The notes under the pieces: model-generated
The model's input: the letters and a program-made list of their open reading frames with translations, nothing else
What the model was told of the DNA's origin: nothing
The model's database searches: none
Assembly: GCA_024655945.1 (NCBI GenBank)
Contig: JANLFK010000001.1
Coordinates: forward strand, 652,116 to 716,115
Length of the DNA stretch: 64,000 bases
Direction: 5' to 3'
DNA from: a candidate division KSB1 bacterium
GTDB lineage: Bacteria; Zhuqueibacterota; Zhuqueibacteria; JANLFK01; Oleimicrobiaceae
Position numbers and translations under genes: made by a program
Part shown: positions 1 through 64,000 of the stretch, in pieces
Numbering within the stretch: the first letter of the stretch is position 1
How the letters are laid out: each line of letters begins with the position of its first letter

Positions 1-431
1 GGCCGCTGTGCGTCCTGCTTATCCCTGCGGAAGAGGTAGAACTCCAGCTCCGGGCCGACATTGAACTGGAAGCCCATCTCCTGGGCGTCGGCCAGGGCCT
101 TTTTCAGGACGTGGCGAGGGTCTCCTTCGTACGGGTTGCCGTCCCGGCCGAAGATGTCGCAGATCAGCCGAGCGGTTCTGCCGTTCTCCAGGAGCCAAGG
201 CACCAGGGAGTAGGTGGAAAGGTCCGGCCGCAGGAAGAGGTCGCTCTCCTGGATTCTGGCGAAACCCTCCACCGACGAACCATCAAACCACACGCCGAAC
301 TCGGTAGCCTCTTTGAGCTGCCGCGCCGGGATGATGACTTCCTTGACTACGCCGAGAAGGTCAGTAAACTGCAGGCTGATGAACTTTACCTCCTCCTCCT
401 CAACGCGCTGCAGGAGCTGTGTTCTATCCAT
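1..431 (-). CDS. glnA: Glutamine synthetase type I, N-terminal part (runs off the window)
   Basis: This is the first 143 residues of glutamine synthetase, which makes glutamine from glutamate, ammonia and ATP in the cytoplasm. The beta-grasp N-domain is clear: it begins MDRTQLLQRV and contains LQFTDLLGVVKEV and VWFDGSSVEGFARI, followed by SDLFLRPDLSTY and the start of the catalytic domain with GPELEFYLF. The ATG at 431 is preceded by GAGGGAGG at a good distance, and a promoter lies just upstream. The metal- and nucleotide-binding residues and the adenylylation loop lie outside the window, so the subgroup cannot be settled. The reading frame is intact to the edge. Confidence 0.97.
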   Translation of the reverse strand, partial: MDRTQLLQRVEEEEVKFISLQFTDLLGVVKEVIIPARQLKEATEFGVWFDGSSVEGFARIQESDLFLRPDLSTYSLVPWLLENGRTARLICDIFGRDGNPYEGDPRHVLKKALADAQEMGFQFNVGPELEFYLFRRDKQDAQR

Positions 432-465
432 CGAATAACCTCCCTCTGTGGATTTGAATGGCGCA

Positions 466-494
466 AATATACGAAAATCCAGGGGGAGTATCAA
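466..494 (-). promoter_or_regulatory. Promoter of glnA
   Basis: On the minus strand, TTGATA (489-494) and TATATT (466-471) are separated by exactly 17 bp. The predicted transcription start is near 459, giving a leader of about 28 nt that carries the GAGGGAGG ribosome-binding site. The same spacing and -10 element recur upstream of many genes in this window. Confidence 0.75.
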
Positions 495-544
495 TGGCTA
501 TTCTTGTCGCGGCGGGTCCTTGTGGCAGGTCTTTCCCTGGGCAC

Positions 545-718
545 GGCGGGGTCTGGAGTCCGCCTTTGTGCGATGCCGCACAGCCGTTAGACCGCGTAGA
601 GCAGCACGGCTTGCCCCAGGGCGGGGTCCGGAGTGCGCCGCCTTCATGCGATGCAGCGCGGCCGCAAGGCCGCGTTGGGGCGGGGTCGTCCCCACCCGGC
701 AATGCATGAAGGCATTGC
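545..718. repeat. Intergenic repeat block: two direct-repeat units plus palindromes
   Basis: The glnA/LD-carboxypeptidase interval (432-794) has no convincing gene. It holds two imperfect direct copies of a GC-rich unit, 545-576 and 620-654; both start GGCGGGGTC and end TGCGATGC. Two palindromes follow: GCGGCC-GCAA-GGCCGC at 658-673 and GCAATGC/GCATTGC at 699-718, the latter followed by ACCCC. Similar hairpins followed by a short C-rich tail occur at 30700-30859, so these look like members of a dispersed intergenic repeat family. Function is unknown. Confidence 0.6.
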
Positions 719-794
719 ACCCCATATTCCATTTTGGCGAGTTGCCCGAAACTGCCGGGGCGGTGCCCTTCGCCCATCTCCGCCTACGGGCTGG

Positions 795-1848
795 TCAGCT
801 CACCGCCGGTTCGTCGAGGGAAAGCCGCCCTGTCCTAGCGTCCAGCGTGGCCATGACGCCGATGGGCAACGTCGGCTTGTCGGCCGCGTGCCCAAGGGAC
901 AGACCAAACCCCACCGGCTTGCCAAGGTGCCCCAGCCGGTCGCTTACCACCTCCTCCACACTCAGCGTCGTGGCGAAGGCAGGCTGATAGTCGCGCGGGC
1001 CGCAGCGCTGCATCCGGTCAATGGCAATTCCCACAACACCCTCCAATTTACCCGCAAGCAGAAGATGCGTCAGGTGTCGGTCGATGGCGTACGGCTCCTC
1101 TCCCACCTCTTCGAGAAAAAGCAGGCGACCGTCGGTGTCCACCTCGTAGGGCGTGCCGAGCGAGGCGGCGACAAGCGTCAAGTTGCCGCCGATGAGAGGG
1201 CCACTGGCGCGGCCGGATAGGCCGCTCACCCCAATGGGAAGCGCTCCTGGTGCCTCGCCGATTTCGCCGAGCGGCTCATTCTTCATGAGCACGCGCTGCA
1301 GCAAGTCCACCGTGTACGGGGAAAAGGTCGACAGCGCCACAGGGCCGTGGAACGTCACCAGGCCGGTCATCTGGTGCACGGCCAGGAGCAGGATGGTGAT
1401 ATCGCTGTAGCCCAGCAAAATCTTCGGATGTGTCCGGATGTGCTCATAGTCCAGGTGGTTGAGGATGCGCAGGCAGCCATAGCCACCGCGCAGGGCGATG
1501 ATGGCCTTCACCTGCGGGTCGTCGAACATCTCCTGCACGTCGGTGGCGCGCTCCTGGTCGGTGCCGCCCAGGTAGCCGTACTTCTTGCCCACATTCCTGC
1601 CGACCTTCACTTTGAACCCAAGCTTCTCCATGGTCATTTTCCCCTCGCGGATGGCCAAGGGCCCGAACGGTGCGCTGGCCGGACAGACCAGCCCCACCGT
1701 GTCGCCAGGGCGCAACCGCGGCGGCCTGATCAGGGGCTTGCGCTCGCGCTTTTCTGCCCCCCAGCGCCCGTGAGCCTGCCACCCCTGCAGCGCTCAAGGC
1801 CGCCACTTCACCCACGAACTGCCTGCGTGTCACTCCTTTCCGCTTCAT
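795..1848 (-). CDS. LD-carboxypeptidase (peptidase S66) with Tat signal, interrupted by a frameshift
   Basis: This is an S66-family LD-carboxypeptidase (muramoyltetrapeptide carboxypeptidase), which trims the terminal D-amino acid from peptidoglycan tetrapeptides. The main part contains RLRPGDTVGLV, the nucleophile motif GYSDIT, GGNL, the glutamate region FLEEVGEEPYAID and the histidine motif GHAADKPTLPIG. The ATG at 1848, with an AGGGA site, opens a twin-arginine signal peptide (MKRKGVTRRQF followed by an alanine-rich stretch) in a different frame. The two frames join at a run of six G (plus-strand C at 1764-1769 approximately). With five G the product would be continuous, about 350 residues, reading SRALGAEKRERKPLIRPPRL across the joint. 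Without that correction the only start left in the catalytic frame is TTG at 1715, which cuts off the export signal. The cause could be an assembly error, a phase-variable tract or a true inactivation. Confidence 0.85.
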
Positions 1849-2312
1849 GGTCCCTCCGAGGCTCTTCTTCGCACAACAATTACGTTGGCAATTGGGCGTT
1901 CTTTGCCGTCCTCTGGCGTCCGATTGGCCACCGTGCCGTGGATGGCCATGGTGGTGCTGCCGCCACCTGGCCGCCCGCCTTCGCGGAAGTGAGTCCAGCT
2001 CTGCCGCCCGGCTGCACCTCAACGGCGTTGCTGAGCACCTCAGGCGCAGAAGGACGCAACTGGTGGCGGTGCACCCCGGGCGCAACCTGTACCCCCCTGA
2101 CCGCGCCGGGGAGAGCACCTCCTCCCACCCCCTCCGCGGCCGGCGCCAACCAATCCAGCAGCTGCAGCCACCATCGCATATGACCTCACCCGTGTGCCTG
2201 GCGATGTGCTCCTGCAATGATAGTAAATCCGCGCCGAAAAGCAACCGGTTTTCTTGCGCTTCTGCCCACCGAAGTGGGGAGCGCTGCCGGCTCTGGGGAG
2301 AGAAGAAAAGGG
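1849..2312. other. Intergenic stretch, no gene seen
   Basis: This is about 460 bp between the divergent LD-carboxypeptidase and Big_5 lipoprotein genes. Open frames exist on both strands but have biased, low-complexity composition and no recognisable domain or ribosome-binding site. The only clear element is the promoter at its right end. Confidence 0.5.
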
Positions 2313-2341
2313 TTGAATTTCTCGCTCCATTTGGCTATTTT
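2313..2341 (+). promoter_or_regulatory. Promoter of the lipoprotein-lysA-dapF run, possibly leaderless
   Basis: TTGAAT (2313-2318) and TATTTT (2336-2341) are 17 bp apart. The expected transcription start, about 7 nt past the -10 element, is near 2348. The first ATG of the next gene is at 2350, with no ribosome-binding site before it. The transcript could therefore be leaderless or start with only one or two untranslated bases. Confidence 0.6.
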
Positions 2342-2349
2342 AGCACACG

Positions 2350-4083
2350 ATGTCGAACCGTATGCGCAATCGCCGCCTGCGTGGTCTCTGCCTCGTGGCC
2401 CTGCTCGTTGTGGGCGGGTGCGCGCGGCAGGGTTTTCCGCCGGGCGGACCCGAGGACAAGACCCCCCCGGAGGTGGTCGCCACTTGGCCGGCGGGCAACG
2501 CCGTGCAAGTTCCTCCCTCGGTGCGGGTCTCCCTCACCTTCAGCGAAAAGATGCAGCGCCAGTCGGTGGAGCAGGCGCTGTTTGTTGTACCTAAACCGGC
2601 GGGCACCACCTCGCTGCGCTGGCGCGGCCGCACCCTTTTCATCTCCTTCTCCGAGGCTCTGCGCCTCGGTCGCACCTATGTGGTGACGGTGGGCACCGAC
2701 GCCCGCGACCTCCGCAACAACCGAGTCAGCCAGGCCTTCTCCTTGGCCTTTTCCACGGGTCGCACACTGGACAGTTGCGCCGTGAGCGGTCGAGTGTTTG
2801 GCACCGGCCAACTGGCCGGCACGGCCATCTGGGCCTTCGACTTGTCCGCGGAGGCCTGCCCGGACCCGTCCAGGACCGTCCCGGACTATGTGACGCAGTG
2901 CGGGGCCACCGGCGAATACCTGCTACGCTCCATGGCACCTGGTGCCTACCGGCTGTTCGCGGTGCTGGACCGCGATGGCAACCAGCGCTATGACGCCGAG
3001 TACGATGCCTTGGGCGTTCCTGCCGGCGACGTCGAGCTGAGCGCCGAGGCCCCCTTGTTCCGGGGCTGCGACTTCCGCCTGGCGGTGCGGGATACCACTC
3101 CCCCGCGCCTGGAGTCAGCGACTGCCTCGGACGCGCGGCATGTGCACGTGCGCTTCAGCGAACCGATGCAGAGCTGGCCGCTCACCGTGCCCGACAACTA
3201 TCTCATCCTATCGCAGGACGGCGGCGACTCGCTGCGGGTAATGGCCGCCTATGTGGACACGGAGCGGCCCAGCTTTGTGCACCTTGCAACCTCCCTGCAA
3301 AGGCCCGCATCCTACCGCCTCACCGTGCGCAGGGCGTGCGATGCCAATGACCTCTGCCTGCACGAAGCCACCATCGAGTTTGCGGGCAGCGGGCTTGCCG
3401 ACACCGTGCGGCCTGCGCTGGTAAAGTCGGTCCCCAAAGACAGCGCCCGCGTCGTGCCATGCACCCTCACTTTGGCCTTCACTTTCAGCGAGGCCATGGA
3501 CACCGCCTCCGTGCGCACGGCATTGACGTTCACGGACAGCGCCGGCGTGCTGATACCGGGCCGCCTGCAGTGGCCTTCCGCGGCGCAGTGCGAGTTTGTG
3601 CCACAGCGTCCCCTGGCCGGACGCTGCCGCCACCGAGCGACGCTGCTCGGCTCGCTGGCTCGCGACCTTTCCGGGCTGCCACTCCGCCTGGACACGGTGC
3701 GCGTCACCTTCTGGACGATGAACTGCGACACGCTCTCGTCGATTGCTGGCACGGTGCGGGACGAAGATCCTACTGCCACCGGGCCGGTGGTCATCCGCGC
3801 CAGCCAGGTACGGCCCAAGGGCGCAAGCCACGAGGTGATGCTCCCCGAACCCGGCCCCTACGAAATCGCCGACTTGCTGCCCGGAGTCTACCTCCTGGAG
3901 GCCTACCGTGACGAGGACGCCAACGGTCGCTACTCGCTAGGTTCGGCCTTGCCGTTCAGGCCAGCAGAGCGCTTTGTGGTGCTTGCCGACTCTGTGCAAG
4001 TGCGCTCCCGCTGGCCCAATGTGGGGAACGACATTGTCTTGCCGCGCTGGGGTGCACCAAGGACTTCCCAACTAGAGAGGTGA
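2350..4083 (+). CDS. Outer-surface lipoprotein with Big_5 (SbsA-type) Ig-like domains
   Basis: The 577-residue precursor has a short basic N-terminus, a hydrophobic stretch and the lipobox VVGGC with Cys24, followed by the sequence PPGGPEDKTPPEV. That is the hallmark opening of the Ig-like (Big_5) lipoproteins common in FCB bacteria. At least three Big_5-like repeats are visible, each with a FSEKM/FSEPM/FSEAMD signature (about residues 38-130, 250-330 and 350-450). Two carboxypeptidase-regulatory-like segments are recognisable by YLLRSMAPGAYRLFAVLDRDGN and a similar later stretch. It probably lies on the cell surface in a structural or binding role; no enzyme motif is seen. The start may be ATG 2350 or ATG 2362. 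Both lack a ribosome-binding site. Confidence 0.85.
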   Translation: MSNRMRNRRLRGLCLVALLVVGGCARQGFPPGGPEDKTPPEVVATWPAGNAVQVPPSVRVSLTFSEKMQRQSVEQALFVVPKPAGTTSLRWRGRTLFISFSEALRLGRTYVVTVGTDARDLRNNRVSQAFSLAFSTGRTLDSCAVSGRVFGTGQLAGTAIWAFDLSAEACPDPSRTVPDYVTQCGATGEYLLRSMAPGAYRLFAVLDRDGNQRYDAEYDALGVPAGDVELSAEAPLFRGCDFRLAVRDTTPPRLESATASDARHVHVRFSEPMQSWPLTVPDNYLILSQDGGDSLRVMAAYVDTERPSFVHLATSLQRPASYRLTVRRACDANDLCLHEATIEFAGSGLADTVRPALVKSVPKDSARVVPCTLTLAFTFSEAMDTASVRTALTFTDSAGVLIPGRLQWPSAAQCEFVPQRPLAGRCRHRATLLGSLARDLSGLPLRLDTVRVTFWTMNCDTLSSIAGTVRDEDPTATGPVVIRASQVRPKGASHEVMLPEPGPYEIADLLPGVYLLEAYRDEDANGRYSLGSALPFRPAERFVVLADSVQVRSRWPNVGNDIVLPRWGAPRTSQLER

Positions 4084-4084
4084 A

Positions 4085-5326
4085 ATGCAGCCGACCATCC
4101 CGTTTTCGTTTCGCGATGACCAGCTTTGCTGCGAAGGGGTAAGTGTTGCCGCGCTTGCCGAAACCTACGGCACGCCGCTGTACGTGTACAGCAAGAACGG
4201 CGTGCTCAGCGCCTACCAGGCCATTGACCGGGCATTTGCGGACATTGCCCACGCGGTCTGTTATGCCCTGAAGGCCAACGCCAATCCCCATCTGCTGTGG
4301 CTGTTGGCTGCAGCGGGTGCAGGCGCAGACGTCGTCTCCGGCGGGGAGCTCCGCCTTGCGGAGCAGGCCGGCTTTGCTGCAAAGAGGACAGTCTTTGCGG
4401 GCGTCGGCAAGACCAATGAGGAAATCAAGCAGGCTATCGACGCAGGGATCGCGGCGCTGAACATCGAATCGCGGCAGGAGTTGGAGGTGACTGCGGCCCT
4501 GGCTACCGCTCTGGGGAAGAGAGCGCCGATTGCCATTCGCATCAACCCTGACGTGGATATCGAGGGGCATCCCTACCTGACCACCGGCCGAACGATCAAC
4601 AAGTTTGGCATCCCTTTGGACGACGCGCGCGACTGCTGCCTCTGGGCCGCGCGGCAGCCGAGCTTGGAACTGGTCGGTGTGCACGCGCACGTGGGCTCGA
4701 TGATCAAGAAGACGCTCCCCTTCCGTAGGAACGCCGAGGCATTAGCCAACTTCGTCAGTGAGCTGCAACGCCTCGGCATCGATGTGCAGCACATCGACAT
4801 TGGCGGGGGAATTGGCGTGGACTATGCGCGGGTGCTCGCCGAGCAAGGCGCCCCGCTGTACATCGATCCGGAGGAGCTGGCCAAGGAGGTAGTGCCCATC
4901 ATCAAGGCGACCGGTTGCGAGCTCTTCCTCGAGCCAGGGCGGGCAATTGTGGGCCCACACGGCATCTTGGTGACGCGGGTGGTCTTCACCAAGGAAAGTC
5001 GCGGCAAGCGCTTTGTGGTCGTGGATGCGGCGATGAACGACCTGATCCGCCCGGCGCTCTATGGGGCGCACCACGAGGTGCTGAAGCTCTACCGCAGCGA
5101 TGGCCAGGCCAGCCCGGCCGATGTGGTGGGCCCGGTATGCGAATCCGGGGACTTTTTTGCCAAGGACCGGCTAATGCCGCCGGTGCAACGTGGCGACTTT
5201 TTGGCCATCATGACTGCCGGCGCCTATGGCTACGTGTTGGCAAGCACCTACAACCAGCGGATGAAACCCGCCGAGGTGCTGGTGGACGGCACCTCGCACC
5301 AGGTCATCCGGGAAAGAAGCTGGTGA
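4085..5326 (+). CDS. lysA: Diaminopimelate decarboxylase
   Basis: This PLP enzyme of fold type III decarboxylates meso-diaminopimelate to lysine, the last step of lysine biosynthesis. Its 413 residues match the family length. The PLP lysine lies in YALKANANPH (about Lys63). The phosphate-binding glycine motif GGGIGVDY is at about 240, EPGRAIVG at about 283 and the active-site CESGDFFAKDR at about 352. The C-terminal AGAYGYVLASTYN is also typical. The ATG lies 1 nt after the previous stop and the upstream gene ends with AGAGAGG, so translation is probably coupled. dapF, which supplies the substrate, follows 134 bp downstream. Confidence 0.97.
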   Translation: MQPTIPFSFRDDQLCCEGVSVAALAETYGTPLYVYSKNGVLSAYQAIDRAFADIAHAVCYALKANANPHLLWLLAAAGAGADVVSGGELRLAEQAGFAAKRTVFAGVGKTNEEIKQAIDAGIAALNIESRQELEVTAALATALGKRAPIAIRINPDVDIEGHPYLTTGRTINKFGIPLDDARDCCLWAARQPSLELVGVHAHVGSMIKKTLPFRRNAEALANFVSELQRLGIDVQHIDIGGGIGVDYARVLAEQGAPLYIDPEELAKEVVPIIKATGCELFLEPGRAIVGPHGILVTRVVFTKESRGKRFVVVDAAMNDLIRPALYGAHHEVLKLYRSDGQASPADVVGPVCESGDFFAKDRLMPPVQRGDFLAIMTAGAYGYVLASTYNQRMKPAEVLVDGTSHQVIRERSW

Positions 5327-5460
5327 GGGCGATCCAGACGCCCAGCTGGGTAGTGGGCGGATACAAAGACATGTCGGCGGTGGTCGTGAGGCTTGCGCCG
5401 CAGGCGGGCAACCTCCGCCAGGTACCCAGTTCCCCCTGCTGGCCAAGAGGGTAAAGCATC

Positions 5461-6264
5461 ATGCGCCTGCGCTTCGTGAAGATGTCAGCCACCGGGAACG
5501 ATTTTGCCGTGTTCGACAATCGGCAGGGATACTTGGACCTTCGCCGTCACCGCGCATGGTTGAGCTGGTTCTGCCAGCGCCGCACTGGCGTGGGCGCCGA
5601 CGGGGTGATCTTGGTGCAGGATAGCGGCGCGGCGGATTTTGGCTACGTGCACATCAATGCCGACGGCAGCATTGCGGAGATGTGCGGCAACGGCTCGCGG
5701 GCCGTGGCCTTCTTTGCCCACCAGGAAGGGATCGCCGGCTCGCCCATGCGCTTTGAGATTGGCGGCCGCATCTACGCGGCATGGGTCGAAGGGAAGACGG
5801 CGACCATCCAGTTCGTGCCACCTTCTTCGCCACGCCTTGAGCCGGGCGTCGCCAAGGAGCCCTTCCTGCAGGAGGGAGGATTCATCGATACAGGCGTGCC
5901 GCACTACGTGCTCTTCGTGGAGGCCGTGGAGGGCATCGACGTCTTGAGCCTTGGCCGCAAGTACCGGCACCATCCCGCATTCGCGCCGCGCGGCAGCAAC
6001 GTCGATTTCGTGCAGGTGGTTGACGAGCACCAGCTGCGCATGCGCACGTACGAGCGCGGCGTCGAGGACGAGACGCTGGCGTGCGGCACGGGCGCAGTGG
6101 CCTCCGCCATCATCGCGCATCTGCGGCGCGGCTGCCAGTCCCCCGTTGAAGTACTGGCTCCCGGAGGCCTGCTCCAGGTGACTCTTGACCGGGATTTCCG
6201 CCATATCACGCTTTCTGGAGAAGTGGACCCTGTCTTTGAGGGCCATATTGATGCGCCGGCGTAG
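5461..6264 (+). CDS. dapF: Diaminopimelate epimerase
   Basis: This enzyme interconverts LL- and meso-diaminopimelate, feeding both lysine and peptidoglycan synthesis. It is a normal 267 residues long. Both catalytic cysteines are present: Cys75 in MCGNGSRAVAFF and the second at about residue 208 in ACGTGAVASA. The N-terminal FVKMSATGNDFAVFDN is diagnostic, and RGSNVDFVQV with RTYERGVEDETLACGTG closes the active site. It starts at ATG 5461 and follows lysA on the same strand. The pair shows that the cell makes meso-DAP, as expected for a Gram-negative wall. Confidence 0.97.
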   Translation: MRLRFVKMSATGNDFAVFDNRQGYLDLRRHRAWLSWFCQRRTGVGADGVILVQDSGAADFGYVHINADGSIAEMCGNGSRAVAFFAHQEGIAGSPMRFEIGGRIYAAWVEGKTATIQFVPPSSPRLEPGVAKEPFLQEGGFIDTGVPHYVLFVEAVEGIDVLSLGRKYRHHPAFAPRGSNVDFVQVVDEHQLRMRTYERGVEDETLACGTGAVASAIIAHLRRGCQSPVEVLAPGGLLQVTLDRDFRHITLSGEVDPVFEGHIDAPA

Positions 6265-6445
6265 GCTGGTCGCATCGCTACGCCACCCGGCGGTTGCGCG
6301 AAGACGGTGCTGGAGCAGCGGCCTTGCCGCTCGGGGCACGAGTTGCCGGAAGACACTGGCGAGCACCTCTGACCTGGCATTTTGCCTGGTGCGGGGCCGC
6401 TCTCAGCGTGCTTGAGCCGTAATCGTCTCCAAACTGCGAGGCACC

Positions 6446-8638
6446 ATGTCTTTTGGGAAATGGCAAACGAAAGGCGCACTCCCTAAGGTAGCGATCGCCA
6501 GCCTTCTTGCCCTCATCGCGGCGGGGGCAGTGGGACTGGTGACTGAGCTGCAACTGGCCGGCATCGTCGACAGCTTTGAGGCCAAGACCTTGGACTGGCG
6601 CTACGGGCAACGGCTGGACAGGTTGGCGCAACAGCGGGACGGCGCTCCTTTGGACGACATCATCATTGTCGACATCGACGACCGCAGTTTGGACAAGCTG
6701 GGACCGTTCAGTCAATGGCCGCGCACCTACCATGCGCAGCTCATCGACTGTCTCACCTCAGGCCATGCCTTGGCCATCGCCTTTGACGTGCTGTTCGTGG
6801 AGCCGAGCCGCGACCCCAGCGTGGACGACTCGCTGGCGGCCGCCACCTTTCGCTCGGACATCGTCTACCATGCCATGGCCTTCTCCGCTGCCTCCCCGGA
6901 CATCTTCCTCTATGCCATGACCACCCCACCTGAGGGTTTCCAGAGCGAGCGGTACTCGTTCTCTTTCGCTCGCCAAGCGACCGCGCGCTTTCCCTCCGCT
7001 GAGCGCATGGATGGCAAGATCGTGCGGCTGTACAATGCTGCTGCCGGCATCGGCTTTGCGAACTTTTCGCCCGACGACGACAGCGTGATTCGCCGCATGC
7101 CCATGTTCATCAACTTTGCCGGCAGGCAGTACCCGGCGCTCTCCTTGGCGGTTGTCAGAGGGCTGCTCAATCTCTCCGCCGAGGACATCAAGATGGTACC
7201 AGGCAAGAGGATTGTCCTGATGCCTCCTGGTTTGCCAGGGAAGCGGCTGGTCATCCCCATCGACAAGCACGGGCGGATGCTCATCAACTACCTGGGGACC
7301 ATGGGCACTTTTAGGTACGTTTCGTACTATGACGTATTGATGCAGCGGGTGCCGGCAGAGTTGTTTGAAGGCCGCATTGTCATGGTTGGCACTTCGGCCG
7401 CCGGGCTCGCAGACATTCGTCCGGTGCCGTTCCAAGGGGCGTTTCCTGGAGTGGAAATCCATGCGACCATCATCCACAACATCCTCACCCAGCAGTACAT
7501 CTTCCGGCCCAGCAAGGTGCTCATCTACCCCCTGGCCCTGGGCCTGGCCGTGCTGGTGGCCGTTGCGGCCATGCTCCTGCGTCCGTGGTTGAGTGGCCCG
7601 TTGGCCCTGTTCATCGGCGTTGCCTATCTGGTGCTTGCCTTCCAGCTCTTTGCCCATTCCGCCTTGTGGCTGGAGGTGGTCAGGCCGCTGGCCACCCTCC
7701 TGTTCGGTTTTCTCGGCGTGTTCATCTACCGCTACGTCGAAGAGGAGCGGAGCAAGCGCAGAATCAAAGGGATGTTTCAGTACTACCTGTCCGCCTCGGT
7801 GGTGGATGAGCTCATCAAGAACCCGGAGATGCTCAAGCTCGGCGGCGAGCACCGCGTCGCCACGGCTTTTTTCTCTGACATCAAGGACTTTACCTCGGTC
7901 TCCGAGGCGCTCACTCCCGAGGAACTGGTCACGCAGCTAAATGAGTACCTATCGGCAATGACCGCCATCGTGTTCGCGCACCACGGTTTCCTGGACAAGT
8001 ACGAGGGCGACGCCATCATGGCGGTCTTTGGCGTGCCCGTGCCATCGGAGGAGCACGCCGTGAACGCCTGCCGCGCCGCCCTGGCAATGCAGCGCAAGCT
8101 GGTCGACTTGCGCCAGAAGTGGCAGGCGGAGGACAAACCCCACTTCCATGCCCGCATCGGCATCAACTCCGGACCGATGATTGCCGGCAACATCGGCGGC
8201 GAACAACGCTTCGACTACACGGTGATCGGCGATAGCGTGAACTTGGCCTCGCGTTTAGAAGGGGCCAACAGGAGCTACGGCACCAACATCATGATCAGCG
8301 AGTTCACGCACCAGATGCTCAACGGCAGGTTCGTGACGCGCGAGTTAGATCTGCTGCGCGTCAAAGGCAAGACCCTGCCCGTGCGCGTGTACGAGCTTTT
8401 GGCCGAGCACGCCGCTGAACTTGAGGAGCGGCAGTTGCGCGCTCTGGAGGTGTTTGCCAAAGGACTTGCAGCCTATCGCGCGCGCCAGTGGCAAGAGGCG
8501 CTGCGAACGTTTCGGGCAGCCTTGGAACTTCGGCCGGACGATGGGCCTTCCCGTGTCTACTGCGAGCGTTGCACGCTTTTCCTGCAAAGTCCCCCGGCCG
8601 CGGACTGGGACGGGGTTTTCGAGATGAAAACCAAATGA
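6446..8638 (+). CDS. CHASE2-domain class III adenylate/guanylate cyclase
   Basis: A 730-residue membrane-bound nucleotide cyclase. After one N-terminal membrane segment (about 14-35) comes a CHASE2 extracytoplasmic sensor (about 40-330, with DDIIIVDIDDRSLDKLGPFSQWPR). Three closely spaced membrane segments follow (about 350-430) and then the catalytic domain (about 465-640). The metal-binding aspartates lie in FFSDIKDF and YEGDAIMAVFG, and GDSVNLASRLEG is the conserved C-terminal motif. A TPR-like tail (about 665-715) ends the protein. It should convert an external signal into cAMP or cGMP; the ligand is unknown. Its stop overlaps the next start (ATGA at 8635), so the cyclase is translationally coupled to the glycosyltransferase-DUF488 gene. 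Confidence 0.92.
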   Translation: MSFGKWQTKGALPKVAIASLLALIAAGAVGLVTELQLAGIVDSFEAKTLDWRYGQRLDRLAQQRDGAPLDDIIIVDIDDRSLDKLGPFSQWPRTYHAQLIDCLTSGHALAIAFDVLFVEPSRDPSVDDSLAAATFRSDIVYHAMAFSAASPDIFLYAMTTPPEGFQSERYSFSFARQATARFPSAERMDGKIVRLYNAAAGIGFANFSPDDDSVIRRMPMFINFAGRQYPALSLAVVRGLLNLSAEDIKMVPGKRIVLMPPGLPGKRLVIPIDKHGRMLINYLGTMGTFRYVSYYDVLMQRVPAELFEGRIVMVGTSAAGLADIRPVPFQGAFPGVEIHATIIHNILTQQYIFRPSKVLIYPLALGLAVLVAVAAMLLRPWLSGPLALFIGVAYLVLAFQLFAHSALWLEVVRPLATLLFGFLGVFIYRYVEEERSKRRIKGMFQYYLSASVVDELIKNPEMLKLGGEHRVATAFFSDIKDFTSVSEALTPEELVTQLNEYLSAMTAIVFAHHGFLDKYEGDAIMAVFGVPVPSEEHAVNACRAALAMQRKLVDLRQKWQAEDKPHFHARIGINSGPMIAGNIGGEQRFDYTVIGDSVNLASRLEGANRSYGTNIMISEFTHQMLNGRFVTRELDLLRVKGKTLPVRVYELLAEHAAELEERQLRALEVFAKGLAAYRARQWQEALRTFRAALELRPDDGPSRVYCERCTLFLQSPPAADWDGVFEMKTK

Positions 8639-10164
8639 GTCCGGTGACATCGCCAAAAGAGCATCGGAGCATCCTGGTCAGCCGGCTCCGTTTCCTTGGC
8701 GATGTGGTGCTCACCACCCCGCTGCTGCGCGCGCTTCGTCGGGCGTTTCCGCAGGCGGGGATCGCCTATCTAGCGGAGAGCCCGTACATCGAGGTGCTCG
8801 TCAACCACCCGGATGTGGACACCCTGCTGCCCTTACACCGTCAAAGCCGCAGTGCGCAACTGTCCACGCTGCGGCAGCTGCGCCGGGCGCATTTTGACCT
8901 GACCATTGACCTGTTCGGCAACGCTCGCTCCGCCCTGTTGCTCTGGCTCACCGGTGCGCGCCAGCGGGTGGGTTTTGACTATCGGGGGCGTCGGCTGCTG
9001 TACACCACTGTCGTGCGACGCGATGCGCGGCCGAAGAGTGCGATAGAGTTCCATCTGGAAACACTCAGACCTCTCGGCGTAGCGCCGGCTGGCTTGGAGA
9101 CGCACTTGGCCACCTCGCCCGATGAAGATGCCTGGGCCGTGAACTACCTGCACGAAAAAGGGGTGGGTGCGCACGAGCGCCTGGCAGTGGTGCACGCCGG
9201 CGCTTCGTGGCCGGCCAAGCGCTGGTTTGCCGAGCGATTTGGAGAACTGGCCAGGCGGATGGGCACAGAACTGGGCACGCGGGTGCTGCTCACCACCGGT
9301 CCGGGCGAGGAGGAACTTGTCGCGCGCGTGGCGCAGGTGGCGCCTGAGGCCGTGGTACTGGAAGTGCTCCCCATCCGCCGGGTGATGGCCGTAGTGAAGC
9401 GTTGCCAGGTACTCGTGGCCAACGACTGCGGCATCCTGCACTTGGGGCCGGCTCTGGGCACGCCGACCATCGGCATTTTTGGCCCTGGCGAACCGGAGAT
9501 CTGGTTTCCTTACTCACCTGCAGCGGGCCACTATGCGGTGCACCAAGAGCTCGACTGCAGCCGCTGTCAGCGCGACTTTTGCGAGGAGCTCCGCTGCATG
9601 GCCGCCATCCAGGTGGATGAAGTGCTGGCGGCTGTGGCGCACGCGCTGCAGCAAGGTGCAGCCCGCAGACCCACCGTCTACACGGTCGGCCACTCCTCCT
9701 TGAGCCTGGCGGAGTTTGTGGCGCGGCTGCGAGCCCATGGGATCCGGCGCGTGGTGGATGTGCGGCGCTTTCCGACCTCGCGGGCCTTCCCCCATTTCAG
9801 CCGCGACGCCCTTGCCGCGACGCTTCCTGCAGCGGGGATCGACTACCGATGGCTTGGCCAGGGCTTGGGGGGTTTTCGCAGCGGCGGCTACCAGGGGTAT
9901 ATGCAGACCCCCGACTTTGCCGCGGCGCTGGCAGAACTGAAGAGCTTGGCCGGCGAGCTGCGCACCGCAGTGATGTGTTCGGAAGCGCTCTTTTTCCGCT
10001 GCCACCGCCGCTTCATAGCAGAAGAGCTCGTGCGCCAGGGCTGGCGGGTGGTGCACATCATCGACGAGTCCCACACGCGGGAGCACCGCCTGCGCCAGGC
10101 GCATCACTCTGGGCAAGACATGGGGGGAGGGAGCACTGATGACCAGGCAGAAGGTCATCGTTGA
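8635..10164 (+). CDS. Glycosyltransferase family 9 fused to a DUF488 domain
   Basis: A 509-residue two-domain protein. Residues 1-340 form a GT9 (heptosyltransferase-like) enzyme: ILVSRLRFLGDVVLTTPLL opens the first Rossmann domain, then VVHAGASWPAKRW and ANDCGILHLGPALGTPTIGIFG in the donor domain, and the C-terminal cysteine cluster CSRCQRDFCEELRC. From about residue 346 a full DUF488 domain follows: YTVGHSSLSLAEFV, VVDVRRFPTSR, HFSRDALAATL, GLGGFRSGGYQGYM, MCSEALFFRCHR and the end motif VVHIIDE. DUF488 proteins are normally free-standing, so the fusion is unusual. The ATG at 8635 overlaps the cyclase stop. A longer frame starting at 8488 is not used because its extra 49 residues are not GT9-like and lie inside the cyclase gene. 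Confidence 0.9.
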   Translation: MSPVTSPKEHRSILVSRLRFLGDVVLTTPLLRALRRAFPQAGIAYLAESPYIEVLVNHPDVDTLLPLHRQSRSAQLSTLRQLRRAHFDLTIDLFGNARSALLLWLTGARQRVGFDYRGRRLLYTTVVRRDARPKSAIEFHLETLRPLGVAPAGLETHLATSPDEDAWAVNYLHEKGVGAHERLAVVHAGASWPAKRWFAERFGELARRMGTELGTRVLLTTGPGEEELVARVAQVAPEAVVLEVLPIRRVMAVVKRCQVLVANDCGILHLGPALGTPTIGIFGPGEPEIWFPYSPAAGHYAVHQELDCSRCQRDFCEELRCMAAIQVDEVLAAVAHALQQGAARRPTVYTVGHSSLSLAEFVARLRAHGIRRVVDVRRFPTSRAFPHFSRDALAATLPAAGIDYRWLGQGLGGFRSGGYQGYMQTPDFAAALAELKSLAGELRTAVMCSEALFFRCHRRFIAEELVRQGWRVVHIIDESHTREHRLRQAHHSGQDMGGGSTDDQAEGHR

Positions 10165-10648
10165 CGGCTACAACGTGATCCACGCGGTGCCTGCTCTTGC
10201 GGCGCGACTCAATCAAGACCTTGGCAGCGCGCGCGTTGCCCTGCTGCAGCGGCTTTGCGCCTATGTGAGCAAACGCCACCTCGAGCTGGTGGTCGTGTTC
10301 GACGGTGCGGAGGTGCACCCGGTAGAGGAGCGCGCGGCCCCGCCGGGGGTGCGAGTGCTCTTCTCCCGTCCGCCGCAAACCGCTGATTCGCTTATCGAAC
10401 ATCTGCTCTTGAGTGAGGCTCACCCACGGAGCGTGACTTTGGTGAGTGGCGATCGACACCTGGTCGGGGTGGCGCGAGAGCGCGGCGCCACAGTCCTCTC
10501 GCCTGCGCAGTTCTTCAAAAGGATGGACAATCGGCCGCGCGGCGAGGACTTTGCCGATCAGAAATTCGGCCGCGAGCTAACTGAGGAGGAAATGGCCGAA
10601 TGGCTCGCCCTGTTCGGCGAGAAGACCCCACGCCCACTTCGTCCCTGA
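10139..10648 (+). CDS. NYN domain (YacP-like) RNase
   Basis: A 169-residue protein of the NYN/YacP family (PIN-like fold), whose relatives include the Bacillus RNase Rae1 that cleaves mRNA at the ribosome. The signature KVIVDGYNVIHAVP at the N-terminus carries the first acidic residue. VVVFDGAEV and TADSLIEHLL carry further acidic residues, and VTLVSGDRHL the last. It overlaps the end of the preceding gene by 26 bp and the start of the histidine kinase by 49 bp, so the three are one translational unit. The family function is inferred from the fold; the RNA target is unknown. Confidence 0.88.
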   Translation: MTRQKVIVDGYNVIHAVPALAARLNQDLGSARVALLQRLCAYVSKRHLELVVVFDGAEVHPVEERAAPPGVRVLFSRPPQTADSLIEHLLLSEAHPRSVTLVSGDRHLVGVARERGATVLSPAQFFKRMDNRPRGEDFADQKFGRELTEEEMAEWLALFGEKTPRPLRP

Positions 10649-11991
10649 GCGAGTTCGGTGGAGTGCAGCAGTCAACCGTCCGTCGGCGCCGCATGTTCGT
10701 TGCCGCGGTGGTGGGTGCTTCGCTGCTGGTGCTCATCGCCCTCAACGCCGCCAGTTGGCTCTTCGTCAAGCGGATGACCAGCTACCTGGACAGCGAGCTG
10801 GGCAGGCGGTTGGAGACGGTGGCGCGTCTGGCCAGCCGCTCCTTGGAACGACAGCGCATCGACTACCTCAGCGGCGAAGATCGCACGCTGCTGGCGCTTG
10901 AACTGCTGCGCTTGCGTCGCGACGCCCAGCTACAGGCCGTGCACATCATCGACGCCGACTACCGCATCGTGGCCAGCTCGCAGCCCTATGTGGGCACCGG
11001 CGAGCCTCTGCATTACCTGCGCGCCGACAGCCAATGGGTGGCCCGGGCGTGGGAAGGCGAGGCAATCGCCGGGCCGTTGCGCTCGCTGGGCAGCAACCGC
11101 TTCAAGGTAGCCTATGCGCCCTTGCACGACCTGGGGGGTGCAGTTGTCGCCGTGCTCTCAGCCGAGGCAAGCGCCGACTTTTTCGAGCTGCTCAGCCTTT
11201 ATGATCGCGCGCGCCTGGTCGGCCTGCTGGCAAGTGGCGCCCTCCTGCTCCTCCTGACGCTCTTCCTGCTCTGGTCGCTCACCCTCTTGCTGCGAACAGA
11301 GGCTTCCCTGCGCCAAGCCGAACGCCTGGCCACCATCGGACACATGGCTGCCACCGTCGCTCACGAGATCCGCAACCCACTGGGCATCATCAAGACCACG
11401 GCGGATGTACTTCGCCAGCGATACTGTCCACCAGGCCATAGCGATGAGTTGTTCGACTTTATCCCGCAAGAAGTGTCGCGACTCAACCGTCTGGTGGACA
11501 ACTTCTTAGTTCTCTCCAGGGGACCAAGGCTTGCAATGGAGCAGCAGCGCGCCCAAGAGGTCATCGGTCGAACCATTGCGCGGTTGCGGCCGGAGTTTGA
11601 GAAGGAGGGCATCTCCTTGCTGGCCCAAAGCGACGAGAACTTGCCTGCCTTTCCGTTCGATCAGGACGCCCTGCAGCAGATGCTCCTCAACCTGTTACTC
11701 AACAGCCTGCAGGCGACTCACAGCGGCGGCTGCGTCACCGTGACGGCAACCACGGTCGACAGCCGGCGGGGAGCAGCCGTGCGCATCTCGGTGCACGACA
11801 ATGGCTGCGGCATAGAGGGCGACCCGCAGCTAATCTTCGAGCCCTTCTACACCACCAAGCCATCAGGAAGCGGCCTGGGCCTGGCAGTCACCAAGAGGCT
11901 CATCGAAGCACACGGCGGCTGGATCGAGGTGGCAAGCGGTCGCCACACCGGCACCGACTTTAGCCTCTACTTTCCGCTGCGGGTCAAGTGA
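10600..11991 (+). CDS. Membrane sensor histidine kinase
   Basis: A 463-residue kinase with two membrane segments (about 32-56 and 203-226) flanking a small extracytoplasmic sensor region of about 140 residues. The dimerisation/phosphoacceptor motif HEIRNPLGIIKT carries His255. The catalytic domain shows the N-box LLLNSLQATHSGG, the D-box HDNGCGIEG, FEPFYTTKPSGSGLGLAVTKRL and LIEAHGG. No response regulator is next to it, so its partner is elsewhere. ATG 10600 overlaps the NYN gene and has GGAGG 10 nt before it. A later start near 10693 would remove a short cytoplasmic leader only. The sensed signal is not evident. Confidence 0.9.
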   Translation: MARPVRREDPTPTSSLSEFGGVQQSTVRRRRMFVAAVVGASLLVLIALNAASWLFVKRMTSYLDSELGRRLETVARLASRSLERQRIDYLSGEDRTLLALELLRLRRDAQLQAVHIIDADYRIVASSQPYVGTGEPLHYLRADSQWVARAWEGEAIAGPLRSLGSNRFKVAYAPLHDLGGAVVAVLSAEASADFFELLSLYDRARLVGLLASGALLLLLTLFLLWSLTLLLRTEASLRQAERLATIGHMAATVAHEIRNPLGIIKTTADVLRQRYCPPGHSDELFDFIPQEVSRLNRLVDNFLVLSRGPRLAMEQQRAQEVIGRTIARLRPEFEKEGISLLAQSDENLPAFPFDQDALQQMLLNLLLNSLQATHSGGCVTVTATTVDSRRGAAVRISVHDNGCGIEGDPQLIFEPFYTTKPSGSGLGLAVTKRLIEAHGGWIEVASGRHTGTDFSLYFPLRVK

Positions 11992-12042
11992 GGCCGCACG
12001 TCCTGGCGGGCCGGACTCTTCACGGAGGAGCAGCTTTTCTAG

Positions 12043-12071
12043 TTGACGGCAAAGCGCTTTTTTTGTAAATT
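12043..12071 (+). promoter_or_regulatory. Promoter of the peptidase/propeller/barrel gene
   Basis: TTGACG (12043-12048) and TAAATT (12066-12071) are 17 bp apart, with a predicted start near 12079. This places the true ATG at 12121, because a longer open frame from 12043 would begin inside the promoter itself. Confidence 0.65.
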
Positions 12072-12120
12072 CACCCGCGGGCTCGGGAAATTCAGGCCTC
12101 GCAAGCCAACAGGTAGCCGC

Positions 12121-15045
12121 ATGTGGCCAGTCAATAGAAAGATCGCCTCTTTCGCACTGACCGGGGTAGCACTCCTCTTGGCGGTCAGCGCCGGCCATGG
12201 CCAGTACTACTTCGGCCGCAACAAGGTGCAGTACGACAACTTCCGCTGGCATGTCCTCCAGACCGAGCACTTTGACATCTACTTTTACCCGGAGATGCGC
12301 AAGATTGCGGAGATCGGTGCAGCCTATGCGGAGGAAACCTACCGGGTTTTGGAAGACCGCTTCGACCACAATATCAACCGGCGTATCCCCCTCATTTTCT
12401 ACGCCAGCCACGCCCACTTTCAGCAGACCAACACCACCCCCTATCTGGTCCCTGAGGGCGTAGGCGGCTTTTTCGAATTCCTCAAAGGACGGGTGGTGGT
12501 GCCCGCCAATGGCTCCCTATCCGAGTTCAAGCACGTGATCCGCCATGAGCTAGTGCACGTGTTCACCTACAGCAAGCTGACCACCGTGTTCAAAGAGCGC
12601 GGCAGGCTGGCGCCGACGGGCCTGCCCCTCTGGTTCGTCGAGGGGCTGGCTGAGTACTGGTCCACCGGCTGGGACTCGCAGGCAGAGATGTTCATCCGGG
12701 ATGGCGTGCTCAACGGCTACATCGTCCCGCTCAACCAGATGTACCAGATCTACGGCTCCTTCCTCATGTACAAGGAAGGACAGGCGATTCTCAAGTACAT
12801 CGGCGAGACGTTCGGTGAGGAGAAGATCCTGCGCCTCATCGAGAATAGCTGGAAGCAGGAGCGCTTCGCCGACGTGATGAAGATCACCCTGGGGGTGGAC
12901 ATAGAGCAGTTCGACAAACAGTGGCTCTACGCGCTGAAGAAGAGCACCTACCCCCTGTTGGAGCGCCGCGACTCTCCGGAGATGAGCAGTACGGTGGTGA
13001 CGCGCGAAGGCATCGACACCAAACCGGTCTTTTACCGCCGCGCAGATGGCGGCTACGTGGTCTTTGTCTCCAATCGCATGGGCTACTCGAACATCTACTT
13101 GCAGAGGATAGACGGCGGAAGCGGGCAGCCAAAGGCGGAGGTGCTGATCAAAGGGGAACGGACCTCGGAGTTCGAGAGCTTCCATGTGCTGCAGAGCAAG
13201 ATCGACGTGACCCCTACCGGTCTGCTGGCCTTTGTGAGCCGAAGCGGCGCCAGCGATGTGCTGAATGTCTTCGCCATCGAGCACCGCAGCATGGTGAAAC
13301 AGGTCCGTTTCGATTCGCTCGTCTCCCTGTACTCGCCGTCGTGGGCGCCGGACGGCCAAAGGTTAGTGGTCACCGGACTCAGCTTTGGCGGGCAAAGTGA
13401 CTTGTACCTGGTAGACCTGCAACGCGAGACAGCCGAACAGCTCACCAACGATCTCTTTGACGACCGCGATCCTGCCTGGTCTCCAGACGGGACGGTCATC
13501 GCCTTTCGGAGCGATCGGCCACCCTACGGTGCCGACGGCTACTACAACCTCTTCATGCTCAACCTGGGCACCGGGGTTGTGGAGCCGGCAACCTGTGCGC
13601 CGCACAACGACCTCTCGCCTGCCTGGTCGCCGGACGGCCGCTACTTAACCTTTACCTCAGACCGCGATGGTGCCTACAACATCTGGATGGTGCGCAATAC
13701 CGCCAGGGGTCCGTTTGCCTCGCGCTCGGGGAGCAGGGTAGAATCCCCTTCCGACACGAAACACTACCCAGCTGCCACCGACGAGCTGGACGAGCTGCGG
13801 CAACTCACCTTTTTCACCACCGGCGCCTTCGACCCCGATTGGACGGACAATGACCAGATCCTCTTTTCCGCCTTTGAGAACTTTTCTTTCCGTCTGCGCC
13901 TTCTGGACGAGGTGGTGAAGAAGTTCGATAGCTCGAAGGTCGCCTCTGCAGACACGCTCCCCCAGCAGAGCACGGAGCGGCTCAGCCAGGAGGTGAGCGG
14001 CGATGTCTTCAGCAAGACGGTCAAGTATCGTCCCAAGTTCGACCTTGACGTGGCACAGAGTGCCGTCACGCAGGATCCCATCTATGGCACTTCCGGGGGC
14101 GCGCAGTTGGCCATCACCGACATGCTGGGCAACGCCCAGTACTACTTTCTCCTCTCCAATAACGCCCGCACGCGTGATGAGTTTTTGGAGAGCTTCAACG
14201 TTGCGGTCACCCGTCTGGACCTGACGCATCGTACCAACTTTGCCGTGGGGCTCTATCACTTTGCCGGCCGCTACTATTCGCTGTACGACTTTTACTTCTG
14301 GGAGCGGCGCGCCGGAGGATTTGCCGCCGTCAGCTACCCCTTTTCGGTGTTCAACCGCTTCGAGGCCAGCCTCAACGTGCGCTATTCAGACAAGGACTGG
14401 TACGTCTTCAACCGGCGGCGCAAGGCAGTGTTGGTCTCCAACATCGTCTCCTTCGTGAAAGACAATTCGCTTTGGGGGCCCACCGGCCCGGTGGATGGCG
14501 AACGGTACAATATCACCCTCGGCAACACCCTCGACGTGCAGCACTCGCACGTGAATTTCGTGACGCTCATCGTCGATTACCGGCACTACTTCCGCATCAG
14601 CCGGAGCGTCACCCATGCCCTCCGTCTGATGACGATGATGAACAAGGGCAAGGAGGCCACGCCGTTCTTCATGGGCGGCAGTTGGGACCTGCGCGGCTAT
14701 CCCCTGTGGCGCATCTGGGGAACAAAGCTGGCCCTGGTCAGTAACGAGCTCCGCTTTCCGTTCATCGACCGCTTCTTCATCAAGTTCCCCATTGGCGGCT
14801 TGGCATTGAACGCCATCCGGGGAGCCCTCTTTGTCGACCTTGGCAACGGCTGGGACCAGCACTTTGACGAGCTCCTGGGCAGCGTGGGCTTTGGCGTGCG
14901 CTGGCGCATCGGCGGCGTGCTTGTGCTCCGTTTGGATGGGGGGCGCAAATTCACCGTGCCGGAACCATCGCGGTTTCACCACCTCAAGGACATCAACATT
15001 GACAAGCACTGGTTCACACAGTTCTTCTTCGGCTGGGATTTCTGA
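12121..15045 (+). CDS. Outer-membrane protein: HExxH peptidase domain, PD40 propeller, surface-antigen barrel
   Basis: A 974-residue secreted protein with a signal peptide ending near GHGQ. Residues 30-280 resemble the MA-clan peptidase-like domain: TEHFDIYF, then the zinc motif HELVH (142-146), with a candidate third ligand in FVEGLAEYWS (about 174). Residues 300-600 contain WD40-like PD40 (TolB) repeats, each recognisable by PSWAPDGQRL, PAWSPDGTVIAF or PAWSPDGRYLTF. Residues 690-974 form a bacterial surface antigen-type (Omp85/BamA-like) beta-barrel with GGSWDLRGYP and FVDLGNGW. It is likely anchored in the outer membrane with its propeller in the periplasm. ATG 12121 is supported by the upstream promoter. 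It overlaps the propeller lipoprotein gene that follows. Confidence 0.85.
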   Translation: MWPVNRKIASFALTGVALLLAVSAGHGQYYFGRNKVQYDNFRWHVLQTEHFDIYFYPEMRKIAEIGAAYAEETYRVLEDRFDHNINRRIPLIFYASHAHFQQTNTTPYLVPEGVGGFFEFLKGRVVVPANGSLSEFKHVIRHELVHVFTYSKLTTVFKERGRLAPTGLPLWFVEGLAEYWSTGWDSQAEMFIRDGVLNGYIVPLNQMYQIYGSFLMYKEGQAILKYIGETFGEEKILRLIENSWKQERFADVMKITLGVDIEQFDKQWLYALKKSTYPLLERRDSPEMSSTVVTREGIDTKPVFYRRADGGYVVFVSNRMGYSNIYLQRIDGGSGQPKAEVLIKGERTSEFESFHVLQSKIDVTPTGLLAFVSRSGASDVLNVFAIEHRSMVKQVRFDSLVSLYSPSWAPDGQRLVVTGLSFGGQSDLYLVDLQRETAEQLTNDLFDDRDPAWSPDGTVIAFRSDRPPYGADGYYNLFMLNLGTGVVEPATCAPHNDLSPAWSPDGRYLTFTSDRDGAYNIWMVRNTARGPFASRSGSRVESPSDTKHYPAATDELDELRQLTFFTTGAFDPDWTDNDQILFSAFENFSFRLRLLDEVVKKFDSSKVASADTLPQQSTERLSQEVSGDVFSKTVKYRPKFDLDVAQSAVTQDPIYGTSGGAQLAITDMLGNAQYYFLLSNNARTRDEFLESFNVAVTRLDLTHRTNFAVGLYHFAGRYYSLYDFYFWERRAGGFAAVSYPFSVFNRFEASLNVRYSDKDWYVFNRRRKAVLVSNIVSFVKDNSLWGPTGPVDGERYNITLGNTLDVQHSHVNFVTLIVDYRHYFRISRSVTHALRLMTMMNKGKEATPFFMGGSWDLRGYPLWRIWGTKLALVSNELRFPFIDRFFIKFPIGGLALNAIRGALFVDLGNGWDQHFDELLGSVGFGVRWRIGGVLVLRLDGGRKFTVPEPSRFHHLKDINIDKHWFTQFFFGWDF

Positions 15046-16192
15046 GCAGCGACGTGTCCTGGGGCTCGCGTGTCTGGTCGCGAGCACCGTGGTGGCTTTC
15101 GCTGGGTGCGCCCGGCTCCTGCTGCCTCAGCTCGCCGACAAGGGAACGACCCATCTGTGGCCGCAGTGCGGCGGGGCATCGGCGCGGACCAATGAAATCG
15201 CTGCAGAGCTGGTCCCGCCGTTGGAACTTGTCTGGCAGCGTAAGGCCACCGCCGGCATCGGACCGACGCTCCTGGCAAACGGGGGGAACATCTTCTGCCC
15301 CACGAAGGACGGCCACTTGCTGGTCGTGGATGCGGTCTCCGGCAAGAAGGTTGTCCAGAAAAAATTCCGCCCCGGCTTCGAGATCACCTGTGCGCTGCAG
15401 GAAGATCTTCTGGTTGTTGCCCGACGCCATGGGAACCCAAGCCTCAGCCTGCACGACCTGAGCGACGGTCACATGCTTTGGTCTGCGGCTGCGGGGAGCA
15501 TCGAGACTGAACCGCTCATCGTCGACGGCCGCCTGATCGTGGCTGCCGAGGAAAAGCGGCTCATCGCCTACGAGCTGCGCAGTGGCAAGGTGCTCTGGTC
15601 CCTGAACACCGAGGACAACCTGCGCTCTACGCCGGCGTGCGCCGGGGATAAGGTGGTGTTCGGCAGTGACGACGGCCGCGTGCGCGCCGTGGACGTGCAC
15701 AAGGGCACGCTCATCTGGCAATATCGCACCGGAGGGGCAATCCTCGCCGCGCCGGCCATCGGGCATGGCACGGTCTACGTGGGTTCGACCGACCGCAGCT
15801 TCTACGCCCTGTCGCTGGATTCGGGAATCGTCCGCTGGGTCTTCCCCACGGGGGGAAGAATCCGCCACGGGGCAGCAGTGGCCGACTCGGTGGTCATTTT
15901 CGGCAGCAATGACCACTCTCTGTACTGCCTGTCCCTGCGCAACGGCAGCGAGCGCTGGCGCTTCCAGGCCAAGAGCATCATCAGCACGCCACCGCTGGTG
16001 GCAGGCAAGGTGGTGTATGTGGGCTCGCTGGACCAGCACGTCTACGCGCTGGAGCTGGAAAGCGGCCGAGAACTGTGGAAATATGACACCGGCGGCCGCG
16101 TGCGCACCGCACCGCTGGTAGCATGCGATAGACTTTTCGTGGCGGCAGAGGGCAACCGCATTCTCGCCTTTCGGGCGAAGGGCGGAGCATGA
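14999..16192 (+). CDS. PQQ-type beta-propeller lipoprotein (BamB-like)
   Basis: A 397-residue lipoprotein with at least five PQQ/pyrrolo-quinoline-type propeller blades, marked by repeated DAVSGKKVVQK, RSGKVLWSLNTED, VHKGTLIWQYRTGG, LDSGIVRWVFPTGG, RNGSERWRFQAK and LESGRELWKYDTGG. The lipobox is VAFAGC (Cys37). The TTG start at 14999 has AAGGA 8 nt upstream, so the gene overlaps the barrel gene by 47 bp. No ATG or GTG exists between that point and the signal peptide. BamB, a relative of this fold, is a lipoprotein partner of the Omp85 protein BamA. Here the propeller is coupled to a protein with an Omp85-like barrel, which suggests the two act together. That is inference. Confidence 0.82.
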   Translation: MTSTGSHSSSSAGISEQRRVLGLACLVASTVVAFAGCARLLLPQLADKGTTHLWPQCGGASARTNEIAAELVPPLELVWQRKATAGIGPTLLANGGNIFCPTKDGHLLVVDAVSGKKVVQKKFRPGFEITCALQEDLLVVARRHGNPSLSLHDLSDGHMLWSAAAGSIETEPLIVDGRLIVAAEEKRLIAYELRSGKVLWSLNTEDNLRSTPACAGDKVVFGSDDGRVRAVDVHKGTLIWQYRTGGAILAAPAIGHGTVYVGSTDRSFYALSLDSGIVRWVFPTGGRIRHGAAVADSVVIFGSNDHSLYCLSLRNGSERWRFQAKSIISTPPLVAGKVVYVGSLDQHVYALELESGRELWKYDTGGRVRTAPLVACDRLFVAAEGNRILAFRAKGGA

Positions 16193-16719
16193 AAGCAGGC
16201 CTCCTCCGGCGGAATGTGCACAGGGCAGCCCTGTGCTGCGCGGTGCCATTGAGTCTCGCGAGCTGGGCCGTGGCATTCTGCCAGCATGGAGATGAGCTGG
16301 GGCACTCCCCACACGGCCCTGCTGCTGCACTCAGTCGTGCCCAGCAGCTCCAGTCGGCTCACTTCCACTCCCCTCTGACCGCGTGGCGCAACCCCTCATC
16401 GGGGCGGTTCCTCTGGCCAGCGGCCGACACGTCTCGACGCCTTATCAGCGCGCGGGTGCACGTCGACCCGCGCAAGAAGCGGGACGCCCGCATTTCGTGG
16501 TTCTTCTTGGGGGCCACGGTGCTTGCCGGTAGCGCCTCAATGCACCTGAAGAGCACCGCCGACGATCGCTATGAGCGCTACCTGCGAGCAGGCTCGCCTG
16601 CGGCCATGAACCGCTACTACGACGAGGCCTGTCGTCTTGATAGGTACGCCGCAGCGGCTTACGGCACCTTTCAGGTGAGCTTTGTGCTGTGGGTGATCTT
16701 TTTTTTAAAGTCTCGCTGA
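16189..16719 (+). CDS. Small membrane protein of unknown function
   Basis: A 176-residue protein. It starts with a basic, hydrophobic signal or anchor (residues 8-30), followed by a polar region and a second hydrophobic segment (ISWFFLGATVLAGSASMH). The C-terminal part, DDRYERYLRAG, MNRYYDEACRLDRYAAAAY and a last membrane segment, resembles the C-terminal signature of small FCB membrane proteins that follow envelope operons. ATG 16189 overlaps the stop of the propeller lipoprotein (ATGA), so it is the last gene of that coupled set. No catalytic residues are seen; a role in the same envelope complex is inferred from context only. Confidence 0.65.
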   Translation: MKAGLLRRNVHRAALCCAVPLSLASWAVAFCQHGDELGHSPHGPAAALSRAQQLQSAHFHSPLTAWRNPSSGRFLWPAADTSRRLISARVHVDPRKKRDARISWFFLGATVLAGSASMHLKSTADDRYERYLRAGSPAAMNRYYDEACRLDRYAAAAYGTFQVSFVLWVIFFLKSR

Positions 16720-16766
16720 GGCGACGTTGCCTGCCAGGCACAGGGGAGGTCTACCGGGAAGAAGAA

Positions 16767-17021
16767 ATGGCTACATTCTTGTCCGACACTCATCCCAAAA
16801 TGGAGCCTTTGCAGACCCAACTCTTGCGGCAGGCGAGTCCCCCGCGCAAGATGGCGATGTTGGCACAGTTCAATGCTGCAGCCCGCTCGCTGCCGCTCAC
16901 CGGATCCCGCTCACAACGCCCGCACGACAGCGAGGCCGAACTGCGCCGCCGACCGGCAGACTTGCTCCCGGGCGAGGAGCTGGCGCACAAGGTGTACGGT
17001 GGCACTCTTCACGCAAGATAG
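16767..17021 (+). CDS. Small conserved protein, possibly decaying
   Basis: An 84-residue frame beginning MATFLSDTHPKMEPLQ, with LLRQASPPRKMAMLAQFNAAAR and a C-terminal SEAELRRRPADLLPGEELA. From memory this matches a family of small helical proteins from several phyla whose members read like LLRQATPARKLEM and AELRRLLADLLLGEELARKVYG. Compared with that pattern, leucines in the last helix are replaced by arginine and proline, which suggests loss of function. The ATG has GGAGG some 18 nt upstream. No partner gene follows it: 17022-17198 holds nothing recognisable. Confidence 0.5.
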   Translation: MATFLSDTHPKMEPLQTQLLRQASPPRKMAMLAQFNAAARSLPLTGSRSQRPHDSEAELRRRPADLLPGEELAHKVYGGTLHAR

Positions 17022-17198
17022 ACCCGCACCATCTGGCTCGGCCCAGGGGGCAAACAGTGCGTGCGCGGGTCGCCATCTGCTCGAGAAAGAAAAGGGGGAG
17101 CGCCGGGTTGCATTGGCGCATTCTCCCGAATACGCAGTCGCTATGGCGACGGAGTGGCAAGAGGTAGCTAACCAATGCACAGCACTTATCCCACTGGC

Positions 17199-17226
17199 TT
17201 GACGATGGTGTGAGATCGGCTAATGT
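17199..17226 (+). promoter_or_regulatory. Promoter of the MttB-family gene
   Basis: TTGACG (17199-17204) and TAATGT (17221-17226) are 16 bp apart; the start would be near 17233. This excludes a translation start at 17223 and agrees with ATG 17268, which has GGAAGGGA 8 nt upstream. Confidence 0.5.
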
Positions 17227-17267
17227 GCGTGTCCGCACCAGAAGACGAAAAGGAAGGGACAGACCAG

Positions 17268-18731
17268 ATGGAACAACGGCCAAGGATTTCCCTGATCAGC
17301 GACCAGCTCATTGACCGCGTCATCGATGAAGCCATGGACGTCCTGGAGCGAGTGGGGGTAATGGTGGAGCACGACGAGGGGCGCCACCTCCTCCTGGAAG
17401 CCGGCGCCAAGGGCCAGCAAGATGTGCAACAGGTGACGATACCGCGCACCTTGGTGGAAGCCACCTTGCGCACCGCACCAGGCGCCATCCCGGTGTTCGA
17501 CTGCCAGGGCAGGGAAGCCATGCAGCTGCAAGGCGACTTTGTCCACTTTGACCCAGGTTCGGCCGCGCTCACCATCCTCGACTGGGAGACGCAGAGAGAG
17601 CGCACACCAGTGACCGCCGACCTCGTGGCCTTTGCGCGGCTGACCGAAGCCCTGCCCCATTTTGCTGCCCAAAGCACTGCGGTCATTCCGGGCGATGTGC
17701 CAGGGGCCATCGCCGACCGGTATCGGCTGTTCATCGCCCTGCAGTACTGCAGCAAGCCGGTGGTCACCGGCACCTTTGCCGTGGACGGCTTTCGGGTCAT
17801 GCGGGAGATGTTGCTGGCGGTGCGCGGCAGTGAGGAGGCGCTCCGCCAGAAGCCGCTGGCCATCTTCGACTGTTGCCCTTCCCCACCCTTGAAATGGAGC
17901 ACGCTCACCTGCCAATGCCTGATCGACTGCGCGCGTGCCGGCGTCCCGGCTGAACTGGTGTCGATGCCCCTCACCGGTGCCACGGCCCCTGCGACGCTCT
18001 TAGGCGCATTGGTACAGCATACGGCCGAGACCTTGAGCGGCGTGGTCATCCACCAGGTGGCATGTCCAGGTGCGCCCATCATCTATGGGGGATCACCTTC
18101 CGCCATGGACATGCGCACCGGCACCACGCCCATGGGGGCCATCGAGACGATGATGATCGATGTAGCCTACGCGGCGGTGGGCAAGCGCCTTGGCCTGCCC
18201 ACCCACGCCTATATGGCCCTGAGCGACGCAAAAGCGGTGGACGCCCAGGCTGGCCTCGAGACCGCCATGGGCGCCCTACTGGCAGCCTTGGCCGGCATCA
18301 ACGTCGTCTCCGGGCCGGGGATGCTGGATTTCGAGAGCTGCCAGAGTCTGGAGAAGTTGGTCATCGACAACGACATCTGCGGCGCCGCCCTCCGCCTGGT
18401 GGCCGGCCTGCGCGTGCGCACGCCTCGCCTTGCCGAGGACCTGTACGGCGCCATTTACGAGGGCGACCACTTTTTGACCTCACCTGTCACGCTGGAGTGG
18501 TTTTGTCATGAGGTGCACACGCCCAGCGAGGCCATCGACCGCGACAACTACCAGAGCCGCCAGGCAAAGGGCGACTTGACCGCCGGCGAGAGGGCGCACC
18601 GCATCGTGGAGCGCCTCCTGTCATCGCCGCCACAACCAGGGTTGCCAAAAGAAGTGACCAGGGAGCTTCACCGCATCATGCTGCACGAGGCACGACGCCA
18701 CGGCATGCAGACGCTGCCGGCGATTTCGTAA
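17268..18731 (+). CDS. MttB-family corrinoid methyltransferase (no pyrrolysine)
   Basis: A 487-residue member of the trimethylamine methyltransferase (MttB) superfamily, TIM-barrel enzymes that move a methyl group from a quaternary or tertiary amine to a corrinoid protein. Recognisable stretches are VIDEAMDVLERVGVMVEH at the N-terminus, VHFDPGSAALTI, GTFAVDGFRVM, CPGAPIIYGGSPSAMDMRTG and GINVVSGPGMLDF. The frame contains no internal TAG, so it belongs to the non-pyrrolysine group, which includes the glycine betaine enzyme MtgB and related demethylases. No corrinoid protein or activating enzyme is nearby, so the substrate cannot be assigned. The start is set by the ribosome-binding site and promoter. 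The Memo-family lipoprotein gene follows 17 bp downstream. Confidence 0.88.
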   Translation: MEQRPRISLISDQLIDRVIDEAMDVLERVGVMVEHDEGRHLLLEAGAKGQQDVQQVTIPRTLVEATLRTAPGAIPVFDCQGREAMQLQGDFVHFDPGSAALTILDWETQRERTPVTADLVAFARLTEALPHFAAQSTAVIPGDVPGAIADRYRLFIALQYCSKPVVTGTFAVDGFRVMREMLLAVRGSEEALRQKPLAIFDCCPSPPLKWSTLTCQCLIDCARAGVPAELVSMPLTGATAPATLLGALVQHTAETLSGVVIHQVACPGAPIIYGGSPSAMDMRTGTTPMGAIETMMIDVAYAAVGKRLGLPTHAYMALSDAKAVDAQAGLETAMGALLAALAGINVVSGPGMLDFESCQSLEKLVIDNDICGAALRLVAGLRVRTPRLAEDLYGAIYEGDHFLTSPVTLEWFCHEVHTPSEAIDRDNYQSRQAKGDLTAGERAHRIVERLLSSPPQPGLPKEVTRELHRIMLHEARRHGMQTLPAIS

Positions 18732-18748
18732 GCTGCAAGGAGGGAGAG

Positions 18749-19864
18749 ATGCGCACGGAGATTGCCTTTGTTCTTTCGCTACTGGTCTTGACCGGTGTGG
18801 GCCTCTCGTGCCGCCATGCGGAGAGCCCTGCACCCTCAGTCGACCACGTACGTGGGCTCAAGGATACCGTGGGATTCTGCTTTACTGCCGCGCAGATCGC
18901 GCGGGCGGTGCAGGCGGCAGAGGAGTTGGAACGCGACAGGCTGCTCGCTAACGCCGCTCGCCTCGGCCTGGATAACGACAGCCGCTGGGTGGCTGCGGTC
19001 TGTCCCCATGACGACCACCTGCTAGCCGGGAGGGTCTATGTGCACGTGTTCCGGCACCTGCGCGCCCGGCGAGTAGTCCTGTTTGGCGTGGCGCACAAAG
19101 CAACTGACTACGGCCTCCATGACCAGCTCGTCTTTGACTCGTTTACCGCCTGGCGCGGTCCCTATGGCCCAGTGCCCGTTTCACCCCTCCGGCAGGAGCT
19201 CCTGGCGCAGCTTCCCAAGGATTCCTATGTCATCCACGATGAATTCCAAGCTGTGGAACACTCCGTGGAGGGGATCGTCCCGTTCATGCAGCACTATATT
19301 CGCGACGCCGAAATCGTTTCCATCCTTGTCCCGCCGATGAATTGGGAGCGCATCGACCGACTCTCTGCGCAGTTGGCCAAGGCACTGGCCTCTGCCATCC
19401 GTCGGCACAGGTGGACCATGGGGACGGATATCGCCTTCATCTGCTCCAACGACGGTGACCACTACGGCGACCAGGACTGGGGCGGCAGGAACATGGCCCC
19501 CTTCGGCGCGGACCTGTGCGGACATCGCATCCAGACGGCCATCGACAGCTTGCTGGCATTGTCGACCTTGGCCGGCCCGTTGGCCGCGCCCAAGTTAGAG
19601 TCCTTCTGTCGCCAAGTCTGGGGAGAGGAGGACATCCGGCAGTACAAGATTCGCTGGTGTGGGCGGTTCGCCGTGCCCTTTGGCCTGGAGACGGTGCGCA
19701 AGACGGTGGCAGAGCTTGGCCTCTCGCCCCTCCAGGGCCACCTCCTGCGCTACGATACGAGCTTCCGCCTGGGAACCCTGCCGTTGCCCGACATCGGCAT
19801 TGGGACCACCGCCCCCTATCACCTTCGCCACTGGGTGGGCTACACAGCCCTCGGCCACCGCTGA
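18749..19864 (+). CDS. Memo-family (AmmeMemoRadiSam protein B-like) lipoprotein
   Basis: A 371-residue protein with a signal peptide and probable lipobox VGLSC (Cys21), followed by a Memo-like domain. Family landmarks are AAVCPHDDHLLAGRVY (the usual PHAGY motif replaced by PHDDH), VVLFGVAHK, the EHSVEGIVPFMQHY stretch with its conserved EHS, and FICSNDGDHYGDQDW. Memo proteins are related to extradiol dioxygenases and can bind a metal through histidines. Having one exported as a lipoprotein, rather than cytoplasmic with the usual radical SAM and AMMECR1 partners, is unusual. AAGGAGGGAG precedes the ATG. It sits 17 bp after the MttB-family gene and 20 bp before the mannosyltransferase gene. Confidence 0.85.
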   Translation: MRTEIAFVLSLLVLTGVGLSCRHAESPAPSVDHVRGLKDTVGFCFTAAQIARAVQAAEELERDRLLANAARLGLDNDSRWVAAVCPHDDHLLAGRVYVHVFRHLRARRVVLFGVAHKATDYGLHDQLVFDSFTAWRGPYGPVPVSPLRQELLAQLPKDSYVIHDEFQAVEHSVEGIVPFMQHYIRDAEIVSILVPPMNWERIDRLSAQLAKALASAIRRHRWTMGTDIAFICSNDGDHYGDQDWGGRNMAPFGADLCGHRIQTAIDSLLALSTLAGPLAAPKLESFCRQVWGEEDIRQYKIRWCGRFAVPFGLETVRKTVAELGLSPLQGHLLRYDTSFRLGTLPLPDIGIGTTAPYHLRHWVGYTALGHR

Positions 19865-19884
19865 AGGAGAACTGGCGCAGGGCA

Positions 19885-20943
19885 ATGAGGAGCGTGCTCA
19901 TCATAGAGCCATACGGCGGGGACTCTCACCTGCAGCTGCTGAAGGGCATGCAGCGGTGGTTGCCGTTTTCGTTTCGCACCATCGTCATGCCGGCCCGCAA
20001 GTGGAAATGGCGCATGCGCGGAGCAGCCCTGCACTTAACTGAAGCCCTCGCCGCGGAGGAGCCGGCTGAGGTGGTCTTCTGCTCCTCCCTTCTCAGCCTC
20101 ACGGACCTCTTGGCCCTGGGGCCGCCCTGGCTCAAGGATGCGCGCAAGGTAGTCTACTTCCACGAGAACCAGTTTGTCTATCCGGCGCGCCTGTACAAGG
20201 AGTGGGACTTTCACTTCGCGCTGACCAATCTGACCACTGCCCTTGCCGCCGACGTGGTCGTCTTCAACAGCAAGTTCAACCGCGACACGCTGCTGGAGGG
20301 GGTACCCGCACTGCTAAAGAAATTCCCGGACTTTCGCCCCAGGGGCATTGTCCAGCGCATTGCAGAGAAGAGCCACGTTCTGCCGGTGCCTTTGGATCCC
20401 AGCGACTTTCCTCCGCCGCAGCCCAAGCACGGCCCGGCGCGCGTCATCTGGAACCATCGGTGGGAGCACGACAAGGCGCCAGAAGCGTTTTTTGCCGCGC
20501 TCTACGAGCTGCAACGGCGAGGGGTGGCCTTCTCCCTGTGCGTCCTCGGCCAGCAGTTCAAGGAGTGCGCGCCCATCTTTGCGCAGGCCAGGGAACGCTT
20601 GGCGGATCACATTGCCCACTGGGGCTACGCGGACTCGCGAGAGGAATACCTGCGCATTCTGAGTAGCGGCGACATTGTGGTATCCACCGCCCTGCAGGAG
20701 TTCTTCGGCGTGGCAGTGCTGGAGGCGGTGCGGGTCGGATGCGCGCCCCTAGTCCCAAACCGCCTTGTCTACCCCGAGCTCTACCCTGCGGACTTTTTGT
20801 ACGAAGACGGCACGCTCGTCGAGCGACTTGTCTGGGCGGCAGAGCACGTTACAGACCTGCGACGCCAGGACTTTGCTTGTCTGGCCCGCCCTTTTGAGTG
20901 GCAGTACTGGATCGACGGTTACTGTGAGGTCTTGCAAGGATAG
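19885..20943 (+). CDS. tRNA-queuosine alpha-mannosyltransferase homologue (DUF3524/GT4-type)
   Basis: A 352-residue glycosyltransferase. The N-terminal DUF3524 region begins SVLIIEPYGGDSHLQLLKG and includes YFHENQFVYP. The C-terminal GT4 half has VIWNHRWEHDKAPE and the nucleotide-sugar motif QEFFGVAVLEAVRVGCAPLVPN. Vertebrate proteins of this family (QTMAN, formerly GTDC1) add mannose to queuosine in tRNA-Asp, and bacterial members exist with largely untested roles. The ATG at 19885 follows the Memo-gene stop by 20 bp, with GAAGGAGA upstream. A longer frame from 19516 lies inside the Memo gene and is rejected. Confidence 0.88.
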   Translation: MRSVLIIEPYGGDSHLQLLKGMQRWLPFSFRTIVMPARKWKWRMRGAALHLTEALAAEEPAEVVFCSSLLSLTDLLALGPPWLKDARKVVYFHENQFVYPARLYKEWDFHFALTNLTTALAADVVVFNSKFNRDTLLEGVPALLKKFPDFRPRGIVQRIAEKSHVLPVPLDPSDFPPPQPKHGPARVIWNHRWEHDKAPEAFFAALYELQRRGVAFSLCVLGQQFKECAPIFAQARERLADHIAHWGYADSREEYLRILSSGDIVVSTALQEFFGVAVLEAVRVGCAPLVPNRLVYPELYPADFLYEDGTLVERLVWAAEHVTDLRRQDFACLARPFEWQYWIDGYCEVLQG

Positions 20944-20976
20944 ACAACAAACGTTCAGACAGAAAGGGTAGCTACG

Positions 20977-21393
20977 GTGCACTCTCCCCTGGTGGCCCGG
21001 CTCAAGGTGCGGAGCTATGAATTGGACTCCTTTGGCCATGTCAACAACGCCAATTTCCTCCACTACTTGGAGTTTGCCCGCGGTGAGTTCATGGCGCTCA
21101 GGGGCATGGGTTTTGCCGACTTTACTCGGTGGCAAGCGCGGCCAGTGGTGGTGCGCGCCTGCATCGATTTCCGCACCCCTGCCTTTGCCGATGACCTGCT
21201 GCGCATCCAGGGGGCGATCACCAGCTGGGGCCGCGCTCGCTTCACGCTCTCCTACGTCATCTACAACGAAACACGCCGTCGCCTCTGCGCCGAGGCAGAG
21301 ACAGTGATGGCCTTTGTGAACATAGCCGGCAGACCGGTGGCAATTCCGCAAGCCTTCCGCGAGGCCTTCGCAGATGGCACAAGAAAGGAATGA
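20977..21393 (+). CDS. Acyl-CoA thioesterase, 4HBT/YbgC family
   Basis: A 138-residue hotdog-fold thioesterase. The signature RSYELDSFGHVNNANFLHYLEFAR carries the catalytic aspartate/histidine-type motif (DxxGHVNNxxY), and the following CIDFRTPAFADDLLRIQ and TLSYVIYNE belong to the central sheet. It would hydrolyse short- or medium-chain acyl-CoA or aromatic acyl-CoA thioesters; the substrate is unknown. The start is GTG 20977, with AAAGGG 8 nt upstream. Its 3' end overlaps by frame the region containing the pepT ribosome-binding site. Confidence 0.88.
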   Translation: MHSPLVARLKVRSYELDSFGHVNNANFLHYLEFARGEFMALRGMGFADFTRWQARPVVVRACIDFRTPAFADDLLRIQGAITSWGRARFTLSYVIYNETRRRLCAEAETVMAFVNIAGRPVAIPQAFREAFADGTRKE

Positions 21394-21403
21394 GGAGACA
21401 GCC

Positions 21404-22645
21404 ATGGCACAGACCGTTTTAGAGCGATTCCTCCGCTATGTGGCATATGACACGCAATCGGCAGAGGAGGCCACGTCCTTCCCCAGCACCGACAAGCAGA
21501 AGGAACTTGGCAAAGTGCTTGTCGAGGAGCTAAAGGCCATGGGACTTGCCGCGCACATGGACGAGCACGGCTATGTGTTCGGCGAGCTGCCCGCCACGAG
21601 CTCCCGCCGCATTCCTACCATCGGGTTCATCGCACATCTGGACACCTCCCCGGATGTCTCGGGCGCGGGAGTGAAGCCCATCATCCACCGCAACAACCAG
21701 GGCGGTGACATCACGCTGCCGGGCGAACCGCCGGTGGTGATCCGTGCAGCGGAGAATCCGGCGCTCGCCCACCAGATAGGCAACGACATCGTCACCTCGG
21801 ACGGCACGACCCTGCTCGGCGCAGACGACAAGGCAGGCATCGCCGAGATTTTCACGGCCGTCGAGTACCTGGTCAACCATCCCGAGGTCGAACACGGGCC
21901 CATCAAAGTGGCCATTACGCCGGATGAAGAAGTCGGCCAGGGCACCAAGTTCTTCGATGTGCAAGCCTTCGGGGCAGACTATGCGTACACGGTGGACGGC
22001 GAGACACTGGGCGAGATCGAAAACGAAACTTTCTGCGCCGACACGGTGGTCATGACCGTGCACGGGGTCAATGTGCATCCCGGGTACGCCAAGGGAAAGC
22101 TAGTGAACGCCATCAAGGTTGCTGCCGAGATCATACAGCAATTGCCCAAGGACCGCCTGTCGCCTGAAACCACCGAAAGCCGCGAGGGGTACGTCCATCC
22201 CAACAGCATCAGCGGAGGTGTGGAACAGACCACAGTCAAGTTCCTGATCCGCGACTTTACGGCGGAAGGGCTCAAGAAGCACGAAGAGATGCTGCGCGCG
22301 CTGGCTGAGGAGGTGATGGCCCGTCACCCACGGGCCCGGCTGGATTTCAATATCGAAGAGTCCTACCGCAACATGAAGTACAAACTGGACGAGGACCCCA
22401 AAGTGGTAGAGTACGCTCTCGAGGCGGTGCGGCGCGTCGGCCTGGAGCCAAAGCTGAGCCTCATCCGTGGCGGCACCGACGGAGCGCGCCTCTGCTACCA
22501 GGGCCTGCTCACGCCGAACATCTTCACCGGCGGGCATAACTTCCACTCCAGGCAGGAGTGGATCTCCGTGCAAGACATGGAAAAGGCAGTGGCAGTGCTG
22601 GTGGAGCTGGTGCGCGTGTGGGCGGAGAAAGAATCGACTGCCTGA
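21404..22645 (+). CDS. pepT: Peptidase T (tripeptide aminopeptidase)
   Basis: A 413-residue M20B metallopeptidase that releases the N-terminal residue of tripeptides in the cytoplasm. Zinc ligands and catalytic residues are visible: IAHLDTSPDVSG (His77, Asp79), LLGADDKAGIAEI (bridging Asp near 140), TPDEEVGQGT (catalytic Glu near 173), YTVDGETLGEIENETF (Asp near 196) and GGHNFHSRQEW (His near 377). GGTDGARL is also typical. The ATG at 21404 has GAGGAGA five bases upstream. An in-frame ATG at 21374 lies within the thioesterase gene and is less likely. The TonB receptor gene follows 29 bp later. Confidence 0.96.
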   Translation: MAQTVLERFLRYVAYDTQSAEEATSFPSTDKQKELGKVLVEELKAMGLAAHMDEHGYVFGELPATSSRRIPTIGFIAHLDTSPDVSGAGVKPIIHRNNQGGDITLPGEPPVVIRAAENPALAHQIGNDIVTSDGTTLLGADDKAGIAEIFTAVEYLVNHPEVEHGPIKVAITPDEEVGQGTKFFDVQAFGADYAYTVDGETLGEIENETFCADTVVMTVHGVNVHPGYAKGKLVNAIKVAAEIIQQLPKDRLSPETTESREGYVHPNSISGGVEQTTVKFLIRDFTAEGLKKHEEMLRALAEEVMARHPRARLDFNIEESYRNMKYKLDEDPKVVEYALEAVRRVGLEPKLSLIRGGTDGARLCYQGLLTPNIFTGGHNFHSRQEWISVQDMEKAVAVLVELVRVWAEKESTA

Positions 22646-22674
22646 GCTTTGTCGCGCAGGAACGCGAAGCAGCC

Positions 22675-24801
22675 ATGAGGACGCAAAGGTCGCTAATCAA
22701 CCCCTTGGCCAACTGGGCGCCGCGATTCCCCGGGCAACGACTCCGGCAGGCAGCCCTTGCCTGGGCTTTGGCGCTGGCATCTGCCATGCAGCCGACGTGG
22801 TGTCATGCCCAGCAAGCGCGGCCCGATACCGTGGCTTACCGCTTGCCCGCGGTGGTGGTCACCGCCAGTCGCCACGAACAAGACCCCTTGTTCACCAGCG
22901 TGCCGGTGAGCGTGCTGGAGCGGCGAGCCATCGCGCAGGCTCTCCCCGCCACCGTGGGCGAGGCCCTCGTCCTTGCCCCCGGGCTCGCCGTTACCTCCAC
23001 CGGGCCGTGGAGCCAGCAGCCGGTCATCCGCGGCCTGAAGGGTGCGCAGGTCCTCACGCTGGTCAACGGCCAGCGGCTGGACGTGCTGCGTTCCTACGGC
23101 CAGCACGCTCCCCTCTTGGACATCGCGCAAGTGGAGCGAGTGGAAGTCGTCCGCGGGCCTCATTCGGTGCAGTACGGCTCCGACGCAGTGGGTGGGGTGG
23201 TGAACTACTTGACCACCCCTCCCTTTGTCGCCGCACGACGGCCGACAGTCACGACGCGCGGCTTTGTGCAGGGGAGTTCTGCAGATGAACAGCGTGCCGC
23301 CGGATTTGCCCTCCTGCTGCGGGGAGCGCGTGCCAACGCCCGCGTGCGTCTGGGAGGGCGACGGGCGCAAAACGTGCGCACGCCCCGCGGACGGTTGCCC
23401 AACAGCCAGTACCAGGGCATTGACGCCGACATCGACTTTGCCTACCAGCCGTCGCCTGCGCATCTTGTGCGGTGGGCCGTCTCCTCGGTTCGCTCGTCAG
23501 ATGCGGGCGTTCCCACCTCCCCCTATGCGGAACGCGCCCGATTTCGGCTCTACCAGCGCACGGTGCTGAGTCTCGCCTATGAGCGCCAGCCACGGCCTGG
23601 CGCACCGAGAGTGCAGCTGAACGCTCATTACCAGTGGGGAAGGCGCAACTTCGAGGCTTTGCTGCACGTGCCGCGAGGGGCGCAGCGTGTGGACCAGGCT
23701 CTGGAGGCGCACCGCTCAGCCGACTCCTTCGGGGCTACGCTCCTGGCAAGTGGGCTCCTGGGGGGCCGTCACTTTCTCACCGCCGGCCTTGACCTGTTTG
23801 GTGAGGATGACAATACACAGCGCACCGCCACCTCCCGCCTCTATGACGGCAAAGGTGTGCTGGTGAAAGAGGCAGTGGACCACATTCCACCCACGCCGCC
23901 TGCGCGGCGGTGGGGCTTAGGGCTGTTCACCTGCGCCGAGCACGCGCCCGCACGGTGGGCTATGGTGAGCGCCGGTCTGCGCGTCGATCGCCTGCAAAGC
24001 ACCGCGACCGGCACGCCCGGCACATTGGCTGAGGCAGACCTTGTGCGCCGCGAGCAAAATATCAGCGGCAACCTTGGGGCGAGCATCGCGGTCACGGACA
24101 AGGTGCGGCTCTTTGCCAACCTCGGCCGCGCCTTCAAAGGCCCCGCACTCCAGGAACGCTTTTTCAAAGGTGTGGGCCAACTGGGATTTGTGGTGGGCAA
24201 TCCGGAGCTCAAACCGGAGACCAGCCTGAACCTCGACGCCGGAGTGAAGTGGCGGACGGAGCGCTGCCGTGGCGAGCTCGACGTGTTCCGCAACAGGGTA
24301 GATGACCTCATCGTGCTCAGCCGGGTGACCGTCGCGCCGGACACCTTCAAGTACGCCAACGTGGGCCGCGCGCTCCTGCAAGGCGGCGAGTTCGAGCTGG
24401 AGGCGAGGTTACTCGGACCGCTTTGGGCACAGGCACAGGCCTCCTACGTGCGGGGTACCGATGAGGCATGCGGGCAGCCCCTGCCGCAGATTCCGCCGCT
24501 CAACGGACGCATTTGCCTGCACCTCCGGCCGCCATCCGGCGGATGGTGGGCAAGACTCACCATGCGGCTGGTTGGCGACCAGCGCCGCGTCGCCGCCAAC
24601 GAACTGGCCACCCCGGGCTACATCCTGGGCGACGCAGGGGCTGGGCTGCGCCTGCACGGCGGAGCGACCCCTGTGGAGCTGGCTATCAACATCACCAACC
24701 TCTTCGACCGCAGCTACCGCGACCACCTCTCCACGGTCACCTGGTGGGACGCCCCAGGCAGGAACATCGTGCTAGGCCTGAGCTGGGGAGCAAAGGACTG
24801 A
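22675..24801 (+). CDS. TonB-dependent outer-membrane receptor
   Basis: A 708-residue receptor of standard size with a long signal peptide ending around CHAQQA. The plug region carries RLPAVVVTASR, GEALVLAPGLAV, QPVIRGLKGAQVLTLVNGQRL, VERVEVVRGPHSVQYGSDAVGGVVN. The barrel has FANLGRAFKGPALQERFF, NPELKPETSLNLDAG and a final aromatic-like strand after SWGAKD. The plug and barrel resemble vitamin B12/metal-type (BtuB-like) or heme receptors rather than SusC. It follows pepT with a 29 bp gap and may take up peptides or a metal chelate; this is a guess from neighbours. The upstream frame before ATG 22675 is discarded because it overlaps pepT. Confidence 0.92.
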   Translation: MRTQRSLINPLANWAPRFPGQRLRQAALAWALALASAMQPTWCHAQQARPDTVAYRLPAVVVTASRHEQDPLFTSVPVSVLERRAIAQALPATVGEALVLAPGLAVTSTGPWSQQPVIRGLKGAQVLTLVNGQRLDVLRSYGQHAPLLDIAQVERVEVVRGPHSVQYGSDAVGGVVNYLTTPPFVAARRPTVTTRGFVQGSSADEQRAAGFALLLRGARANARVRLGGRRAQNVRTPRGRLPNSQYQGIDADIDFAYQPSPAHLVRWAVSSVRSSDAGVPTSPYAERARFRLYQRTVLSLAYERQPRPGAPRVQLNAHYQWGRRNFEALLHVPRGAQRVDQALEAHRSADSFGATLLASGLLGGRHFLTAGLDLFGEDDNTQRTATSRLYDGKGVLVKEAVDHIPPTPPARRWGLGLFTCAEHAPARWAMVSAGLRVDRLQSTATGTPGTLAEADLVRREQNISGNLGASIAVTDKVRLFANLGRAFKGPALQERFFKGVGQLGFVVGNPELKPETSLNLDAGVKWRTERCRGELDVFRNRVDDLIVLSRVTVAPDTFKYANVGRALLQGGEFELEARLLGPLWAQAQASYVRGTDEACGQPLPQIPPLNGRICLHLRPPSGGWWARLTMRLVGDQRRVAANELATPGYILGDAGAGLRLHGGATPVELAINITNLFDRSYRDHLSTVTWWDAPGRNIVLGLSWGAKD

Positions 24802-24991
24802 GTGCCTGTTCCTCGCTAAGATCACCCTGGCGCTGAAGGCGCGACTGGGACGTGGCAGGATCCTGCGCTTTCCCCCCTTGGCCAGGCGCTGGCAGCGGAC
24901 GCTCCTCGACCAGGCGTGACCCTCCTCTGCGGGGCGCCTCATCCTCCGCAGGGATACGGCTCCGCAGCAGGAGCTTTGCTTGGAGGACCGG

Positions 24992-25747
24992 CTAAGCCGC
25001 CTCCGGCGACTCCCTCTGCAGCCGCTGGCGCATGACTTCGGCCATGACAATCGCCGCGGCGTGGCTGAGGGCCAACGAACCGACGCTGCCCGCGATAGGG
25101 ATGCGCACCATGCCGTCGCACTGCCGACGCACCGCCGCTGACAGGCCACGCTTTTCGCCCCCGATGGCCATGAGCAGCGGCCCGGTCAAATCCACCGCGT
25201 AGATGGCCCGCCGCGCGCTGGCCACGCACCCGCACAGACGCAGGCCAAGCTTCTTGAGCTGCGGAATCTGACGCTCCACTTGTTCGATCATCGCCAGGGG
25301 CATGCGCTCAAAGGCCCCGGACGAGGCGCGCGACACGGCCGTGGCGTCAAAGTCCCAGACGTGCTTCTTCAAAAGGACGGCATCGATGCCCAAGGCTTCT
25401 GCAGAACGGATCGTGTAGCCCAGATTTTGGCTGTCGTCCACGCCATCGAGGAGGAGCAGTGCCGGTGGCCGTGCCTGCTGCGCTAAGCGCTCCACTAGCT
25501 CCGCAAGGGGCACGGGCGGTTTGGGCGCCGCCAGGGCAACGACCCCGCCATGTGTCTTGCCGTGGGCCATGGCCTCGATCTCTGCCGCCGGGGCGAATTT
25601 GACCGGCACGCCCTGTTCCTCGGCCATCTGCAGAATCGCCGCCACCCGCTTGGGGTGGATCCCTTCGCGCACAACGACCAGGCGCTCACGCCGCTGCCGG
25701 GCCGCCAGGGCCGCCTCTACGCAAATGCGCCCCTCAATAAGCGCCAA
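24992..25747 (-). CDS. rlmB: 23S rRNA 2'-O-methyltransferase RlmB-like (SpoU family)
   Basis: A 251-residue SPOUT methyltransferase with the short N-terminal substrate-binding domain of RlmB/TrmH-type enzymes (EGRICVEAALAARQRRE). Knot motifs: LDGVDDSQNLGYTIRSAEALG (motif 1, catalytic Arg present), LLMAIGGEKRGLS (motif 2) and IPIAGSVGSLALSHAAAIV (motif 3). In most members motif 3 reads SLNVS; here the Asn is Ala. The start codon is TTG 25747 with GGAGGGAA 8 nt upstream. It lies 191 bp downstream of the GH38 gene on the same strand. The exact target base is inferred from the family. Confidence 0.88.
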   Translation of the reverse strand: MALIEGRICVEAALAARQRRERLVVVREGIHPKRVAAILQMAEEQGVPVKFAPAAEIEAMAHGKTHGGVVALAAPKPPVPLAELVERLAQQARPPALLLLDGVDDSQNLGYTIRSAEALGIDAVLLKKHVWDFDATAVSRASSGAFERMPLAMIEQVERQIPQLKKLGLRLCGCVASARRAIYAVDLTGPLLMAIGGEKRGLSAAVRRQCDGMVRIPIAGSVGSLALSHAAAIVMAEVMRQRLQRESPEAA

Positions 25748-25938
25748 CGCCTGTTCCCTCCAGCCTCGGTTGTGCCAAGTGCAAGAGCAAGAGGACAGAA
25801 AGCTCCAGGGCAGTCAGCAGGGCCTCACGCCGGCACTTTTCGGACAGCCACGGCCCCCCGGCCTACGCGAGCCACAGGAGATCTTCGGGCTTGGCAGAGG
25901 TTTCCCTGGGTAGTAGTCGCCACTACCTCGCGCTGCCT

Positions 25939-28900
25939 TCACCGCAACTTCAAGGTCATCACCTCAAACGGTGAGAGCTTGATGCGTCCGCGTCCTTGTT
26001 CCCACCCTGGGCCTCCGCGCTCTCGCTCTAACAAATCCGCCACGTATGCTTTCTGTGTGCCGAGCTGCGCATGCACCGCGGCGGCAGCAGGTAGGCCCGC
26101 CGATTCATACAGGCGGAGGACGAGACTCTGGTCGTCTTCGCTCTGTTTCAGGGTGTCCACCACCAGCGATGGCGCGCCTGAGATGGCGACAAAGCTCATC
26201 CTTTCGGGCAGGGTGCCCGCGTGAGGCTTCTGGCGAATCACAAGAAGCGGCGCATTCAGCTCATAGCCCGCCTGCACCGTCCCACCTGCGCGCCAGTCGC
26301 CTGCGTGGGCCCAGAGCGCGTAGCCAAAGCGATGCAATCCTTCGTCGGTCTGTCCATTGTACAGCACGCCATATTGGCAACTTTGCGGGTCTGGCGCATA
26401 GCAGTTCTTTAGCAAGGTCAGGCGCAGGACGTTGTCGCGCACGTCGTAGCCGTACTTGCAATCGTTGAGCAGGCTCACTCCGTAGGTTCCGTCGCCAAGG
26501 TCTGCCCAGCGCTGCGCCGGCACTTCGAAGCGCGCTTGCTCCCAGGAGGTGTTGCGGCGCGTGGAGCGCGTGATGGCGCCGAACTGGATTTCGTAGGTGG
26601 CCCGTTCTGCCCACACCGCCACCGGGAAGGCTACCTTGAGCAGAGTGCGCGGATCGTGCCAGTCGGCGAGCGTGTCAAAGTCGATGCGGCGCAGGTCGCG
26701 ATAGAAGATGATGTCCTGAGCAAGGGAAGACCGGCTGCAGGCGAGCCGCACCCTTGCCACGGCGCACACCGGTCCGGCGTGGAAACGGACCTTTCCCCTT
26801 GGCCGCAGAAGCTGCAGGGGCCGAGCCTCATAGTCCGGCGCGATCTCCCAGGCCTCCCAGAAGGGCGGATAGTCCAAGAAGGTCTGCAGCACATTGCCGC
26901 GTGCGCCCTTTGCCAACACCTGCCGGGAGCAGTCCTTGTCCACGAGCCGTAGCAGCTCTCCCCTCTCGTTCAGCACGGCCTCGAAATGGGGTGTGAGCAC
27001 CCTGCCGTCCTCTGCCCGGCAGTCAGGCTGGGTCGCCGCCGGGCGTCCCTCCACCAAGCGGAAGGTGGTGTAGCCACAGGGCGGGACGTCGTGCGCGATG
27101 AACAGCACCTCCTCCCTTCCGTCCACGCGCCGCAGCCGTTGGTGCGGCACCGGACGACCGGAAAGGTCTTCGATCCTCAAGAAACGGGCCAGCCCCTCTG
27201 CAGGCAACGCAACTACGTCCGTGCGCGGCCAGCCTAAGGTGTTGAAGACGAGGAGGCTCTCCCCTGCACCGCCGGTGTTCACTAGCTCGCCGAGGGCCTG
27301 CAGTGCGTTGTCCCTTGCCCGGCCGGCATTTTCCCGCACGAACTCATAATCGGCCAGCGCATCCTGATAGACCTCGGGAATCGAGCTTCCCGGCAGGATG
27401 TCGTGGAACTGATTGCGCAGCAGGCGCTCCCAGCACGCACGCAAGGTCTCCGCCGGATAGGCGTGTCCAAACCGCGAGGCGATAGCGGCCAGGAGCTCGG
27501 CGTCGCGCAACAGGAGCTCGCACTGGCGATTCTCGCGTTTGATGGCGCCATGCGTGGTGTAGGTGCCGCGATGTCCCTCGAGGTAGAGCTCGTCTGCCCA
27601 CACCGGCAGGTCACGGCTATTCCGGCGTGCTGCAGCGAAAAACTGCTCCAAGCTCCCCTGCCGCAGAATCGGATGCCCTGGCGCGTGCGCCAGGCGCTTC
27701 TGCTGTTCCAAATGCGCACGGGTCGGCCCGCCACCGCCATCGCCGTAGCCAAAGGAGAGGAGCACATCGCGCGCCGAGTCCTTTTGGCGAAAGTTCTCCC
27801 AGGATTCTCGCACACCGGCCGCGTCCAGGCCCGCGCTGTAGGCCTGGCGATGAAAACAGAGGTGCGCCAGCACGCGCGAGCCGTCCACGCCTTGCCACCA
27901 AAACGTGCTGTACGGAAAGGGGTTCTGGTACAGCCACCCAATTTTGGCGGTGAAGAAATAGTCGATCCCAGCCTTCTTAAGGAGTTGCGGCAGCGCCCAG
28001 GAATAGCCGAACACGTCCGGGAGCCACAATACCCGCGCCGGGGCGCCGAATTCCTGTTGCAGGAAGCGTTGTCCGTAGAGAAGCTGCCGCACCAGCGACT
28101 CGCCGCTGGGAATGTTGCAATCGGCCTCGACCCACATGCCGCCGGTCGGCTCCCATTGCCCCACCTTGACCTTCTCGCAGATGCGCCGGTACAGGTCCGG
28201 GTAGGTCGACTTCACAAAGGCGTAAAGCTGCGGTTGGCTCTGCACAAAGTGGTACCAGGGATACTCCTCCATCAGCGCCAGCGCCGTGGCGAAGGTGCGC
28301 GCGCTCTTGCGCTGCACTTCCTTGATTCGCCACAGCCAGGCGACATCAATGTGCGCGTGTCCCATGGCCCACACGCGCCCAGGACAGCGGGAAGGCAACT
28401 CTTGCCAGGCGCGGCGGAAAAACCGCCCTGCGCGTTCCACTGCCGCAAAATAGTGTGCACTGCCTGGTTCCCGGGGATCAAGAAGCCGCATGGTCTCTGC
28501 CAGCAGTGTTGCCACCTGCTGCCGTTCTTCGGAGCCGGGTGGCAGCCCCGCCCACACATCCAGAGCAACGCGCAGGTCGTGGTAAAGCTCCCATGCGGCC
28601 GGCCACAGGAGCCGCAACTCAGCTTGGCGAAAGATGCGTCTTTCGTGGGTGAGTCCCGCGTAGGCCTCTATGGCCAGCGCAAAGCGCTCCCCTCCTTTCG
28701 CCCGGGGCGTGAGCAGATGCTCGCGGTGGTTGAGGTCGATCCCTTGCGCCGGCGCCCCATCCACGAAAAGCAACGACTCGTCAATATCGAGGTAAACTTG
28801 CACTGGACTGCCGCGCCACTGCTTGGGGACCTCGGCGTGCGCAAAGAACCAGGCCGTCTGGTCATAACCACCCCATGCGGCGGGCAGTTCAACTTCCGGC

Positions 28901-29034
28901 CAGTTCGCATCAGGGCCGGCCGCCACTCGGTCCGGAGCCATTTCGCCCTCCCAGATGCGCCACCGCGCCCAAGGTAACCGTGCCGCCCACAGATGCTGCT
29001 GCAACTCAATTGCGAATCGTAGGACTTTCTCCAC
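25939..29034 (-). CDS. Alpha-mannosidase, glycoside hydrolase family 38
   Basis: A 1031-residue GH38 enzyme, the usual length, probably cytoplasmic since no signal peptide is seen. The zinc site is in MGHAHIDVAWLW (about His226, Asp230), the nucleophile Asp near 340 in WLPDVFGYSWALPQLL, and other conserved parts include QSQPQLYAFVK, PTGGMWVEADCNIPSGESLVRQ and the C-terminal beta-domains with ALRLYESAG. It hydrolyses alpha-mannosides such as high-mannose glycan fragments, working with GlcNAc-handling genes next door. The GTG start (29034) has GGAGG 4 nt upstream; an upstream TTG in frame at 29085 lies inside the promoter. Divergent from nagA. Confidence 0.9.
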   Translation of the reverse strand: MEKVLRFAIELQQHLWAARLPWARWRIWEGEMAPDRVAAGPDANWPEVELPAAWGGYDQTAWFFAHAEVPKQWRGSPVQVYLDIDESLLFVDGAPAQGIDLNHREHLLTPRAKGGERFALAIEAYAGLTHERRIFRQAELRLLWPAAWELYHDLRVALDVWAGLPPGSEERQQVATLLAETMRLLDPREPGSAHYFAAVERAGRFFRRAWQELPSRCPGRVWAMGHAHIDVAWLWRIKEVQRKSARTFATALALMEEYPWYHFVQSQPQLYAFVKSTYPDLYRRICEKVKVGQWEPTGGMWVEADCNIPSGESLVRQLLYGQRFLQQEFGAPARVLWLPDVFGYSWALPQLLKKAGIDYFFTAKIGWLYQNPFPYSTFWWQGVDGSRVLAHLCFHRQAYSAGLDAAGVRESWENFRQKDSARDVLLSFGYGDGGGGPTRAHLEQQKRLAHAPGHPILRQGSLEQFFAAARRNSRDLPVWADELYLEGHRGTYTTHGAIKRENRQCELLLRDAELLAAIASRFGHAYPAETLRACWERLLRNQFHDILPGSSIPEVYQDALADYEFVRENAGRARDNALQALGELVNTGGAGESLLVFNTLGWPRTDVVALPAEGLARFLRIEDLSGRPVPHQRLRRVDGREEVLFIAHDVPPCGYTTFRLVEGRPAATQPDCRAEDGRVLTPHFEAVLNERGELLRLVDKDCSRQVLAKGARGNVLQTFLDYPPFWEAWEIAPDYEARPLQLLRPRGKVRFHAGPVCAVARVRLACSRSSLAQDIIFYRDLRRIDFDTLADWHDPRTLLKVAFPVAVWAERATYEIQFGAITRSTRRNTSWEQARFEVPAQRWADLGDGTYGVSLLNDCKYGYDVRDNVLRLTLLKNCYAPDPQSCQYGVLYNGQTDEGLHRFGYALWAHAGDWRAGGTVQAGYELNAPLLVIRQKPHAGTLPERMSFVAISGAPSLVVDTLKQSEDDQSLVLRLYESAGLPAAAAVHAQLGTQKAYVADLLERERGGPGWEQGRGRIKLSPFEVMTLKLR

Positions 29035-29072
29035 ATCTCCTCCATTACCGGTCCGTCCCAGCTCGAGGCCGA

Positions 29073-29101
29073 AATATAGCAACAAATGCCGCCAAATGCA
29101 A
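29073..29101 (-). promoter_or_regulatory. Promoter of the alpha-mannosidase gene
   Basis: On the minus strand TTGCAT (29096-29101) and TATATT (29073-29078) are 17 bp apart, start near 29066. This supports the GTG start at 29034. The -35 and -10 hexamers are identical to those of the divergent nagA promoter. Confidence 0.75.
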
Positions 29102-29423
29102 GCGGGCCATCACAGCGGCCAACCTGAACCAGGTGGCGACCACAGAGCACACGCAGAGCAGAGTTCGGGGCCGGCAAACGTTGGTGCCAAGCCGGGCGCG
29201 GCGCCTCACCGCACTTACCGTTCTGCGGGGACGAACAGCCACCAGCCCCGCCTCGGCATGGAACAGCTGGCGTGCCCCTCCCAGGGGAGAACGTGGTTCG
29301 CTTGGCAGCGGGAGGAGGATTTGCCTTGCGGATGAACCAGCGGCGGTTGACGCCCGTGATGTCGGCTCTCGCTCCTCTGCGTTGGCTCGCGCGGAGCTTC
29401 TTGTCGCCAGCGCAACAAAGACC
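29102..29423. other. Divergent intergenic region between GH38 and nagA promoters
   Basis: About 320 bp flanked by two outward-facing promoters with identical hexamers. No gene is recognisable; several open frames read through it in both directions but lack domains and ribosome-binding sites. I do not see a clear long palindrome that could be named an operator. Confidence 0.4.
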
Positions 29424-29452
29424 TTGCATGCCTGGAGCAAAATGGCTATATT
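29424..29452 (+). promoter_or_regulatory. Promoter of nagA
   Basis: TTGCAT (29424-29429) and TATATT (29447-29452) with a 17-bp spacer; start near 29459. The leader is about 20 nt and contains CGGAG before ATG 29480. Confidence 0.75.
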
Positions 29453-29479
29453 GGCGCAAGGAACCAATCGGAGACGCCT

Positions 29480-30637
29480 ATGCCAGAACGCCTCTTGCTC
29501 AAGAATTGCCTGCCGTACGACGCGCGTAGGAATGCCGCGCCAATCGACCTCTTGCTCGAAGATGGACGCATTGCCCAGATGGGGCCCAAGCTCTCCGCTC
29601 CGCCGGGAGCAGAGACCCTGGAGGCCGAGGGCCGCGTAGTGGCGCCAGGGTTCATTGACGTGCACATTCAGGGCGCAGGCGGCGCGGATGTGCTGGACGG
29701 GACAACGGAAGCCCTCCACACCATGGCCCGCACCCTGCCCCGCTTCGGCACCACAAGCTTCTTGGCGACCACCGCCTTTCACTTCAACAAACCGAACCAC
29801 CACTTGGAGGTGGCCGCCCGCGCTGTTGGCAAAGACTTGGGAGGCGCGCATCTGTTGGGGATTCACTTGGAGGGGCCGTTCATCAACCCGGATAAGCGCG
29901 GCGGTATGAGTCCCACCTGCATCGGGCCGCCATCCTCTCGTACCTGGGGCGAGGTCTTTCGACTCACCGGCGACGCTCTGAAGATGATGACCATTGCCCC
30001 GGAGCTGAACGGGGCGATACCGCTGGTCATCGAGCTCCTTGGCAAGGGGGTGGTGCCCTCATTCGGACATTCGGCGGCGACTTACGAGCAGGCGGCACAG
30101 GGTTTTGCTGCTGGTATCAGGCATGTCACCCATCTTTTCAATGCTATGGCGCCCTTTCACCATCGGGTGCCTGGGCCCCTGCCCGCCATCGCCGAGACCA
30201 AGGGCGTGACTGTGCAGCTCATCGCCGATGGCGTGCATGTGCATCAGGCGGCGGTGCGTTTGGCGTGGCGCCTTCTCGGCCCGCAGGGCATTGTCTGCAT
30301 CACCGATGGCATCCAGGCCCTCGGGCTTCCCGAGGGCGGGTACGTTTACAACGGCAGGGAGTACGAGGCGCGCAACGGGATCGCCCGCTACTTAGACGGC
30401 ACGCTCATCGGCACAGCGATGGGGCTGAACAGTCTGGTGCGGCGATTGCAGCTTTTCACCCGTTGTTCGCTCAAGCAAGCCATCGACACGGTGACTGCGA
30501 ACCCGGCGCGCCTGCTCGGTCTGCAGCGCAAAGGCGCCCTGGCAGTGGGAGCGGACGCTGACCTGGTAGTGCTGGAAGAGGGTCTTGCCGTCTGGGCCAC
30601 GATAGTCGGCGGAAAGACTCGCTTTCGCAGAGAATGA
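29480..30637 (+). CDS. nagA: N-acetylglucosamine-6-phosphate deacetylase
   Basis: A 385-residue amidohydrolase that removes acetate from GlcNAc-6-phosphate. The barrel motifs are complete: PGFIDVHIQGAGG (His62, Gln64), HLEGPF (metal-binding Glu131), SFGHSAA (His197), THLFNAM (His218), ADGVHVH, and the catalytic Asp276 in CITDGIQALG. The HxQ pair instead of HxH is compatible with a mono-metal enzyme like that of E. coli. It is transcribed divergently from the alpha-mannosidase gene and lies near a ROK kinase, permease and SIS protein, consistent with GlcNAc catabolism. No nagB is visible. Confidence 0.95.
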   Translation: MPERLLLKNCLPYDARRNAAPIDLLLEDGRIAQMGPKLSAPPGAETLEAEGRVVAPGFIDVHIQGAGGADVLDGTTEALHTMARTLPRFGTTSFLATTAFHFNKPNHHLEVAARAVGKDLGGAHLLGIHLEGPFINPDKRGGMSPTCIGPPSSRTWGEVFRLTGDALKMMTIAPELNGAIPLVIELLGKGVVPSFGHSAATYEQAAQGFAAGIRHVTHLFNAMAPFHHRVPGPLPAIAETKGVTVQLIADGVHVHQAAVRLAWRLLGPQGIVCITDGIQALGLPEGGYVYNGREYEARNGIARYLDGTLIGTAMGLNSLVRRLQLFTRCSLKQAIDTVTANPARLLGLQRKGALAVGADADLVVLEEGLAVWATIVGGKTRFRRE

Positions 30638-30699
30638 GGCGGGCCACACCCCGCGTTGGGGCATGGCACCGCCGTGCGCCCGCCTCGTCATGGGCTGCT

Positions 30700-30859
30700 G
30701 GCAAGCCGGAGGCTTGCCCTACCACGGCGAACGGATGCCTCACAGATTGGCGTGGCAGGAGCACTGCGCTCCTGTACCCCTTTCTCATGGCCGCTCCCCA
30801 AGACGTTCTCTCTGGCAGTATCCCGCAGGAACACAATAGGGCAAGCCAAAGGCTCGCCC
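30700..30859. repeat. Cluster of short palindromic intergenic repeats
   Basis: The 380 bp between nagA and the SIS gene (30638-31016) contain three hairpins: 30700-30718 (GGCAAGCC/GGCTTGCC, loop GGA, then CTACC), 30757-30773 (AGGAGC/GCTCCT, then GTACCCC) and 30839-30859 (GGGCAAGCC/GGCTCGCCC with one mismatch, then TACGG). All share a stem followed by a short TACC-like tail. They match the style of the 545-718 block. No protein-coding gene is seen here. Confidence 0.6.
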
Positions 30860-31016
30860 TACGGAAAGAACAGACCAACTTTGGAGAGTTGGCCTACACG
30901 TACAGCAAGGTTGCCGTGGCGCTTGGAGGCCGTGTGCTGCTGCGCCCATTCGCCGCAACGGCGGCGTCTACCTACGTCGCCCCGCGGCTCATGGCTCCTC
31001 TAAGCCATTCCCTCTG

Positions 31017-31778
31017 CTACACCCCGGCAATCCTCCTCTTGTACTCAGCCAGCGCCTCGCTCAGCCGCTCACGAGCCGTCGTGTCGCCTGGCACATTGTG
31101 CGAGGGATGAATGTACAGACGGTGACCCTTTTCCACGAGAATCTCGGCCACGGTGCTGATGATCATCCACACCGCCGTGGTGAAGGCGATGGTGGAGATA
31201 GGGCCCACGTTGTCCACGTGGTTCTTCAGCGCGACTACCGCATCGCGCGCGGGCACACAGGTGTCCACCACCACATCGGCGAGTTCAAAGATCTTCTTTC
31301 CGGAAGAGTGGCGCGTGGGCGCATCCTTGAAGGCCTGGGCCGAACCGGTGGCCACCACTTTCATGCCTAACCTCTTGGCCTCCAGCGCAACGTCGATGTT
31401 CACATTGTTGATGCCAGAATGGGAGAAGATCCACATGGTATCGCGCGGATCGAAGGTGTAACTGCGCATGATCTCCTTACCATACCCTTCCACCCTTTCG
31501 AGAAACACGAACTGGTGCACGCCCATCTCGCCCACAATGTGGGTGAAGAATGACAGCGGCAGTTCGATCATGGGATGGAAACCGACAAAGCCGCCGATGC
31601 GGGGGTACATCTCCTCTACCGGCAGGGTGGCGTGGCCGCAGCCGAAGGTATGCACCCAGCGCCCTGCGCCGATGGACTCGGCCATGATTGCCGCCGCTTG
31701 GGCAATATTCTCACGTTGCGTGGCCGCGATGTCATCGATAACCTTGCGTGCGTGGCCAAGCCAGATGTCAGCCAGCAT
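31017..31778 (-). CDS. SIS-domain sugar-phosphate binding protein (UPF0309/COG4821 type)
   Basis: A 253-residue cytoplasmic protein with a SIS fold, resembling the UPF0309 family of uncharacterised phosphosugar-binding proteins. Typical SIS stretches are WVHTFGCGHATLPVEEMY, WIFSHSGINNVNIDVALEAKRLGMKVVATGS and DTCVPARDAVV. SIS proteins isomerise or deaminate phosphosugars, or act as sugar-phosphate-sensing regulators. Placed 16 bp after the MFS permease in an operon with a ROK kinase and close to nagA, it could act on glucosamine-6-phosphate in place of NagB; this is inference. ATG 31778 has AGGGAG upstream. An in-frame GTG/ATG further up overlaps the permease. Confidence 0.82.
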   Translation of the reverse strand: MLADIWLGHARKVIDDIAATQRENIAQAAAIMAESIGAGRWVHTFGCGHATLPVEEMYPRIGGFVGFHPMIELPLSFFTHIVGEMGVHQFVFLERVEGYGKEIMRSYTFDPRDTMWIFSHSGINNVNIDVALEAKRLGMKVVATGSAQAFKDAPTRHSSGKKIFELADVVVDTCVPARDAVVALKNHVDNVGPISTIAFTTAVWMIISTVAEILVEKGHRLYIHPSHNVPGDTTARERLSEALAEYKRRIAGV

Positions 31779-31794
31779 TGCAAGCTCCCTGTTG

Positions 31795-32961
31795 TCAGTT
31801 CGTCTGTACGGTGCGCGCCAGGCGGCCACTCACCACGGTGAAGAGCCCGCCTGCGCACAACAGGCCAATGGGGATGAGGAGGAATGAGGCGCGCAAGCCG
31901 TGCGCGTCGCCGATCACGCCTGCCAAAGCCGGCAGGGTCATGCCGCCGGTCAATGCCATCACAAAGGCAATACTGAACGCAGTGCCGGAAAACCTCGGGT
32001 AGGCGTCACCGACAAAGCTCAGCACCGTGGGGAAGAGCCCGGCGAATCCTGCGCCGATCACGAACAGGCCGACCAGCGCGAGTCCCGTTGAGCGCGAAAG
32101 CAAGGTGAGAAGTGCGCCAACTAAGGCAGTGGCCATGGCGACGCGCACCACCTTCGCCCGAGCTGCCGCCTTGAGCATCGTACCCAAAATCAGGCGCGCC
32201 CCGACAAGCCCAAGCCAATAGGAAACCAGGCAGAGCACCGCCTTGTCTTGCCTGACGCCAAGCTCTTCCTGCAAAAACACCGCGCTCCAGCTCCCCGTGG
32301 TAATCTCCATGCCGCTTTGAAAGAAGAGCATGCCGCCGAGTAGGAGCAGGGTGGGCTGACCCACCAACTTCAGAGCATCGCGGAGAGGAAAGCCTTGCGC
32401 ATGCTTCGGCTTTGGAAAAGGCACGGCCAGCGTGAACAGCAGCGGGACCGCCACGGCAGCCCCGGCGATGCCGATGACCCACTGGTAGCTGGTCTGTGTG
32501 CCGAGCGCCCCGAGCAGCAGCGGCACCCCCGTGGCGCCGATGCCGAAAAAGACCCCCAGGAGGTTGAGACCGGCGCCACGTCCTTCCTCACTGATTTCGG
32601 CCACTAAGGCATTGGTCCCACCATTGATGACCCCGCCCCCCAGCCCGATGAGGAAGACGAAGGCGCGCAGCACGCCCATGGAAGGCGCCAGGGCAATCCC
32701 CTCGAACCCTATCAGGAGAAGGGCAGTGCAAAAGGCCAACAAGGCCTTGTAGCCGTAGCGGTCGGCGATCGGGCCAAAGACCAGAGAGCCGCTCAGGATG
32801 CCGAAGGAAAGAAGCGCCATGAGCGAGCCGGCCGCAGCCTTGCCGATGCCGAACTTGGGGATCACCTTCGGCAAAATGGCGCCCAGGGTGGTGAGCACCA
32901 CACCGAACATCAGCATCCCCAAACAGCAGGCTGCAAACACCTGCGCACGACGATAGCTCAT
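31795..32961 (-). CDS. MFS sugar permease (FHS/FucP-like)
   Basis: A 388-residue major facilitator transporter with about twelve hydrophobic segments, starting MSYRRAQVFAACCLGMLMFG. The loop 2-3 motif is GPIADRYGYKALLAF, and GGGVINGGTNALVAEIS with NLLGVFFGIGATGVPLL resemble the fucose/N-acetylglucosamine (FHS) group. Substrate is probably a neutral or amino sugar, by analogy with the operon. GAGGAA lies upstream of ATG 32961. The gene sits between a ROK kinase gene (7 bp) and the SIS gene (16 bp). Confidence 0.88.
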   Translation of the reverse strand: MSYRRAQVFAACCLGMLMFGVVLTTLGAILPKVIPKFGIGKAAAGSLMALLSFGILSGSLVFGPIADRYGYKALLAFCTALLLIGFEGIALAPSMGVLRAFVFLIGLGGGVINGGTNALVAEISEEGRGAGLNLLGVFFGIGATGVPLLLGALGTQTSYQWVIGIAGAAVAVPLLFTLAVPFPKPKHAQGFPLRDALKLVGQPTLLLLGGMLFFQSGMEITTGSWSAVFLQEELGVRQDKAVLCLVSYWLGLVGARLILGTMLKAAARAKVVRVAMATALVGALLTLLSRSTGLALVGLFVIGAGFAGLFPTVLSFVGDAYPRFSGTAFSIAFVMALTGGMTLPALAGVIGDAHGLRASFLLIPIGLLCAGGLFTVVSGRLARTVQTN

Positions 32962-32968
32962 GACTTCC

Positions 32969-33943
32969 TCACCATGTTTTCTTTCCGGCTGCCAGCCAGG
33001 CGAGGCGGGCGGCGCCATAGAGTCCTGCCTCGCCACCCAACGCGGAGGCCACCAGCCGCACCTGGGTTATGCTGATGGGCTGCGCCCACAGCCGTGCCTC
33101 TTCGGCGATACGTTCCAAAAACTGCACGGCCGGGCCAAAGACCCCGCCCCCGAAGATGATCTGCTCCGGGTTGAAAAGGCTCACCAGGTTAGCCACTGCC
33201 ATGCCCCAAAAAGCGATGCACTGGTCAAGAACGCGAATGGCCAGCCCATCTCCTTGGGCAAAGGCGGCAAAGACATCCGGCGCGGTGAGCTGCTCCGCGG
33301 GCTTTGCGCGCAATGGGCCACGATAATCGGGTTCGCGGGCGAGGAGCTCGCGGGCAAGGCAGGCGATGCCTGCGCCCGAAGCATAGTATTCAAAGCAGCC
33401 GCACGCCTTATACTCAGGGCGGTAGGGCCTGTCCAAGGCCAACCAGCCAATGGCGCCGGCCACATCACCGTGTCCCCGCAGCAGGTGGCCGTCGACCAGG
33501 ATGCCGGCGCCAATGCCCGTGCCCACCGCCAAGAAAATGGCGTTTCGGCACCCCTTGGCCGCGCCTTGCCACGTCTCGCCGAGGATGTAGGCGGCACGGT
33601 CGCTGTCGATGGTCACCACCAGCCGCGATGTAGCCGGCAAAGAGCTAATCTCCTCAAGGAGGGGGTACTCCTGCCACCCTGGGATGTTCGGCGCCCACAC
33701 CCGACCGCTGGCAGCGTAGTAAATGCCCGGTACCGAGACTCCAATGGCCTGCGGCAGATAGCCGCCGTCCTCCGCTGCCTCGAGCAGAGCGTTGATCTGG
33801 GCGCAGATGAGGGCGCCGACCTCGCGACCGCTCCTCTGTTGCAAGGGCACGATGTCTTTGCGCAGCGCCTGGCCCTCCTCGGTGAAAAGGGCCGTGGCCA
33901 ACTTGGTGCCACCCAGGTCGAGAGCTAACACGACGGGAGTCAC
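32969..33943 (-). CDS. ROK-family sugar kinase
   Basis: A 324-residue ROK kinase. The ATP site begins MTPVVLALDLGGTKLATAL (DLGGTK at 9-14), followed by GVSVPGIYY, DSDRAAYILGETWQG, FLAVGTGIGAGILVDGHLLRG (phosphoryl-acceptor region), and PEQIIFGGGVFGPAVQF. The usual ROK zinc site CxCGxxGCxE is reduced to ACGCFEYYASG, so zinc binding is doubtful. The substrate could be glucose, GlcNAc or ManNAc. First gene of the ROK-permease-SIS operon, with its own promoter. The GTG start at 33943 is chosen because longer frames begin inside the promoter. Confidence 0.88.
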   Translation of the reverse strand: MTPVVLALDLGGTKLATALFTEEGQALRKDIVPLQQRSGREVGALICAQINALLEAAEDGGYLPQAIGVSVPGIYYAASGRVWAPNIPGWQEYPLLEEISSLPATSRLVVTIDSDRAAYILGETWQGAAKGCRNAIFLAVGTGIGAGILVDGHLLRGHGDVAGAIGWLALDRPYRPEYKACGCFEYYASGAGIACLARELLAREPDYRGPLRAKPAEQLTAPDVFAAFAQGDGLAIRVLDQCIAFWGMAVANLVSLFNPEQIIFGGGVFGPAVQFLERIAEEARLWAQPISITQVRLVASALGGEAGLYGAARLAWLAAGKKTW

Positions 33944-33992
33944 CTTGGTCCGCCTCGCTCTTTCTTTGTTGCCACTCCCACGAATTGGTGAC

Positions 33993-34021
33993 AATATAAG
34001 AAAACGCCTGGGCGATTGCAA
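33993..34021 (-). promoter_or_regulatory. Promoter of the ROK-MFS-SIS operon
   Basis: Minus-strand TTGCAA (34016-34021) and TATATT (33993-33998) with a 17-bp spacer; start near 33986, leader about 43 nt to GTG 33943. Confidence 0.75.
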
Positions 34022-34180
34022 GAAGAAAAAGGCCCAACGCCGCGAGGGGCGTTCTACCGACAGGGCACCTTTCTCTTGCCGTCATGTGGGGGCGCTCGCT
34101 TCTCAGCAGCCCTCGCTGCCCAGCCGTGCCGCGGAAGCAGCTTTTGCTCCACCCCGAACGCAATCCGGCGCAGAAAACAC

Positions 34181-34209
34181 TTGACTTTTGCCCCCGCTGT
34201 GATTATATT
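34181..34209 (+). promoter_or_regulatory. Promoter of the SusC-like receptor/GH18 set
   Basis: TTGACT (34181-34186) and TATATT (34204-34209) with a 17-bp spacer; start near 34216. It faces away from the ROK operon promoter at 33993-34021. The 159 bp between the two promoters has no gene. Confidence 0.75.
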
Positions 34210-34215
34210 GCACGC

Positions 34216-34436
34216 GGCGGCCGGCCCAGTGGTGGCTCGTCTTTGTCTCCCGGACCCCGGCCACGCACCGCGGGAGAACAAGGCGTCCAGAAAAGCGAGA
34301 GGCGACCTTGGCTCACATATTGGGTGCGACGACACCATCGACAGACCCCACGCGAGAGGGAGTAATCCTCCTCGCTCCTTCCTCCACAGGGAGCAAGCTA
34401 CAGTGCAATCGTCTCCACAGCACGGAGGGATCACAT
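34216..34436 (+). other. Long 5' leader of the SusC-like receptor gene
   Basis: About 220 untranslated nt between the predicted start and ATG 34437. An imperfect stem can form near 34351-34375 (GCGAGAGGG against CCTCCTCGC). No known riboswitch class is recognised. The GGAGGGA ribosome-binding site lies at its end. Confidence 0.4.
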
Positions 34437-37400
34437 ATGGTGCATAGGCGTACTGCGCAGGGTTGGCTGGTCTCACTGACCGGCCTGGTGACACTGGTTT
34501 TGATTTGCATGTGCCCACCTGCACAAGCAGCAAATGGCAAGATAGCCGGTCGAGTCTACGACGCCCAGACCAAGGAGCCGTTGCCTGGTGCCAACGTCAT
34601 CGTCGAAAGCATTTGGCAAGCGGGTCGGCCGGTGCCGCTGGAATTGAAACTTGGCGCCGCAGCCGACCGGGAGGGATACTTTGTCATCCTCAATGTCCCC
34701 CCTGGCACCTATGACATAAGGGCCAGGATGATGGGCTATGGGCCCTTGCTCAAGCAACAGGTGCGGGTGAACTTGGACCGTACCACCACGGTGGATTTTG
34801 CCCTCAGCACCCAGGTGCTGGAGATGGGAGCTATCGAGGTGGTGGCAGAGCGGGAACCCATCCGCGCCGATGTGGCGGGCACGCAGGAGATTATCCTCAC
34901 TCAGCGACTGGCAGAGACCCCGGTGCTGCGCGTGGACGAGTTCGTCAACAAGATCAAGGGTGTGCAGCTGGTGGCCGACAATGACGGCCAGGGCCTCAGC
35001 ATCCGCGGTGGGGGCATCCGCGAGACCGACGTGCGCATCGATGGCATTTCCTTGCGCGACCCGCGCTCCGAGAATTCGTACCTCTCGCTCAACTCCACCT
35101 CCGTGGAAGAGTTGCACGTGCTCACGGGTGGGTTCCAGGCAAAGTACGGCGGCTTCCGCTCCGGGTTGGTCAACGTGGTGACCAAGGAGGGGCGGCGCGA
35201 CCGCTACTCGTTGTCCCTGCGCATGGATGCCACGCCCGGCGGACAGAAGAAGTTCTTCGGCGTCAACCCCTGGAGCGACGAGTCGTGGATCTATCGGGTC
35301 TTTGCCGACACGAGCGAAAAAGGCTACGCCTGGAAGGGCACCATCGGCGACACAACGGTGCCGGAGGAGCTGCGCTACTTCCGCGGGTGGAAACACAAGA
35401 ATGAAGGCAGGAGCAACTATGAGGCCATCGGCATCCCCCGCAACGCTAAGCTCACGCCCGAGCAGAAGCTGGCATTGTGGAAGCGGCAACACCCGCAGTA
35501 TCGCTTCGCCGACAAGCCAGACGTCTTCGTGGAGGGTACGCTCACCGGTCCAGTGCCGGGTGGCGGCTTGCCACTAGTGGGGGCCCTTCTGGTCCGCACC
35601 ACCTTCCTGGCTGGGTTCAAGTACGAAGACACGCAATTCGCCTTTCCCCTTGGGCCGCGCAACAACTACGTGGACTGGAACGGCCAGCTCAAGTTGACCA
35701 CCACCTTCAGCCCCAGCATAAAGTTGTCCCTGAACAGCATGTACGCCGAGGTGAATACCTTGACCGCCGGCCGGCCCAGCACCTTCGGCGGCGCGCTCAT
35801 CGATAACTCCAGCCGCTTCAACTTCCTCAGCAGCACCGAGGTCTCCGTGGCCCAGCAGGCCGCCCTGCTCGGAGGGAGCAACGGCTTCGTGCAGATGTTC
35901 AACAAGAGCCGCCTGCAGTTCTACGACAAACGCCTGCTCGTCGGCGGCGCCAAGCTGACGCACACCCTGTCGCCCAAGGCCTTTTACACAGTCGACCTGC
36001 AGGTGGGGTACACCGACAACAAACTCACCCCCTTCGCCTTGGACACCTCGCGCGCCGATGCCTGGTTCATGTTGGACAGCACCTACCGCGTGCTGGATGC
36101 GCCGAACAAGGGCACTCCCAACGGCTCCACCAACTGGCTGACCGACATCACCAACATGTTTTGGCTGTACGGCGGCCTGCAGGCTGCAGACTCTTCCTAC
36201 TCCTGGTCGGCGAACCTCAAGGCCGACCTCACCGCCCAATTAGGCCGGCACCACCAGCTGGAGACCGGCATCAGTGTCGACTTCAACCACATCTCGGTCA
36301 ACTCTGGCACCTGGTTGCAGTCGGAGCAAAGTTGGACGCCCGACACCTGGCAGTACTACACGGCCAAGCCGCTGGAGATAGGCGCCTACCTCCAGGACAA
36401 ACTCGAATTCCAGGGCATGATTGCCACCTTAGGCGTGCGGGCCGACTACTTCAATCCCAACAAGAAGGCGTATCTGGTTGCCCATCCGCTGGACCAGGAC
36501 TATGCTAACTTCTTCAACTTGGTCTACCAGTACTTGCCAGGGAAGTTCGGCTCGTGGGAAAAGTGGGTCAAGTTCCGCGAGATGTTAGATGAGCCGCCCG
36601 GTTGGCCGGCCACGGAGAACAAGACGCAATTGAAGCTCTCGCCGCGCGTGGGGGTCTCTTTCCCGATAACCGTGAACAGCAAGCTCTATTTCAACTACGG
36701 CCATTTCTACCAGCGGGCGAATCCCACCTTCCTCTACAATCAAGCGGTGATGCCGGGCGCCACCAATGTGCCCTGTCCTGACCTGACCATGGCGCGCACG
36801 GTTGCCTATGAATTCGGCTACGAGCAGAACTTCTGGAAGGACTTTTTGTTCAACGTCACCTTCTACTACAAAGACGTGAAGGATGAGCCGCTGTCGCGCT
36901 CCTATGTGGACTACTGGGAAGAGCAGACGGTGCAGAAGTATTTCCCCGATTTCTACAAGGACATCAGGGGCGCGGAATTGCGCCTGGAGAAGCGGCTCGG
37001 TCGCTTCTTCACCTTCTGGGGCAACTATGAGTACCGCCTGCAGACTACTGGCCGCACCGGGCTGGCTTACGTGTACGAAAACCGTCTGCGCGCCAGTGAG
37101 GAGGAGCGGTGGCCGAACATTGTGACCACCGACCCCAGGCCGCTTGCCCATGCCAACATCAACCTGCACACGCCCATGAATTGGGGACCACGCCTGTACG
37201 GGCTCTGGCCGCTGGCCGGCATCTACGTCAACTTTTTCTTCGAGTGGCAGGATGGCGGCCGGCAGATCATCAATCCGCAGGAGCCTGAGGAAAAGCAACA
37301 CCGCATCGAGGTGGTGGACTATTCCAACGCCGCCTTGCGCGCCGCCAAGATGGTACGCATCGCCGGGGTGAACATCGAGCTGGTGGCGACGGTGCAGAAT

Positions 37401-37616
37401 CTCTTCAACCAGAAGCGGCTGTCGTTCCAAAACATGAGCACCGCCCAGTTTGACCGGTACAAAAACTCGCTGCACCTGCCCTTCGAGAGCGGAGAGCAGC
37501 ACGGCAACGACAAGTTGGGCGAGTGGGACAAGGACTATATCGACATCGGTTGGTTCACGGCGCCCTTGTTCCTGAACCCGCGCCGCGTGCTCCTCGGGCT
37601 GCGCATCAACCTCTGA
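34437..37616 (+). CDS. SusC-like TonB-dependent receptor with carboxypeptidase-regulatory N-domain
   Basis: A 1059-residue outer-membrane protein. After a signal peptide ending CPPAQAANG comes a CarboxypepD_reg-like domain (about 35-130: GKIAGRVYDAQTKEPLPGANVIV, GTYDIRARMMGY). The plug carries VLRVDEFVNKIKGVQLVADN, GLSIRGGGIRETDVRIDG and GGFQAKYGGFRSGLVNVVTKEG. The remaining 800 residues form the barrel, ending PRRVLLGLRINL, a typical last strand. Such receptors import large oligosaccharides or other polymers with TonB energy. It is followed 7 bp later by the GH18 enzyme, consistent with import of its products. No separate SusD gene is visible. ATG 34437 has GGAGGGA at 7 nt. Confidence 0.9.
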   Translation: MVHRRTAQGWLVSLTGLVTLVLICMCPPAQAANGKIAGRVYDAQTKEPLPGANVIVESIWQAGRPVPLELKLGAAADREGYFVILNVPPGTYDIRARMMGYGPLLKQQVRVNLDRTTTVDFALSTQVLEMGAIEVVAEREPIRADVAGTQEIILTQRLAETPVLRVDEFVNKIKGVQLVADNDGQGLSIRGGGIRETDVRIDGISLRDPRSENSYLSLNSTSVEELHVLTGGFQAKYGGFRSGLVNVVTKEGRRDRYSLSLRMDATPGGQKKFFGVNPWSDESWIYRVFADTSEKGYAWKGTIGDTTVPEELRYFRGWKHKNEGRSNYEAIGIPRNAKLTPEQKLALWKRQHPQYRFADKPDVFVEGTLTGPVPGGGLPLVGALLVRTTFLAGFKYEDTQFAFPLGPRNNYVDWNGQLKLTTTFSPSIKLSLNSMYAEVNTLTAGRPSTFGGALIDNSSRFNFLSSTEVSVAQQAALLGGSNGFVQMFNKSRLQFYDKRLLVGGAKLTHTLSPKAFYTVDLQVGYTDNKLTPFALDTSRADAWFMLDSTYRVLDAPNKGTPNGSTNWLTDITNMFWLYGGLQAADSSYSWSANLKADLTAQLGRHHQLETGISVDFNHISVNSGTWLQSEQSWTPDTWQYYTAKPLEIGAYLQDKLEFQGMIATLGVRADYFNPNKKAYLVAHPLDQDYANFFNLVYQYLPGKFGSWEKWVKFREMLDEPPGWPATENKTQLKLSPRVGVSFPITVNSKLYFNYGHFYQRANPTFLYNQAVMPGATNVPCPDLTMARTVAYEFGYEQNFWKDFLFNVTFYYKDVKDEPLSRSYVDYWEEQTVQKYFPDFYKDIRGAELRLEKRLGRFFTFWGNYEYRLQTTGRTGLAYVYENRLRASEEERWPNIVTTDPRPLAHANINLHTPMNWGPRLYGLWPLAGIYVNFFFEWQDGGRQIINPQEPEEKQHRIEVVDYSNAALRAAKMVRIAGVNIELVATVQNLFNQKRLSFQNMSTAQFDRYKNSLHLPFESGEQHGNDKLGEWDKDYIDIGWFTAPLFLNPRRVLLGLRINL

Positions 37617-37623
37617 GGGCCAT

Positions 37624-38994
37624 TTGCATCTGTCCAGGCAACAAGGGAGTGTCCACCCCGCCGCACTGGTCTTGAGTGGCGCACTTCTGAGCTGTGCATT
37701 GGCGAGCTCCTCGCTGGCGGGAACGCGCATGGTCGTGGGCTATTACCCTTCCTGGGTGCAGCAGAGTTTTCCCCCTGCGGCGGTCGATTTTGCCAGGGTG
37801 ACGCACGTGGCCCATGCTTTTGCGTGGCCCAACGCCGACGGCACCATTGCTTCCTCCCCCGAGTTTGATCCGCGGGGATTCGTAGCGGCCGTGCACGGCG
37901 CCGGCAAGAAGGCGCTCCTCTCCCTTGGCGGCTGGGGGCAGTCGGACGGCTTTTCCCCGATGGCTGCAGACCCGGCACGCAGGGCCCGCTTCGTCAGGGC
38001 GGTCACCGACATGTGCCAGACACACGGTTACGATGGCGTGGACCTCGACTGGGAGTACCCGACGCTTTCGGATCGCGGCAATTTGACGGCCTTGGTGAGC
38101 GAATTGCACCAGGCCCTGGTCGGCATGACCCCATCCAGGCTGCTCTCCATGGCGGTGCCCGCAGGATCCTGGACGGCAGGCCAGTACGACTATCTCGCCC
38201 TCGCCCCGCATCTGGAATGGTTCGGGTGCATGACCTACGACTTTCACGGCAGCTGGACTGCGCACGCCGGGCACAATGCGCCGCTCTATCCCTCTGGCGG
38301 AGACCGGTGCGGCTCGGTGCACGAGGCCGTAACCTTTCTGCTTTCCCTCGGACTGCCCAAAGAGAAGCTGCTCATCGGCGTCCCGCTGTACGGACGACTG
38401 TTCAATGCCACGGGCTTGTACAGTCCCAGCACTGGCGGCGGCGAGCTATGGTACAGCGGCGCAGCGGCCCTCGCCCTCGCAGGCTGGACGTATCACTGGG
38501 ATGAGGCAGCGCGAGTTCCCTACCTCACCAATCCCAATGGCACGATGCTCCTGACCTTCGACGATACGGCCTCGGTGGCGCTCAAGTGCGCGTACATCGA
38601 AAGCAAAGGGCTTGGCGGAGCGATTGTCTGGGCGCTGGGGCAGGACGTGATCGGCGGCCAGCAGGTCCTCTTGGCAACCCTGGGCCGCAGGCTTCTCACT
38701 CCCACTGCGGTAGCGCAGAAACCAGGCAGGCCGGCAGGGCCGTTCTTGCGCTGCTACCCCGACCCGTGTAATGCTTCTCTCACCGTGCTCTACAACTCGC
38801 CGCAGCCCGGTATGGCAAGGCTCCAGCTTTACGACATTTGTGGAACAATGGTGTGGGAGAGCGAGGCGCCAGCATGGGGCGCCGGGGAACAGCGTATGCC
38901 CGTCGACGTGTCTGGCTTGGCCAGCGGCACGTACGTGTGCCGGCTGCAGGCGTCGTCAACGGTTCTCACCAGGAAAGTGGTGATCGTGCGATGA
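37624..38994 (+). CDS. GH18 chitinase/endo-N-acetylglucosaminidase with T9SS sorting domain
   Basis: A 456-residue secreted enzyme. Signal peptide: PAALVLSGALLSCALASSSLAG. The GH18 barrel has MVVGYYPSW, LLSLGGWGQSDGF, the catalytic motif DGVDLDWEYP (Asp137, Asp140, Asp142 and acid Glu144), MTYDFHGSW, IGVPLYGRLF and GAIVWALGQD. The last 80 residues are a type IX secretion signal (RCYPDPCNASLTVLYNS, GMARLQLYDICG, DVSGLASGTYVCRLQ, KVVIVR), so the enzyme is probably exported and surface attached. GH18 covers chitinases and ENGases cutting the chitobiose core of N-glycans; substrate is not certain. The start is TTG 37624 with GAGG upstream. Confidence 0.9.
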   Translation: MHLSRQQGSVHPAALVLSGALLSCALASSSLAGTRMVVGYYPSWVQQSFPPAAVDFARVTHVAHAFAWPNADGTIASSPEFDPRGFVAAVHGAGKKALLSLGGWGQSDGFSPMAADPARRARFVRAVTDMCQTHGYDGVDLDWEYPTLSDRGNLTALVSELHQALVGMTPSRLLSMAVPAGSWTAGQYDYLALAPHLEWFGCMTYDFHGSWTAHAGHNAPLYPSGGDRCGSVHEAVTFLLSLGLPKEKLLIGVPLYGRLFNATGLYSPSTGGGELWYSGAAALALAGWTYHWDEAARVPYLTNPNGTMLLTFDDTASVALKCAYIESKGLGGAIVWALGQDVIGGQQVLLATLGRRLLTPTAVAQKPGRPAGPFLRCYPDPCNASLTVLYNSPQPGMARLQLYDICGTMVWESEAPAWGAGEQRMPVDVSGLASGTYVCRLQASSTVLTRKVVIVR

Positions 38995-39052
38995 TTGCCG
39001 GAGCCCCTTTGGGCGACTATTGCCTACGGATGACCAATGAGGAGAAGCAACG

Positions 39053-41155
39053 ATGAGGCGACAGTTGTTCTGTTTTGCGCTCGCGAGCCTGTTCCTCTGG
39101 AGCAGCGCGCCTTCCCTGTGGTCGCAGAAGGACTACAATGGCCCCCCGCTGTTCATCGATGTGAACGCCATCAAGCTCGACATGAAGAAGCTGAACGGCG
39201 AGGGACAGTTCACCACGCAGTACAGCTGGATGCTCACCGGCACTGGCCCAGAAAAGACCGAGATCTTCTTCTACCCCCAGGACCAGTGGCACGCGCAACT
39301 GCTCTACCAGATCTTCAACCCCATCTGCCTGGATGACAGCGGCTGTGTGGACCAGAAGGGCAATCGCAAGATCATCCCTACCCCTTTTGTAAGCAACGGG
39401 GTGAACGACTGGTCGCAGGAGATCCGCCGCTATCGCCCGCCCTATGTGACCGTCGACGGCGTGCCATTGTTCCGCGAGTATCGCTGGCAGGTGGACCCCA
39501 AGCTGAAGCCGGACATCGCCGCCGTCTGGGAGGATATCCTCCCCTTCTGGGGCATTCGCACGCACGTGGAGGTCTATGCCTTCAGCAACCCCAATCATCA
39601 GGACTACATCATCTGGAAAGGCACCTACAAGTTCACGGGCGAAACCAGGCGGCCGATTGAGAATCCAGGCCCGGAGGATGTGTTCCCCGATCAGACGATT
39701 CGCCTCTGGTGGCCGGTGGCCTTCAGCTTCGGTCCCTCCAAGGCTGGCGAGTACGAGGTGTTCGGCCACTTCGCCTACGAGGGGGAAGACGATTTGGACA
39801 GCTGGTTCGCGCGCAAGTCACAGCTGGTGATAGGTCGGGCCCGCGATACCCTGAAGGTGGCCTACTACTGGGACTCCACCCTTGGCGGAAGTGCCGCTTA
39901 TCCCAACGGCAGAAGGGACCACACGGGCGACCCAGATCGCACCACCGGCCACCTGATGTCGCCGCAGGTGCCCGGCTATGCGCTGCTCTACGCCTGCACT
40001 TCGCCCACCGATCCGGCCGATGATCCTACGCAGCCCTACGCGATGCCGCACGCCGGAATCGTCAAGGACCTTTGGGGGCGGCGCGACTTTGGCCTGCGCG
40101 ACACCTACATCGGTCACGATAGCCGCGGCAAGTTCCCGAAAGACGCTATCACCGAAGGGTGGGCCACCAGTCCGGAAAAGGGCCCGATGCGCTTCATCAC
40201 CGTGGGGCCCTATCGGCTGACCAAGAACGCCGCTGTCGGTCGCTACGATTCCATCACCGTCGTCTACGCCATCGGCGTGGGCTCACTGTCGTGGGAGATG
40301 GCAGACAGCATAGGCAAGGCCTGGTTCCGCGGGCAGCTCACCGATGAGGAAAAGAACGCCTGGGTACTCACAGGGCGCGACTCGCTGTTCAAGGTCTTGG
40401 ATCGGGCGTACTGGGCGTGGAACCGCGGGCTGGACATTCCCGACCCGCCGCCTCCGCCGGATCTGGAGGTGATCAGCGACGCCGATCGGGTCGTGGTCAA
40501 ATGGTCATACCCCGATCCGTCCTACTTCAAGGACCCCGACACGGGCGTGGACGACTGGTATGCCTGGCGCGTGTACCGCAAGAAAGGGGCCTCTTTCGTG
40601 GGTGATCCTCAGGACGCCTACAGTGGCGAACGCTGGCAGCTCATTTACGAGACCACCAACCGCAACGAGACCACGTACATCGACAACGACGTCACGCGCG
40701 GCGTGAGCTACTACTACGCGGTGACCGCGGTGGACAACGCCACTCAGAATCGTGACGGCCTCTTCCCGGGGCAAAAGCTGGAGAGCTCGCGTTTTGCCAA
40801 TCGTTCGGCCATGCCCGCCATACCCTTCAAGGCCGGTCTGGCCACCACCGAGCGCGTGCGCGTGGTGCCCAACCCAGCAACGAGCAAGGCGGGTGGCCTT
40901 GGTTTCCCCGGCACTGCCGACCGCATCCTGTTCACCCAACTGCCCTACAAGTGCAAGCTGCGCGTGTTCACCGAGACAGGTGACCAGATCACCAGCATCG
41001 ACCACTTTGGCACGGACCAAGAGGTGTGGGATCAGCGGACCGATGCCAATCAGTATGTGACCAGCGGCATTTACATCCTTGCGGTCACTGAGGCGGAAGA
41101 CGTCAATGGCCGCCAGCTCCCTGACCAGTTCGTCAAGTTTGTGCTGGTCCGTTAA
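39053..41155 (+). CDS. Large secreted protein with FnIII-like region and C-terminal sorting-like domain
   Basis: A 700-residue protein with signal peptide (FALASLFLWSSAPSLWSQ). Most of it has no recognisable catalytic domain. A conserved two-part beta-rich region spans about residues 20-470 (with WSQEIRRYRPPYVTVDG and LWWPVAFSFGPSKAGEYEVFG). An FnIII-like segment lies at about 475-590 (PPDLEVISDADRVVVKWSYP, TYIDNDVTRGVSYYYAVTAVD). The C-terminal 95 residues (RVRVVPNPATS, LRVFTETGDQI, TSGIYILAV, VKFVLVR) resemble a T9SS-type sorting domain. GAGGAG precedes ATG 39053. It lies between the GH18 gene and the PorV/PorQ gene, and may be a surface scaffold or binding protein. Function is unknown. Confidence 0.75.
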   Translation: MRRQLFCFALASLFLWSSAPSLWSQKDYNGPPLFIDVNAIKLDMKKLNGEGQFTTQYSWMLTGTGPEKTEIFFYPQDQWHAQLLYQIFNPICLDDSGCVDQKGNRKIIPTPFVSNGVNDWSQEIRRYRPPYVTVDGVPLFREYRWQVDPKLKPDIAAVWEDILPFWGIRTHVEVYAFSNPNHQDYIIWKGTYKFTGETRRPIENPGPEDVFPDQTIRLWWPVAFSFGPSKAGEYEVFGHFAYEGEDDLDSWFARKSQLVIGRARDTLKVAYYWDSTLGGSAAYPNGRRDHTGDPDRTTGHLMSPQVPGYALLYACTSPTDPADDPTQPYAMPHAGIVKDLWGRRDFGLRDTYIGHDSRGKFPKDAITEGWATSPEKGPMRFITVGPYRLTKNAAVGRYDSITVVYAIGVGSLSWEMADSIGKAWFRGQLTDEEKNAWVLTGRDSLFKVLDRAYWAWNRGLDIPDPPPPPDLEVISDADRVVVKWSYPDPSYFKDPDTGVDDWYAWRVYRKKGASFVGDPQDAYSGERWQLIYETTNRNETTYIDNDVTRGVSYYYAVTAVDNATQNRDGLFPGQKLESSRFANRSAMPAIPFKAGLATTERVRVVPNPATSKAGGLGFPGTADRILFTQLPYKCKLRVFTETGDQITSIDHFGTDQEVWDQRTDANQYVTSGIYILAVTEAEDVNGRQLPDQFVKFVLVR

Positions 41156-41191
41156 CCTGGCAGCCTTTTGCGGCAAGAGCGAGGAGAAACC

Positions 41192-42211
41192 ATGAAGAGC
41201 AGACTGGTGTTGCTGATGATGGCGGTGACGCTTTGCGCGGCGTTACCCCTGCAAGGGCAGATTATCAAGAAAGGCCAGGTGGGGTTCAGGTTCTTGGAGA
41301 ATCCCATATCTGCCGAGGCCGTAGGACGCGGCTGTCTGGGCGTGGCGGCCGCTCGCAGTGCCAACGCCGTTTTCTGGAATCCTGCCGGCTTGCCTTGGAT
41401 CGACGGCCGATGGGATGTGGCGCTCAACTACACGAAAGGGATTGCCGACATCAATCACACCTCGGCGGCCGCGGCGTTACAGCTTTCCCGCGTGGGCACA
41501 CTGTGTTTGGATGCCATCATGATGGACTATGGCGATTTCTACGGCACCCGACGCGCCGACAACGAGCAAGGTTTCATCGATACGGGCGTATTCTCGCCAT
41601 CCGCCTGGGCAGTCGGCCTTTCCTTTGCACAACGGGTGAGCGACCGCTTCTCCTACGGCGTGCATCTCAAGTACGCCTACCAGGACCTTGGCGACGCTTG
41701 GGTGGCCACTGCCGGCGCCGACGTGGACGACCCCAACTTGCGGATCGCGCAAAAGTCCTACGCGCACGGTGAGCCGGCAGTGGATGTGGGCGCGGTCTAT
41801 GACTTTGCCTATCACGGCATCCGCTTCGGCGCCGTCATCCAAAACGTCTCTCGCGAAATCCGCTACGAGAGCGAGAAATTCCCCTTGCCGTTTGCAGTGA
41901 GCTTTGCGCTGAACGTCAATCCGCTGTCGTTCCTGGTCCCTGAGCTCAACGGGCATGACCTCGTCCTGGGCTTTGAGTCGCGCCACCCGCGTGACTTCAA
42001 AGAGAAACTCAAAGTAGGAGCCGAATACACGTTCCACGAGGTGCTCCTGGTACGCGCGGGGTACATGGGCAACTATGACGAGCGCGGTCTGACGGCGGGC
42101 ATCGGCGTGCGGCAGAAGGTCGGCAGCTCCACAATGCGCATCGATTACGCGTTTCAGGACTTTGGCCTGTTCAGCAGCGTCCACCTTTTCACGTTCGGCA
42201 TGAGCTACTGA
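41192..42211 (+). CDS. PorV/PorQ-family outer-membrane protein
   Basis: A 339-residue porin-like protein with a signal peptide ending LPLQGQ. It begins VGFRFLENPISAEAVGRGCLGVAAARSANAVFWNPAG, the diagnostic opening of the PorV/PorQ group in FCB bacteria, and continues as a 14-strand-type barrel (LNYTKGIADINHTSAAAALQ, RVSDRFSYGVHLKYAYQ, FGAVIQNVS) ending HLFTFGMSY. PorV is a component of the T9SS that helps attach cargo; PorQ acts with other parts. Its position right after two proteins with T9SS-like tails suggests a dedicated partner. ATG 41192 has AGGAGA upstream. A strong hairpin follows the gene. Confidence 0.85.
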   Translation: MKSRLVLLMMAVTLCAALPLQGQIIKKGQVGFRFLENPISAEAVGRGCLGVAAARSANAVFWNPAGLPWIDGRWDVALNYTKGIADINHTSAAAALQLSRVGTLCLDAIMMDYGDFYGTRRADNEQGFIDTGVFSPSAWAVGLSFAQRVSDRFSYGVHLKYAYQDLGDAWVATAGADVDDPNLRIAQKSYAHGEPAVDVGAVYDFAYHGIRFGAVIQNVSREIRYESEKFPLPFAVSFALNVNPLSFLVPELNGHDLVLGFESRHPRDFKEKLKVGAEYTFHEVLLVRAGYMGNYDERGLTAGIGVRQKVGSSTMRIDYAFQDFGLFSSVHLFTFGMSY

Positions 42212-42238
42212 GCCCGGCTGCCGGCAGATTGCTCCCAG

Positions 42239-42266
42239 GCGAGCCCTGGCCTCTGCCAGGGCTCGC
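42239..42266 (+). terminator. Hairpin after the PorV/PorQ gene
   Basis: A 12-bp perfect stem with loop CTCT: GCGAGCCCTGGC pairs with GCCAGGGCTCGC. No T-run follows, so it may be a processing or rho-assisted terminator. It lies 27 bp past the stop codon, at the end of the receptor-GH18-FnIII-PorV set. Confidence 0.6.
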
Positions 42267-42331
42267 GCGCAATTGCTCAGCCAGATGGACGCCGCTCAGC
42301 CGGCAAGTTAGCAATGATTAAGGAGACGAGC

Positions 42332-43327
42332 TTGCGCCCAGGAAGAAGCGAACTTCTCCGCGCGGGCAGGCACCTTGGCCTGCCCGCCGCCTTGCTGGTG
42401 GCATTGAGCGTTGTGCAGTGCGCCGCGCACCGAGGTGAGCTGGCCTCACGCCCTGCGCCTCACCCCGACGTGGTGGCCACCACGCGCGCAGCGCCCGCCC
42501 CATGGCTCAATGAACCGGCAAGCCGCTGGCTGCGCGACTTTTCCGGCTCGCCCCGCGACGACACGCTGGCCCTTCCCACATCCAGCCTTAAACAGGAAGG
42601 CATCGGCACCAAGAAGCGGGTCTTTGACCTGTTTGACCGCTGGCAGCTGCGGCCAGAAATCCGCGCCGACCGCGGCACCGCCTGGGCCGACATCACCGGC
42701 CAGTGCAAGGGGATGATCGAGCTGGACTTTGCCCTCACCCCCGAGCAATGGCAGGACCCGGAGCGGCGCCGCGCCTACTACCGCGCCGTGGATACGCTGA
42801 TCACCAACATTGGGAATAGGTTGCTTGCCGATTTCGGCGACCTGCTACAAGGCACAGAGCGGGAACTCTTCCTGCGCGCCCTCAAGGCCTTAGCCTGGCA
42901 GGAGAGCAGATGGCAACACTACCTGCGCTACAAAGACTGGTTCTTCGTGGTCGTGAGCGGTGGCTCTTACAACAAGTTGGATGACTGGGGGATCACCCAA
43001 CTGGCACGATCTTCGTTTGACGAGAAGGTGCTGTTGAACAAGAACTTTTTCGACAGCAACGGCTACTGCTCCATCTCCAGCACCCTCTACTACGGCTTCA
43101 TGCACTATTACTATTGCTACTTAGAGGCGCGCAGCAACCCGGACAACGGCCCGAGCCTCCTGAACAAGATAGTCGGTGCCTACAATCGTTACTCGTCGGG
43201 GTACAGCTCCAGTTGCTTTGCCTTAGCGGAGAGTGACTCGGCCTATCGCACCTACCAGATTCGAGCCATGGGGCTATTCAAGGACAATTTTGTCCTTGAG
43301 CCTTGGCGAGCACAGACAGGGTGGTGA
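42332..43327 (+). CDS. Lytic transglycosylase-like lipoprotein
   Basis: A 331-residue lipoprotein (lipobox LSVVQC, Cys30). The C-terminal half resembles a SLT/lysozyme-like domain: ALKALAWQESRWQHYL with candidate catalytic Glu191, then DDWGITQLARSSF, STLYYGFMHYYYCYLEARSN and LNKIVGAYNRYSSGYSS, matching the E, GLMQ-like and AYNxG-like motifs of transglycosylases loosely. It would cut peptidoglycan in the periplasm. The start TTG 42332 is preferred because AAGGAG lies 6 nt upstream; ATG 42314 has no ribosome-binding site. The stop is 117 bp from the convergent TlpA-like gene. Confidence 0.68.
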   Translation: MRPGRSELLRAGRHLGLPAALLVALSVVQCAAHRGELASRPAPHPDVVATTRAAPAPWLNEPASRWLRDFSGSPRDDTLALPTSSLKQEGIGTKKRVFDLFDRWQLRPEIRADRGTAWADITGQCKGMIELDFALTPEQWQDPERRRAYYRAVDTLITNIGNRLLADFGDLLQGTERELFLRALKALAWQESRWQHYLRYKDWFFVVVSGGSYNKLDDWGITQLARSSFDEKVLLNKNFFDSNGYCSISSTLYYGFMHYYYCYLEARSNPDNGPSLLNKIVGAYNRYSSGYSSSCFALAESDSAYRTYQIRAMGLFKDNFVLEPWRAQTGW

Positions 43328-43444
43328 ACGACCGCCGCCGGCCCGCTGACGAGCCACTCAAGCGCCGCGGTCCGCTCGTCTCCGCACCAGATGTGCTCGG
43401 GGCGCTCTGCACAGAGAGGGACAGAACGCCCCGCGCGCATTTCC

Positions 43445-44632
43445 TCACACCTTGAGCAGCTCTCTGAGCTTCGTCTCGATCTTCTGGGCCTGGTTCTCGC
43501 CCGAGCCGACCACGATGAGCTGCACTATCCCTCTTTGGTCGATCACCGCGACGGTGGGGATGCCTTTTACCCCGTAGGCGTCAAAGTTGCGCTTTGCCTG
43601 CTGCTCGTTTGCCACCGCGTATGGGAAGGGGATCTCGTGGTGGAGCTTGAACTTCTTTATCCACTCCAGTTCTTCCTGTGGTGACAAGCCCTTGAGGTTC
43701 TGTTCTAACTGGTTGAACCGGCCGTAGTGCTTGGTGAGGCCAATAATCTCCAGTCCCTTGTCGTGGAACTCCGCATACCACTTTTTCAGGTGGGGAAAAG
43801 TGGCGCGACACGGTCCGCACCAAGGCGCCCAAAAGTCAAGGAGCACCACCTTGCCGCGCAGGGCTGCTAAGGTAGTGGGTTGGCCGTCGATCCAGTCGCT
43901 GGCTGCGAAGGCAGGTGCCGGTCTGCCTGGCAGCTGGAGTCTGGTCAGCGTGGCGCGCAGGTAGCTTTGCGCCCGCTCGTCCTGGGTCGCCTTCATTTCC
44001 TCATCCAGCAGGCGCAGGGCGCGAGACAGCTCGTCGCGGGCCGCGGCAATTTCTGCCTTGAAGCTGACGGCCGAATAGCGCTGCTGGTCGGGGGCCTTTT
44101 CTATGGCGCGGTCCACCCAGAGTTCAGCCTTCTCCAGGCCTCCTTCGTCGAAAAAGCCGTAGGCCAAGCCCAGGCACTGTCCATAATCCGGTTGCAGGCC
44201 CAGGGCAGGCATCTTCTCCTGAGCGAATGCTTCCGCCTTGTGCAGACTGTCGGCGAAGAGGTAGCTCTGCAGCAGGCGCACTGCGGCCAGGCTATCTTTC
44301 TGCCCGCGAACGGTCAGGTACTTCTCCAGCGCCTGTTGCTCCTTGACGTAATCACCCAGCACCTGGTAGAGCGAGCCCAGCGCCAGGAGGTCTTCGCCCT
44401 GCACCCGCTGAAGTCGCACTCGCTCGGTGTAACGTCTGGCCAGGTCCATCTGCACCGTGCGCAGGCTGTCGTAGTTGCGCGACACCTTGAGCCCCTTGGC
44501 CCACACGCTGTCCACTTCTGCCGCTTTGGCGGCCAAGTTGGCCTCGGGGGCCTTTCCGCAGGAGGCCAGAATCAGGGCCATCCCTGCAAGAATGCACGCG
44601 ACGCGCGCCCAGCTTCTTGCCGTTTTCTCCAT
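43445..44632 (-). CDS. TlpA-type thioredoxin lipoprotein with TPR-like N-domain
   Basis: A 395-residue lipoprotein (ILASCG, Cys25). The N-terminal part (about 30-230) is helical and TPR-like, followed by an AhpC/TSA-Redoxin domain from about 235: FAASDWIDGQPTTLAALRGKVVLLDFWAPWCGPCRATFPHL, with the redox CGPC (Cys272, Cys275), EIIGLTKHYGR and GVKGIPTVAVIDQRG. It probably reduces or exchanges disulfides in the periplasm. The TPR region may recruit a partner. It faces the transglycosylase-like gene tail to tail. No cytochrome c maturation genes are nearby. Confidence 0.88.
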   Translation of the reverse strand: MEKTARSWARVACILAGMALILASCGKAPEANLAAKAAEVDSVWAKGLKVSRNYDSLRTVQMDLARRYTERVRLQRVQGEDLLALGSLYQVLGDYVKEQQALEKYLTVRGQKDSLAAVRLLQSYLFADSLHKAEAFAQEKMPALGLQPDYGQCLGLAYGFFDEGGLEKAELWVDRAIEKAPDQQRYSAVSFKAEIAAARDELSRALRLLDEEMKATQDERAQSYLRATLTRLQLPGRPAPAFAASDWIDGQPTTLAALRGKVVLLDFWAPWCGPCRATFPHLKKWYAEFHDKGLEIIGLTKHYGRFNQLEQNLKGLSPQEELEWIKKFKLHHEIPFPYAVANEQQAKRNFDAYGVKGIPTVAVIDQRGIVQLIVVGSGENQAQKIETKLRELLKV

Positions 44633-45030
44633 AGACCTTCCTCCTGGTTACCGTTCCAAAGCTACTGGAGCCGATCCTATTCTTCGCACATCACCCTGTC
44701 CGCAGGCGTTCCGCGAAAAGTGCGCTGCGCCATCCTGTTCATCGTGCGGGAGACTCCCCTACGCCTCTACCGACCCCGGGCTATCTTTCAAGTCCGCCGC
44801 GCAACGGAACTCGTTGACACTTCATGCCTCAGGTGACGCGCCGCAAAAGTGTCGTTCCGTCGGCTTCTCGCCCCCAACCGGGAAAGGCCAGCAAGGCTTT
44901 CGGGTGTGTACCTCCCCTGCCTCTGCTTTGGCAGCCCCCTGCCCTGTACCCTGCCAGGGGTTGCCGCGCGCTCGGGGGCGCCAACAAGACGCACCCTTGG
45001 CGAAGCCCCCTCTTCGCGGCGAGAAAAAGC
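44633..45030. other. Intergenic stretch, no gene seen
   Basis: About 400 bp between divergent genes. It includes an imperfect hairpin (about 44930-44965, GGCAGCCCC against GGGGTTGCC). Open frames have no domains or ribosome-binding sites. The promoter of the VOC gene ends it. Confidence 0.4.
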
Positions 45031-45059
45031 TTGACTTTGACGCGCAAAGTTCGTACAAT
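45031..45059 (+). promoter_or_regulatory. Promoter of the VOC-domain gene
   Basis: TTGACT (45031-45036) and TACAAT (45054-45059) are 17 bp apart, giving one of the strongest sigma-70-like promoters in the window. The start would be near 45066, about 130 nt upstream of ATG 45196, so a leader of unknown function is implied. Confidence 0.7.
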
Positions 45060-45195
45060 AAGAGTAGGTCGCGCGCAGCAACATTTCGATGAACCTTCCT
45101 TGGCACGAGGGCGCACCCTGGGTTCCGGCAGAGGCTGGCAGCCCAGGTCGTCCATGCGCCGGCATGACCCTCACTCACGAAAGGAGGAAACGGCC

Positions 45196-45555
45196 ATGCC
45201 CGACTCGCTGGACCGCATCCTACTGGCAGTTAGGTCGATAGAGGACTCGGTCGCTTTCTACCGCAATGTGCTGGGCGCACGCGTCAAGTTGCGCGAGCCA
45301 GACCTCTGCATCTTCACCCTCGGTGGCATCGAGCTGTGCGTCGAGCTGGAGCGCCCGGAGCTGGCCGACGAACGCCCGGTGAAACATGGTTTCGCCTTCG
45401 GCTTCAGCGTGGCCAATGTGGATAGCGCCTACAGCGAACTCCGCACTAAGAAAAAGGCGCCTGTGCTGACAACGCCGCGCGAGTCGCGCCTGGGGCGTTA
45501 CTTCGAGATCGTCGACCCCGACGGCCACATCATCAGGTTCACCGAGAAACGCTGA
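45196..45555 (+). CDS. VOC-superfamily (glyoxalase/bleomycin-resistance fold) protein
   Basis: A 119-residue single-domain VOC protein. It begins LDRILLAVRSIEDSVAFYRNVLGARV and ends YFEIVDPDGHIIRFTEKR, the classical glyoxalase ends with a likely metal-binding Glu in FEIVDPDG. No first-strand histidine is obvious, so metal binding and function are uncertain; many relatives are lyases, dioxygenases or antibiotic-binding proteins. ATG 45196 has AAGGAGGAAA upstream. It stands alone, with the convergent peptidase gene beyond its end. Confidence 0.85.
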   Translation: MPDSLDRILLAVRSIEDSVAFYRNVLGARVKLREPDLCIFTLGGIELCVELERPELADERPVKHGFAFGFSVANVDSAYSELRTKKKAPVLTTPRESRLGRYFEIVDPDGHIIRFTEKR

Positions 45556-45652
45556 GCGCCCGCGCCAGACTCGCGTAGTGCATTCCTTTCCCCTGCCCTC
45601 GTGCCGCCCCGCCGAGGTGCAGGTTCGGGCAAGCGGGAGCACCAGCACAGGG

Positions 45653-46111
45653 TCAACTCCGCACGGCGCGCTCGGTGAGGCCATAGGAGGCGACCTTTTC
45701 CCTGGCGCAGGCGTCAAACCCGACGAGCAACTCCGGCCGTTCGGGAGCATGGGTGCGCACAAAATCTTGCAAGAGCTCCCGCCCTCGCGCCCATGCGTCC
45801 CTTTCAAAAGCCAACCTTTCTCCCCCCAGCGGCAGGTCCACAAGGCGCCAGTACTCCGCAATGTGCCCTTGCCTCTCGAGCTCGCGATACTGCAGGTAGT
45901 GGCCCGCTTCGTGGAAGAGAAGGTAGAGCTCTTCGCTGTGCTCTTGTTCTCGCGGGACAAATAGGACCACCGCGCCGCGCTCTGCTTGCGGGGCGAAGAA
46001 GTAGGAGACCGGGCCATCTACCTCCACAAGTTGCACCGCAAGCCCGGGGAGACGGTCCCAACACAGGAAGGCCTTGGCCTGCACCAGAAGTTCGCGACCC
46101 ACGCGCACCAT
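45653..46111 (-). CDS. Small zinc-peptidase-like protein (HEAGH motif)
   Basis: A 152-residue protein with the gluzincin-like sequence YLLFHEAGHYLQY (His67, Glu68, His71) and a downstream acidic/hydrophobic stretch (GERLAFERDAWARG) that could carry a third ligand. The N-terminal part includes YFFAPQAERGAVVLFVPRE, similar to ImmA/IrrE-type domains. It lies 19 bp after pepD on the same strand, so the two may be co-expressed. No known family is confidently assigned; it might be an unfoldase-associated or regulatory peptidase. The ribosome-binding site is weak (GGTGGCG). Confidence 0.65.
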   Translation of the reverse strand: MVRVGRELLVQAKAFLCWDRLPGLAVQLVEVDGPVSYFFAPQAERGAVVLFVPREQEHSEELYLLFHEAGHYLQYRELERQGHIAEYWRLVDLPLGGERLAFERDAWARGRELLQDFVRTHAPERPELLVGFDACAREKVASYGLTERAVRS

Positions 46112-46130
46112 GGAGCGCCACCCGCTTTGG

Positions 46131-47591
46131 CTATGCCTCGGCGAGGCGGGCCAAGGCAGCCGTCAGAAGCTTCCAGAAACTTTCCACGGAGGCGACGTTG
46201 ACGCGCTCCTCAGGCGAATGCGGGTGTTGGATGGTGGGACCCAGCGAAATCATGTCCATGCCCGGGAACTTTTCGCCAATGATGCCGCACTCCAGGCCGG
46301 CGTGCACCGCCGTCACCTCGGCCTCTTTGCCGAACACCCGGCGGTGCACCTCCTGCATCACCGCCAGCAAGGGCGATTGCAGGTTTGGCGTCCAACTGGG
46401 GTAACCGCCGGGCTGTTCAATCTCGCCCCCCACCAGCTCAGCAAAGGCCTTGAGGCGGTTGCGCACGGCCTCCAGGGCCGACATCACCGAGCTGCGACTG
46501 CTCATTTGGATGACGGCGTGCGTTTCGTTGCAGGCTAAGGTGGCCACATTGTTGGAGGTCTCCACCAGCCCGGCGATCTCTCTGCTCATGGCCAGCACGC
46601 CGTGGGGCAACACGTACAGCGCATTGAGCAGTCGCTGCCAGGAGGCGCTGTCCAAGACACGCGCCGGCGCCTGCGGCAGCTTCTCGACCCGCACCTGCAG
46701 ACCCGGCTCAACAGTGCGGAATTCGAACTTGATCGCCTCGGCCAGACGGTTGACGCGCGTGGTGAAATCCTCGACGCTGTTCCTACCCACCACGACGTCC
46801 GTCCAAGATTCGCGGGCGATGGCATTGCGCTTGTTACCGCCCCCACAGTCGGCTGCGGCGTACTCGTACACACCATCCGCCCGCCACAAGAGGCGCGTCA
46901 GCACCTTCAGAGCATTTGCGCGACCAGTGTTGATGTCCAATCCGGAGTGCCCACCGCGCAGGCCGCTGACATGGACTTTCAACGCCTCCCCTATTGGAGC
47001 CGGCACGTAGCTGACCGGCAGCTTGAGCACCGAGTCTGCCCCGCCGGCGCAGCCGATGGTGTAAACCCCCTCTTCTTCGCTGTCGAGATTCAGGTACTTC
47101 TTGCCCTTCAAAAAGCCTGGTTTGATGTGCCGCGCGCCGGTCAGGCCTGTCTCCTCGTCAACCGTGAAGAGGAACTCCAGCGGGCCATGCACGAGGGAAC
47201 TGTCTTCCATGACTGCCAATGCCGCGGCCACGCCGATGCCGTTGTCCGAACCGAGGGTGGTCCCCTTGGCGGTCACCCAGCCGTCGACGAGCTGGAGCTC
47301 GATGGCGTCTCGCCGAAAATCGTGGGCCACGTCGGAGTTCTTCTCGCAGACCATGTCCAGGTGGCCCTGCAAGATGACCGTTTCCGCCTGCTCGTGCCCA
47401 GGCGATGCCGGTTTGCGTACCACGATGTTTCCCACCTCATCCCTCTCCGCCGCCAAGCCATGTCTTGCCGCCACTGCCAGCACATAGTCGCCCAGTGCCT
47501 TTTCGTTGCCTGAGCAGTGGGGGATCGTGCGGATCTCGTCAAAGTGCCGCCACAGTGCCGTCGGCTTCAATCCTTCCAGCAGTGATGCCAT
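46131..47591 (-). CDS. pepD: Aminoacyl-histidine dipeptidase (carnosinase-like, PepD)
   Basis: A 486-residue M20 metallopeptidase. Metal-binding motifs: LQGHLDMVCEKN (His, Asp), TLGSDNGIGVAAALA (bridging Asp), FTVDEETGLTGA (catalytic Glu pair), SEEEGVYTIGCAGG and the C-terminal GLECGIIGEKFPGMDMISLGP with HSPEERV. It hydrolyses Xaa-His and other dipeptides in the cytoplasm. The ATG at 47591 is preceded by GGAGGAGAGG; a longer frame to 47630 has no ribosome-binding site. Together with pepT elsewhere this gives the cell a broad small-peptide capacity. Followed by the HEAGH protein. Confidence 0.93.
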   Translation of the reverse strand: MASLLEGLKPTALWRHFDEIRTIPHCSGNEKALGDYVLAVAARHGLAAERDEVGNIVVRKPASPGHEQAETVILQGHLDMVCEKNSDVAHDFRRDAIELQLVDGWVTAKGTTLGSDNGIGVAAALAVMEDSSLVHGPLEFLFTVDEETGLTGARHIKPGFLKGKKYLNLDSEEEGVYTIGCAGGADSVLKLPVSYVPAPIGEALKVHVSGLRGGHSGLDINTGRANALKVLTRLLWRADGVYEYAAADCGGGNKRNAIARESWTDVVVGRNSVEDFTTRVNRLAEAIKFEFRTVEPGLQVRVEKLPQAPARVLDSASWQRLLNALYVLPHGVLAMSREIAGLVETSNNVATLACNETHAVIQMSSRSSVMSALEAVRNRLKAFAELVGGEIEQPGGYPSWTPNLQSPLLAVMQEVHRRVFGKEAEVTAVHAGLECGIIGEKFPGMDMISLGPTIQHPHSPEERVNVASVESFWKLLTAALARLAEA

Positions 47592-47726
47592 GAGCCTCTC
47601 CTCCCTTTTCGCTTCGCATCGAGCAACCATAAAGCCTTCTGTGCAAAACGCTTGACTGCTTCAAAGTTATCACTCTCTGTCCAGAAATGCCACAAGTTTT
47701 TCGGCCGGGCGCGCCGCACCGTCGGC

Positions 47727-49286
47727 CTAAGAGGGCTCTGCCTGGGACATATCCACGAGCACGAGGAAGCGGGGCTTGCCGCCCCTGAAGCACTCGAAGT
47801 TCGCCGCCAAGCCTGGCGGGGCAGGGAGTTCTATTCGTGCGGGGCGGGCCGAGCGCACATATGCCGCAAAGAGCTTTCTAATGTGGTCGTGGTTGCTGAT
47901 GACGTTGGACACCAGAACGTAGCGATAGGTACTGCGCCGCAACGAACGCCTGAGGGCCTTCGCCAGCAGTGGGAAGAATTGCAGATAGTGGGCCTGGGTG
48001 GAGCGTGGGATCTGGATACGGTCAATGACCAGGGCTCGCGCCACATCGCCAAAGTCCAAGCAGTACACATTGCCGACCCATTTGCGGCCGCGGAAGAGGC
48101 GCATGTTAAAGAAGCGGGGCTCGGCCAGGTGCCGCCGTGCCAAGTCCGCCCCCGAGCTACAGTCGCCGGAAATAGACCCCTTCAAAAGGTCCAGATAGTC
48201 CTTGGTTGGGTAAAGGTCCAGGAAGTCCTTTCGGTATAGCACGCTCCTGATCTGCGTGGTGAAGTGCACCCTCACCCCGTAGGATTGTGGCCGGTAGACC
48301 TTGCTCAGCGGCACCAGGTCCTTTTCGAGAACAAACTGTTCGTAGAGTTGCCGCGCCCTGGTAAGCTCGATGCGCAGATTGCGCAACATTCCCAAGAGGC
48401 GCGTCTTCTCGCCCTCGTCAATGCGGAAGATGCGCACCGCGCGCTCAGCGGCGCCTAGCCTGCGGGCAACGTTCTCCGGCTCAACTGCTCGGCGCACCAT
48501 CGAGGTCAGGGCATTCCGTTGGTAGACCGTGAGGTCAACCTTTTCAAGACGGCGCACAAAAGTCTCGATGGGCACCTGCGGCCGGAGCAGACGCGTGTAG
48601 AGTATCCTGGGCACGCGGCAAAAAAGAAGTTCGGCCACAACATTCTGGAAGGCAACCGACTCTTTGCCCTCGGCCAGCCCTTGCCGCACCGCATCCAGCA
48701 CATCCTCGTTGCCCAGGCCAAATGCCGTGTACGCCAGCAGGAGGGTGCGGAGCGCGGCTATGCGCTGCGCATCGTGCACCCCACCTTCGATGAGGCGCTT
48801 GCACAACGCGCGCAGGTGAGTGGCAAGAACGCGAACGAGGAGGTGGTGCGGATCGAGGTACGCGCTGAGCTTGGCTCGCACGTCGTCGGAGAAGAGCGCC
48901 GATCCTTCGTCGCTTCCGGCTACACCCGCCACGAAGGAACCCAATTCACGGGCGCCTGCAATGCGCTCAAGAGAGGCGGAGTACGGGGCAAAGAGGGCGC
49001 CGTTCTGCTCCAGAGCCAACGCAGCGGTCGTTCTGACCTGCATGCGGGGAATGCGCACGAGCTCCGTGGTACGCAATTGGTAGGCCTTGAGGCGGATCCT
49101 CGGGCGAAGTGCCGCTAAGGCAGGCGCGACCGTTATCTCCAGGCCCCTGACCAACCTTGCCAGGCGTGCCATATCGTCCTTCTGGAATCCGGGAGGGGGG
49201 ATCACGAGCGCTGCCTGGAGCTCCTCCCAGGTAGTGATGCGATAGGGTGGAAACAGATACGCCAGGGCTGTTTCTTGCGGTGTCAT
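47727..49286 (-). CDS. Large protein of unknown function (519 residues)
   Basis: I do not recognise this protein. It has no signal peptide or membrane segment. Its N-terminal two-thirds (1-350) are mostly helical and leucine/arginine-rich. The C-terminal third contains SGDCSSGADLARRHL, RFFNMRLFRGRKWVGNVYCLDF and RYVLVSNVISNHDHIRKLFAAYV, which have a faint resemblance to an acyltransferase- or GNAT-like domain (LVID, SNHDH). Alternatively it may be an effector or repair-associated protein. It begins with ATG 49286, 86 nt downstream of the cold-shock gene and beyond its terminator, so it is transcribed separately or by read-through. The region 47592-47726 past its stop holds nothing recognisable. 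Confidence 0.6.
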   Translation of the reverse strand: MTPQETALAYLFPPYRITTWEELQAALVIPPPGFQKDDMARLARLVRGLEITVAPALAALRPRIRLKAYQLRTTELVRIPRMQVRTTAALALEQNGALFAPYSASLERIAGARELGSFVAGVAGSDEGSALFSDDVRAKLSAYLDPHHLLVRVLATHLRALCKRLIEGGVHDAQRIAALRTLLLAYTAFGLGNEDVLDAVRQGLAEGKESVAFQNVVAELLFCRVPRILYTRLLRPQVPIETFVRRLEKVDLTVYQRNALTSMVRRAVEPENVARRLGAAERAVRIFRIDEGEKTRLLGMLRNLRIELTRARQLYEQFVLEKDLVPLSKVYRPQSYGVRVHFTTQIRSVLYRKDFLDLYPTKDYLDLLKGSISGDCSSGADLARRHLAEPRFFNMRLFRGRKWVGNVYCLDFGDVARALVIDRIQIPRSTQAHYLQFFPLLAKALRRSLRRSTYRYVLVSNVISNHDHIRKLFAAYVRSARPARIELPAPPGLAANFECFRGGKPRFLVLVDMSQAEPS

Positions 49287-49321
49287 CTTTCAGCTTGCCA
49301 GGTGCTGGCGAAAAGAGTGCG

Positions 49322-49353
49322 AAAAAAAACCCCGACGCCAGCGACGTCGGGGT
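49322..49353 (-). terminator. Rho-independent terminator of the cold-shock gene
   Basis: On the minus strand a 9-bp stem ACCCCGACG/CGTCGGGGT with loop TCGCTGG is followed by seven T. It lies 20 bp past the cold-shock stop codon. Confidence 0.9.
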
Positions 49354-49372
49354 GTGCGGGATCCTGTCGCGG

Positions 49373-49573
49373 TCAGATGACCGAGACGTTCGTGGCCTGC
49401 AGGCCTTTCGGGGTCTCCATGATGTCGAATTGCACGCGCTGGCCTTCGCTCAGCTTGCGAAATCCTTCGCCCTCGATCTGGCGGTAATGCACGAATACAT
49501 CGCCACCCGAATCGCGGGTGATGAACCCGTACCCCTTGGCCTCATTGAACCACTTTACCACTCCCTGTTCCAT
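49373..49573 (-). CDS. Cold-shock protein (CspA family)
   Basis: A 66-residue single OB-fold cold-shock domain: [18 protein letters not shown] (RNP1 KGYGFI), then [10 protein letters not shown] (RNP2 VFVH), and [10 protein letters not shown] at the C-terminus. It binds single-stranded nucleic acid and works as an RNA chaperone. The ATG at 49573 has AAAGGA about 9 nt upstream. Its promoter is 189 nt further upstream, giving a long 5' leader like those of other cspA genes. A terminator follows. A longer frame reaching 49909 runs into the tRNA and is rejected. Confidence 0.95.
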
Positions 49574-49762
49574 GCTGCAAAATCCTTTCAAAACGGTGAG
49601 ACGGACCAGTACAACCGGAGTGTTGCAGCTCTGTTCGGAACGCTCGGCGGACCGCGAGAGCATCTCGCCCACCCGTTCGCCGCGCCCTCGCCTCCTCCCC
49701 CGCGGCACTACTGCGCGTACAACAGAGGGCTGACATACAGTACTTCGGTGTACCAACGACTG
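49574..49762 (-). other. 5' leader of the cold-shock gene
   Basis: About 189 nt between the predicted transcription start and the ATG. cspA-type leaders in other bacteria act as RNA thermosensors. This one is GC-rich in the middle (CGCGGGGGAGGAGGCG) and has no recognisable cold-box sequence. Regulatory function is inferred from length and context. Confidence 0.4.
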
Positions 49763-49768
49763 TGTGCA

Positions 49769-49797
49769 AATGTAACAACAATCCGTGAAGAATGCAA
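49769..49797 (-). promoter_or_regulatory. Promoter of the cold-shock gene
   Basis: Minus-strand TTGCAT (49792-49797) and TACATT (49769-49774) with a 17-bp spacer. It sits just after the tRNA terminator, so the cold-shock gene is transcribed independently. Confidence 0.7.
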
Positions 49798-49849
49798 GGA
49801 TTTTCTTCACATTTTTCTCTTTCTCCCCAGGAGCGCTGCCTGGGGCAGA

Positions 49850-49880
49850 GAAAGCAAAGGCAGCCCGACGAGCTGCCTTT
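49850..49880 (-). terminator. Terminator of the tRNA-fMet gene
   Basis: Perfect 9-bp stem AAAGGCAGC/GCTGCCTTT (49856-49880, loop TCGTCGG) followed on the minus strand by a T-rich tail (GCTTTC). A second 7-bp stem, CCCCAGG/CCTGGGG, follows at 49825-49845. Confidence 0.75.
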
Positions 49881-49885
49881 AATAG

Positions 49886-49959
<74 letters not shown>

Positions 49960-49971
49960 ATTTCTATGAGT

Positions 49972-49999
49972 AATATACAACAATTTTGCCGAAAATCAA
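49972..49999 (-). promoter_or_regulatory. Promoter of the tRNA-fMet gene
   Basis: Minus-strand TTGATT (49994-49999) and TATATT (49972-49977) with a 16-bp spacer, predicted start near 49965, just before the tRNA 5' end at 49959. Confidence 0.65.
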
Positions 50000-50150
50000 G
50001 GGCTTTTTTTGACGCGCTGCAGCAAAGTCGGCGACTCGTGTGTGCCCTCATCGGTCTGTGGGCAAGTGGCAAGGCCTCCTTGCTTCTCCCGAGCTGGGCA
50101 GTGTACCGGGTTCGCCCAGGACAACGTGCCGTCGAGGCGGCGCGCCAGTT

Positions 50151-50944
50151 TCAGTCCGCTGGGCTGCCCATGACAAACACCCTAGTCGTCCTTGTCCAAC
50201 AGGCAGCCATAACCCCAAAGGCATTGTCTACTCCTGCGGAGGGAACTCCCGCGAAGACGTGTTCGAAGTAATGTCGGTCGAAAGCCATGACTTTGATAGC
50301 GAACATGCCATAGTGCTTCTCCGACACCGACACCCTGCCCGCCCAGGTGGTGTCCCCCAACACCACGTAGCTTGGCGGCGACCACCTGCCGCGACCTCCT
50401 GTCCCTGCCGCCTGCTCAGAAGCGATTTCCACGACGTATCCCGCTCCACCACGTGAGCGAGTCCATGACACTTGCAAATCGACGTACCCCCTACGACGAA
50501 AACCGTGTCCCCTGGATGTGGCAGCAATATGCGGAAATCACCAGGAACTGTTGTGTGACCGCGGATTTCGGTTCCGTCCGGGCACAAGGCTTGGAGGAAA
50601 AACTGGCGCCCCGGTATGACTTCCACTCGATCCCCCGTGTCTGCATACGCGGGAAAACTCGTCCCCCAGAGGCGATTCGGCACCTCGCTCTTAGTCAACG
50701 CAACGGACCCTTCAGACCAGGAGAGAAGCACCTGGGCGCCTTCTACCAGGCTGGACGACGAGTCGACGGGAACCACCGCGTAGATCGTTACCCTTGTGGG
50801 CGCAGTGCCGTTGGACAACACGCAGATTACGGAGTAGCGCGGGATCTCGCCGCTTGGAGAATTGGAAAAGCCACTGCATCCCTGCAACGCGGCAACGACC
50901 GCGACCACCACAGCAGCATGGGCCAGGCTCTTTGCCGGTTTCAT
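50151..50944 (-). CDS. DUF4249-like outer-membrane lipoprotein, frameshifted
   Basis: A lipoprotein (AALQGC, Cys23) resembling DUF4249 proteins of FCB bacteria. Typical are LVEGAQVLLSW, VIPGRQFFLQALCPDGTEIRGHTTVP. The ATG at 50944 overlaps the stop of the receptor gene (ATGA), as expected for a coupled receptor-lipoprotein pair. At about residue 150 the frame breaks within a run of five G (plus-strand C at 50487-50491). Adding one G would continue with GGYVDLQVSWTRSRGGAGYV and the rest of the domain to 50151, total about 264 residues. As it stands, the first frame runs on in nonsense. This is either an assembly indel or an inactivated gene. The 150 bp between this gene and the tRNA promoter has no gene. 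Confidence 0.75.
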
Positions 50945-53274
50945 TGTTTCTGCCCGCCGCTTAGTGCCCGGTAACGGACGCCGATCATTGGAAGCCGCAT
51001 CAGACCTCGCACAGGCCTCCTCTCTGCCCGACTCTCCTCCATGTTGCGAAGGTATGCCAATGGGTTTTCTTGGTTGGTGACGTTGAACACCCTCAAGTAC
51101 AAAACCCATTCTGCCCCCGCCGACCTCCTGAACCCGTACTCGAGTCCGACATCGAGGCGGAAGTACGCGGGGGTGCGCGCACCGAAGAGTTGCGAGAATG
51201 CGCCCCTCCACTCGGTCTCTTCGTCGGGTCCAGAAGCGTAAATTAGGTCCTGGTAGAAGCCGCCCGCCTCCCCGGACAAGTCTGGCAGCGCCCTGAACCT
51301 GAGGTCCGCTTCTGTGTAAGGCAGGCCGCTTGCTACATTGGCCAGCGCATGGAACGCGAAACGACGCCCGGGGCGCCACTCTGCGGAGAGTCTTGCTTGG
51401 AGCGGCCGCTCGTAGTGGGCCACATGCCATCTTCGCTCCTGCAAGAAGGCGCGGGCCACATCCAAGGAAGCAGAGGCAGCCAGCTTTGCCGACGTAAAGT
51501 CGACCGACAAACCAGCCCCATACGCTCGCCCCTTGCCTCTGACCTCATCGTGCCTGAGAAAATCGGTCAGAGGCAGATTATCGAACCTTTTCACATGGGC
51601 GTGTGCGTGCGCCGAAAGCATGCGCCGTGCCGCGAGCAATGTGGCCGCCAGATACTGCACAGCGGGTGCCCGGCGGGGATCGGTACATAAGAAGAATGCG
51701 CTGGCCGGTTCAAAGACTTGCTCGTTCAGGTCTTGTTTCCGGGCATAATGCCACTGCACACTCTTTCCGGCGAGAAGCCCTGCCTCAAGCTGCTCCGACC
51801 TCCACGAGAGAGTGGCAGAGGCCGACACGAGAGGGAGGTTCCAGTGCCGCTCCAACAGGTGAGCCCGGATGGACAGCTCCATGCTCATTCGGCCATGGCG
51901 TACCTCGCAGTCCCACGACGGACTGAGCACGAAAAGGCGCTGCCGGTACTGGAATCGTCGCGGGGCAAAGTCGAATAGCAGGCGGGCCGGATTGCCGACC
52001 AGGTCCCACAACTCCCGGCTGCTCAAGTCCCAGTTGTGCGACGCCAAGTAGAGCCGGTAGGCAACCGATACCTGCCAGCGGTGGCTCGAAACAGACGAAG
52101 AGACAGACTCGGAGAGCTCTGCGATGCGCAGCGAGGAACTGAGGTGGTCGTGGGGACCTTTCCCGTGCACTGCAAAGTCACTGAGCAGGGCCGCAGATTG
52201 CCATACCGAGGAGTCGGGACGTTTCCACGTTATTGCAGTTCTCGCCAAAGTATTGCCCCACAAGATGTCCCAACTGGCACCCGGCCGTTCCTTCCACCCG
52301 CCGGTTTCCACGCGGAGCAGGTCACGGGCAGCAAACATAGCGACCTCCGCTTCGGTGTTACCGCCAAGCCTTGCCCTGCACCATCCACCGGCGTCAGCAA
52401 AGTTGTACGGCAGCTTTACCCCGGCGCCCTCGCCGATGGTGGCCAAGTGCAGAACCCGAGCATGTGCAGAGCAAGCAACCCCTCTGCGCACACCCGCATA
52501 GCCCACCATCGCCGAAACAGGGTTCAGGTCGACCACCCAGCAACTGTCTGGCTTTGACCAGATTTCCAGGGCGCCACCCAATGCCAAGGGCCCAACCGAT
52601 GGCGGGGCGAGTACACTTGCCACAATGCTGTCTCCTGGCAGAGCCACCAGTGAGCTGACCACGCCACCCAGGTGTGTGCTGTTCAGCGCAGGGGTGCCAT
52701 TCCAGTAGACCATCCTGTGGTAGAAATCAGAACCGGCTGCGTAGAAGGAAGAGGAAAAGTCCGAGCGGAAGCCCACCGCTGGCAGGGTTTGCAGGAAGCG
52801 CACCGCATCCCCTGGCCAAAGAGGCGCCAGATCAAGAACGCCGCCCCGGAGGGCATATTTTGCCGGACCAGCCATCACAACGCGAAGGCGCGAGGCCTCC
52901 ACGGTGACGGGACTCATTGGAATGATCCTCGGAGAAAGCCTGACGCTCACGGTGCGCTCTGTTTCACCACTGCGAACACAGACTGTTTCCACGGCAGCAC
53001 CGTATGCCACTGCCGTCACCGTCAAGACGAAACACGGCCTACCACCGCTGACATGCACCCTGAGCACGCCCGTCGAGTCAGCCTGTCCCATGCACACTTC
53101 GTCCACATAGACAACAGCAAATGCCACAGGCCCGCCAGTGACACTGTCGACGGCGGCTACGCTAATCGCGACCTGCTGCCCAGCCAGGCGCAAGGGCCCA
53201 CCGAGGAAACCAACCAACATTGCTACCGCAGTGACTGCGTGCTCTGCCAGTGGTGCAGCCAAGGATGGTTTCAC
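50941..53274 (-). CDS. TonB-dependent receptor-like outer-membrane protein
   Basis: A protein of about 777 residues. After a signal-like segment (VTAVAMLVGFLGGPLRLAGQ) comes a carboxypeptidase-regulatory-like domain (VDSVTGGPVAFAVVYVDEV), then a plug (RVVMAGPAKYAL, GDAVRFLQTLPAVGFRSDFSSSFYAAG, MVYWNGTPALNSTHLGG) and a barrel ending MIGVRYRALSGGQKQ. The N-terminal start is uncertain: GTG 53274 is chosen (GAGG 8 nt upstream), but TTG or a further start is possible. It pairs with the DUF4249-like lipoprotein (overlapping ATGA) and is preceded by another lipoprotein gene, a typical FCB surface-uptake module. The substrate is unknown. Confidence 0.75.
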   Translation of the reverse strand: MKPSLAAPLAEHAVTAVAMLVGFLGGPLRLAGQQVAISVAAVDSVTGGPVAFAVVYVDEVCMGQADSTGVLRVHVSGGRPCFVLTVTAVAYGAAVETVCVRSGETERTVSVRLSPRIIPMSPVTVEASRLRVVMAGPAKYALRGGVLDLAPLWPGDAVRFLQTLPAVGFRSDFSSSFYAAGSDFYHRMVYWNGTPALNSTHLGGVVSSLVALPGDSIVASVLAPPSVGPLALGGALEIWSKPDSCWVVDLNPVSAMVGYAGVRRGVACSAHARVLHLATIGEGAGVKLPYNFADAGGWCRARLGGNTEAEVAMFAARDLLRVETGGWKERPGASWDILWGNTLARTAITWKRPDSSVWQSAALLSDFAVHGKGPHDHLSSSLRIAELSESVSSSVSSHRWQVSVAYRLYLASHNWDLSSRELWDLVGNPARLLFDFAPRRFQYRQRLFVLSPSWDCEVRHGRMSMELSIRAHLLERHWNLPLVSASATLSWRSEQLEAGLLAGKSVQWHYARKQDLNEQVFEPASAFFLCTDPRRAPAVQYLAATLLAARRMLSAHAHAHVKRFDNLPLTDFLRHDEVRGKGRAYGAGLSVDFTSAKLAASASLDVARAFLQERRWHVAHYERPLQARLSAEWRPGRRFAFHALANVASGLPYTEADLRFRALPDLSGEAGGFYQDLIYASGPDEETEWRGAFSQLFGARTPAYFRLDVGLEYGFRRSAGAEWVLYLRVFNVTNQENPLAYLRNMEESRAERRPVRGLMRLPMIGVRYRALSGGQKQ

Positions 53275-53395
53275 TGCCTCCACCTCAGCACGGGTTTGCC
53301 TTGGCGAGAACAGGCAACAGAGGGCCGCTGGGGAGACGTCCGGGAACGACCCCAGAGGCCGTCCCCCTTCCTGCAGCGGCCAGGCTGATCCAACG

Positions 53396-54430
53396 CTACG
53401 AGGGGTTCTTTGGCACAACCTGCACCCTCACATCAACGTCGCCGCTGCCACATCCATCAAATCGTTGCTCGTACTCGGAGAGAGGGATCCAAATGCTACA
53501 TCCTTCTCCATCCCAGTACTTTTCAACCAGGTCATCACCGGAACCCCAGTCATCCTCCCACACTTCGAGCTTGGCGTACTGTGTCCCCGAGTACCCAAGG
53601 TCGAGAATGCAGACGTCGTAGAGCGTCCACGGCGAGGTGTTGTTCACCGGCGGGGTAATGCTCGTCTCCTCCCATCCAGCGCCATAGTTCGCTTTCACGT
53701 AGAATTCTGGTGGTTCAAGCCAGTCGGGTTCGTGGTCGTCGTATATGTGGATCCATTTCAACTGCCACAGTCTTTCGTATTGCGGCGCGGCTGAGAGCTG
53801 TCCAACGCCCACGCTCGACGCAGGGGATCCGTGATGTTCAGGCCCTTCATCGAACTCTGGGTAAGCAGCCACAAGAACCCAGACATCCGTGCGCTGGCCG
53901 TCTTTCAACGTGAGCTTTTCACCGCTTCCCACCAGCCAGCCCTCGATGAAGTCCCCTTCGGGCAGCCTGGGGTCGCACCAGACAACAGCCACTGTGGCAG
54001 GCGGGGTAAGCGCCTTGCTCCATCGCTCTCGCTGGCACCAGTACGGGTAGAGGACCATTGGTCGCTCAGCGCCAGCCAAGGCCCCAGCCAAGAGGAGTGC
54101 ATCCACGAGGTCCTTTCCGTTGGGCCTGCACCAGGCCAGGAGATCCTGGCACAGTTCGGTCAGATCCACGAGTCGTCTTTCGCCCTCTCCCCCGCATACT
54201 CGCTGCGCGACTTTGTGGCGCAAAGGCTCCGCTGCCATCGCTTGAGACACTGCCTGGGCTGCCATAGCCAATGGGTGAGCAGCCAGCGACACCCCCGGTG
54301 AGGCGTGTGGACTCCTCGGTTCGACCTCCGCTAATAGGCCAGCGGCCTGTTCCTTGTCCCCCGTAATCCTCTCCCCGCAGGCCGGCCAGAGCAGCAGCCC
54401 TGCCACGCAGCCTGCACCGACACAGACCAA
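53396..54430 (-). CDS. Lipoprotein with C2-like C-terminal domain, unknown function
   Basis: A 344-residue protein. The N-terminus (CVAGLLLWPACGE, likely lipidated Cys18) looks like a lipoprotein signal. The middle is variable. The C-terminal 130 residues (KWIHIYDDHEPDW, EFYVKANYGAGWEETSITPP, TLYDVCILDLGYSGTQYAKLEVWEDDWGSGDD) have the acidic, tryptophan-rich look of a calcium-binding C2-like domain. No enzyme motif is visible. The TTG start at 54430 has GAGGAG 4 nt upstream. A promoter lies 330 nt further up. It begins the three-gene set receptor-lipoprotein cluster. Confidence 0.65.
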   Translation of the reverse strand: MVCVGAGCVAGLLLWPACGERITGDKEQAAGLLAEVEPRSPHASPGVSLAAHPLAMAAQAVSQAMAAEPLRHKVAQRVCGGEGERRLVDLTELCQDLLAWCRPNGKDLVDALLLAGALAGAERPMVLYPYWCQRERWSKALTPPATVAVVWCDPRLPEGDFIEGWLVGSGEKLTLKDGQRTDVWVLVAAYPEFDEGPEHHGSPASSVGVGQLSAAPQYERLWQLKWIHIYDDHEPDWLEPPEFYVKANYGAGWEETSITPPVNNTSPWTLYDVCILDLGYSGTQYAKLEVWEDDWGSGDDLVEKYWDGEGCSIWIPLSEYEQRFDGCGSGDVDVRVQVVPKNPS

Positions 54431-54763
54431 TGTGCTCCTCGTAACGTGCCCTCCTCCGCTTGGCGTCCATGAGCCCTATGTCACTTTCTGCCACGGACGC
54501 CCCCGGAGGGCTCCGCCCAGAAACAGAAAGACCCGAGCGCAGGGCGCCACCCGGCACCGCACACTCAGGTCTCTCTCTGCCTATTGGGCACGTTATCCGC
54601 CCGCAGCGCCCCCCACTTTGTCGGGGGGGCAGCATGCGGGCCCTCTGCCCCTACCAGTTGCCTCTGGCTATGTCCAACTGCCTCAACCATGGCGCTGCCC
54701 TGGTACCTTTCGGCGCCCCAGCCTCGGAACGGGGCCGGCAGAGGGCGGGGCCGCGCAGGTTGT
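54431..54763. other. Long leader/intergenic stretch before the C2-like lipoprotein
   Basis: About 330 bp between the promoter at 54764-54792 and TTG 54430. It is GC-rich, includes several short inverted repeats, and contains no convincing gene. If the promoter is correct this is a long untranslated leader. Confidence 0.4.
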
Positions 54764-54792
54764 AGTATAGAAAAACGCACCGAAACAATCAA
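54764..54792 (-). promoter_or_regulatory. Promoter of the lipoprotein-receptor-DUF4249 set
   Basis: Minus-strand TTGATT (54787-54792) and TATACT (54764-54769) with 17-bp spacing; start near 54757. Confidence 0.65.
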
Positions 54793-54857
54793 GCACAATC
54801 TTCACGTCCGAGCAAGGACACCGTTCCCCGCCTGCGGCCAAGAACGCCGCAGCAGAT

Positions 54858-56129
54858 TCATCCTCCGCCTCCACCGCCACGCCCCCGGGACGGGATACTC
54901 GGCCCCCCGCTGCCCTGTTCTATTTGCTGCAAGGCAGCCTTCAGGGAAAGAATCCGCTTTCTGGTGGCGCGCAGCACCTGGAACTGATACTTCCCCACCT
55001 CCACGAGCTCGCCCCTTCTCGGAATCCTCCCCAGGCGCGCCAGAATCAATCCGGCCACGGTGCTGTAGGGCCCGGAGGGCAGCTTCCACCCCATGGCCGC
55101 GTTCAGCTCCTCCACGCTCAGGCGGCCATCCACCCAGACTCCCCCATCGGGCAGGGGCCGCCACCGAGTCACTTCCTCGTCGTGCTCGTCCTCGATCTCA
55201 CCGAACAGCTCCTCCAGCACATCCTCCAGGGTAACCATGCCGGCGGTGCCGCCGTATTCGTCCAATGCCACGGCCACTGCCGCGCTGGTGCGCCGAAACT
55301 CCAGAAGAAGCCGATAGCAGGAGGTCGTCGCCGGCACAAAAAGAACGTTCCGTACAATGGCGGCCAGCGACTCGGGTCTGCCCAGCAGGTCACGCACGTG
55401 GACGACTCCTTTGATGTCATCCAGGGTCTTCTCGTATACCGGCAGCCGGCTGTAGCCGGACTGGCGAAACACACGCTGCGCCTGCTGCAAGCTACTGTTG
55501 AGAGGCAAGGCGACCATATCCACGCGCGGCACCATGATGTTTTTCACCGGCCGGACTGCCAGCCGCAGGAGGCGGGAAATCAGATCGCGCTCATGCCTGG
55601 CAATGGTGCCGGCAGCAAAGCTCTCGCGCAGCAAGATGGTCAGGTCTTTGCGCGAGAACAGGGCGTAGGCCGCACGCGCATCGACCGTTCTCGGCCCGGT
55701 CAACCTCAGTACCACCCACCGCAGGGCCCAGTTCACCGGCCAGAAGAGAAGCTCGAAAAAGCGCAGGGGATAGGCCAGTCTTAACACTGCAGACTGTGCT
55801 CTCTCTCGCAGCAACGTCTTCGGCACGATTTCCCCCAAGAGCAGGAGGGTCATCGAAGAAACCAGCACGATGGTACCCGCCGACAGGTGCGGCTGCAACA
55901 GCAGGGCCGCAAGAGCAGAAAAACCCACAGTGGCTACGTTGTTGCCGATGAGCGTGGTGAAGACGAAGCGCTCAGGATTCTGCACAAAGCCATAGGCAAG
56001 GTGGGCGCCTCGCTTCCCAGTACGCCGAGCTATTTCGCAGCGGACGCGGTCGGCCGCCACGAAGGTCACTTCGGTGCCTGAGAAGAACGCGCTGAGCGCC
56101 AGCGCCAGAAAGATGCCCGCCAACGACAC
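54858..56129 (-). CDS. CorC/HlyC-type transporter (CNNM family, DUF21-CBS-CorC)
   Basis: A 423-residue membrane protein. Residues 1-190 form the DUF21 membrane domain (FFSGTEVTFVAADRVR, GNNVATVGFSALAALLL, LLGEIVPKTLLRERAQ). Two CBS motifs follow at about 195-320 (VRPVKNIMVPRVDMVAL, YSRLPVYEKTLDDIKGVVHVRDLL, ALDEYGGTAGMVTLEDVLEELFGEIEDEHD), then the CorC_HlyC domain (about 335-410). The tail is glycine-rich. These proteins carry magnesium or cobalt and help divalent cation balance. The GTG start at 56129 has GGAGG 9 nt upstream. It lies 14 bp after yigZ, the first gene of this pair. Confidence 0.93.
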   Translation of the reverse strand: MSLAGIFLALALSAFFSGTEVTFVAADRVRCEIARRTGKRGAHLAYGFVQNPERFVFTTLIGNNVATVGFSALAALLLQPHLSAGTIVLVSSMTLLLLGEIVPKTLLRERAQSAVLRLAYPLRFFELLFWPVNWALRWVVLRLTGPRTVDARAAYALFSRKDLTILLRESFAAGTIARHERDLISRLLRLAVRPVKNIMVPRVDMVALPLNSSLQQAQRVFRQSGYSRLPVYEKTLDDIKGVVHVRDLLGRPESLAAIVRNVLFVPATTSCYRLLLEFRRTSAAVAVALDEYGGTAGMVTLEDVLEELFGEIEDEHDEEVTRWRPLPDGGVWVDGRLSVEELNAAMGWKLPSGPYSTVAGLILARLGRIPRRGELVEVGKYQFQVLRATRKRILSLKAALQQIEQGSGGPSIPSRGRGGGGGG

Positions 56130-56143
56130 CGGTCAGCCTCCGC

Positions 56144-56776
56144 TCATTCTTCGCGCACCGTCGCCCTGCCTGAGGTGGCGGCTGCTATGCGCCGCAGGCA
56201 TTCTTCGGCAAGGCTGTGCCGCACGGCGACCACCAGGGTCACCTGCTGACGATAATCCACCGCGCGCACCCGACCCTGGACCTTGCGCACCACTTGCTCC
56301 AGGGCATTCTCCAGCTCATAGGGGCAGCTCACCGCGAAGGTGCGCATCAGGAAGCGTTCCACCACGCCGGCCCGGTCAAGTGTTTGGGCGGCACACTGCC
56401 CATAGGCCCGCGCCAATCCGCCCATGCCGAGTTTCGTGCCGCCAAAGTACCTGGTGACCACCACGATGGTGTTGGTGAGACGTCGCCCTTCCAAGGCCTC
56501 TAAGATAGGTTTGCCAGCAGTGCCTGAGGGTTCGCCGGCGTCGCTGCTGCGCACCAGCGCCTGTGCCCCGCAGCCGAGGCGGTAGGCGTAGCAGTGGTGA
56601 GTGGCATCGTGGAAGCGGCGTTGGACGTCGGCCAGGAAAGCCTCGGCTTCCGCGCGGCTGGTCACCGGCTGTGCCTGCCCCACGAACCGCGAGCCTTTCA
56701 CCCTGATTTGGTGCTCGGCGTAGCCGGCCACCGTGCGATAGGCATCCGCCGCCGATGTCAGTCGGTCCCTTGCCAT
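56144..56776 (-). CDS. YigZ/IMPACT-family protein
   Basis: A 210-residue protein with the UPF0029 N-domain (RVKGSRFVGQAQPVTSRAEAEAFL, DATHHCYAYRLG, AGEPSGTAGKPILEALEG, TNTIVVVTRYFGGTKLGMGGLARAYGQ) and a small C-terminal DUF1949-like domain. The yeast and mammalian relatives bind the GCN1/GCN2 stress pathway; bacterial YigZ has unknown function, possibly translation-related. The ATG at 56776 lies 19 nt after the predicted start of its promoter. Confidence 0.93.
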   Translation of the reverse strand: MARDRLTSAADAYRTVAGYAEHQIRVKGSRFVGQAQPVTSRAEAEAFLADVQRRFHDATHHCYAYRLGCGAQALVRSSDAGEPSGTAGKPILEALEGRRLTNTIVVVTRYFGGTKLGMGGLARAYGQCAAQTLDRAGVVERFLMRTFAVSCPYELENALEQVVRKVQGRVRAVDYRQQVTLVVAVRHSLAEECLRRIAAATSGRATVREE

Positions 56777-56801
56777 TGCCCTGGGGTTCTCCGTGCCTTA
56801 G

Positions 56802-56830
56802 AATATACGCAACACGCTTACGATGTGCAA
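56802..56830 (-). promoter_or_regulatory. Promoter of yigZ-corC
   Basis: Minus-strand TTGCAC (56825-56830) and TATATT (56802-56807), 17 bp apart. The predicted start near 56795 gives a leader of about 19 nt. Confidence 0.72.
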
Positions 56831-57252
56831 GGGCTTTCTCCACGGAGAGGACAGCGGCAGAGCACGCTCAAGAGGCGAGGCAGGATCGGCAACCTGCGGA
56901 GAGCGTAGAGGTCCAACGGCCTTCTCACGCCGGCAGATTGGGGTGCACAGCCGAAAAGAAGCCCTGGGGTTCCCTCAGGAGCACCATAGGCAACTACGGG
57001 CCGAGCCTGCGTGCGCTTTCCGATGCCGGCCGTGAGATTTCCAACAGCGAGGTTCTCACTGCGCCAACAGCCAGGGCCGGCGGACCGCCATCCGGCGGGG
57101 ACCAACGCGCCATGAGCCCCAACCAGCAAGAATGCCCACCTCTCCTCTGGCCCTGCAAGGTGGGCATCCTCCTGCTGCGATGCAAACAAACCGCTTTGCC
57201 GTGCCTCTCAAGGGGCCACGCGCATCACGCCTGGGGACGCGGCTCTGCGGGC
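56831..57252. other. Intergenic stretch, no gene seen
   Basis: About 420 bp between the yigZ promoter and the acyl-CoA dehydrogenase stop. Open frames lack domains and ribosome-binding sites. I see no clear terminator for the fatty-acid operon here. Confidence 0.4.
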
Positions 57253-58416
57253 TCAGGCACGTGCGTGCTTGGCGCTCTCGCGGATCAGGCTGCGCCCGAT
57301 GACGTTGCGCTGGATCTGGTTGGTCCCCTCGTAGATCTGCGTGATCTTGGCGTCTCGCATGTACTTCTCGATGGGGTATTCGCGCATGTAGCCGTAGCCG
57401 CCGAAGATTTGCACGGCATCGGTAGTCACCTTCATGGCCACATCAGAGGCAAAGACCTTGGTCATGGCCGAGACCTTGGCGATGTCGGTGGCACCGGAGT
57501 CGATGTAGCGGGCGACGCTGTAGATGAGAGCCCGCGCCGCCTCGATCTGCGTGGCCATGTCCGCCAACATGTGCTGCACCGCCTGGAAGGCGATGATAGG
57601 CTGGCCAAACTGGTGCCGCTGCCGGGCGTAGTTCACGGCCAGATCAAAGGCCCCTTGTGCGATGCCCAAGGCCTGGGCCGCAACACCCGGGCGCGACTTG
57701 TCCAACGTCTTCATGGCGATGATGAAGCCGTGCCCTTCCTTGCCCAAGAGGTTCTCCTTTGGCACCCGACAGTCTTCAAAAACCAGCTCGCAGGTGGCCG
57801 AGGCCCGGATGCCCATCTTGTCTTCCTTCTTGCCGTAGGAAAACCCCTCCATACCCTCTTCGACGATGAAGGCGGAGGCGCCGCGCCCACCTCGAGCCGG
57901 GTCGCTCATGGCAATCACCGTGTAGATTTTGGCCACGCCGCCGTTGGTGATAAAGTGCTTGGTGCCGTTGAGCACATAGCAGTCACCATCTTTGCGCGCC
58001 GTCGTCTTGATGGCCTCGGCGTCGGAGCCGGCTTCTGGCTCGGTCAACCCGAAGGCGGCCAGTGCCTCGCCGCTGGCCAGGCGGGGCAGGTAGCGCGCTT
58101 TCTGCTCGTCGCTTCCGGCAATGATGATGGGGAAGGCGCCTAAGGCAGTACCGGCCAGTGCCAAGGCAATGCCGCCGCATGCTCTGGACAGCTCCTCGGT
58201 GACAATGACCAGATCGAGCACGCCGCCGCCCAGGCCGCCGTACTTCTCCTCAATCCACACGCGGAAAAAATCCATCTCGGCCAAGGTCTTGACGATTTCC
58301 CACGGGAACTCGCCGGTCTGGTCGTGCTTGGCCGCCACCGGGCGGATCTTCTCCTCGGCGACGGTGCGCGCCATCTCGCGCAACATTTTCTGCTCTTCAG
58401 TCAGAAAGTAGTCCAT
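57253..58416 (-). CDS. Acyl-CoA dehydrogenase
   Basis: A 387-residue flavoenzyme that oxidises acyl-CoA to 2-enoyl-CoA and passes electrons to ETF. The FAD/substrate motifs are AFGLTEPEAGSDAEAIKTTA, FITNGGVAKIYTVIA, CRVPKENLLG, GYGYMREYPIEKYMRDAKITQIYEGTNQIQRNVIGR (catalytic Glu near residue 362). The chain specificity looks like a short-chain (butyryl-type) dehydrogenase by length and motif. ATG 58416 has GGAGGAG 9 nt upstream. It is the last gene of the fab operon, 20 bp after rnc, an unexpected link between fatty-acid synthesis and degradation. Confidence 0.93.
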   Translation of the reverse strand: MDYFLTEEQKMLREMARTVAEEKIRPVAAKHDQTGEFPWEIVKTLAEMDFFRVWIEEKYGGLGGGVLDLVIVTEELSRACGGIALALAGTALGAFPIIIAGSDEQKARYLPRLASGEALAAFGLTEPEAGSDAEAIKTTARKDGDCYVLNGTKHFITNGGVAKIYTVIAMSDPARGGRGASAFIVEEGMEGFSYGKKEDKMGIRASATCELVFEDCRVPKENLLGKEGHGFIIAMKTLDKSRPGVAAQALGIAQGAFDLAVNYARQRHQFGQPIIAFQAVQHMLADMATQIEAARALIYSVARYIDSGATDIAKVSAMTKVFASDVAMKVTTDAVQIFGGYGYMREYPIEKYMRDAKITQIYEGTNQIQRNVIGRSLIRESAKHARA

Positions 58417-58435
58417 CAGGCTTTACTCCTCCGCC

Positions 58436-59188
58436 TCAGATCACGTGCAATTTGAGCAGGGCGCCGCGTGCTGCCCTCTGTTCGGCCGCCTTCTTGCTGC
58501 CTCCCTGGCCTGTTCCGTACTGCCTGCCCCCAATGCTGACTGCCACGGTAAAGACCTTGTCGTGCTCGGGGCCATCTTCGCGTTCCACGCGGTAGGCCGG
58601 GGTGGGCATCCTTTCGCGCTGGCAGTACTCCAGCAGCAGACTCTTGTAGTTCTGGTTCTCCTCCCTAGCGAGAATGCCGGGCAGACGCGATAGGACCAGG
58701 CGCTGCACCACTTTGCGCGCCGGCTCCAGGCCGCCATCAAGGTAAACGGCGCCGATGATGGCTTCCATGGCATCGGCAAGGATGGAAGGACGCTGTGCAC
58801 CTCCTGCTCTGCGCTCCTGCTCGCTCAGGAGGAGGTGCTCCCCTACGTTCAGCGCCCGTGCCACATTGGCCAACACGCCGCGGCTCACTGCCAGGGACTT
58901 CATCACCGTGAGCTCCCCCTCGGGGCGACGCGGGTAGCGATGGTAGAGATATTCGACCACTGCCAGGGACAGCACGGCGTCGCCCAACAATTCCAGCCTC
59001 TCGTTGGCCATGTAGCGCGGCTCACCGCTCCCGGCAAGGTAGGAGCGATGCTTGAGGGCCTGGGTCAGGTAGCCTGCATTCTTGAAACGGTAGCCCAATT
59101 TCTGGCCGAGGGGAGAAGCTGCATCTGCGTCTGGGGCACGACTCCGGAGGCCGACTCTTCGCAGGAGGGAGGCAAGCGAAACGCGCAA
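58436..59188 (-). CDS. rnc: Ribonuclease III
   Basis: A 250-residue double-strand RNA endonuclease. The RNase III domain has LTQALKHRSYLAG, NERLELLGDAVL (catalytic Glu/Asp) and DAMEAIIGAVYLDGG (metal-binding Asp and Glu). A dsRNA-binding domain (about 178-248: YKSLLLEYCQRERMPTPAYRVER, GSKKAAEQRAARGALLKL) follows. The TTG start at 59188 has AGGAGG about 10 nt upstream, inside the end of fabF; the genes are only 2 bp apart and surely co-transcribed. rnc next to fab genes is common in several phyla. Confidence 0.93.
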   Translation of the reverse strand: MRVSLASLLRRVGLRSRAPDADAASPLGQKLGYRFKNAGYLTQALKHRSYLAGSGEPRYMANERLELLGDAVLSLAVVEYLYHRYPRRPEGELTVMKSLAVSRGVLANVARALNVGEHLLLSEQERRAGGAQRPSILADAMEAIIGAVYLDGGLEPARKVVQRLVLSRLPGILAREENQNYKSLLLEYCQRERMPTPAYRVEREDGPEHDKVFTVAVSIGGRQYGTGQGGSKKAAEQRAARGALLKLHVI

Positions 59189-59190
59189 GG

Positions 59191-60432
59191 CTATTGATAC
59201 CTCCTCACCGCGATGCAGACGTTATGCCCGCCAAAACCGAAGGAGTTGCTCAGGGCAACATTGACCTCTTTCGGCCGAGCGCGCAAAGGCGTGTAGTCCA
59301 AGTCGCACTCGGGATCCGGCACCTCAAGGTTGATGGTGGGGTGAATGGTGTTGTGCACAATGGTCAGCACGGTGGCCACGAACTCGGCAGCGCCCGAGGC
59401 GCCGAGCAGGTGGCCGATCATGGACTTGCTGGAGCTGATGGCTACCTTGTAGGCATGTTCGCCCAGGGCGGCCTTGATGGCCATGGTCTCGATGCGGTCG
59501 TTGTGCGGGGTAGAGGTGCCATGGGCGTTGATATAATCCACCTCCTCGGGGCGCACGCCGGCCTCGGCCATGGCCAGGCGCATGGCGCGGGCTGCACCGT
59601 CGCCATCCGGGTCAGGCGCGGTGATGTGATAGGCGTCTGCAGTGAAACCGACGCCCACCACCTCGGCATAGATTTTGGCCCCCCGCCGCAGGGCATGGCC
59701 AAGCTCCTCCAGGATGACCACTGCCGCCCCTTCGCCCATGACGAAGCCGTCGCGATGCAGGTCAAAGGGGCGACTTGCCGCCTTGGGGTTATCGTTGCGC
59801 GTGGAGAGCGCCTTCATGGCATTGAAGCCGGCAAAGCCCATACGCGTGCAGGAGGCTTCCGAGCCGCCAGTGACCATGACGTCGGCATCGCCATAGGCGA
59901 TCAGGCGAAACGCGTCGCCGATGGCGTGAGAACTGGAGGCGCAAGCCGACACCGTCGAGTAGTTGGGCCCTTTCAAGCCGTGGCGGATGGACACATAGCC
60001 GGGAGCAATATCAGCAATCATCATCGGGATGAAAAAGGGGCTGACGCGCTGCGGGCCTTTGTCGAAAAGAACCTTGTACTCCCGCTCAAAGGTATCCATG
60101 CCTCCTACGCCGGAGGCCAGCACCACGCCGATGCGCGTCTTGTCCTCCTTTTCCAAATCGAGGCCGGCGTCCTGGAGGGCGAAATCGCTGCAGGCAACGG
60201 CGAACTGGGCGAAGCGGTCCATGCGCCGCGCCTCTTTGCGGTCCATATAGGCCTCCGGGTCAAAGTTCTTGACCCAGGCAGCGAACTTGGTGTCGAACTC
60301 GGTAGTGTCGAAGTAGGTCACATAGTCGACACCACTGGTGCCGGAGACGAGTCCTTGCCAGTAGTCATCCAGACGAAGGCCCAGGGGAGTGATGACCCCC
60401 ATGCCGGTGACCACGACGCGCCGTTTCTCCAT
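59191..60432 (-). CDS. fabF: Beta-ketoacyl-ACP synthase II
   Basis: A 413-residue elongation condensing enzyme, complete at both ends. Catalytic residues are in VSACASSSHAIGDAF (Cys near 165), NAHGTSTPHNDRIE (His) and SSKSMIGHLLGASGAAEF (His). Other family stretches include GVITPLGL, SGVGGMDTFE, GFAGFNAMKALSTRND, and the last GFGGHNVCI. It condenses malonyl-ACP with acyl-ACP. It follows acpP by about 200 bp, separated by a hairpin. Confidence 0.96.
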   Translation of the reverse strand: MEKRRVVVTGMGVITPLGLRLDDYWQGLVSGTSGVDYVTYFDTTEFDTKFAAWVKNFDPEAYMDRKEARRMDRFAQFAVACSDFALQDAGLDLEKEDKTRIGVVLASGVGGMDTFEREYKVLFDKGPQRVSPFFIPMMIADIAPGYVSIRHGLKGPNYSTVSACASSSHAIGDAFRLIAYGDADVMVTGGSEASCTRMGFAGFNAMKALSTRNDNPKAASRPFDLHRDGFVMGEGAAVVILEELGHALRRGAKIYAEVVGVGFTADAYHITAPDPDGDGAARAMRLAMAEAGVRPEEVDYINAHGTSTPHNDRIETMAIKAALGEHAYKVAISSSKSMIGHLLGASGAAEFVATVLTIVHNTIHPTINLEVPDPECDLDYTPLRARPKEVNVALSNSFGFGGHNVCIAVRRYQ

Positions 60433-60598
60433 GCATTACCTCATGCTTAGTCACACGACTTGCGGCGCACCGGAAAGGTGGCGCCCTCACTGCCCACAGC
60501 CAGACTACCTGAGCGGCACTGGCCGCGGTGCGCGCCGTGCCGCCCGGACATTCCCTCCAGAGCGGCACGGTGCCCGCTGGTCGTAATGACAAGAAATA

Positions 60599-60618
60599 GT
60601 CCCGCCAACAGACGGGAC
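60599..60618 (-). terminator. Hairpin between acpP and fabF
   Basis: Minus strand: stem GTCCCG/CGGGAC, loop TCTGTTGG, followed by TATTTCTT. It lies 13 bp past the acpP stop and may be a weak terminator or RNA-processing site that lets acpP be expressed above fabF. Confidence 0.55.
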
Positions 60619-60631
60619 CTGGTTGTCCAGA

Positions 60632-60883
60632 TTACTTCTCGGCCAGCTTCTTCTCGAGGTACTCCAGCGCCTTGCCCACGGTCGTCAGCTTCTCGGCCTC
60701 TTCATCGGGGATTTCGATATCGAACTCCTCTTCGAAGGCCATGATCAACTCCACCGTGTCCAAGGAATCGGCGCCGAGATCGTCGATGAATGAGGCTTGG
60801 TCAGTAACCTCGTTGGCGTCCACACCAAGCTGGTCGACGATAATCTCTTTCACCCTCTCTTTCACCTTCGGGTCAATGGCCAT
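60632..60883 (-). CDS. acpP: Acyl carrier protein
   Basis: An 83-residue carrier with the 4'-phosphopantetheine serine in [20 protein letters not shown] (Ser40 of DSL), acidic throughout, as usual. It carries the growing acyl chain in fatty-acid synthesis. ATG 60883 has GAGGAGG upstream. The 75 bp between fabG and acpP is not a gene. A hairpin follows the stop. Confidence 0.97.
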
Positions 60884-60958
60884 CTTTCACACCTCCTCTC
60901 TGGTGAAATGCCTTTAACTGGTTGGCCGTCGTCTATGCCTGCAATGCTCTTGTTGTTC

Positions 60959-61702
60959 CTACATCACCATGCCGCCGTCCACCCGGAGGACCTGTCCGGT
61001 TATGTAGGCGGCAGCCGGCGAGGCAAGGAACACCACCGCCTCGGCCACCTCCTCCGGCTGCCCCACGCGCCGCAAGGGGATAATGTTCAGGTACGACTGC
61101 CGCACACTTTCCGCTAGGTTCTTGGTCATCTCCGTCTCGATAAAGCCCGGGGCCACGGCGTTCACCGTGATGCCACGCCCTGCCAGCTCGCGCGCTGCCG
61201 ACTTGGTCAGGCCGATCAGCCCGGCCTTGGAGGCGGCATAGTTGGCCTGGCCGACATTGCCGATCAAGCCGATCACCGAGCTGATGTTAATGATCCGCCC
61301 CCTGCGCTGCTTGATCATCACCTTGGCAGCCGCCCGCAGGCAGTTGAACGCGCCCTTGAGGTTGACAGCGATCACCTGGTCCCAGTCGCTCTCCTTCATG
61401 CGCAGCAGCAGGTCGTCCCGGGCAATGCCGGCGTTGTTGACCAAAATGTCCAGGCTGCCCAGGCCCTCGACGCAGGAGGTGATCAGCTGCTCCGCCTCGG
61501 CTGCCACCGAGACATCGGTGCGCAGGGCTAAGGCCTTTCTCCCCAAGTCCATGATCTCCTCGGCGGTGGTGTGGGCAGTGGCCTCGTCGATGTCGGCCAC
61601 AGCCACATGGCAGCCTTCGCGGGCAAGCGCTAAGGCGATGCTGCGGCCGATGCCACGTCCTGCGCCGGTTACGGCAGCCACTTTGTCTTGCAAAACTGCC
61701 AT
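60959..61702 (-). CDS. fabG: 3-oxoacyl-ACP reductase
   Basis: A 247-residue short-chain dehydrogenase that reduces ketoacyl-ACP with NADPH. The Rossmann motif VTGAGRGIGRSIAL, LDILVNNAG, the active-site Ser141 region (NISSVIG), Tyr155 and Lys159 (YAASKAG), and the end GQVLRVDGGMVM are all present. ATG 61702 has AAGGAGGAG upstream and lies 16 bp after fabD. Confidence 0.96.
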   Translation of the reverse strand: MAVLQDKVAAVTGAGRGIGRSIALALAREGCHVAVADIDEATAHTTAEEIMDLGRKALALRTDVSVAAEAEQLITSCVEGLGSLDILVNNAGIARDDLLLRMKESDWDQVIAVNLKGAFNCLRAAAKVMIKQRRGRIINISSVIGLIGNVGQANYAASKAGLIGLTKSAARELAGRGITVNAVAPGFIETEMTKNLAESVRQSYLNIIPLRRVGQPEEVAEAVVFLASPAAAYITGQVLRVDGGMVM

Positions 61703-61718
61703 CGCTCCTCCTTGCGAC

Positions 61719-62636
61719 TCACGCCTGAGCGAGCTCTTCTGCCGTCCCCAGCGTGCGGCCGGGTATGTCCTTGTTGATCCGCTTGAGCAGGCCCGTCAAC
61801 ACGTTGCCGGGGCCGACCTCGTAAAAGACGGTCGCCCCATCGGCCATCATGTTCTGCACGGTATTCTGCCACAGGACCGGCCGCGAGAGCTGCTCGTGCA
61901 ACAGTTGGCGGATCTCTGCGGCGCTGCGCACCGGCCGCGCCGTGACGTTGGCATAGACCGGAATCTGGGCGTCGCGAATATCCGCTGCCGCCAGCACTTC
62001 GCCCATGTGCTGACGGGCATAGTCCATGAGCGGCGAGTGGAAGGCGCCGCTCACCACGAGCGCGACGACGCGCTTGGCGCCACGGGCCCGCGCCAGCTCC
62101 ATGGCGCGATGCACAGCCTGTACCGCACCGGACACCACCACCTGACCTGGGCAGTTGAAATTAGCCGGCTGCACGACGCCCGTCTCCGCGGCCTGCGCGC
62201 AGATTTCGGCCACTGCCCCTTCGTCGAGGCCGATGATGGCAGCCATGGTGCCCGGCGCAATGCTGCCCGCCTGCTGCATCAGCTCACCCCGCCGCTTGAC
62301 CACGCGCAGACCCTCGGCAAAACTCAGCGCCCCGGCGACCAGCAGCGCCGAGTACTCGCCCAAGCTGTGTCCGGCGGCCATGTCCGGCACCACTCCTCGC
62401 TCTCGCAGCAGGGCACTGACAATGGCGGAATGGACAAAAATGGCCGGTTGGGTGATGGCCGTCTGCTTCAGCCGTTCTTCTGGGCCATGGAAGCAGACAT
62501 CGGCTAAGTCAAACCCAAGAATCTCCTGGGCCTGCGCGAACAGGTCGCGCGCCAACGGGAAGGCGTCGTACAGATCGCGAGCCATCCCCACGTACTGCGA
62601 GGCCTGGCCGGGGAATTGGAATGCCACAGAGCTCAT
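61719..62636 (-). CDS. fabD: Malonyl-CoA:ACP transacylase
   Basis: A 305-residue acyltransferase. The catalytic serine is Ser91 in AAGHSLGEYSALLVAG, His200 lies in SGAFHSPLM, and the oxyanion region QFPGQASQYVGM is at the N-terminus. The C-terminal GPGNVLTGLLKRI completes the family pattern. The ATG at 62636 overlaps the stop of the upstream lipoprotein (ATGA). Confidence 0.96.
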   Translation of the reverse strand: MSSVAFQFPGQASQYVGMARDLYDAFPLARDLFAQAQEILGFDLADVCFHGPEERLKQTAITQPAIFVHSAIVSALLRERGVVPDMAAGHSLGEYSALLVAGALSFAEGLRVVKRRGELMQQAGSIAPGTMAAIIGLDEGAVAEICAQAAETGVVQPANFNCPGQVVVSGAVQAVHRAMELARARGAKRVVALVVSGAFHSPLMDYARQHMGEVLAAADIRDAQIPVYANVTARPVRSAAEIRQLLHEQLSRPVLWQNTVQNMMADGATVFYEVGPGNVLTGLLKRINKDIPGRTLGTAEELAQA

Positions 62637-63652
62637 GGGCGCTCGATCTGCTTGCGCAGCTTGGCTGCATCCACGCGTGCGGTGCGCGCCCTCGCCAGAG
62701 CCTCGAAGTAGAGGTCTTTCGACTGCAGTTTAATGGCCCGCTGGTACTCGGATTCGGCTTTGTCCAGGTCGCCCAGCACCTCGTGGGCGAGGCCGAGATT
62801 GTAGTGGGCAGCGGCATTCCGAGGCTCTGCAGCCACCGCCTGCGCAAAGGCATCGCGGGCATTCGACCACAGCCCTTTCATGGCGTACTTCTTGCCCACG
62901 GCCATCATCCCCTTGCCGCCTTCGATGGGGCGCCGCTCCACCTCCACGTAAGGGGCGATTTGCCGGGCAAAGTCCTCCACCACCTCGCCGAGCAGGTCCT
63001 TGAGTATCTGCTCCCTGGGCTTGAGGGTGCCGCGGCCGGCGACCACCTTGCCGCTGTCGTACGACTTGGTGTTGGACTTGACCGCCAGCAATTCGCCCGT
63101 CTCCACGTTCACCATGCGGAAAGTGACACCCACAGCCCCCCGCCGGATGCGATACTCCTGGTCCACAAGCACGGTCTTCATGATCTCTTGGCGCACCTCT
63201 TTGCCGAAAAGCTTGACAGTACGGTACTCACCCGTGCCCACCTGGCGCTCGACCTTCTCGGTGCCCACCTGGTCAGGCTCCAAGGAATAGGCAGTCACTT
63301 CCCCGAAGATGAGGGCGTCGACCCCGAGCAGGCGGCCCGCTTCTTTGGCGGAGGAGGCGTCAACGATGCCGGACATGGCCAACTTGTGTTCCTGGAGGAT
63401 CTGCAGCACCCGCTCCCGCTCGACGATGTGGAAGAACTTGCTTTCGAACAGGCGCGAGGTGAGCATGCTGCTGGCAATGGCACCGGAATTCTCCGGGCCA
63501 GCAAAATCGACGATGGCAATGCTCTTGATGCCGGTGATGTCGACCTGCGCCGGCTTGGTCACCGGCACGTTGACGCGCGAGCTGGCGCATTGCAACGTCA
63601 AGGCGAACACGGCGACAAGCAGTGCGCTGACCACGATGCGGCGATTTGTCAT
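62633..63652 (-). CDS. CsgG-like lipoprotein with TPR tail
   Basis: A 339-residue lipoprotein (signal ending LTLQC, Cys22). Residues 37-245 resemble the CsgG/curli assembly fold (IAIVDFAGPENSGAIASSMLTSRLFESKFFHIVER, LLGVDALIFGEVTAYSLE, VTFRMVNVETGELLA). Residues 250-325 form TPR repeats (AAAHYNLGLAHEVLGDLDKAESEYQRAIKLQ). Members of this group are common in FCB bacteria with unclear roles. AGGAGGGAG precedes the ATG. It interrupts the usual fabH-fabD order, with an ATGA overlap to fabD, so it is certainly co-expressed with fatty-acid synthesis. Confidence 0.82.
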   Translation of the reverse strand: MTNRRIVVSALLVAVFALTLQCASSRVNVPVTKPAQVDITGIKSIAIVDFAGPENSGAIASSMLTSRLFESKFFHIVERERVLQILQEHKLAMSGIVDASSAKEAGRLLGVDALIFGEVTAYSLEPDQVGTEKVERQVGTGEYRTVKLFGKEVRQEIMKTVLVDQEYRIRRGAVGVTFRMVNVETGELLAVKSNTKSYDSGKVVAGRGTLKPREQILKDLLGEVVEDFARQIAPYVEVERRPIEGGKGMMAVGKKYAMKGLWSNARDAFAQAVAAEPRNAAAHYNLGLAHEVLGDLDKAESEYQRAIKLQSKDLYFEALARARTARVDAAKLRKQIERP

Positions 63653-63719
63653 ATCTCCCTCCTTCCCGCGACCTACTCTCGCGGCTACTCTCTGCGCCCC
63701 AATGGCGCGAACGCTCTTG

Positions 63720-64000
63720 TCAGAGCCTCACGGCGGCTGAGCCCCAAGTGAAGCCCGCACCGAACGCCACCATCACCACCACATCGCCCGCCTTCACGCG
63801 CCCTGACCTGCGCGCCTCGTCCAGGGCGATGGGGATGCTCGCTGCGGAGGTGTTGCCGTACCTATCCACGTTCACATAGAGCCGTTCCTGGGGAATCCCC
63901 ACTCTCTTGGCGGTGGCATCCAGAATGCGACGGTTTGCTTGGTGAGGGATGAGGAGGTCCACCTGGTCGCTGCTCAACCCGCTCTTGTCCAGGATAAGCT
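63720..64000 (-). CDS. fabH: Beta-ketoacyl-ACP synthase III, C-terminal part (runs off the window)
   Basis: The last 93 residues of FabH, which starts fatty-acid synthesis by condensing acetyl-CoA with malonyl-ACP. The C-terminal catalytic His and Asn appear in LLIPHQANRRILDATAKRVG and VDRYGNTSAASIPIALDEA, and it ends VVMVAFGAGFTWGSAAVRL. The N-terminal Cys region is beyond the window. It lies 67 bp upstream of the CsgG-like lipoprotein. Confidence 0.96.
   Translation of the reverse strand, partial: LILDKSGLSSDQVDLLIPHQANRRILDATAKRVGIPQERLYVNVDRYGNTSAASIPIALDEARRSGRVKAGDVVVMVAFGAGFTWGSAAVRL

Follow-up and report, generated by a model that had tools for sequence, protein, structure and literature searches.

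In a stretch of 64,000 nucleotides from a candidate division KSB1 bacterium (hereafter the window), a conserved block of genes reaching from the envelope to the cytoplasm is, on balance, likely to serve the uptake of an N-acetylated amino sugar, of chitin type where a GH18 enzyme is present. What the sequence itself offers is the gene content, the conservation of the block, the repetition of one of its cassettes, a core gene of the T9SS, chitin-type surroundings at related GH18s and a kinase with an altered sugar pocket. From the first-pass annotation of the window, the interpretation as amino-sugar use is retained and the preference for high-mannose N-glycan is not, while the GlcNAc role given to the ROK kinase has become doubtful, because the sugar-binding motifs of this protein are replaced. 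To our knowledge, KSB1 has no cultured member.

All the genes named in that annotation are present as intact ORFs with strong family matches (Table 1). The permease had been called FHS-like; it matches the MFS_1 family, and the best curated models stay far below their cut-offs (2A0115, 73.7 bits against 418.55; TsgA, 67.7 against 221). Since the genes split by strand into four units, namely GH38 (-), nagA (+), ROK-MFS-SIS (-) and TBDT-GH18-S700-PorV (+), the region is not a single operon. An operator common to the ROK and TBDT genes was rejected, as none was found in a comparison of ten loci.

Table 1. Genes of the region in window coordinates, with profile scores and, in brackets, cut-offs; the revised start of the SIS gene was set by comparison with orthologues.
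Feature	Coordinates	Strand	Evidence and remarks
GH38 alpha-mannosidase, Ams1-like	25939..29085	-	Pfam GH38N 294 bits, mid and C domains; PDB Ams1
nagA, N-acetylglucosamine-6-phosphate deacetylase	29480..30637	+	TIGR00221 equivalog 292.6 bits (225.65)
SIS protein, UPF0309/PRK02947 group	31017..31829	-	PRK02947 232.5 bits (135); start probably 31778
MFS permease	31795..33036	-	Pfam MFS_1 110.6 bits; start probably near 32961
ROK kinase, altered sugar pocket	32969..34021	-	Pfam ROK 152.8 bits; S140-D141, A190, W193
TonB-dependent receptor (TBDT)	34308..37616	+	Carboxypeptidase-regulatory domain and Plug (Pfam); start probably 34437
GH18 chitinase-type enzyme, type A T9SS tail	37624..38994	+	Pfam 226.9 bits; TIGR04183 32 bits (23)
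S700, large exported protein	39053..41155	+	C-terminal FN3-like domain and T9SS-type tail
PorV/PorQ-family outer-membrane protein	41168..42211	+	NF033709 (PorV_fam) 166.2 bits (90)

Gene neighbourhoods were compared across 81 related genomes. The divergent arrangement SIS-MFS-ROK / TBDT-(GH18)-S700-PorV is shared by five families of the class and one Neomarinimicrobiota genome; it is complete in G000, G002, G046, G047, G051, G063, G065 and the Neomarinimicrobiota genome L078, and five further genomes show part of it at contig ends. The MFS gene keeps its place between SIS and ROK. Outside the window genus the SIS proteins are 76-81% and the S700 proteins 69-76% identical, and TBDT orthologues at the same block position are 63-73% identical. 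This synteny, which had been proposed as a check, supports amino-sugar use and leaves GH38 as a neighbour outside the conserved block: the window genus (G000 and G002) is the only one in which the mannosidase gene lies next to it, as a separate, divergently transcribed unit, and the gene is absent at six loci of other genera where the flank could be read. The nagA gene lies beside the SIS gene also in G046, G047 and G060, and both nagA and GH38 are neighbours less tightly linked to the block. A GH18 gene stands at the equivalent place in G002, G063 and L078; chitin cutting seems to be optional, because the block stands without this gene in G046, G047, G051 and G065. In G065, a YdjC protein adjoins PorV, and the YdjC Pfam family has chito-oligosaccharide deacetylases among its members. 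Genome G052 has SIS-MFS without the remaining block genes. This lone pair, the four loci lacking GH18 and the missing ROK/TBDT operator count against the uptake reading.

The exported part of the block follows a pattern that is general here: a TBDT, a secreted protein and a PorV-family protein succeed one another at 19 of the 32 PorV-family genes examined. The PorV-family protein of the block, one of 28 genes of the genome over the PorV_fam cut-off, belongs to this broad family and scores below the equivalog cut-offs for PorV (70.8 bits against 250) and PorQ (80.9 against 220). The SprA gene of the genome (TIGR04189, 891 bits over a joined frame, cut-off 200) makes T9SS export plausible; with its tail (Table 1), GH18 may well be T9SS-exported, as had been proposed. 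The earlier label of SusC-like suits the receptor, with its Plug and carboxypeptidase-regulatory domains, but holds for the receptor only, because no SusD was found: a PF07980 profile search gave no match in the genome, while a Bacteroides positive control matched. For S700, no Pfam domain was detected even at E 0.5, and no model other than a T9SS-tail HMM made for the present analysis picked up the tail. Its AlphaFold2 model has a mean pLDDT of 57, better in the C-terminal part; given a pLDDT of about 22-35 over residues 21-149 and Foldseek matches mainly to FN3-domain proteins, no fold was accepted for the N-terminal half. Literature searches on PorV with TonB receptors and KSB1, and on type IX secretion in KSB1, gave no paper, and a survey of the KSB1 phylum mentions neither TonB receptors nor type IX secretion (PMC9012183).

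As judged from the genes, GlcNAc catabolism is complete, with NagA in the region and NagB and GH20 encoded elsewhere in the genome, which is in line with amino-sugar use. Two cytoplasmic proteins, ROK and SIS, do not fit plain GlcNAc use as far as their residues and families tell. In an alignment of 11 ROK orthologues, the DxGGT motif and the catalytic Asp are kept (D35, G37, G38, T39, K40 and D141 invariant), while in all 11, PDB alignments agreeing, NDxN has become SDRA and ExGH has become AxGW: Ser140 precedes the catalytic Asp141, Ala190 replaces Glu and Trp193 replaces His. The AlphaFold2 model of the kinase (pTM 0.79) was compared by Foldseek. In true NagK, the counterparts of Ser140 and Ala190, an Asn and a Glu, coordinate the 3-OH (PMC10031466). 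A ROK protein without the sugar-reading residues of known GlcNAc and ManNAc kinases counts against the uptake reading, as does a SIS protein that plain GlcNAc use, given NagA and NagB, would not need. It is possible, though not likely, that the genes serve plain GlcNAc or chitobiose use in the manner of the Shewanella nag system, with ROK, though unusual, an ordinary GlcNAc kinase and SIS in a side role; permease, kinase, SIS, NagA and TBDT together are similar to the gene set of the Shewanella chitin pathway (PMC2996990), and NagB is available, but ExGH and NDxN are gone from the kinase in every orthologue, and the ROKs of chitin clusters in related genomes retain them where checked.

The altered ROK pocket hints at a bacterial cell-wall sugar. 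In MurK of Tannerella, room for the lactyl group is provided by Thr94 just before the catalytic Asp and by small residues at the place of the Glu or His of other kinases (PMC10465942), and the block kinase has small residues, S140 and A190, at both MurK specificity positions, a likeness at the level of sequence. The SIS protein, whose sole curated-model match is PRK02947, is by its profile a member of the UPF0309/NagS group and a distant relative of NagS. The essential His53, Arg64, Glu94 and Asp179 of NagS are all kept, as H66, R77, E111 and D196; Ser91, needed for full activity, is not, Val108 standing in its place, and the S91A exchange costs NagS 40-fold in kcat/Km (PMC12680351). Distant NagS homologues (26-36% identity) were inactive or nearly so when tested, and the tested members of the group outside Streptomycetaceae were without NagS activity (PMC12680351). 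A literature search on UPF0309 found no paper. The SIS protein is not needed as a NagB replacement, a true NagB being in the genome, nor is it the only MurQ, the true MurQ being another gene (391 bits, cut-off 302).

That the block scavenges MurNAc is rather improbable. ROK would then be a kinase of MurNAc (a 3-O-substituted GlcNAc), the UPF0309 SIS an etherase-type lyase yielding GlcNAc-6-phosphate for NagA, and MFS-ROK-SIS a counterpart of the Tannerella MurT-MurK-MurQ, with the receptor cassette importing cell-wall fragments. The Ser140 and Ala190 of all 11 block ROKs match the small positions of MurK (PMC10465942), yet small residues are permissive rather than proof, human NagK being likewise small there, and the exchange of His for Trp193 is a bulky one. 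NagS, the closest characterised relative of SIS, dehydrates GlcNAc-6-phosphate and is MurQ-related (PMC12680351), and its four essential residues are retained; against this, the genuine MurQ makes a second etherase unneeded, SIS matches no MurQ model, and a profile comparison with the genome's MurQ aligned nothing beyond one short motif. The neighbouring GH18 and YdjC, moreover, suggest chitin-type chains. More speculative still is a second, independently evolved MurNAc scavenging system, in which a ROK-fold MurNAc kinase and a UPF0309 SIS lyase cleaving the lactyl ether of MurNAc-6-phosphate would be fed by a SusD-less TonB receptor with a T9SS-exported partner served by its own PorV; if true, UPF0309 proteins outside Streptomyces would gain a function.

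The GH18 enzyme, the sole GH18 of the genome, resembles chitinases and not the enzymes that act on N-glycans: the catalytic motif DxxDxDxE is present (DGVDLDWE, residues 137-144), chitinases and chitinase-like lectins are its best matches in the PDB, and of two curated models, both below cut-off, ChiD gives 106.6 bits and the ENGase-type Endo H equivalog (cut-off 300) 19.4. In about 20 related GH18 loci, GH20 occurs in 8, in some of them together with SSF or GH94. Relatives of the GH18 in other genomes thus have a GH20 hexosaminidase, GH94 and a sodium symporter as neighbours, which speaks for chitin-type chains over the high-mannose N-glycan favoured earlier. The block GH18s were not accepted as a separate clade, the tree being poorly resolved, with three label changes and related GH18s not split off. 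GH38, with its HAHID and WLPD motifs and Ams1 as closest PDB match (E 1e-140), is probably cytoplasmic, having no obvious signal peptide. High-mannose N-glycan use, in which GH18 would attack the chitobiose core as an ENGase, GH38 would remove mannose inside the cell and NagA would deal with GlcNAc, is very unlikely: nagA and GH38 are adjacent in the window genus and Ams1-type mannosidases act on mannose oligosaccharides, but GH18 is chitinase-type and the neighbours of its relatives are chitin-type, GH38 forms its own unit, and the block itself holds no mannose-specific gene and no further N-glycan enzyme.

For the uptake of an amino sugar, the preferred reading, we infer a substrate, a partnership of S700 with the receptor, a role for PorV and a reaction of SIS as follows. 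The T9SS would export GH18 and S700, whose delivery or retention would be aided by the dedicated PorV-family protein; GH18 would cut chitin-type chains, and S700, in place of the SusD of Bacteroidota, would bind the fragments at the mouth of the TBDT, which would import them. Once trimmed, for instance by the GH20 whose gene lies elsewhere, the sugar would pass through the MFS permease into the cytoplasm, where the ROK kinase would add a phosphate at C6; by way of the SIS enzyme and NagA, then NagB, it would enter glycolysis. The block, conserved and with a defined border, offers concrete enzymes for testing, and the ROK and SIS pair is a direct test case for UPF0309 function outside Streptomyces. 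With no SusD found in the genome, the repeated cassette of receptor, exported protein and PorV hints at an alternative design for a nutrient receptor complex.

Among known systems, the GH18 chitinase ChiW of Paenibacillus (PDB 5gzu) shares the catalytic DxxDxDxE and the MTYDFHGSW region, whereas the KSB1 enzyme consists of one short domain and a T9SS tail, and a chitin-binding module was not seen in it. Streptomyces NagS (SCO4393; PDB 9eol; PMC12680351) shares with SIS the UPF0309 group and, besides the essential residues, Ser119, Ser121 and Asn228, and differs at Ser54 (Ala67) as well as at Ser91. Like murTKQ of Tannerella forsythia (PMC10465942), the block has a permease, a kinase small at two MurNAc-specificity positions and a SIS-superfamily protein, but its kinase is a ROK by sequence, which MurK is not, and its SIS is a UPF0309 protein and not MurQ, which lies elsewhere in the genome. 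The SusCD loci of Bacteroidota likewise place a TBDT beside a large surface protein and combine it with catabolic genes and a secreted glycoside hydrolase; the KSB1 block differs in having, instead of SusD, a partner with a T9SS-type tail, after which comes a PorV-family gene. The NagB-II of Shewanella is of the SIS type. The nag/chitin cluster of that genus (NagP, NagK, NagB-II, NagA, Omp-Nag; PMC2996990) likewise combines a permease, a sugar kinase, a SIS protein, NagA and a TBDT, whereas in KSB1 the SIS protein is of the UPF0309 group and not NagB-II, the canonical NagB is encoded elsewhere, the kinase pocket is altered and a T9SS cassette is added.

The gene set described by the first-pass annotation stands: in a genome of 3.94 Mb (97.7% complete), all nine genes that it named are intact and present. 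To these observations can be added a conserved block with defined borders, a T9SS/PorV cassette lacking SusD, and a pair formed by the kinase and SIS, whose residues do not suggest standard GlcNAc use. By strand, the genes fall into four units, GH38 (-), nagA (+), ROK-MFS-SIS (-) and TBDT-GH18-S700-PorV (+), where TBDT is a TonB-dependent receptor and S700 a large exported protein with a T9SS-type tail; ROK and TBDT are transcribed divergently. Comparison with orthologues moves the likely starts of SIS, MFS and TBDT inward, to ~31778, ~32961 and ~34437, respectively. The label of FHS-like permease is unsupported, the protein being an MFS permease, while the PorV/PorQ protein passes the cut-off of the broad family profile (PorV_fam) but misses both the PorV and the PorQ equivalog cut-offs. 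The window copy of the block has no recognisable regulator, and no operator shared by ROK and TBDT was found across ten loci; in the copy of a Neomarinimicrobiota record (L078), a LacI-type regulator lies between ROK and TBDT.

Further genes near the block (positions in the window)
Feature	Position	Content	Remark
Second TonB-dependent receptor, ordinary	22558-24801	beta-barrel and Plug	close by; conserved in the related genome G002
Exported-looking protein, 337 aa	42314-43327	no Pfam match	after PorV; 78% identical in G002

The SIS protein, a member of the UPF0309/NagS group, was searched across 82 genomes of the phylum and found in 16, with 13 at 76% identity or more and the next step down at 40%. 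Among the neighbourhoods read, the block (SIS-MFS-ROK/TBDT-(GH18)-S700-PorV) is complete in the window genome (G000), in six related genomes (G002, G046, G047, G051, G063, G065) and in L078; contig ends interrupt it in G001, G050, G053, G059 and G060, and G052, with SIS and MFS alone, is the exception. Outside the window genus, identities are 76-81% for SIS, 69-76% for S700 and 63-73% for TBDT, compared with 54-59% for ROK (whole alignment) and 41-56% for MFS; the receptor and S700 are thus more conserved than the kinase and the permease, which suggests a ligand that does not change. GH18 is an optional member, present between TBDT and S700 in G000, G002, G063 and L078 and missing there in G046, G047, G051 and G065. 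The nagA gene is a neighbour of the block in the window genus and also in G046, G047 and G060. In the G065 copy, a YdjC-family protein adjoins PorV (L127:104-1018).

The first-pass annotation had read the region as pointing to high-mannose N-glycan rather than chitin alone; the amino-sugar part of that reading is kept, and chitin-type chains are preferred to N-glycan. GH38, to which it assigned the removal of mannose, adjoins the block in G000 and G002 only and is missing from the six flanks readable elsewhere (G046, G047, G051, G052, G063, G065), the contigs of G001, G060 and L078 ending too early to judge; it is treated as a genus-level neighbour. The GH18 enzyme, the sole one of the genome, carries the catalytic motif DGVDLDWE, has chitinases and chitinase-like lectins as PDB neighbours, and scores 106.6 bits with the ChiD equivalog versus 19.4 with Endo H, both under cut-off. 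Moreover, in other genomes of the phylum GH20 lies beside related GH18 genes (G035, G036, G037, G042, G065, G076; in G015 and G039 the GH20 is shorter). Many of these loci also contain GH94, a NagB-like protein, a further ROK or a sodium symporter, and a poorly resolved maximum-likelihood tree does not separate the block GH18s from those of the GH20-type loci. From these comparisons, chitin rather than N-glycan is the predicted substrate of GH18. The one GH20 of the window genome (G000:C6:34401) adjoins peptidase genes. Proteins of ~800 aa with a glucosamine-6-phosphate deaminase-like region were also seen (L055:1469-3850, L142:563-3016), the latter with a PIG-L deacetylase-like part as well and beside a chitin cluster.

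In the block kinases, DxGGTK and the catalytic Asp are intact; in 11 of 11 orthologues NDxN has become SDRA and ExGH has become AxGW, and fewer of the zinc cysteines are left. At the altered positions, the Asn-Asp pair, Glu and His are retained by all five top-scoring PDB relatives, and canonical motifs are kept in the related ROKs of chitin clusters, where checked. In Plesiomonas NagK, the sugar 3-OH is coordinated by Asn104 and Glu154 (PMC10031466), while in Tannerella MurK small residues at the two positions matching Asn and Glu confer MurNAc specificity (PMC10465942). Since human NagK also has a small residue at one of the two positions (PMC10465942), the pattern is compatible with MurNAc but is no proof of it. 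Modelling with AlphaFold2 confirms the ROK fold (pTM 0.79), but the loop at about residues 189-208 is of low confidence, and for this reason the model gives no basis for pocket shape.

By sequence, SIS has just two relatives of solved structure, 3cvj and Streptomyces NagS (PDB 9eol), the latter a MurQ relative that converts GlcNAc-6-phosphate to 6P-chromogen I by dehydration and whose homologues outside Streptomycetaceae, at 26-36% identity, have no or almost no activity (PMC12680351). The block protein retains the four essential NagS residues, but Ser91 is replaced by Val and Ser54 by Ala, so that it is probably an elimination enzyme acting on another 6-phospho sugar. Given the C2-C3 elimination common to NagS and MurQ, MurNAc-6-phosphate would be the obvious candidate; however, a true MurQ is already encoded in the genome. 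More distant SIS proteins (35-40% identical; L137, L138) also have ROK as a neighbour, and a methionine-synthase-like gene is nearby; the SIS-ROK pairing is thus wider than the block.

In the window genome PorV_fam has 37 matches, 28 above cut-off, an expansion seen for example in L061, L062, L063 and L067. Among 32 PorV genes in the stretches read, 27 come immediately after a gene for a T9SS-tailed or S700-like protein; in 19 of these cases a TBDT is also present, no more than two genes further on. SprA, a T9SS core protein, is encoded in the genome, SusD (PF07980) was not found in it, and each of the 82 genomes of the phylum has at least eight PorV_fam matches (at most ~23 candidates scored per genome). 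Receptor, exported protein and PorV are therefore a general arrangement here, of which the window copy is a member with GH18 mid-cassette. The C-terminal part of S700 was modelled as an FN3-like domain and a tail, and its N-terminal half gave no model. In contrast to SusC/SusD systems, the T9SS/PorV cassette does without SusD, whose place S700, from its position, would take.
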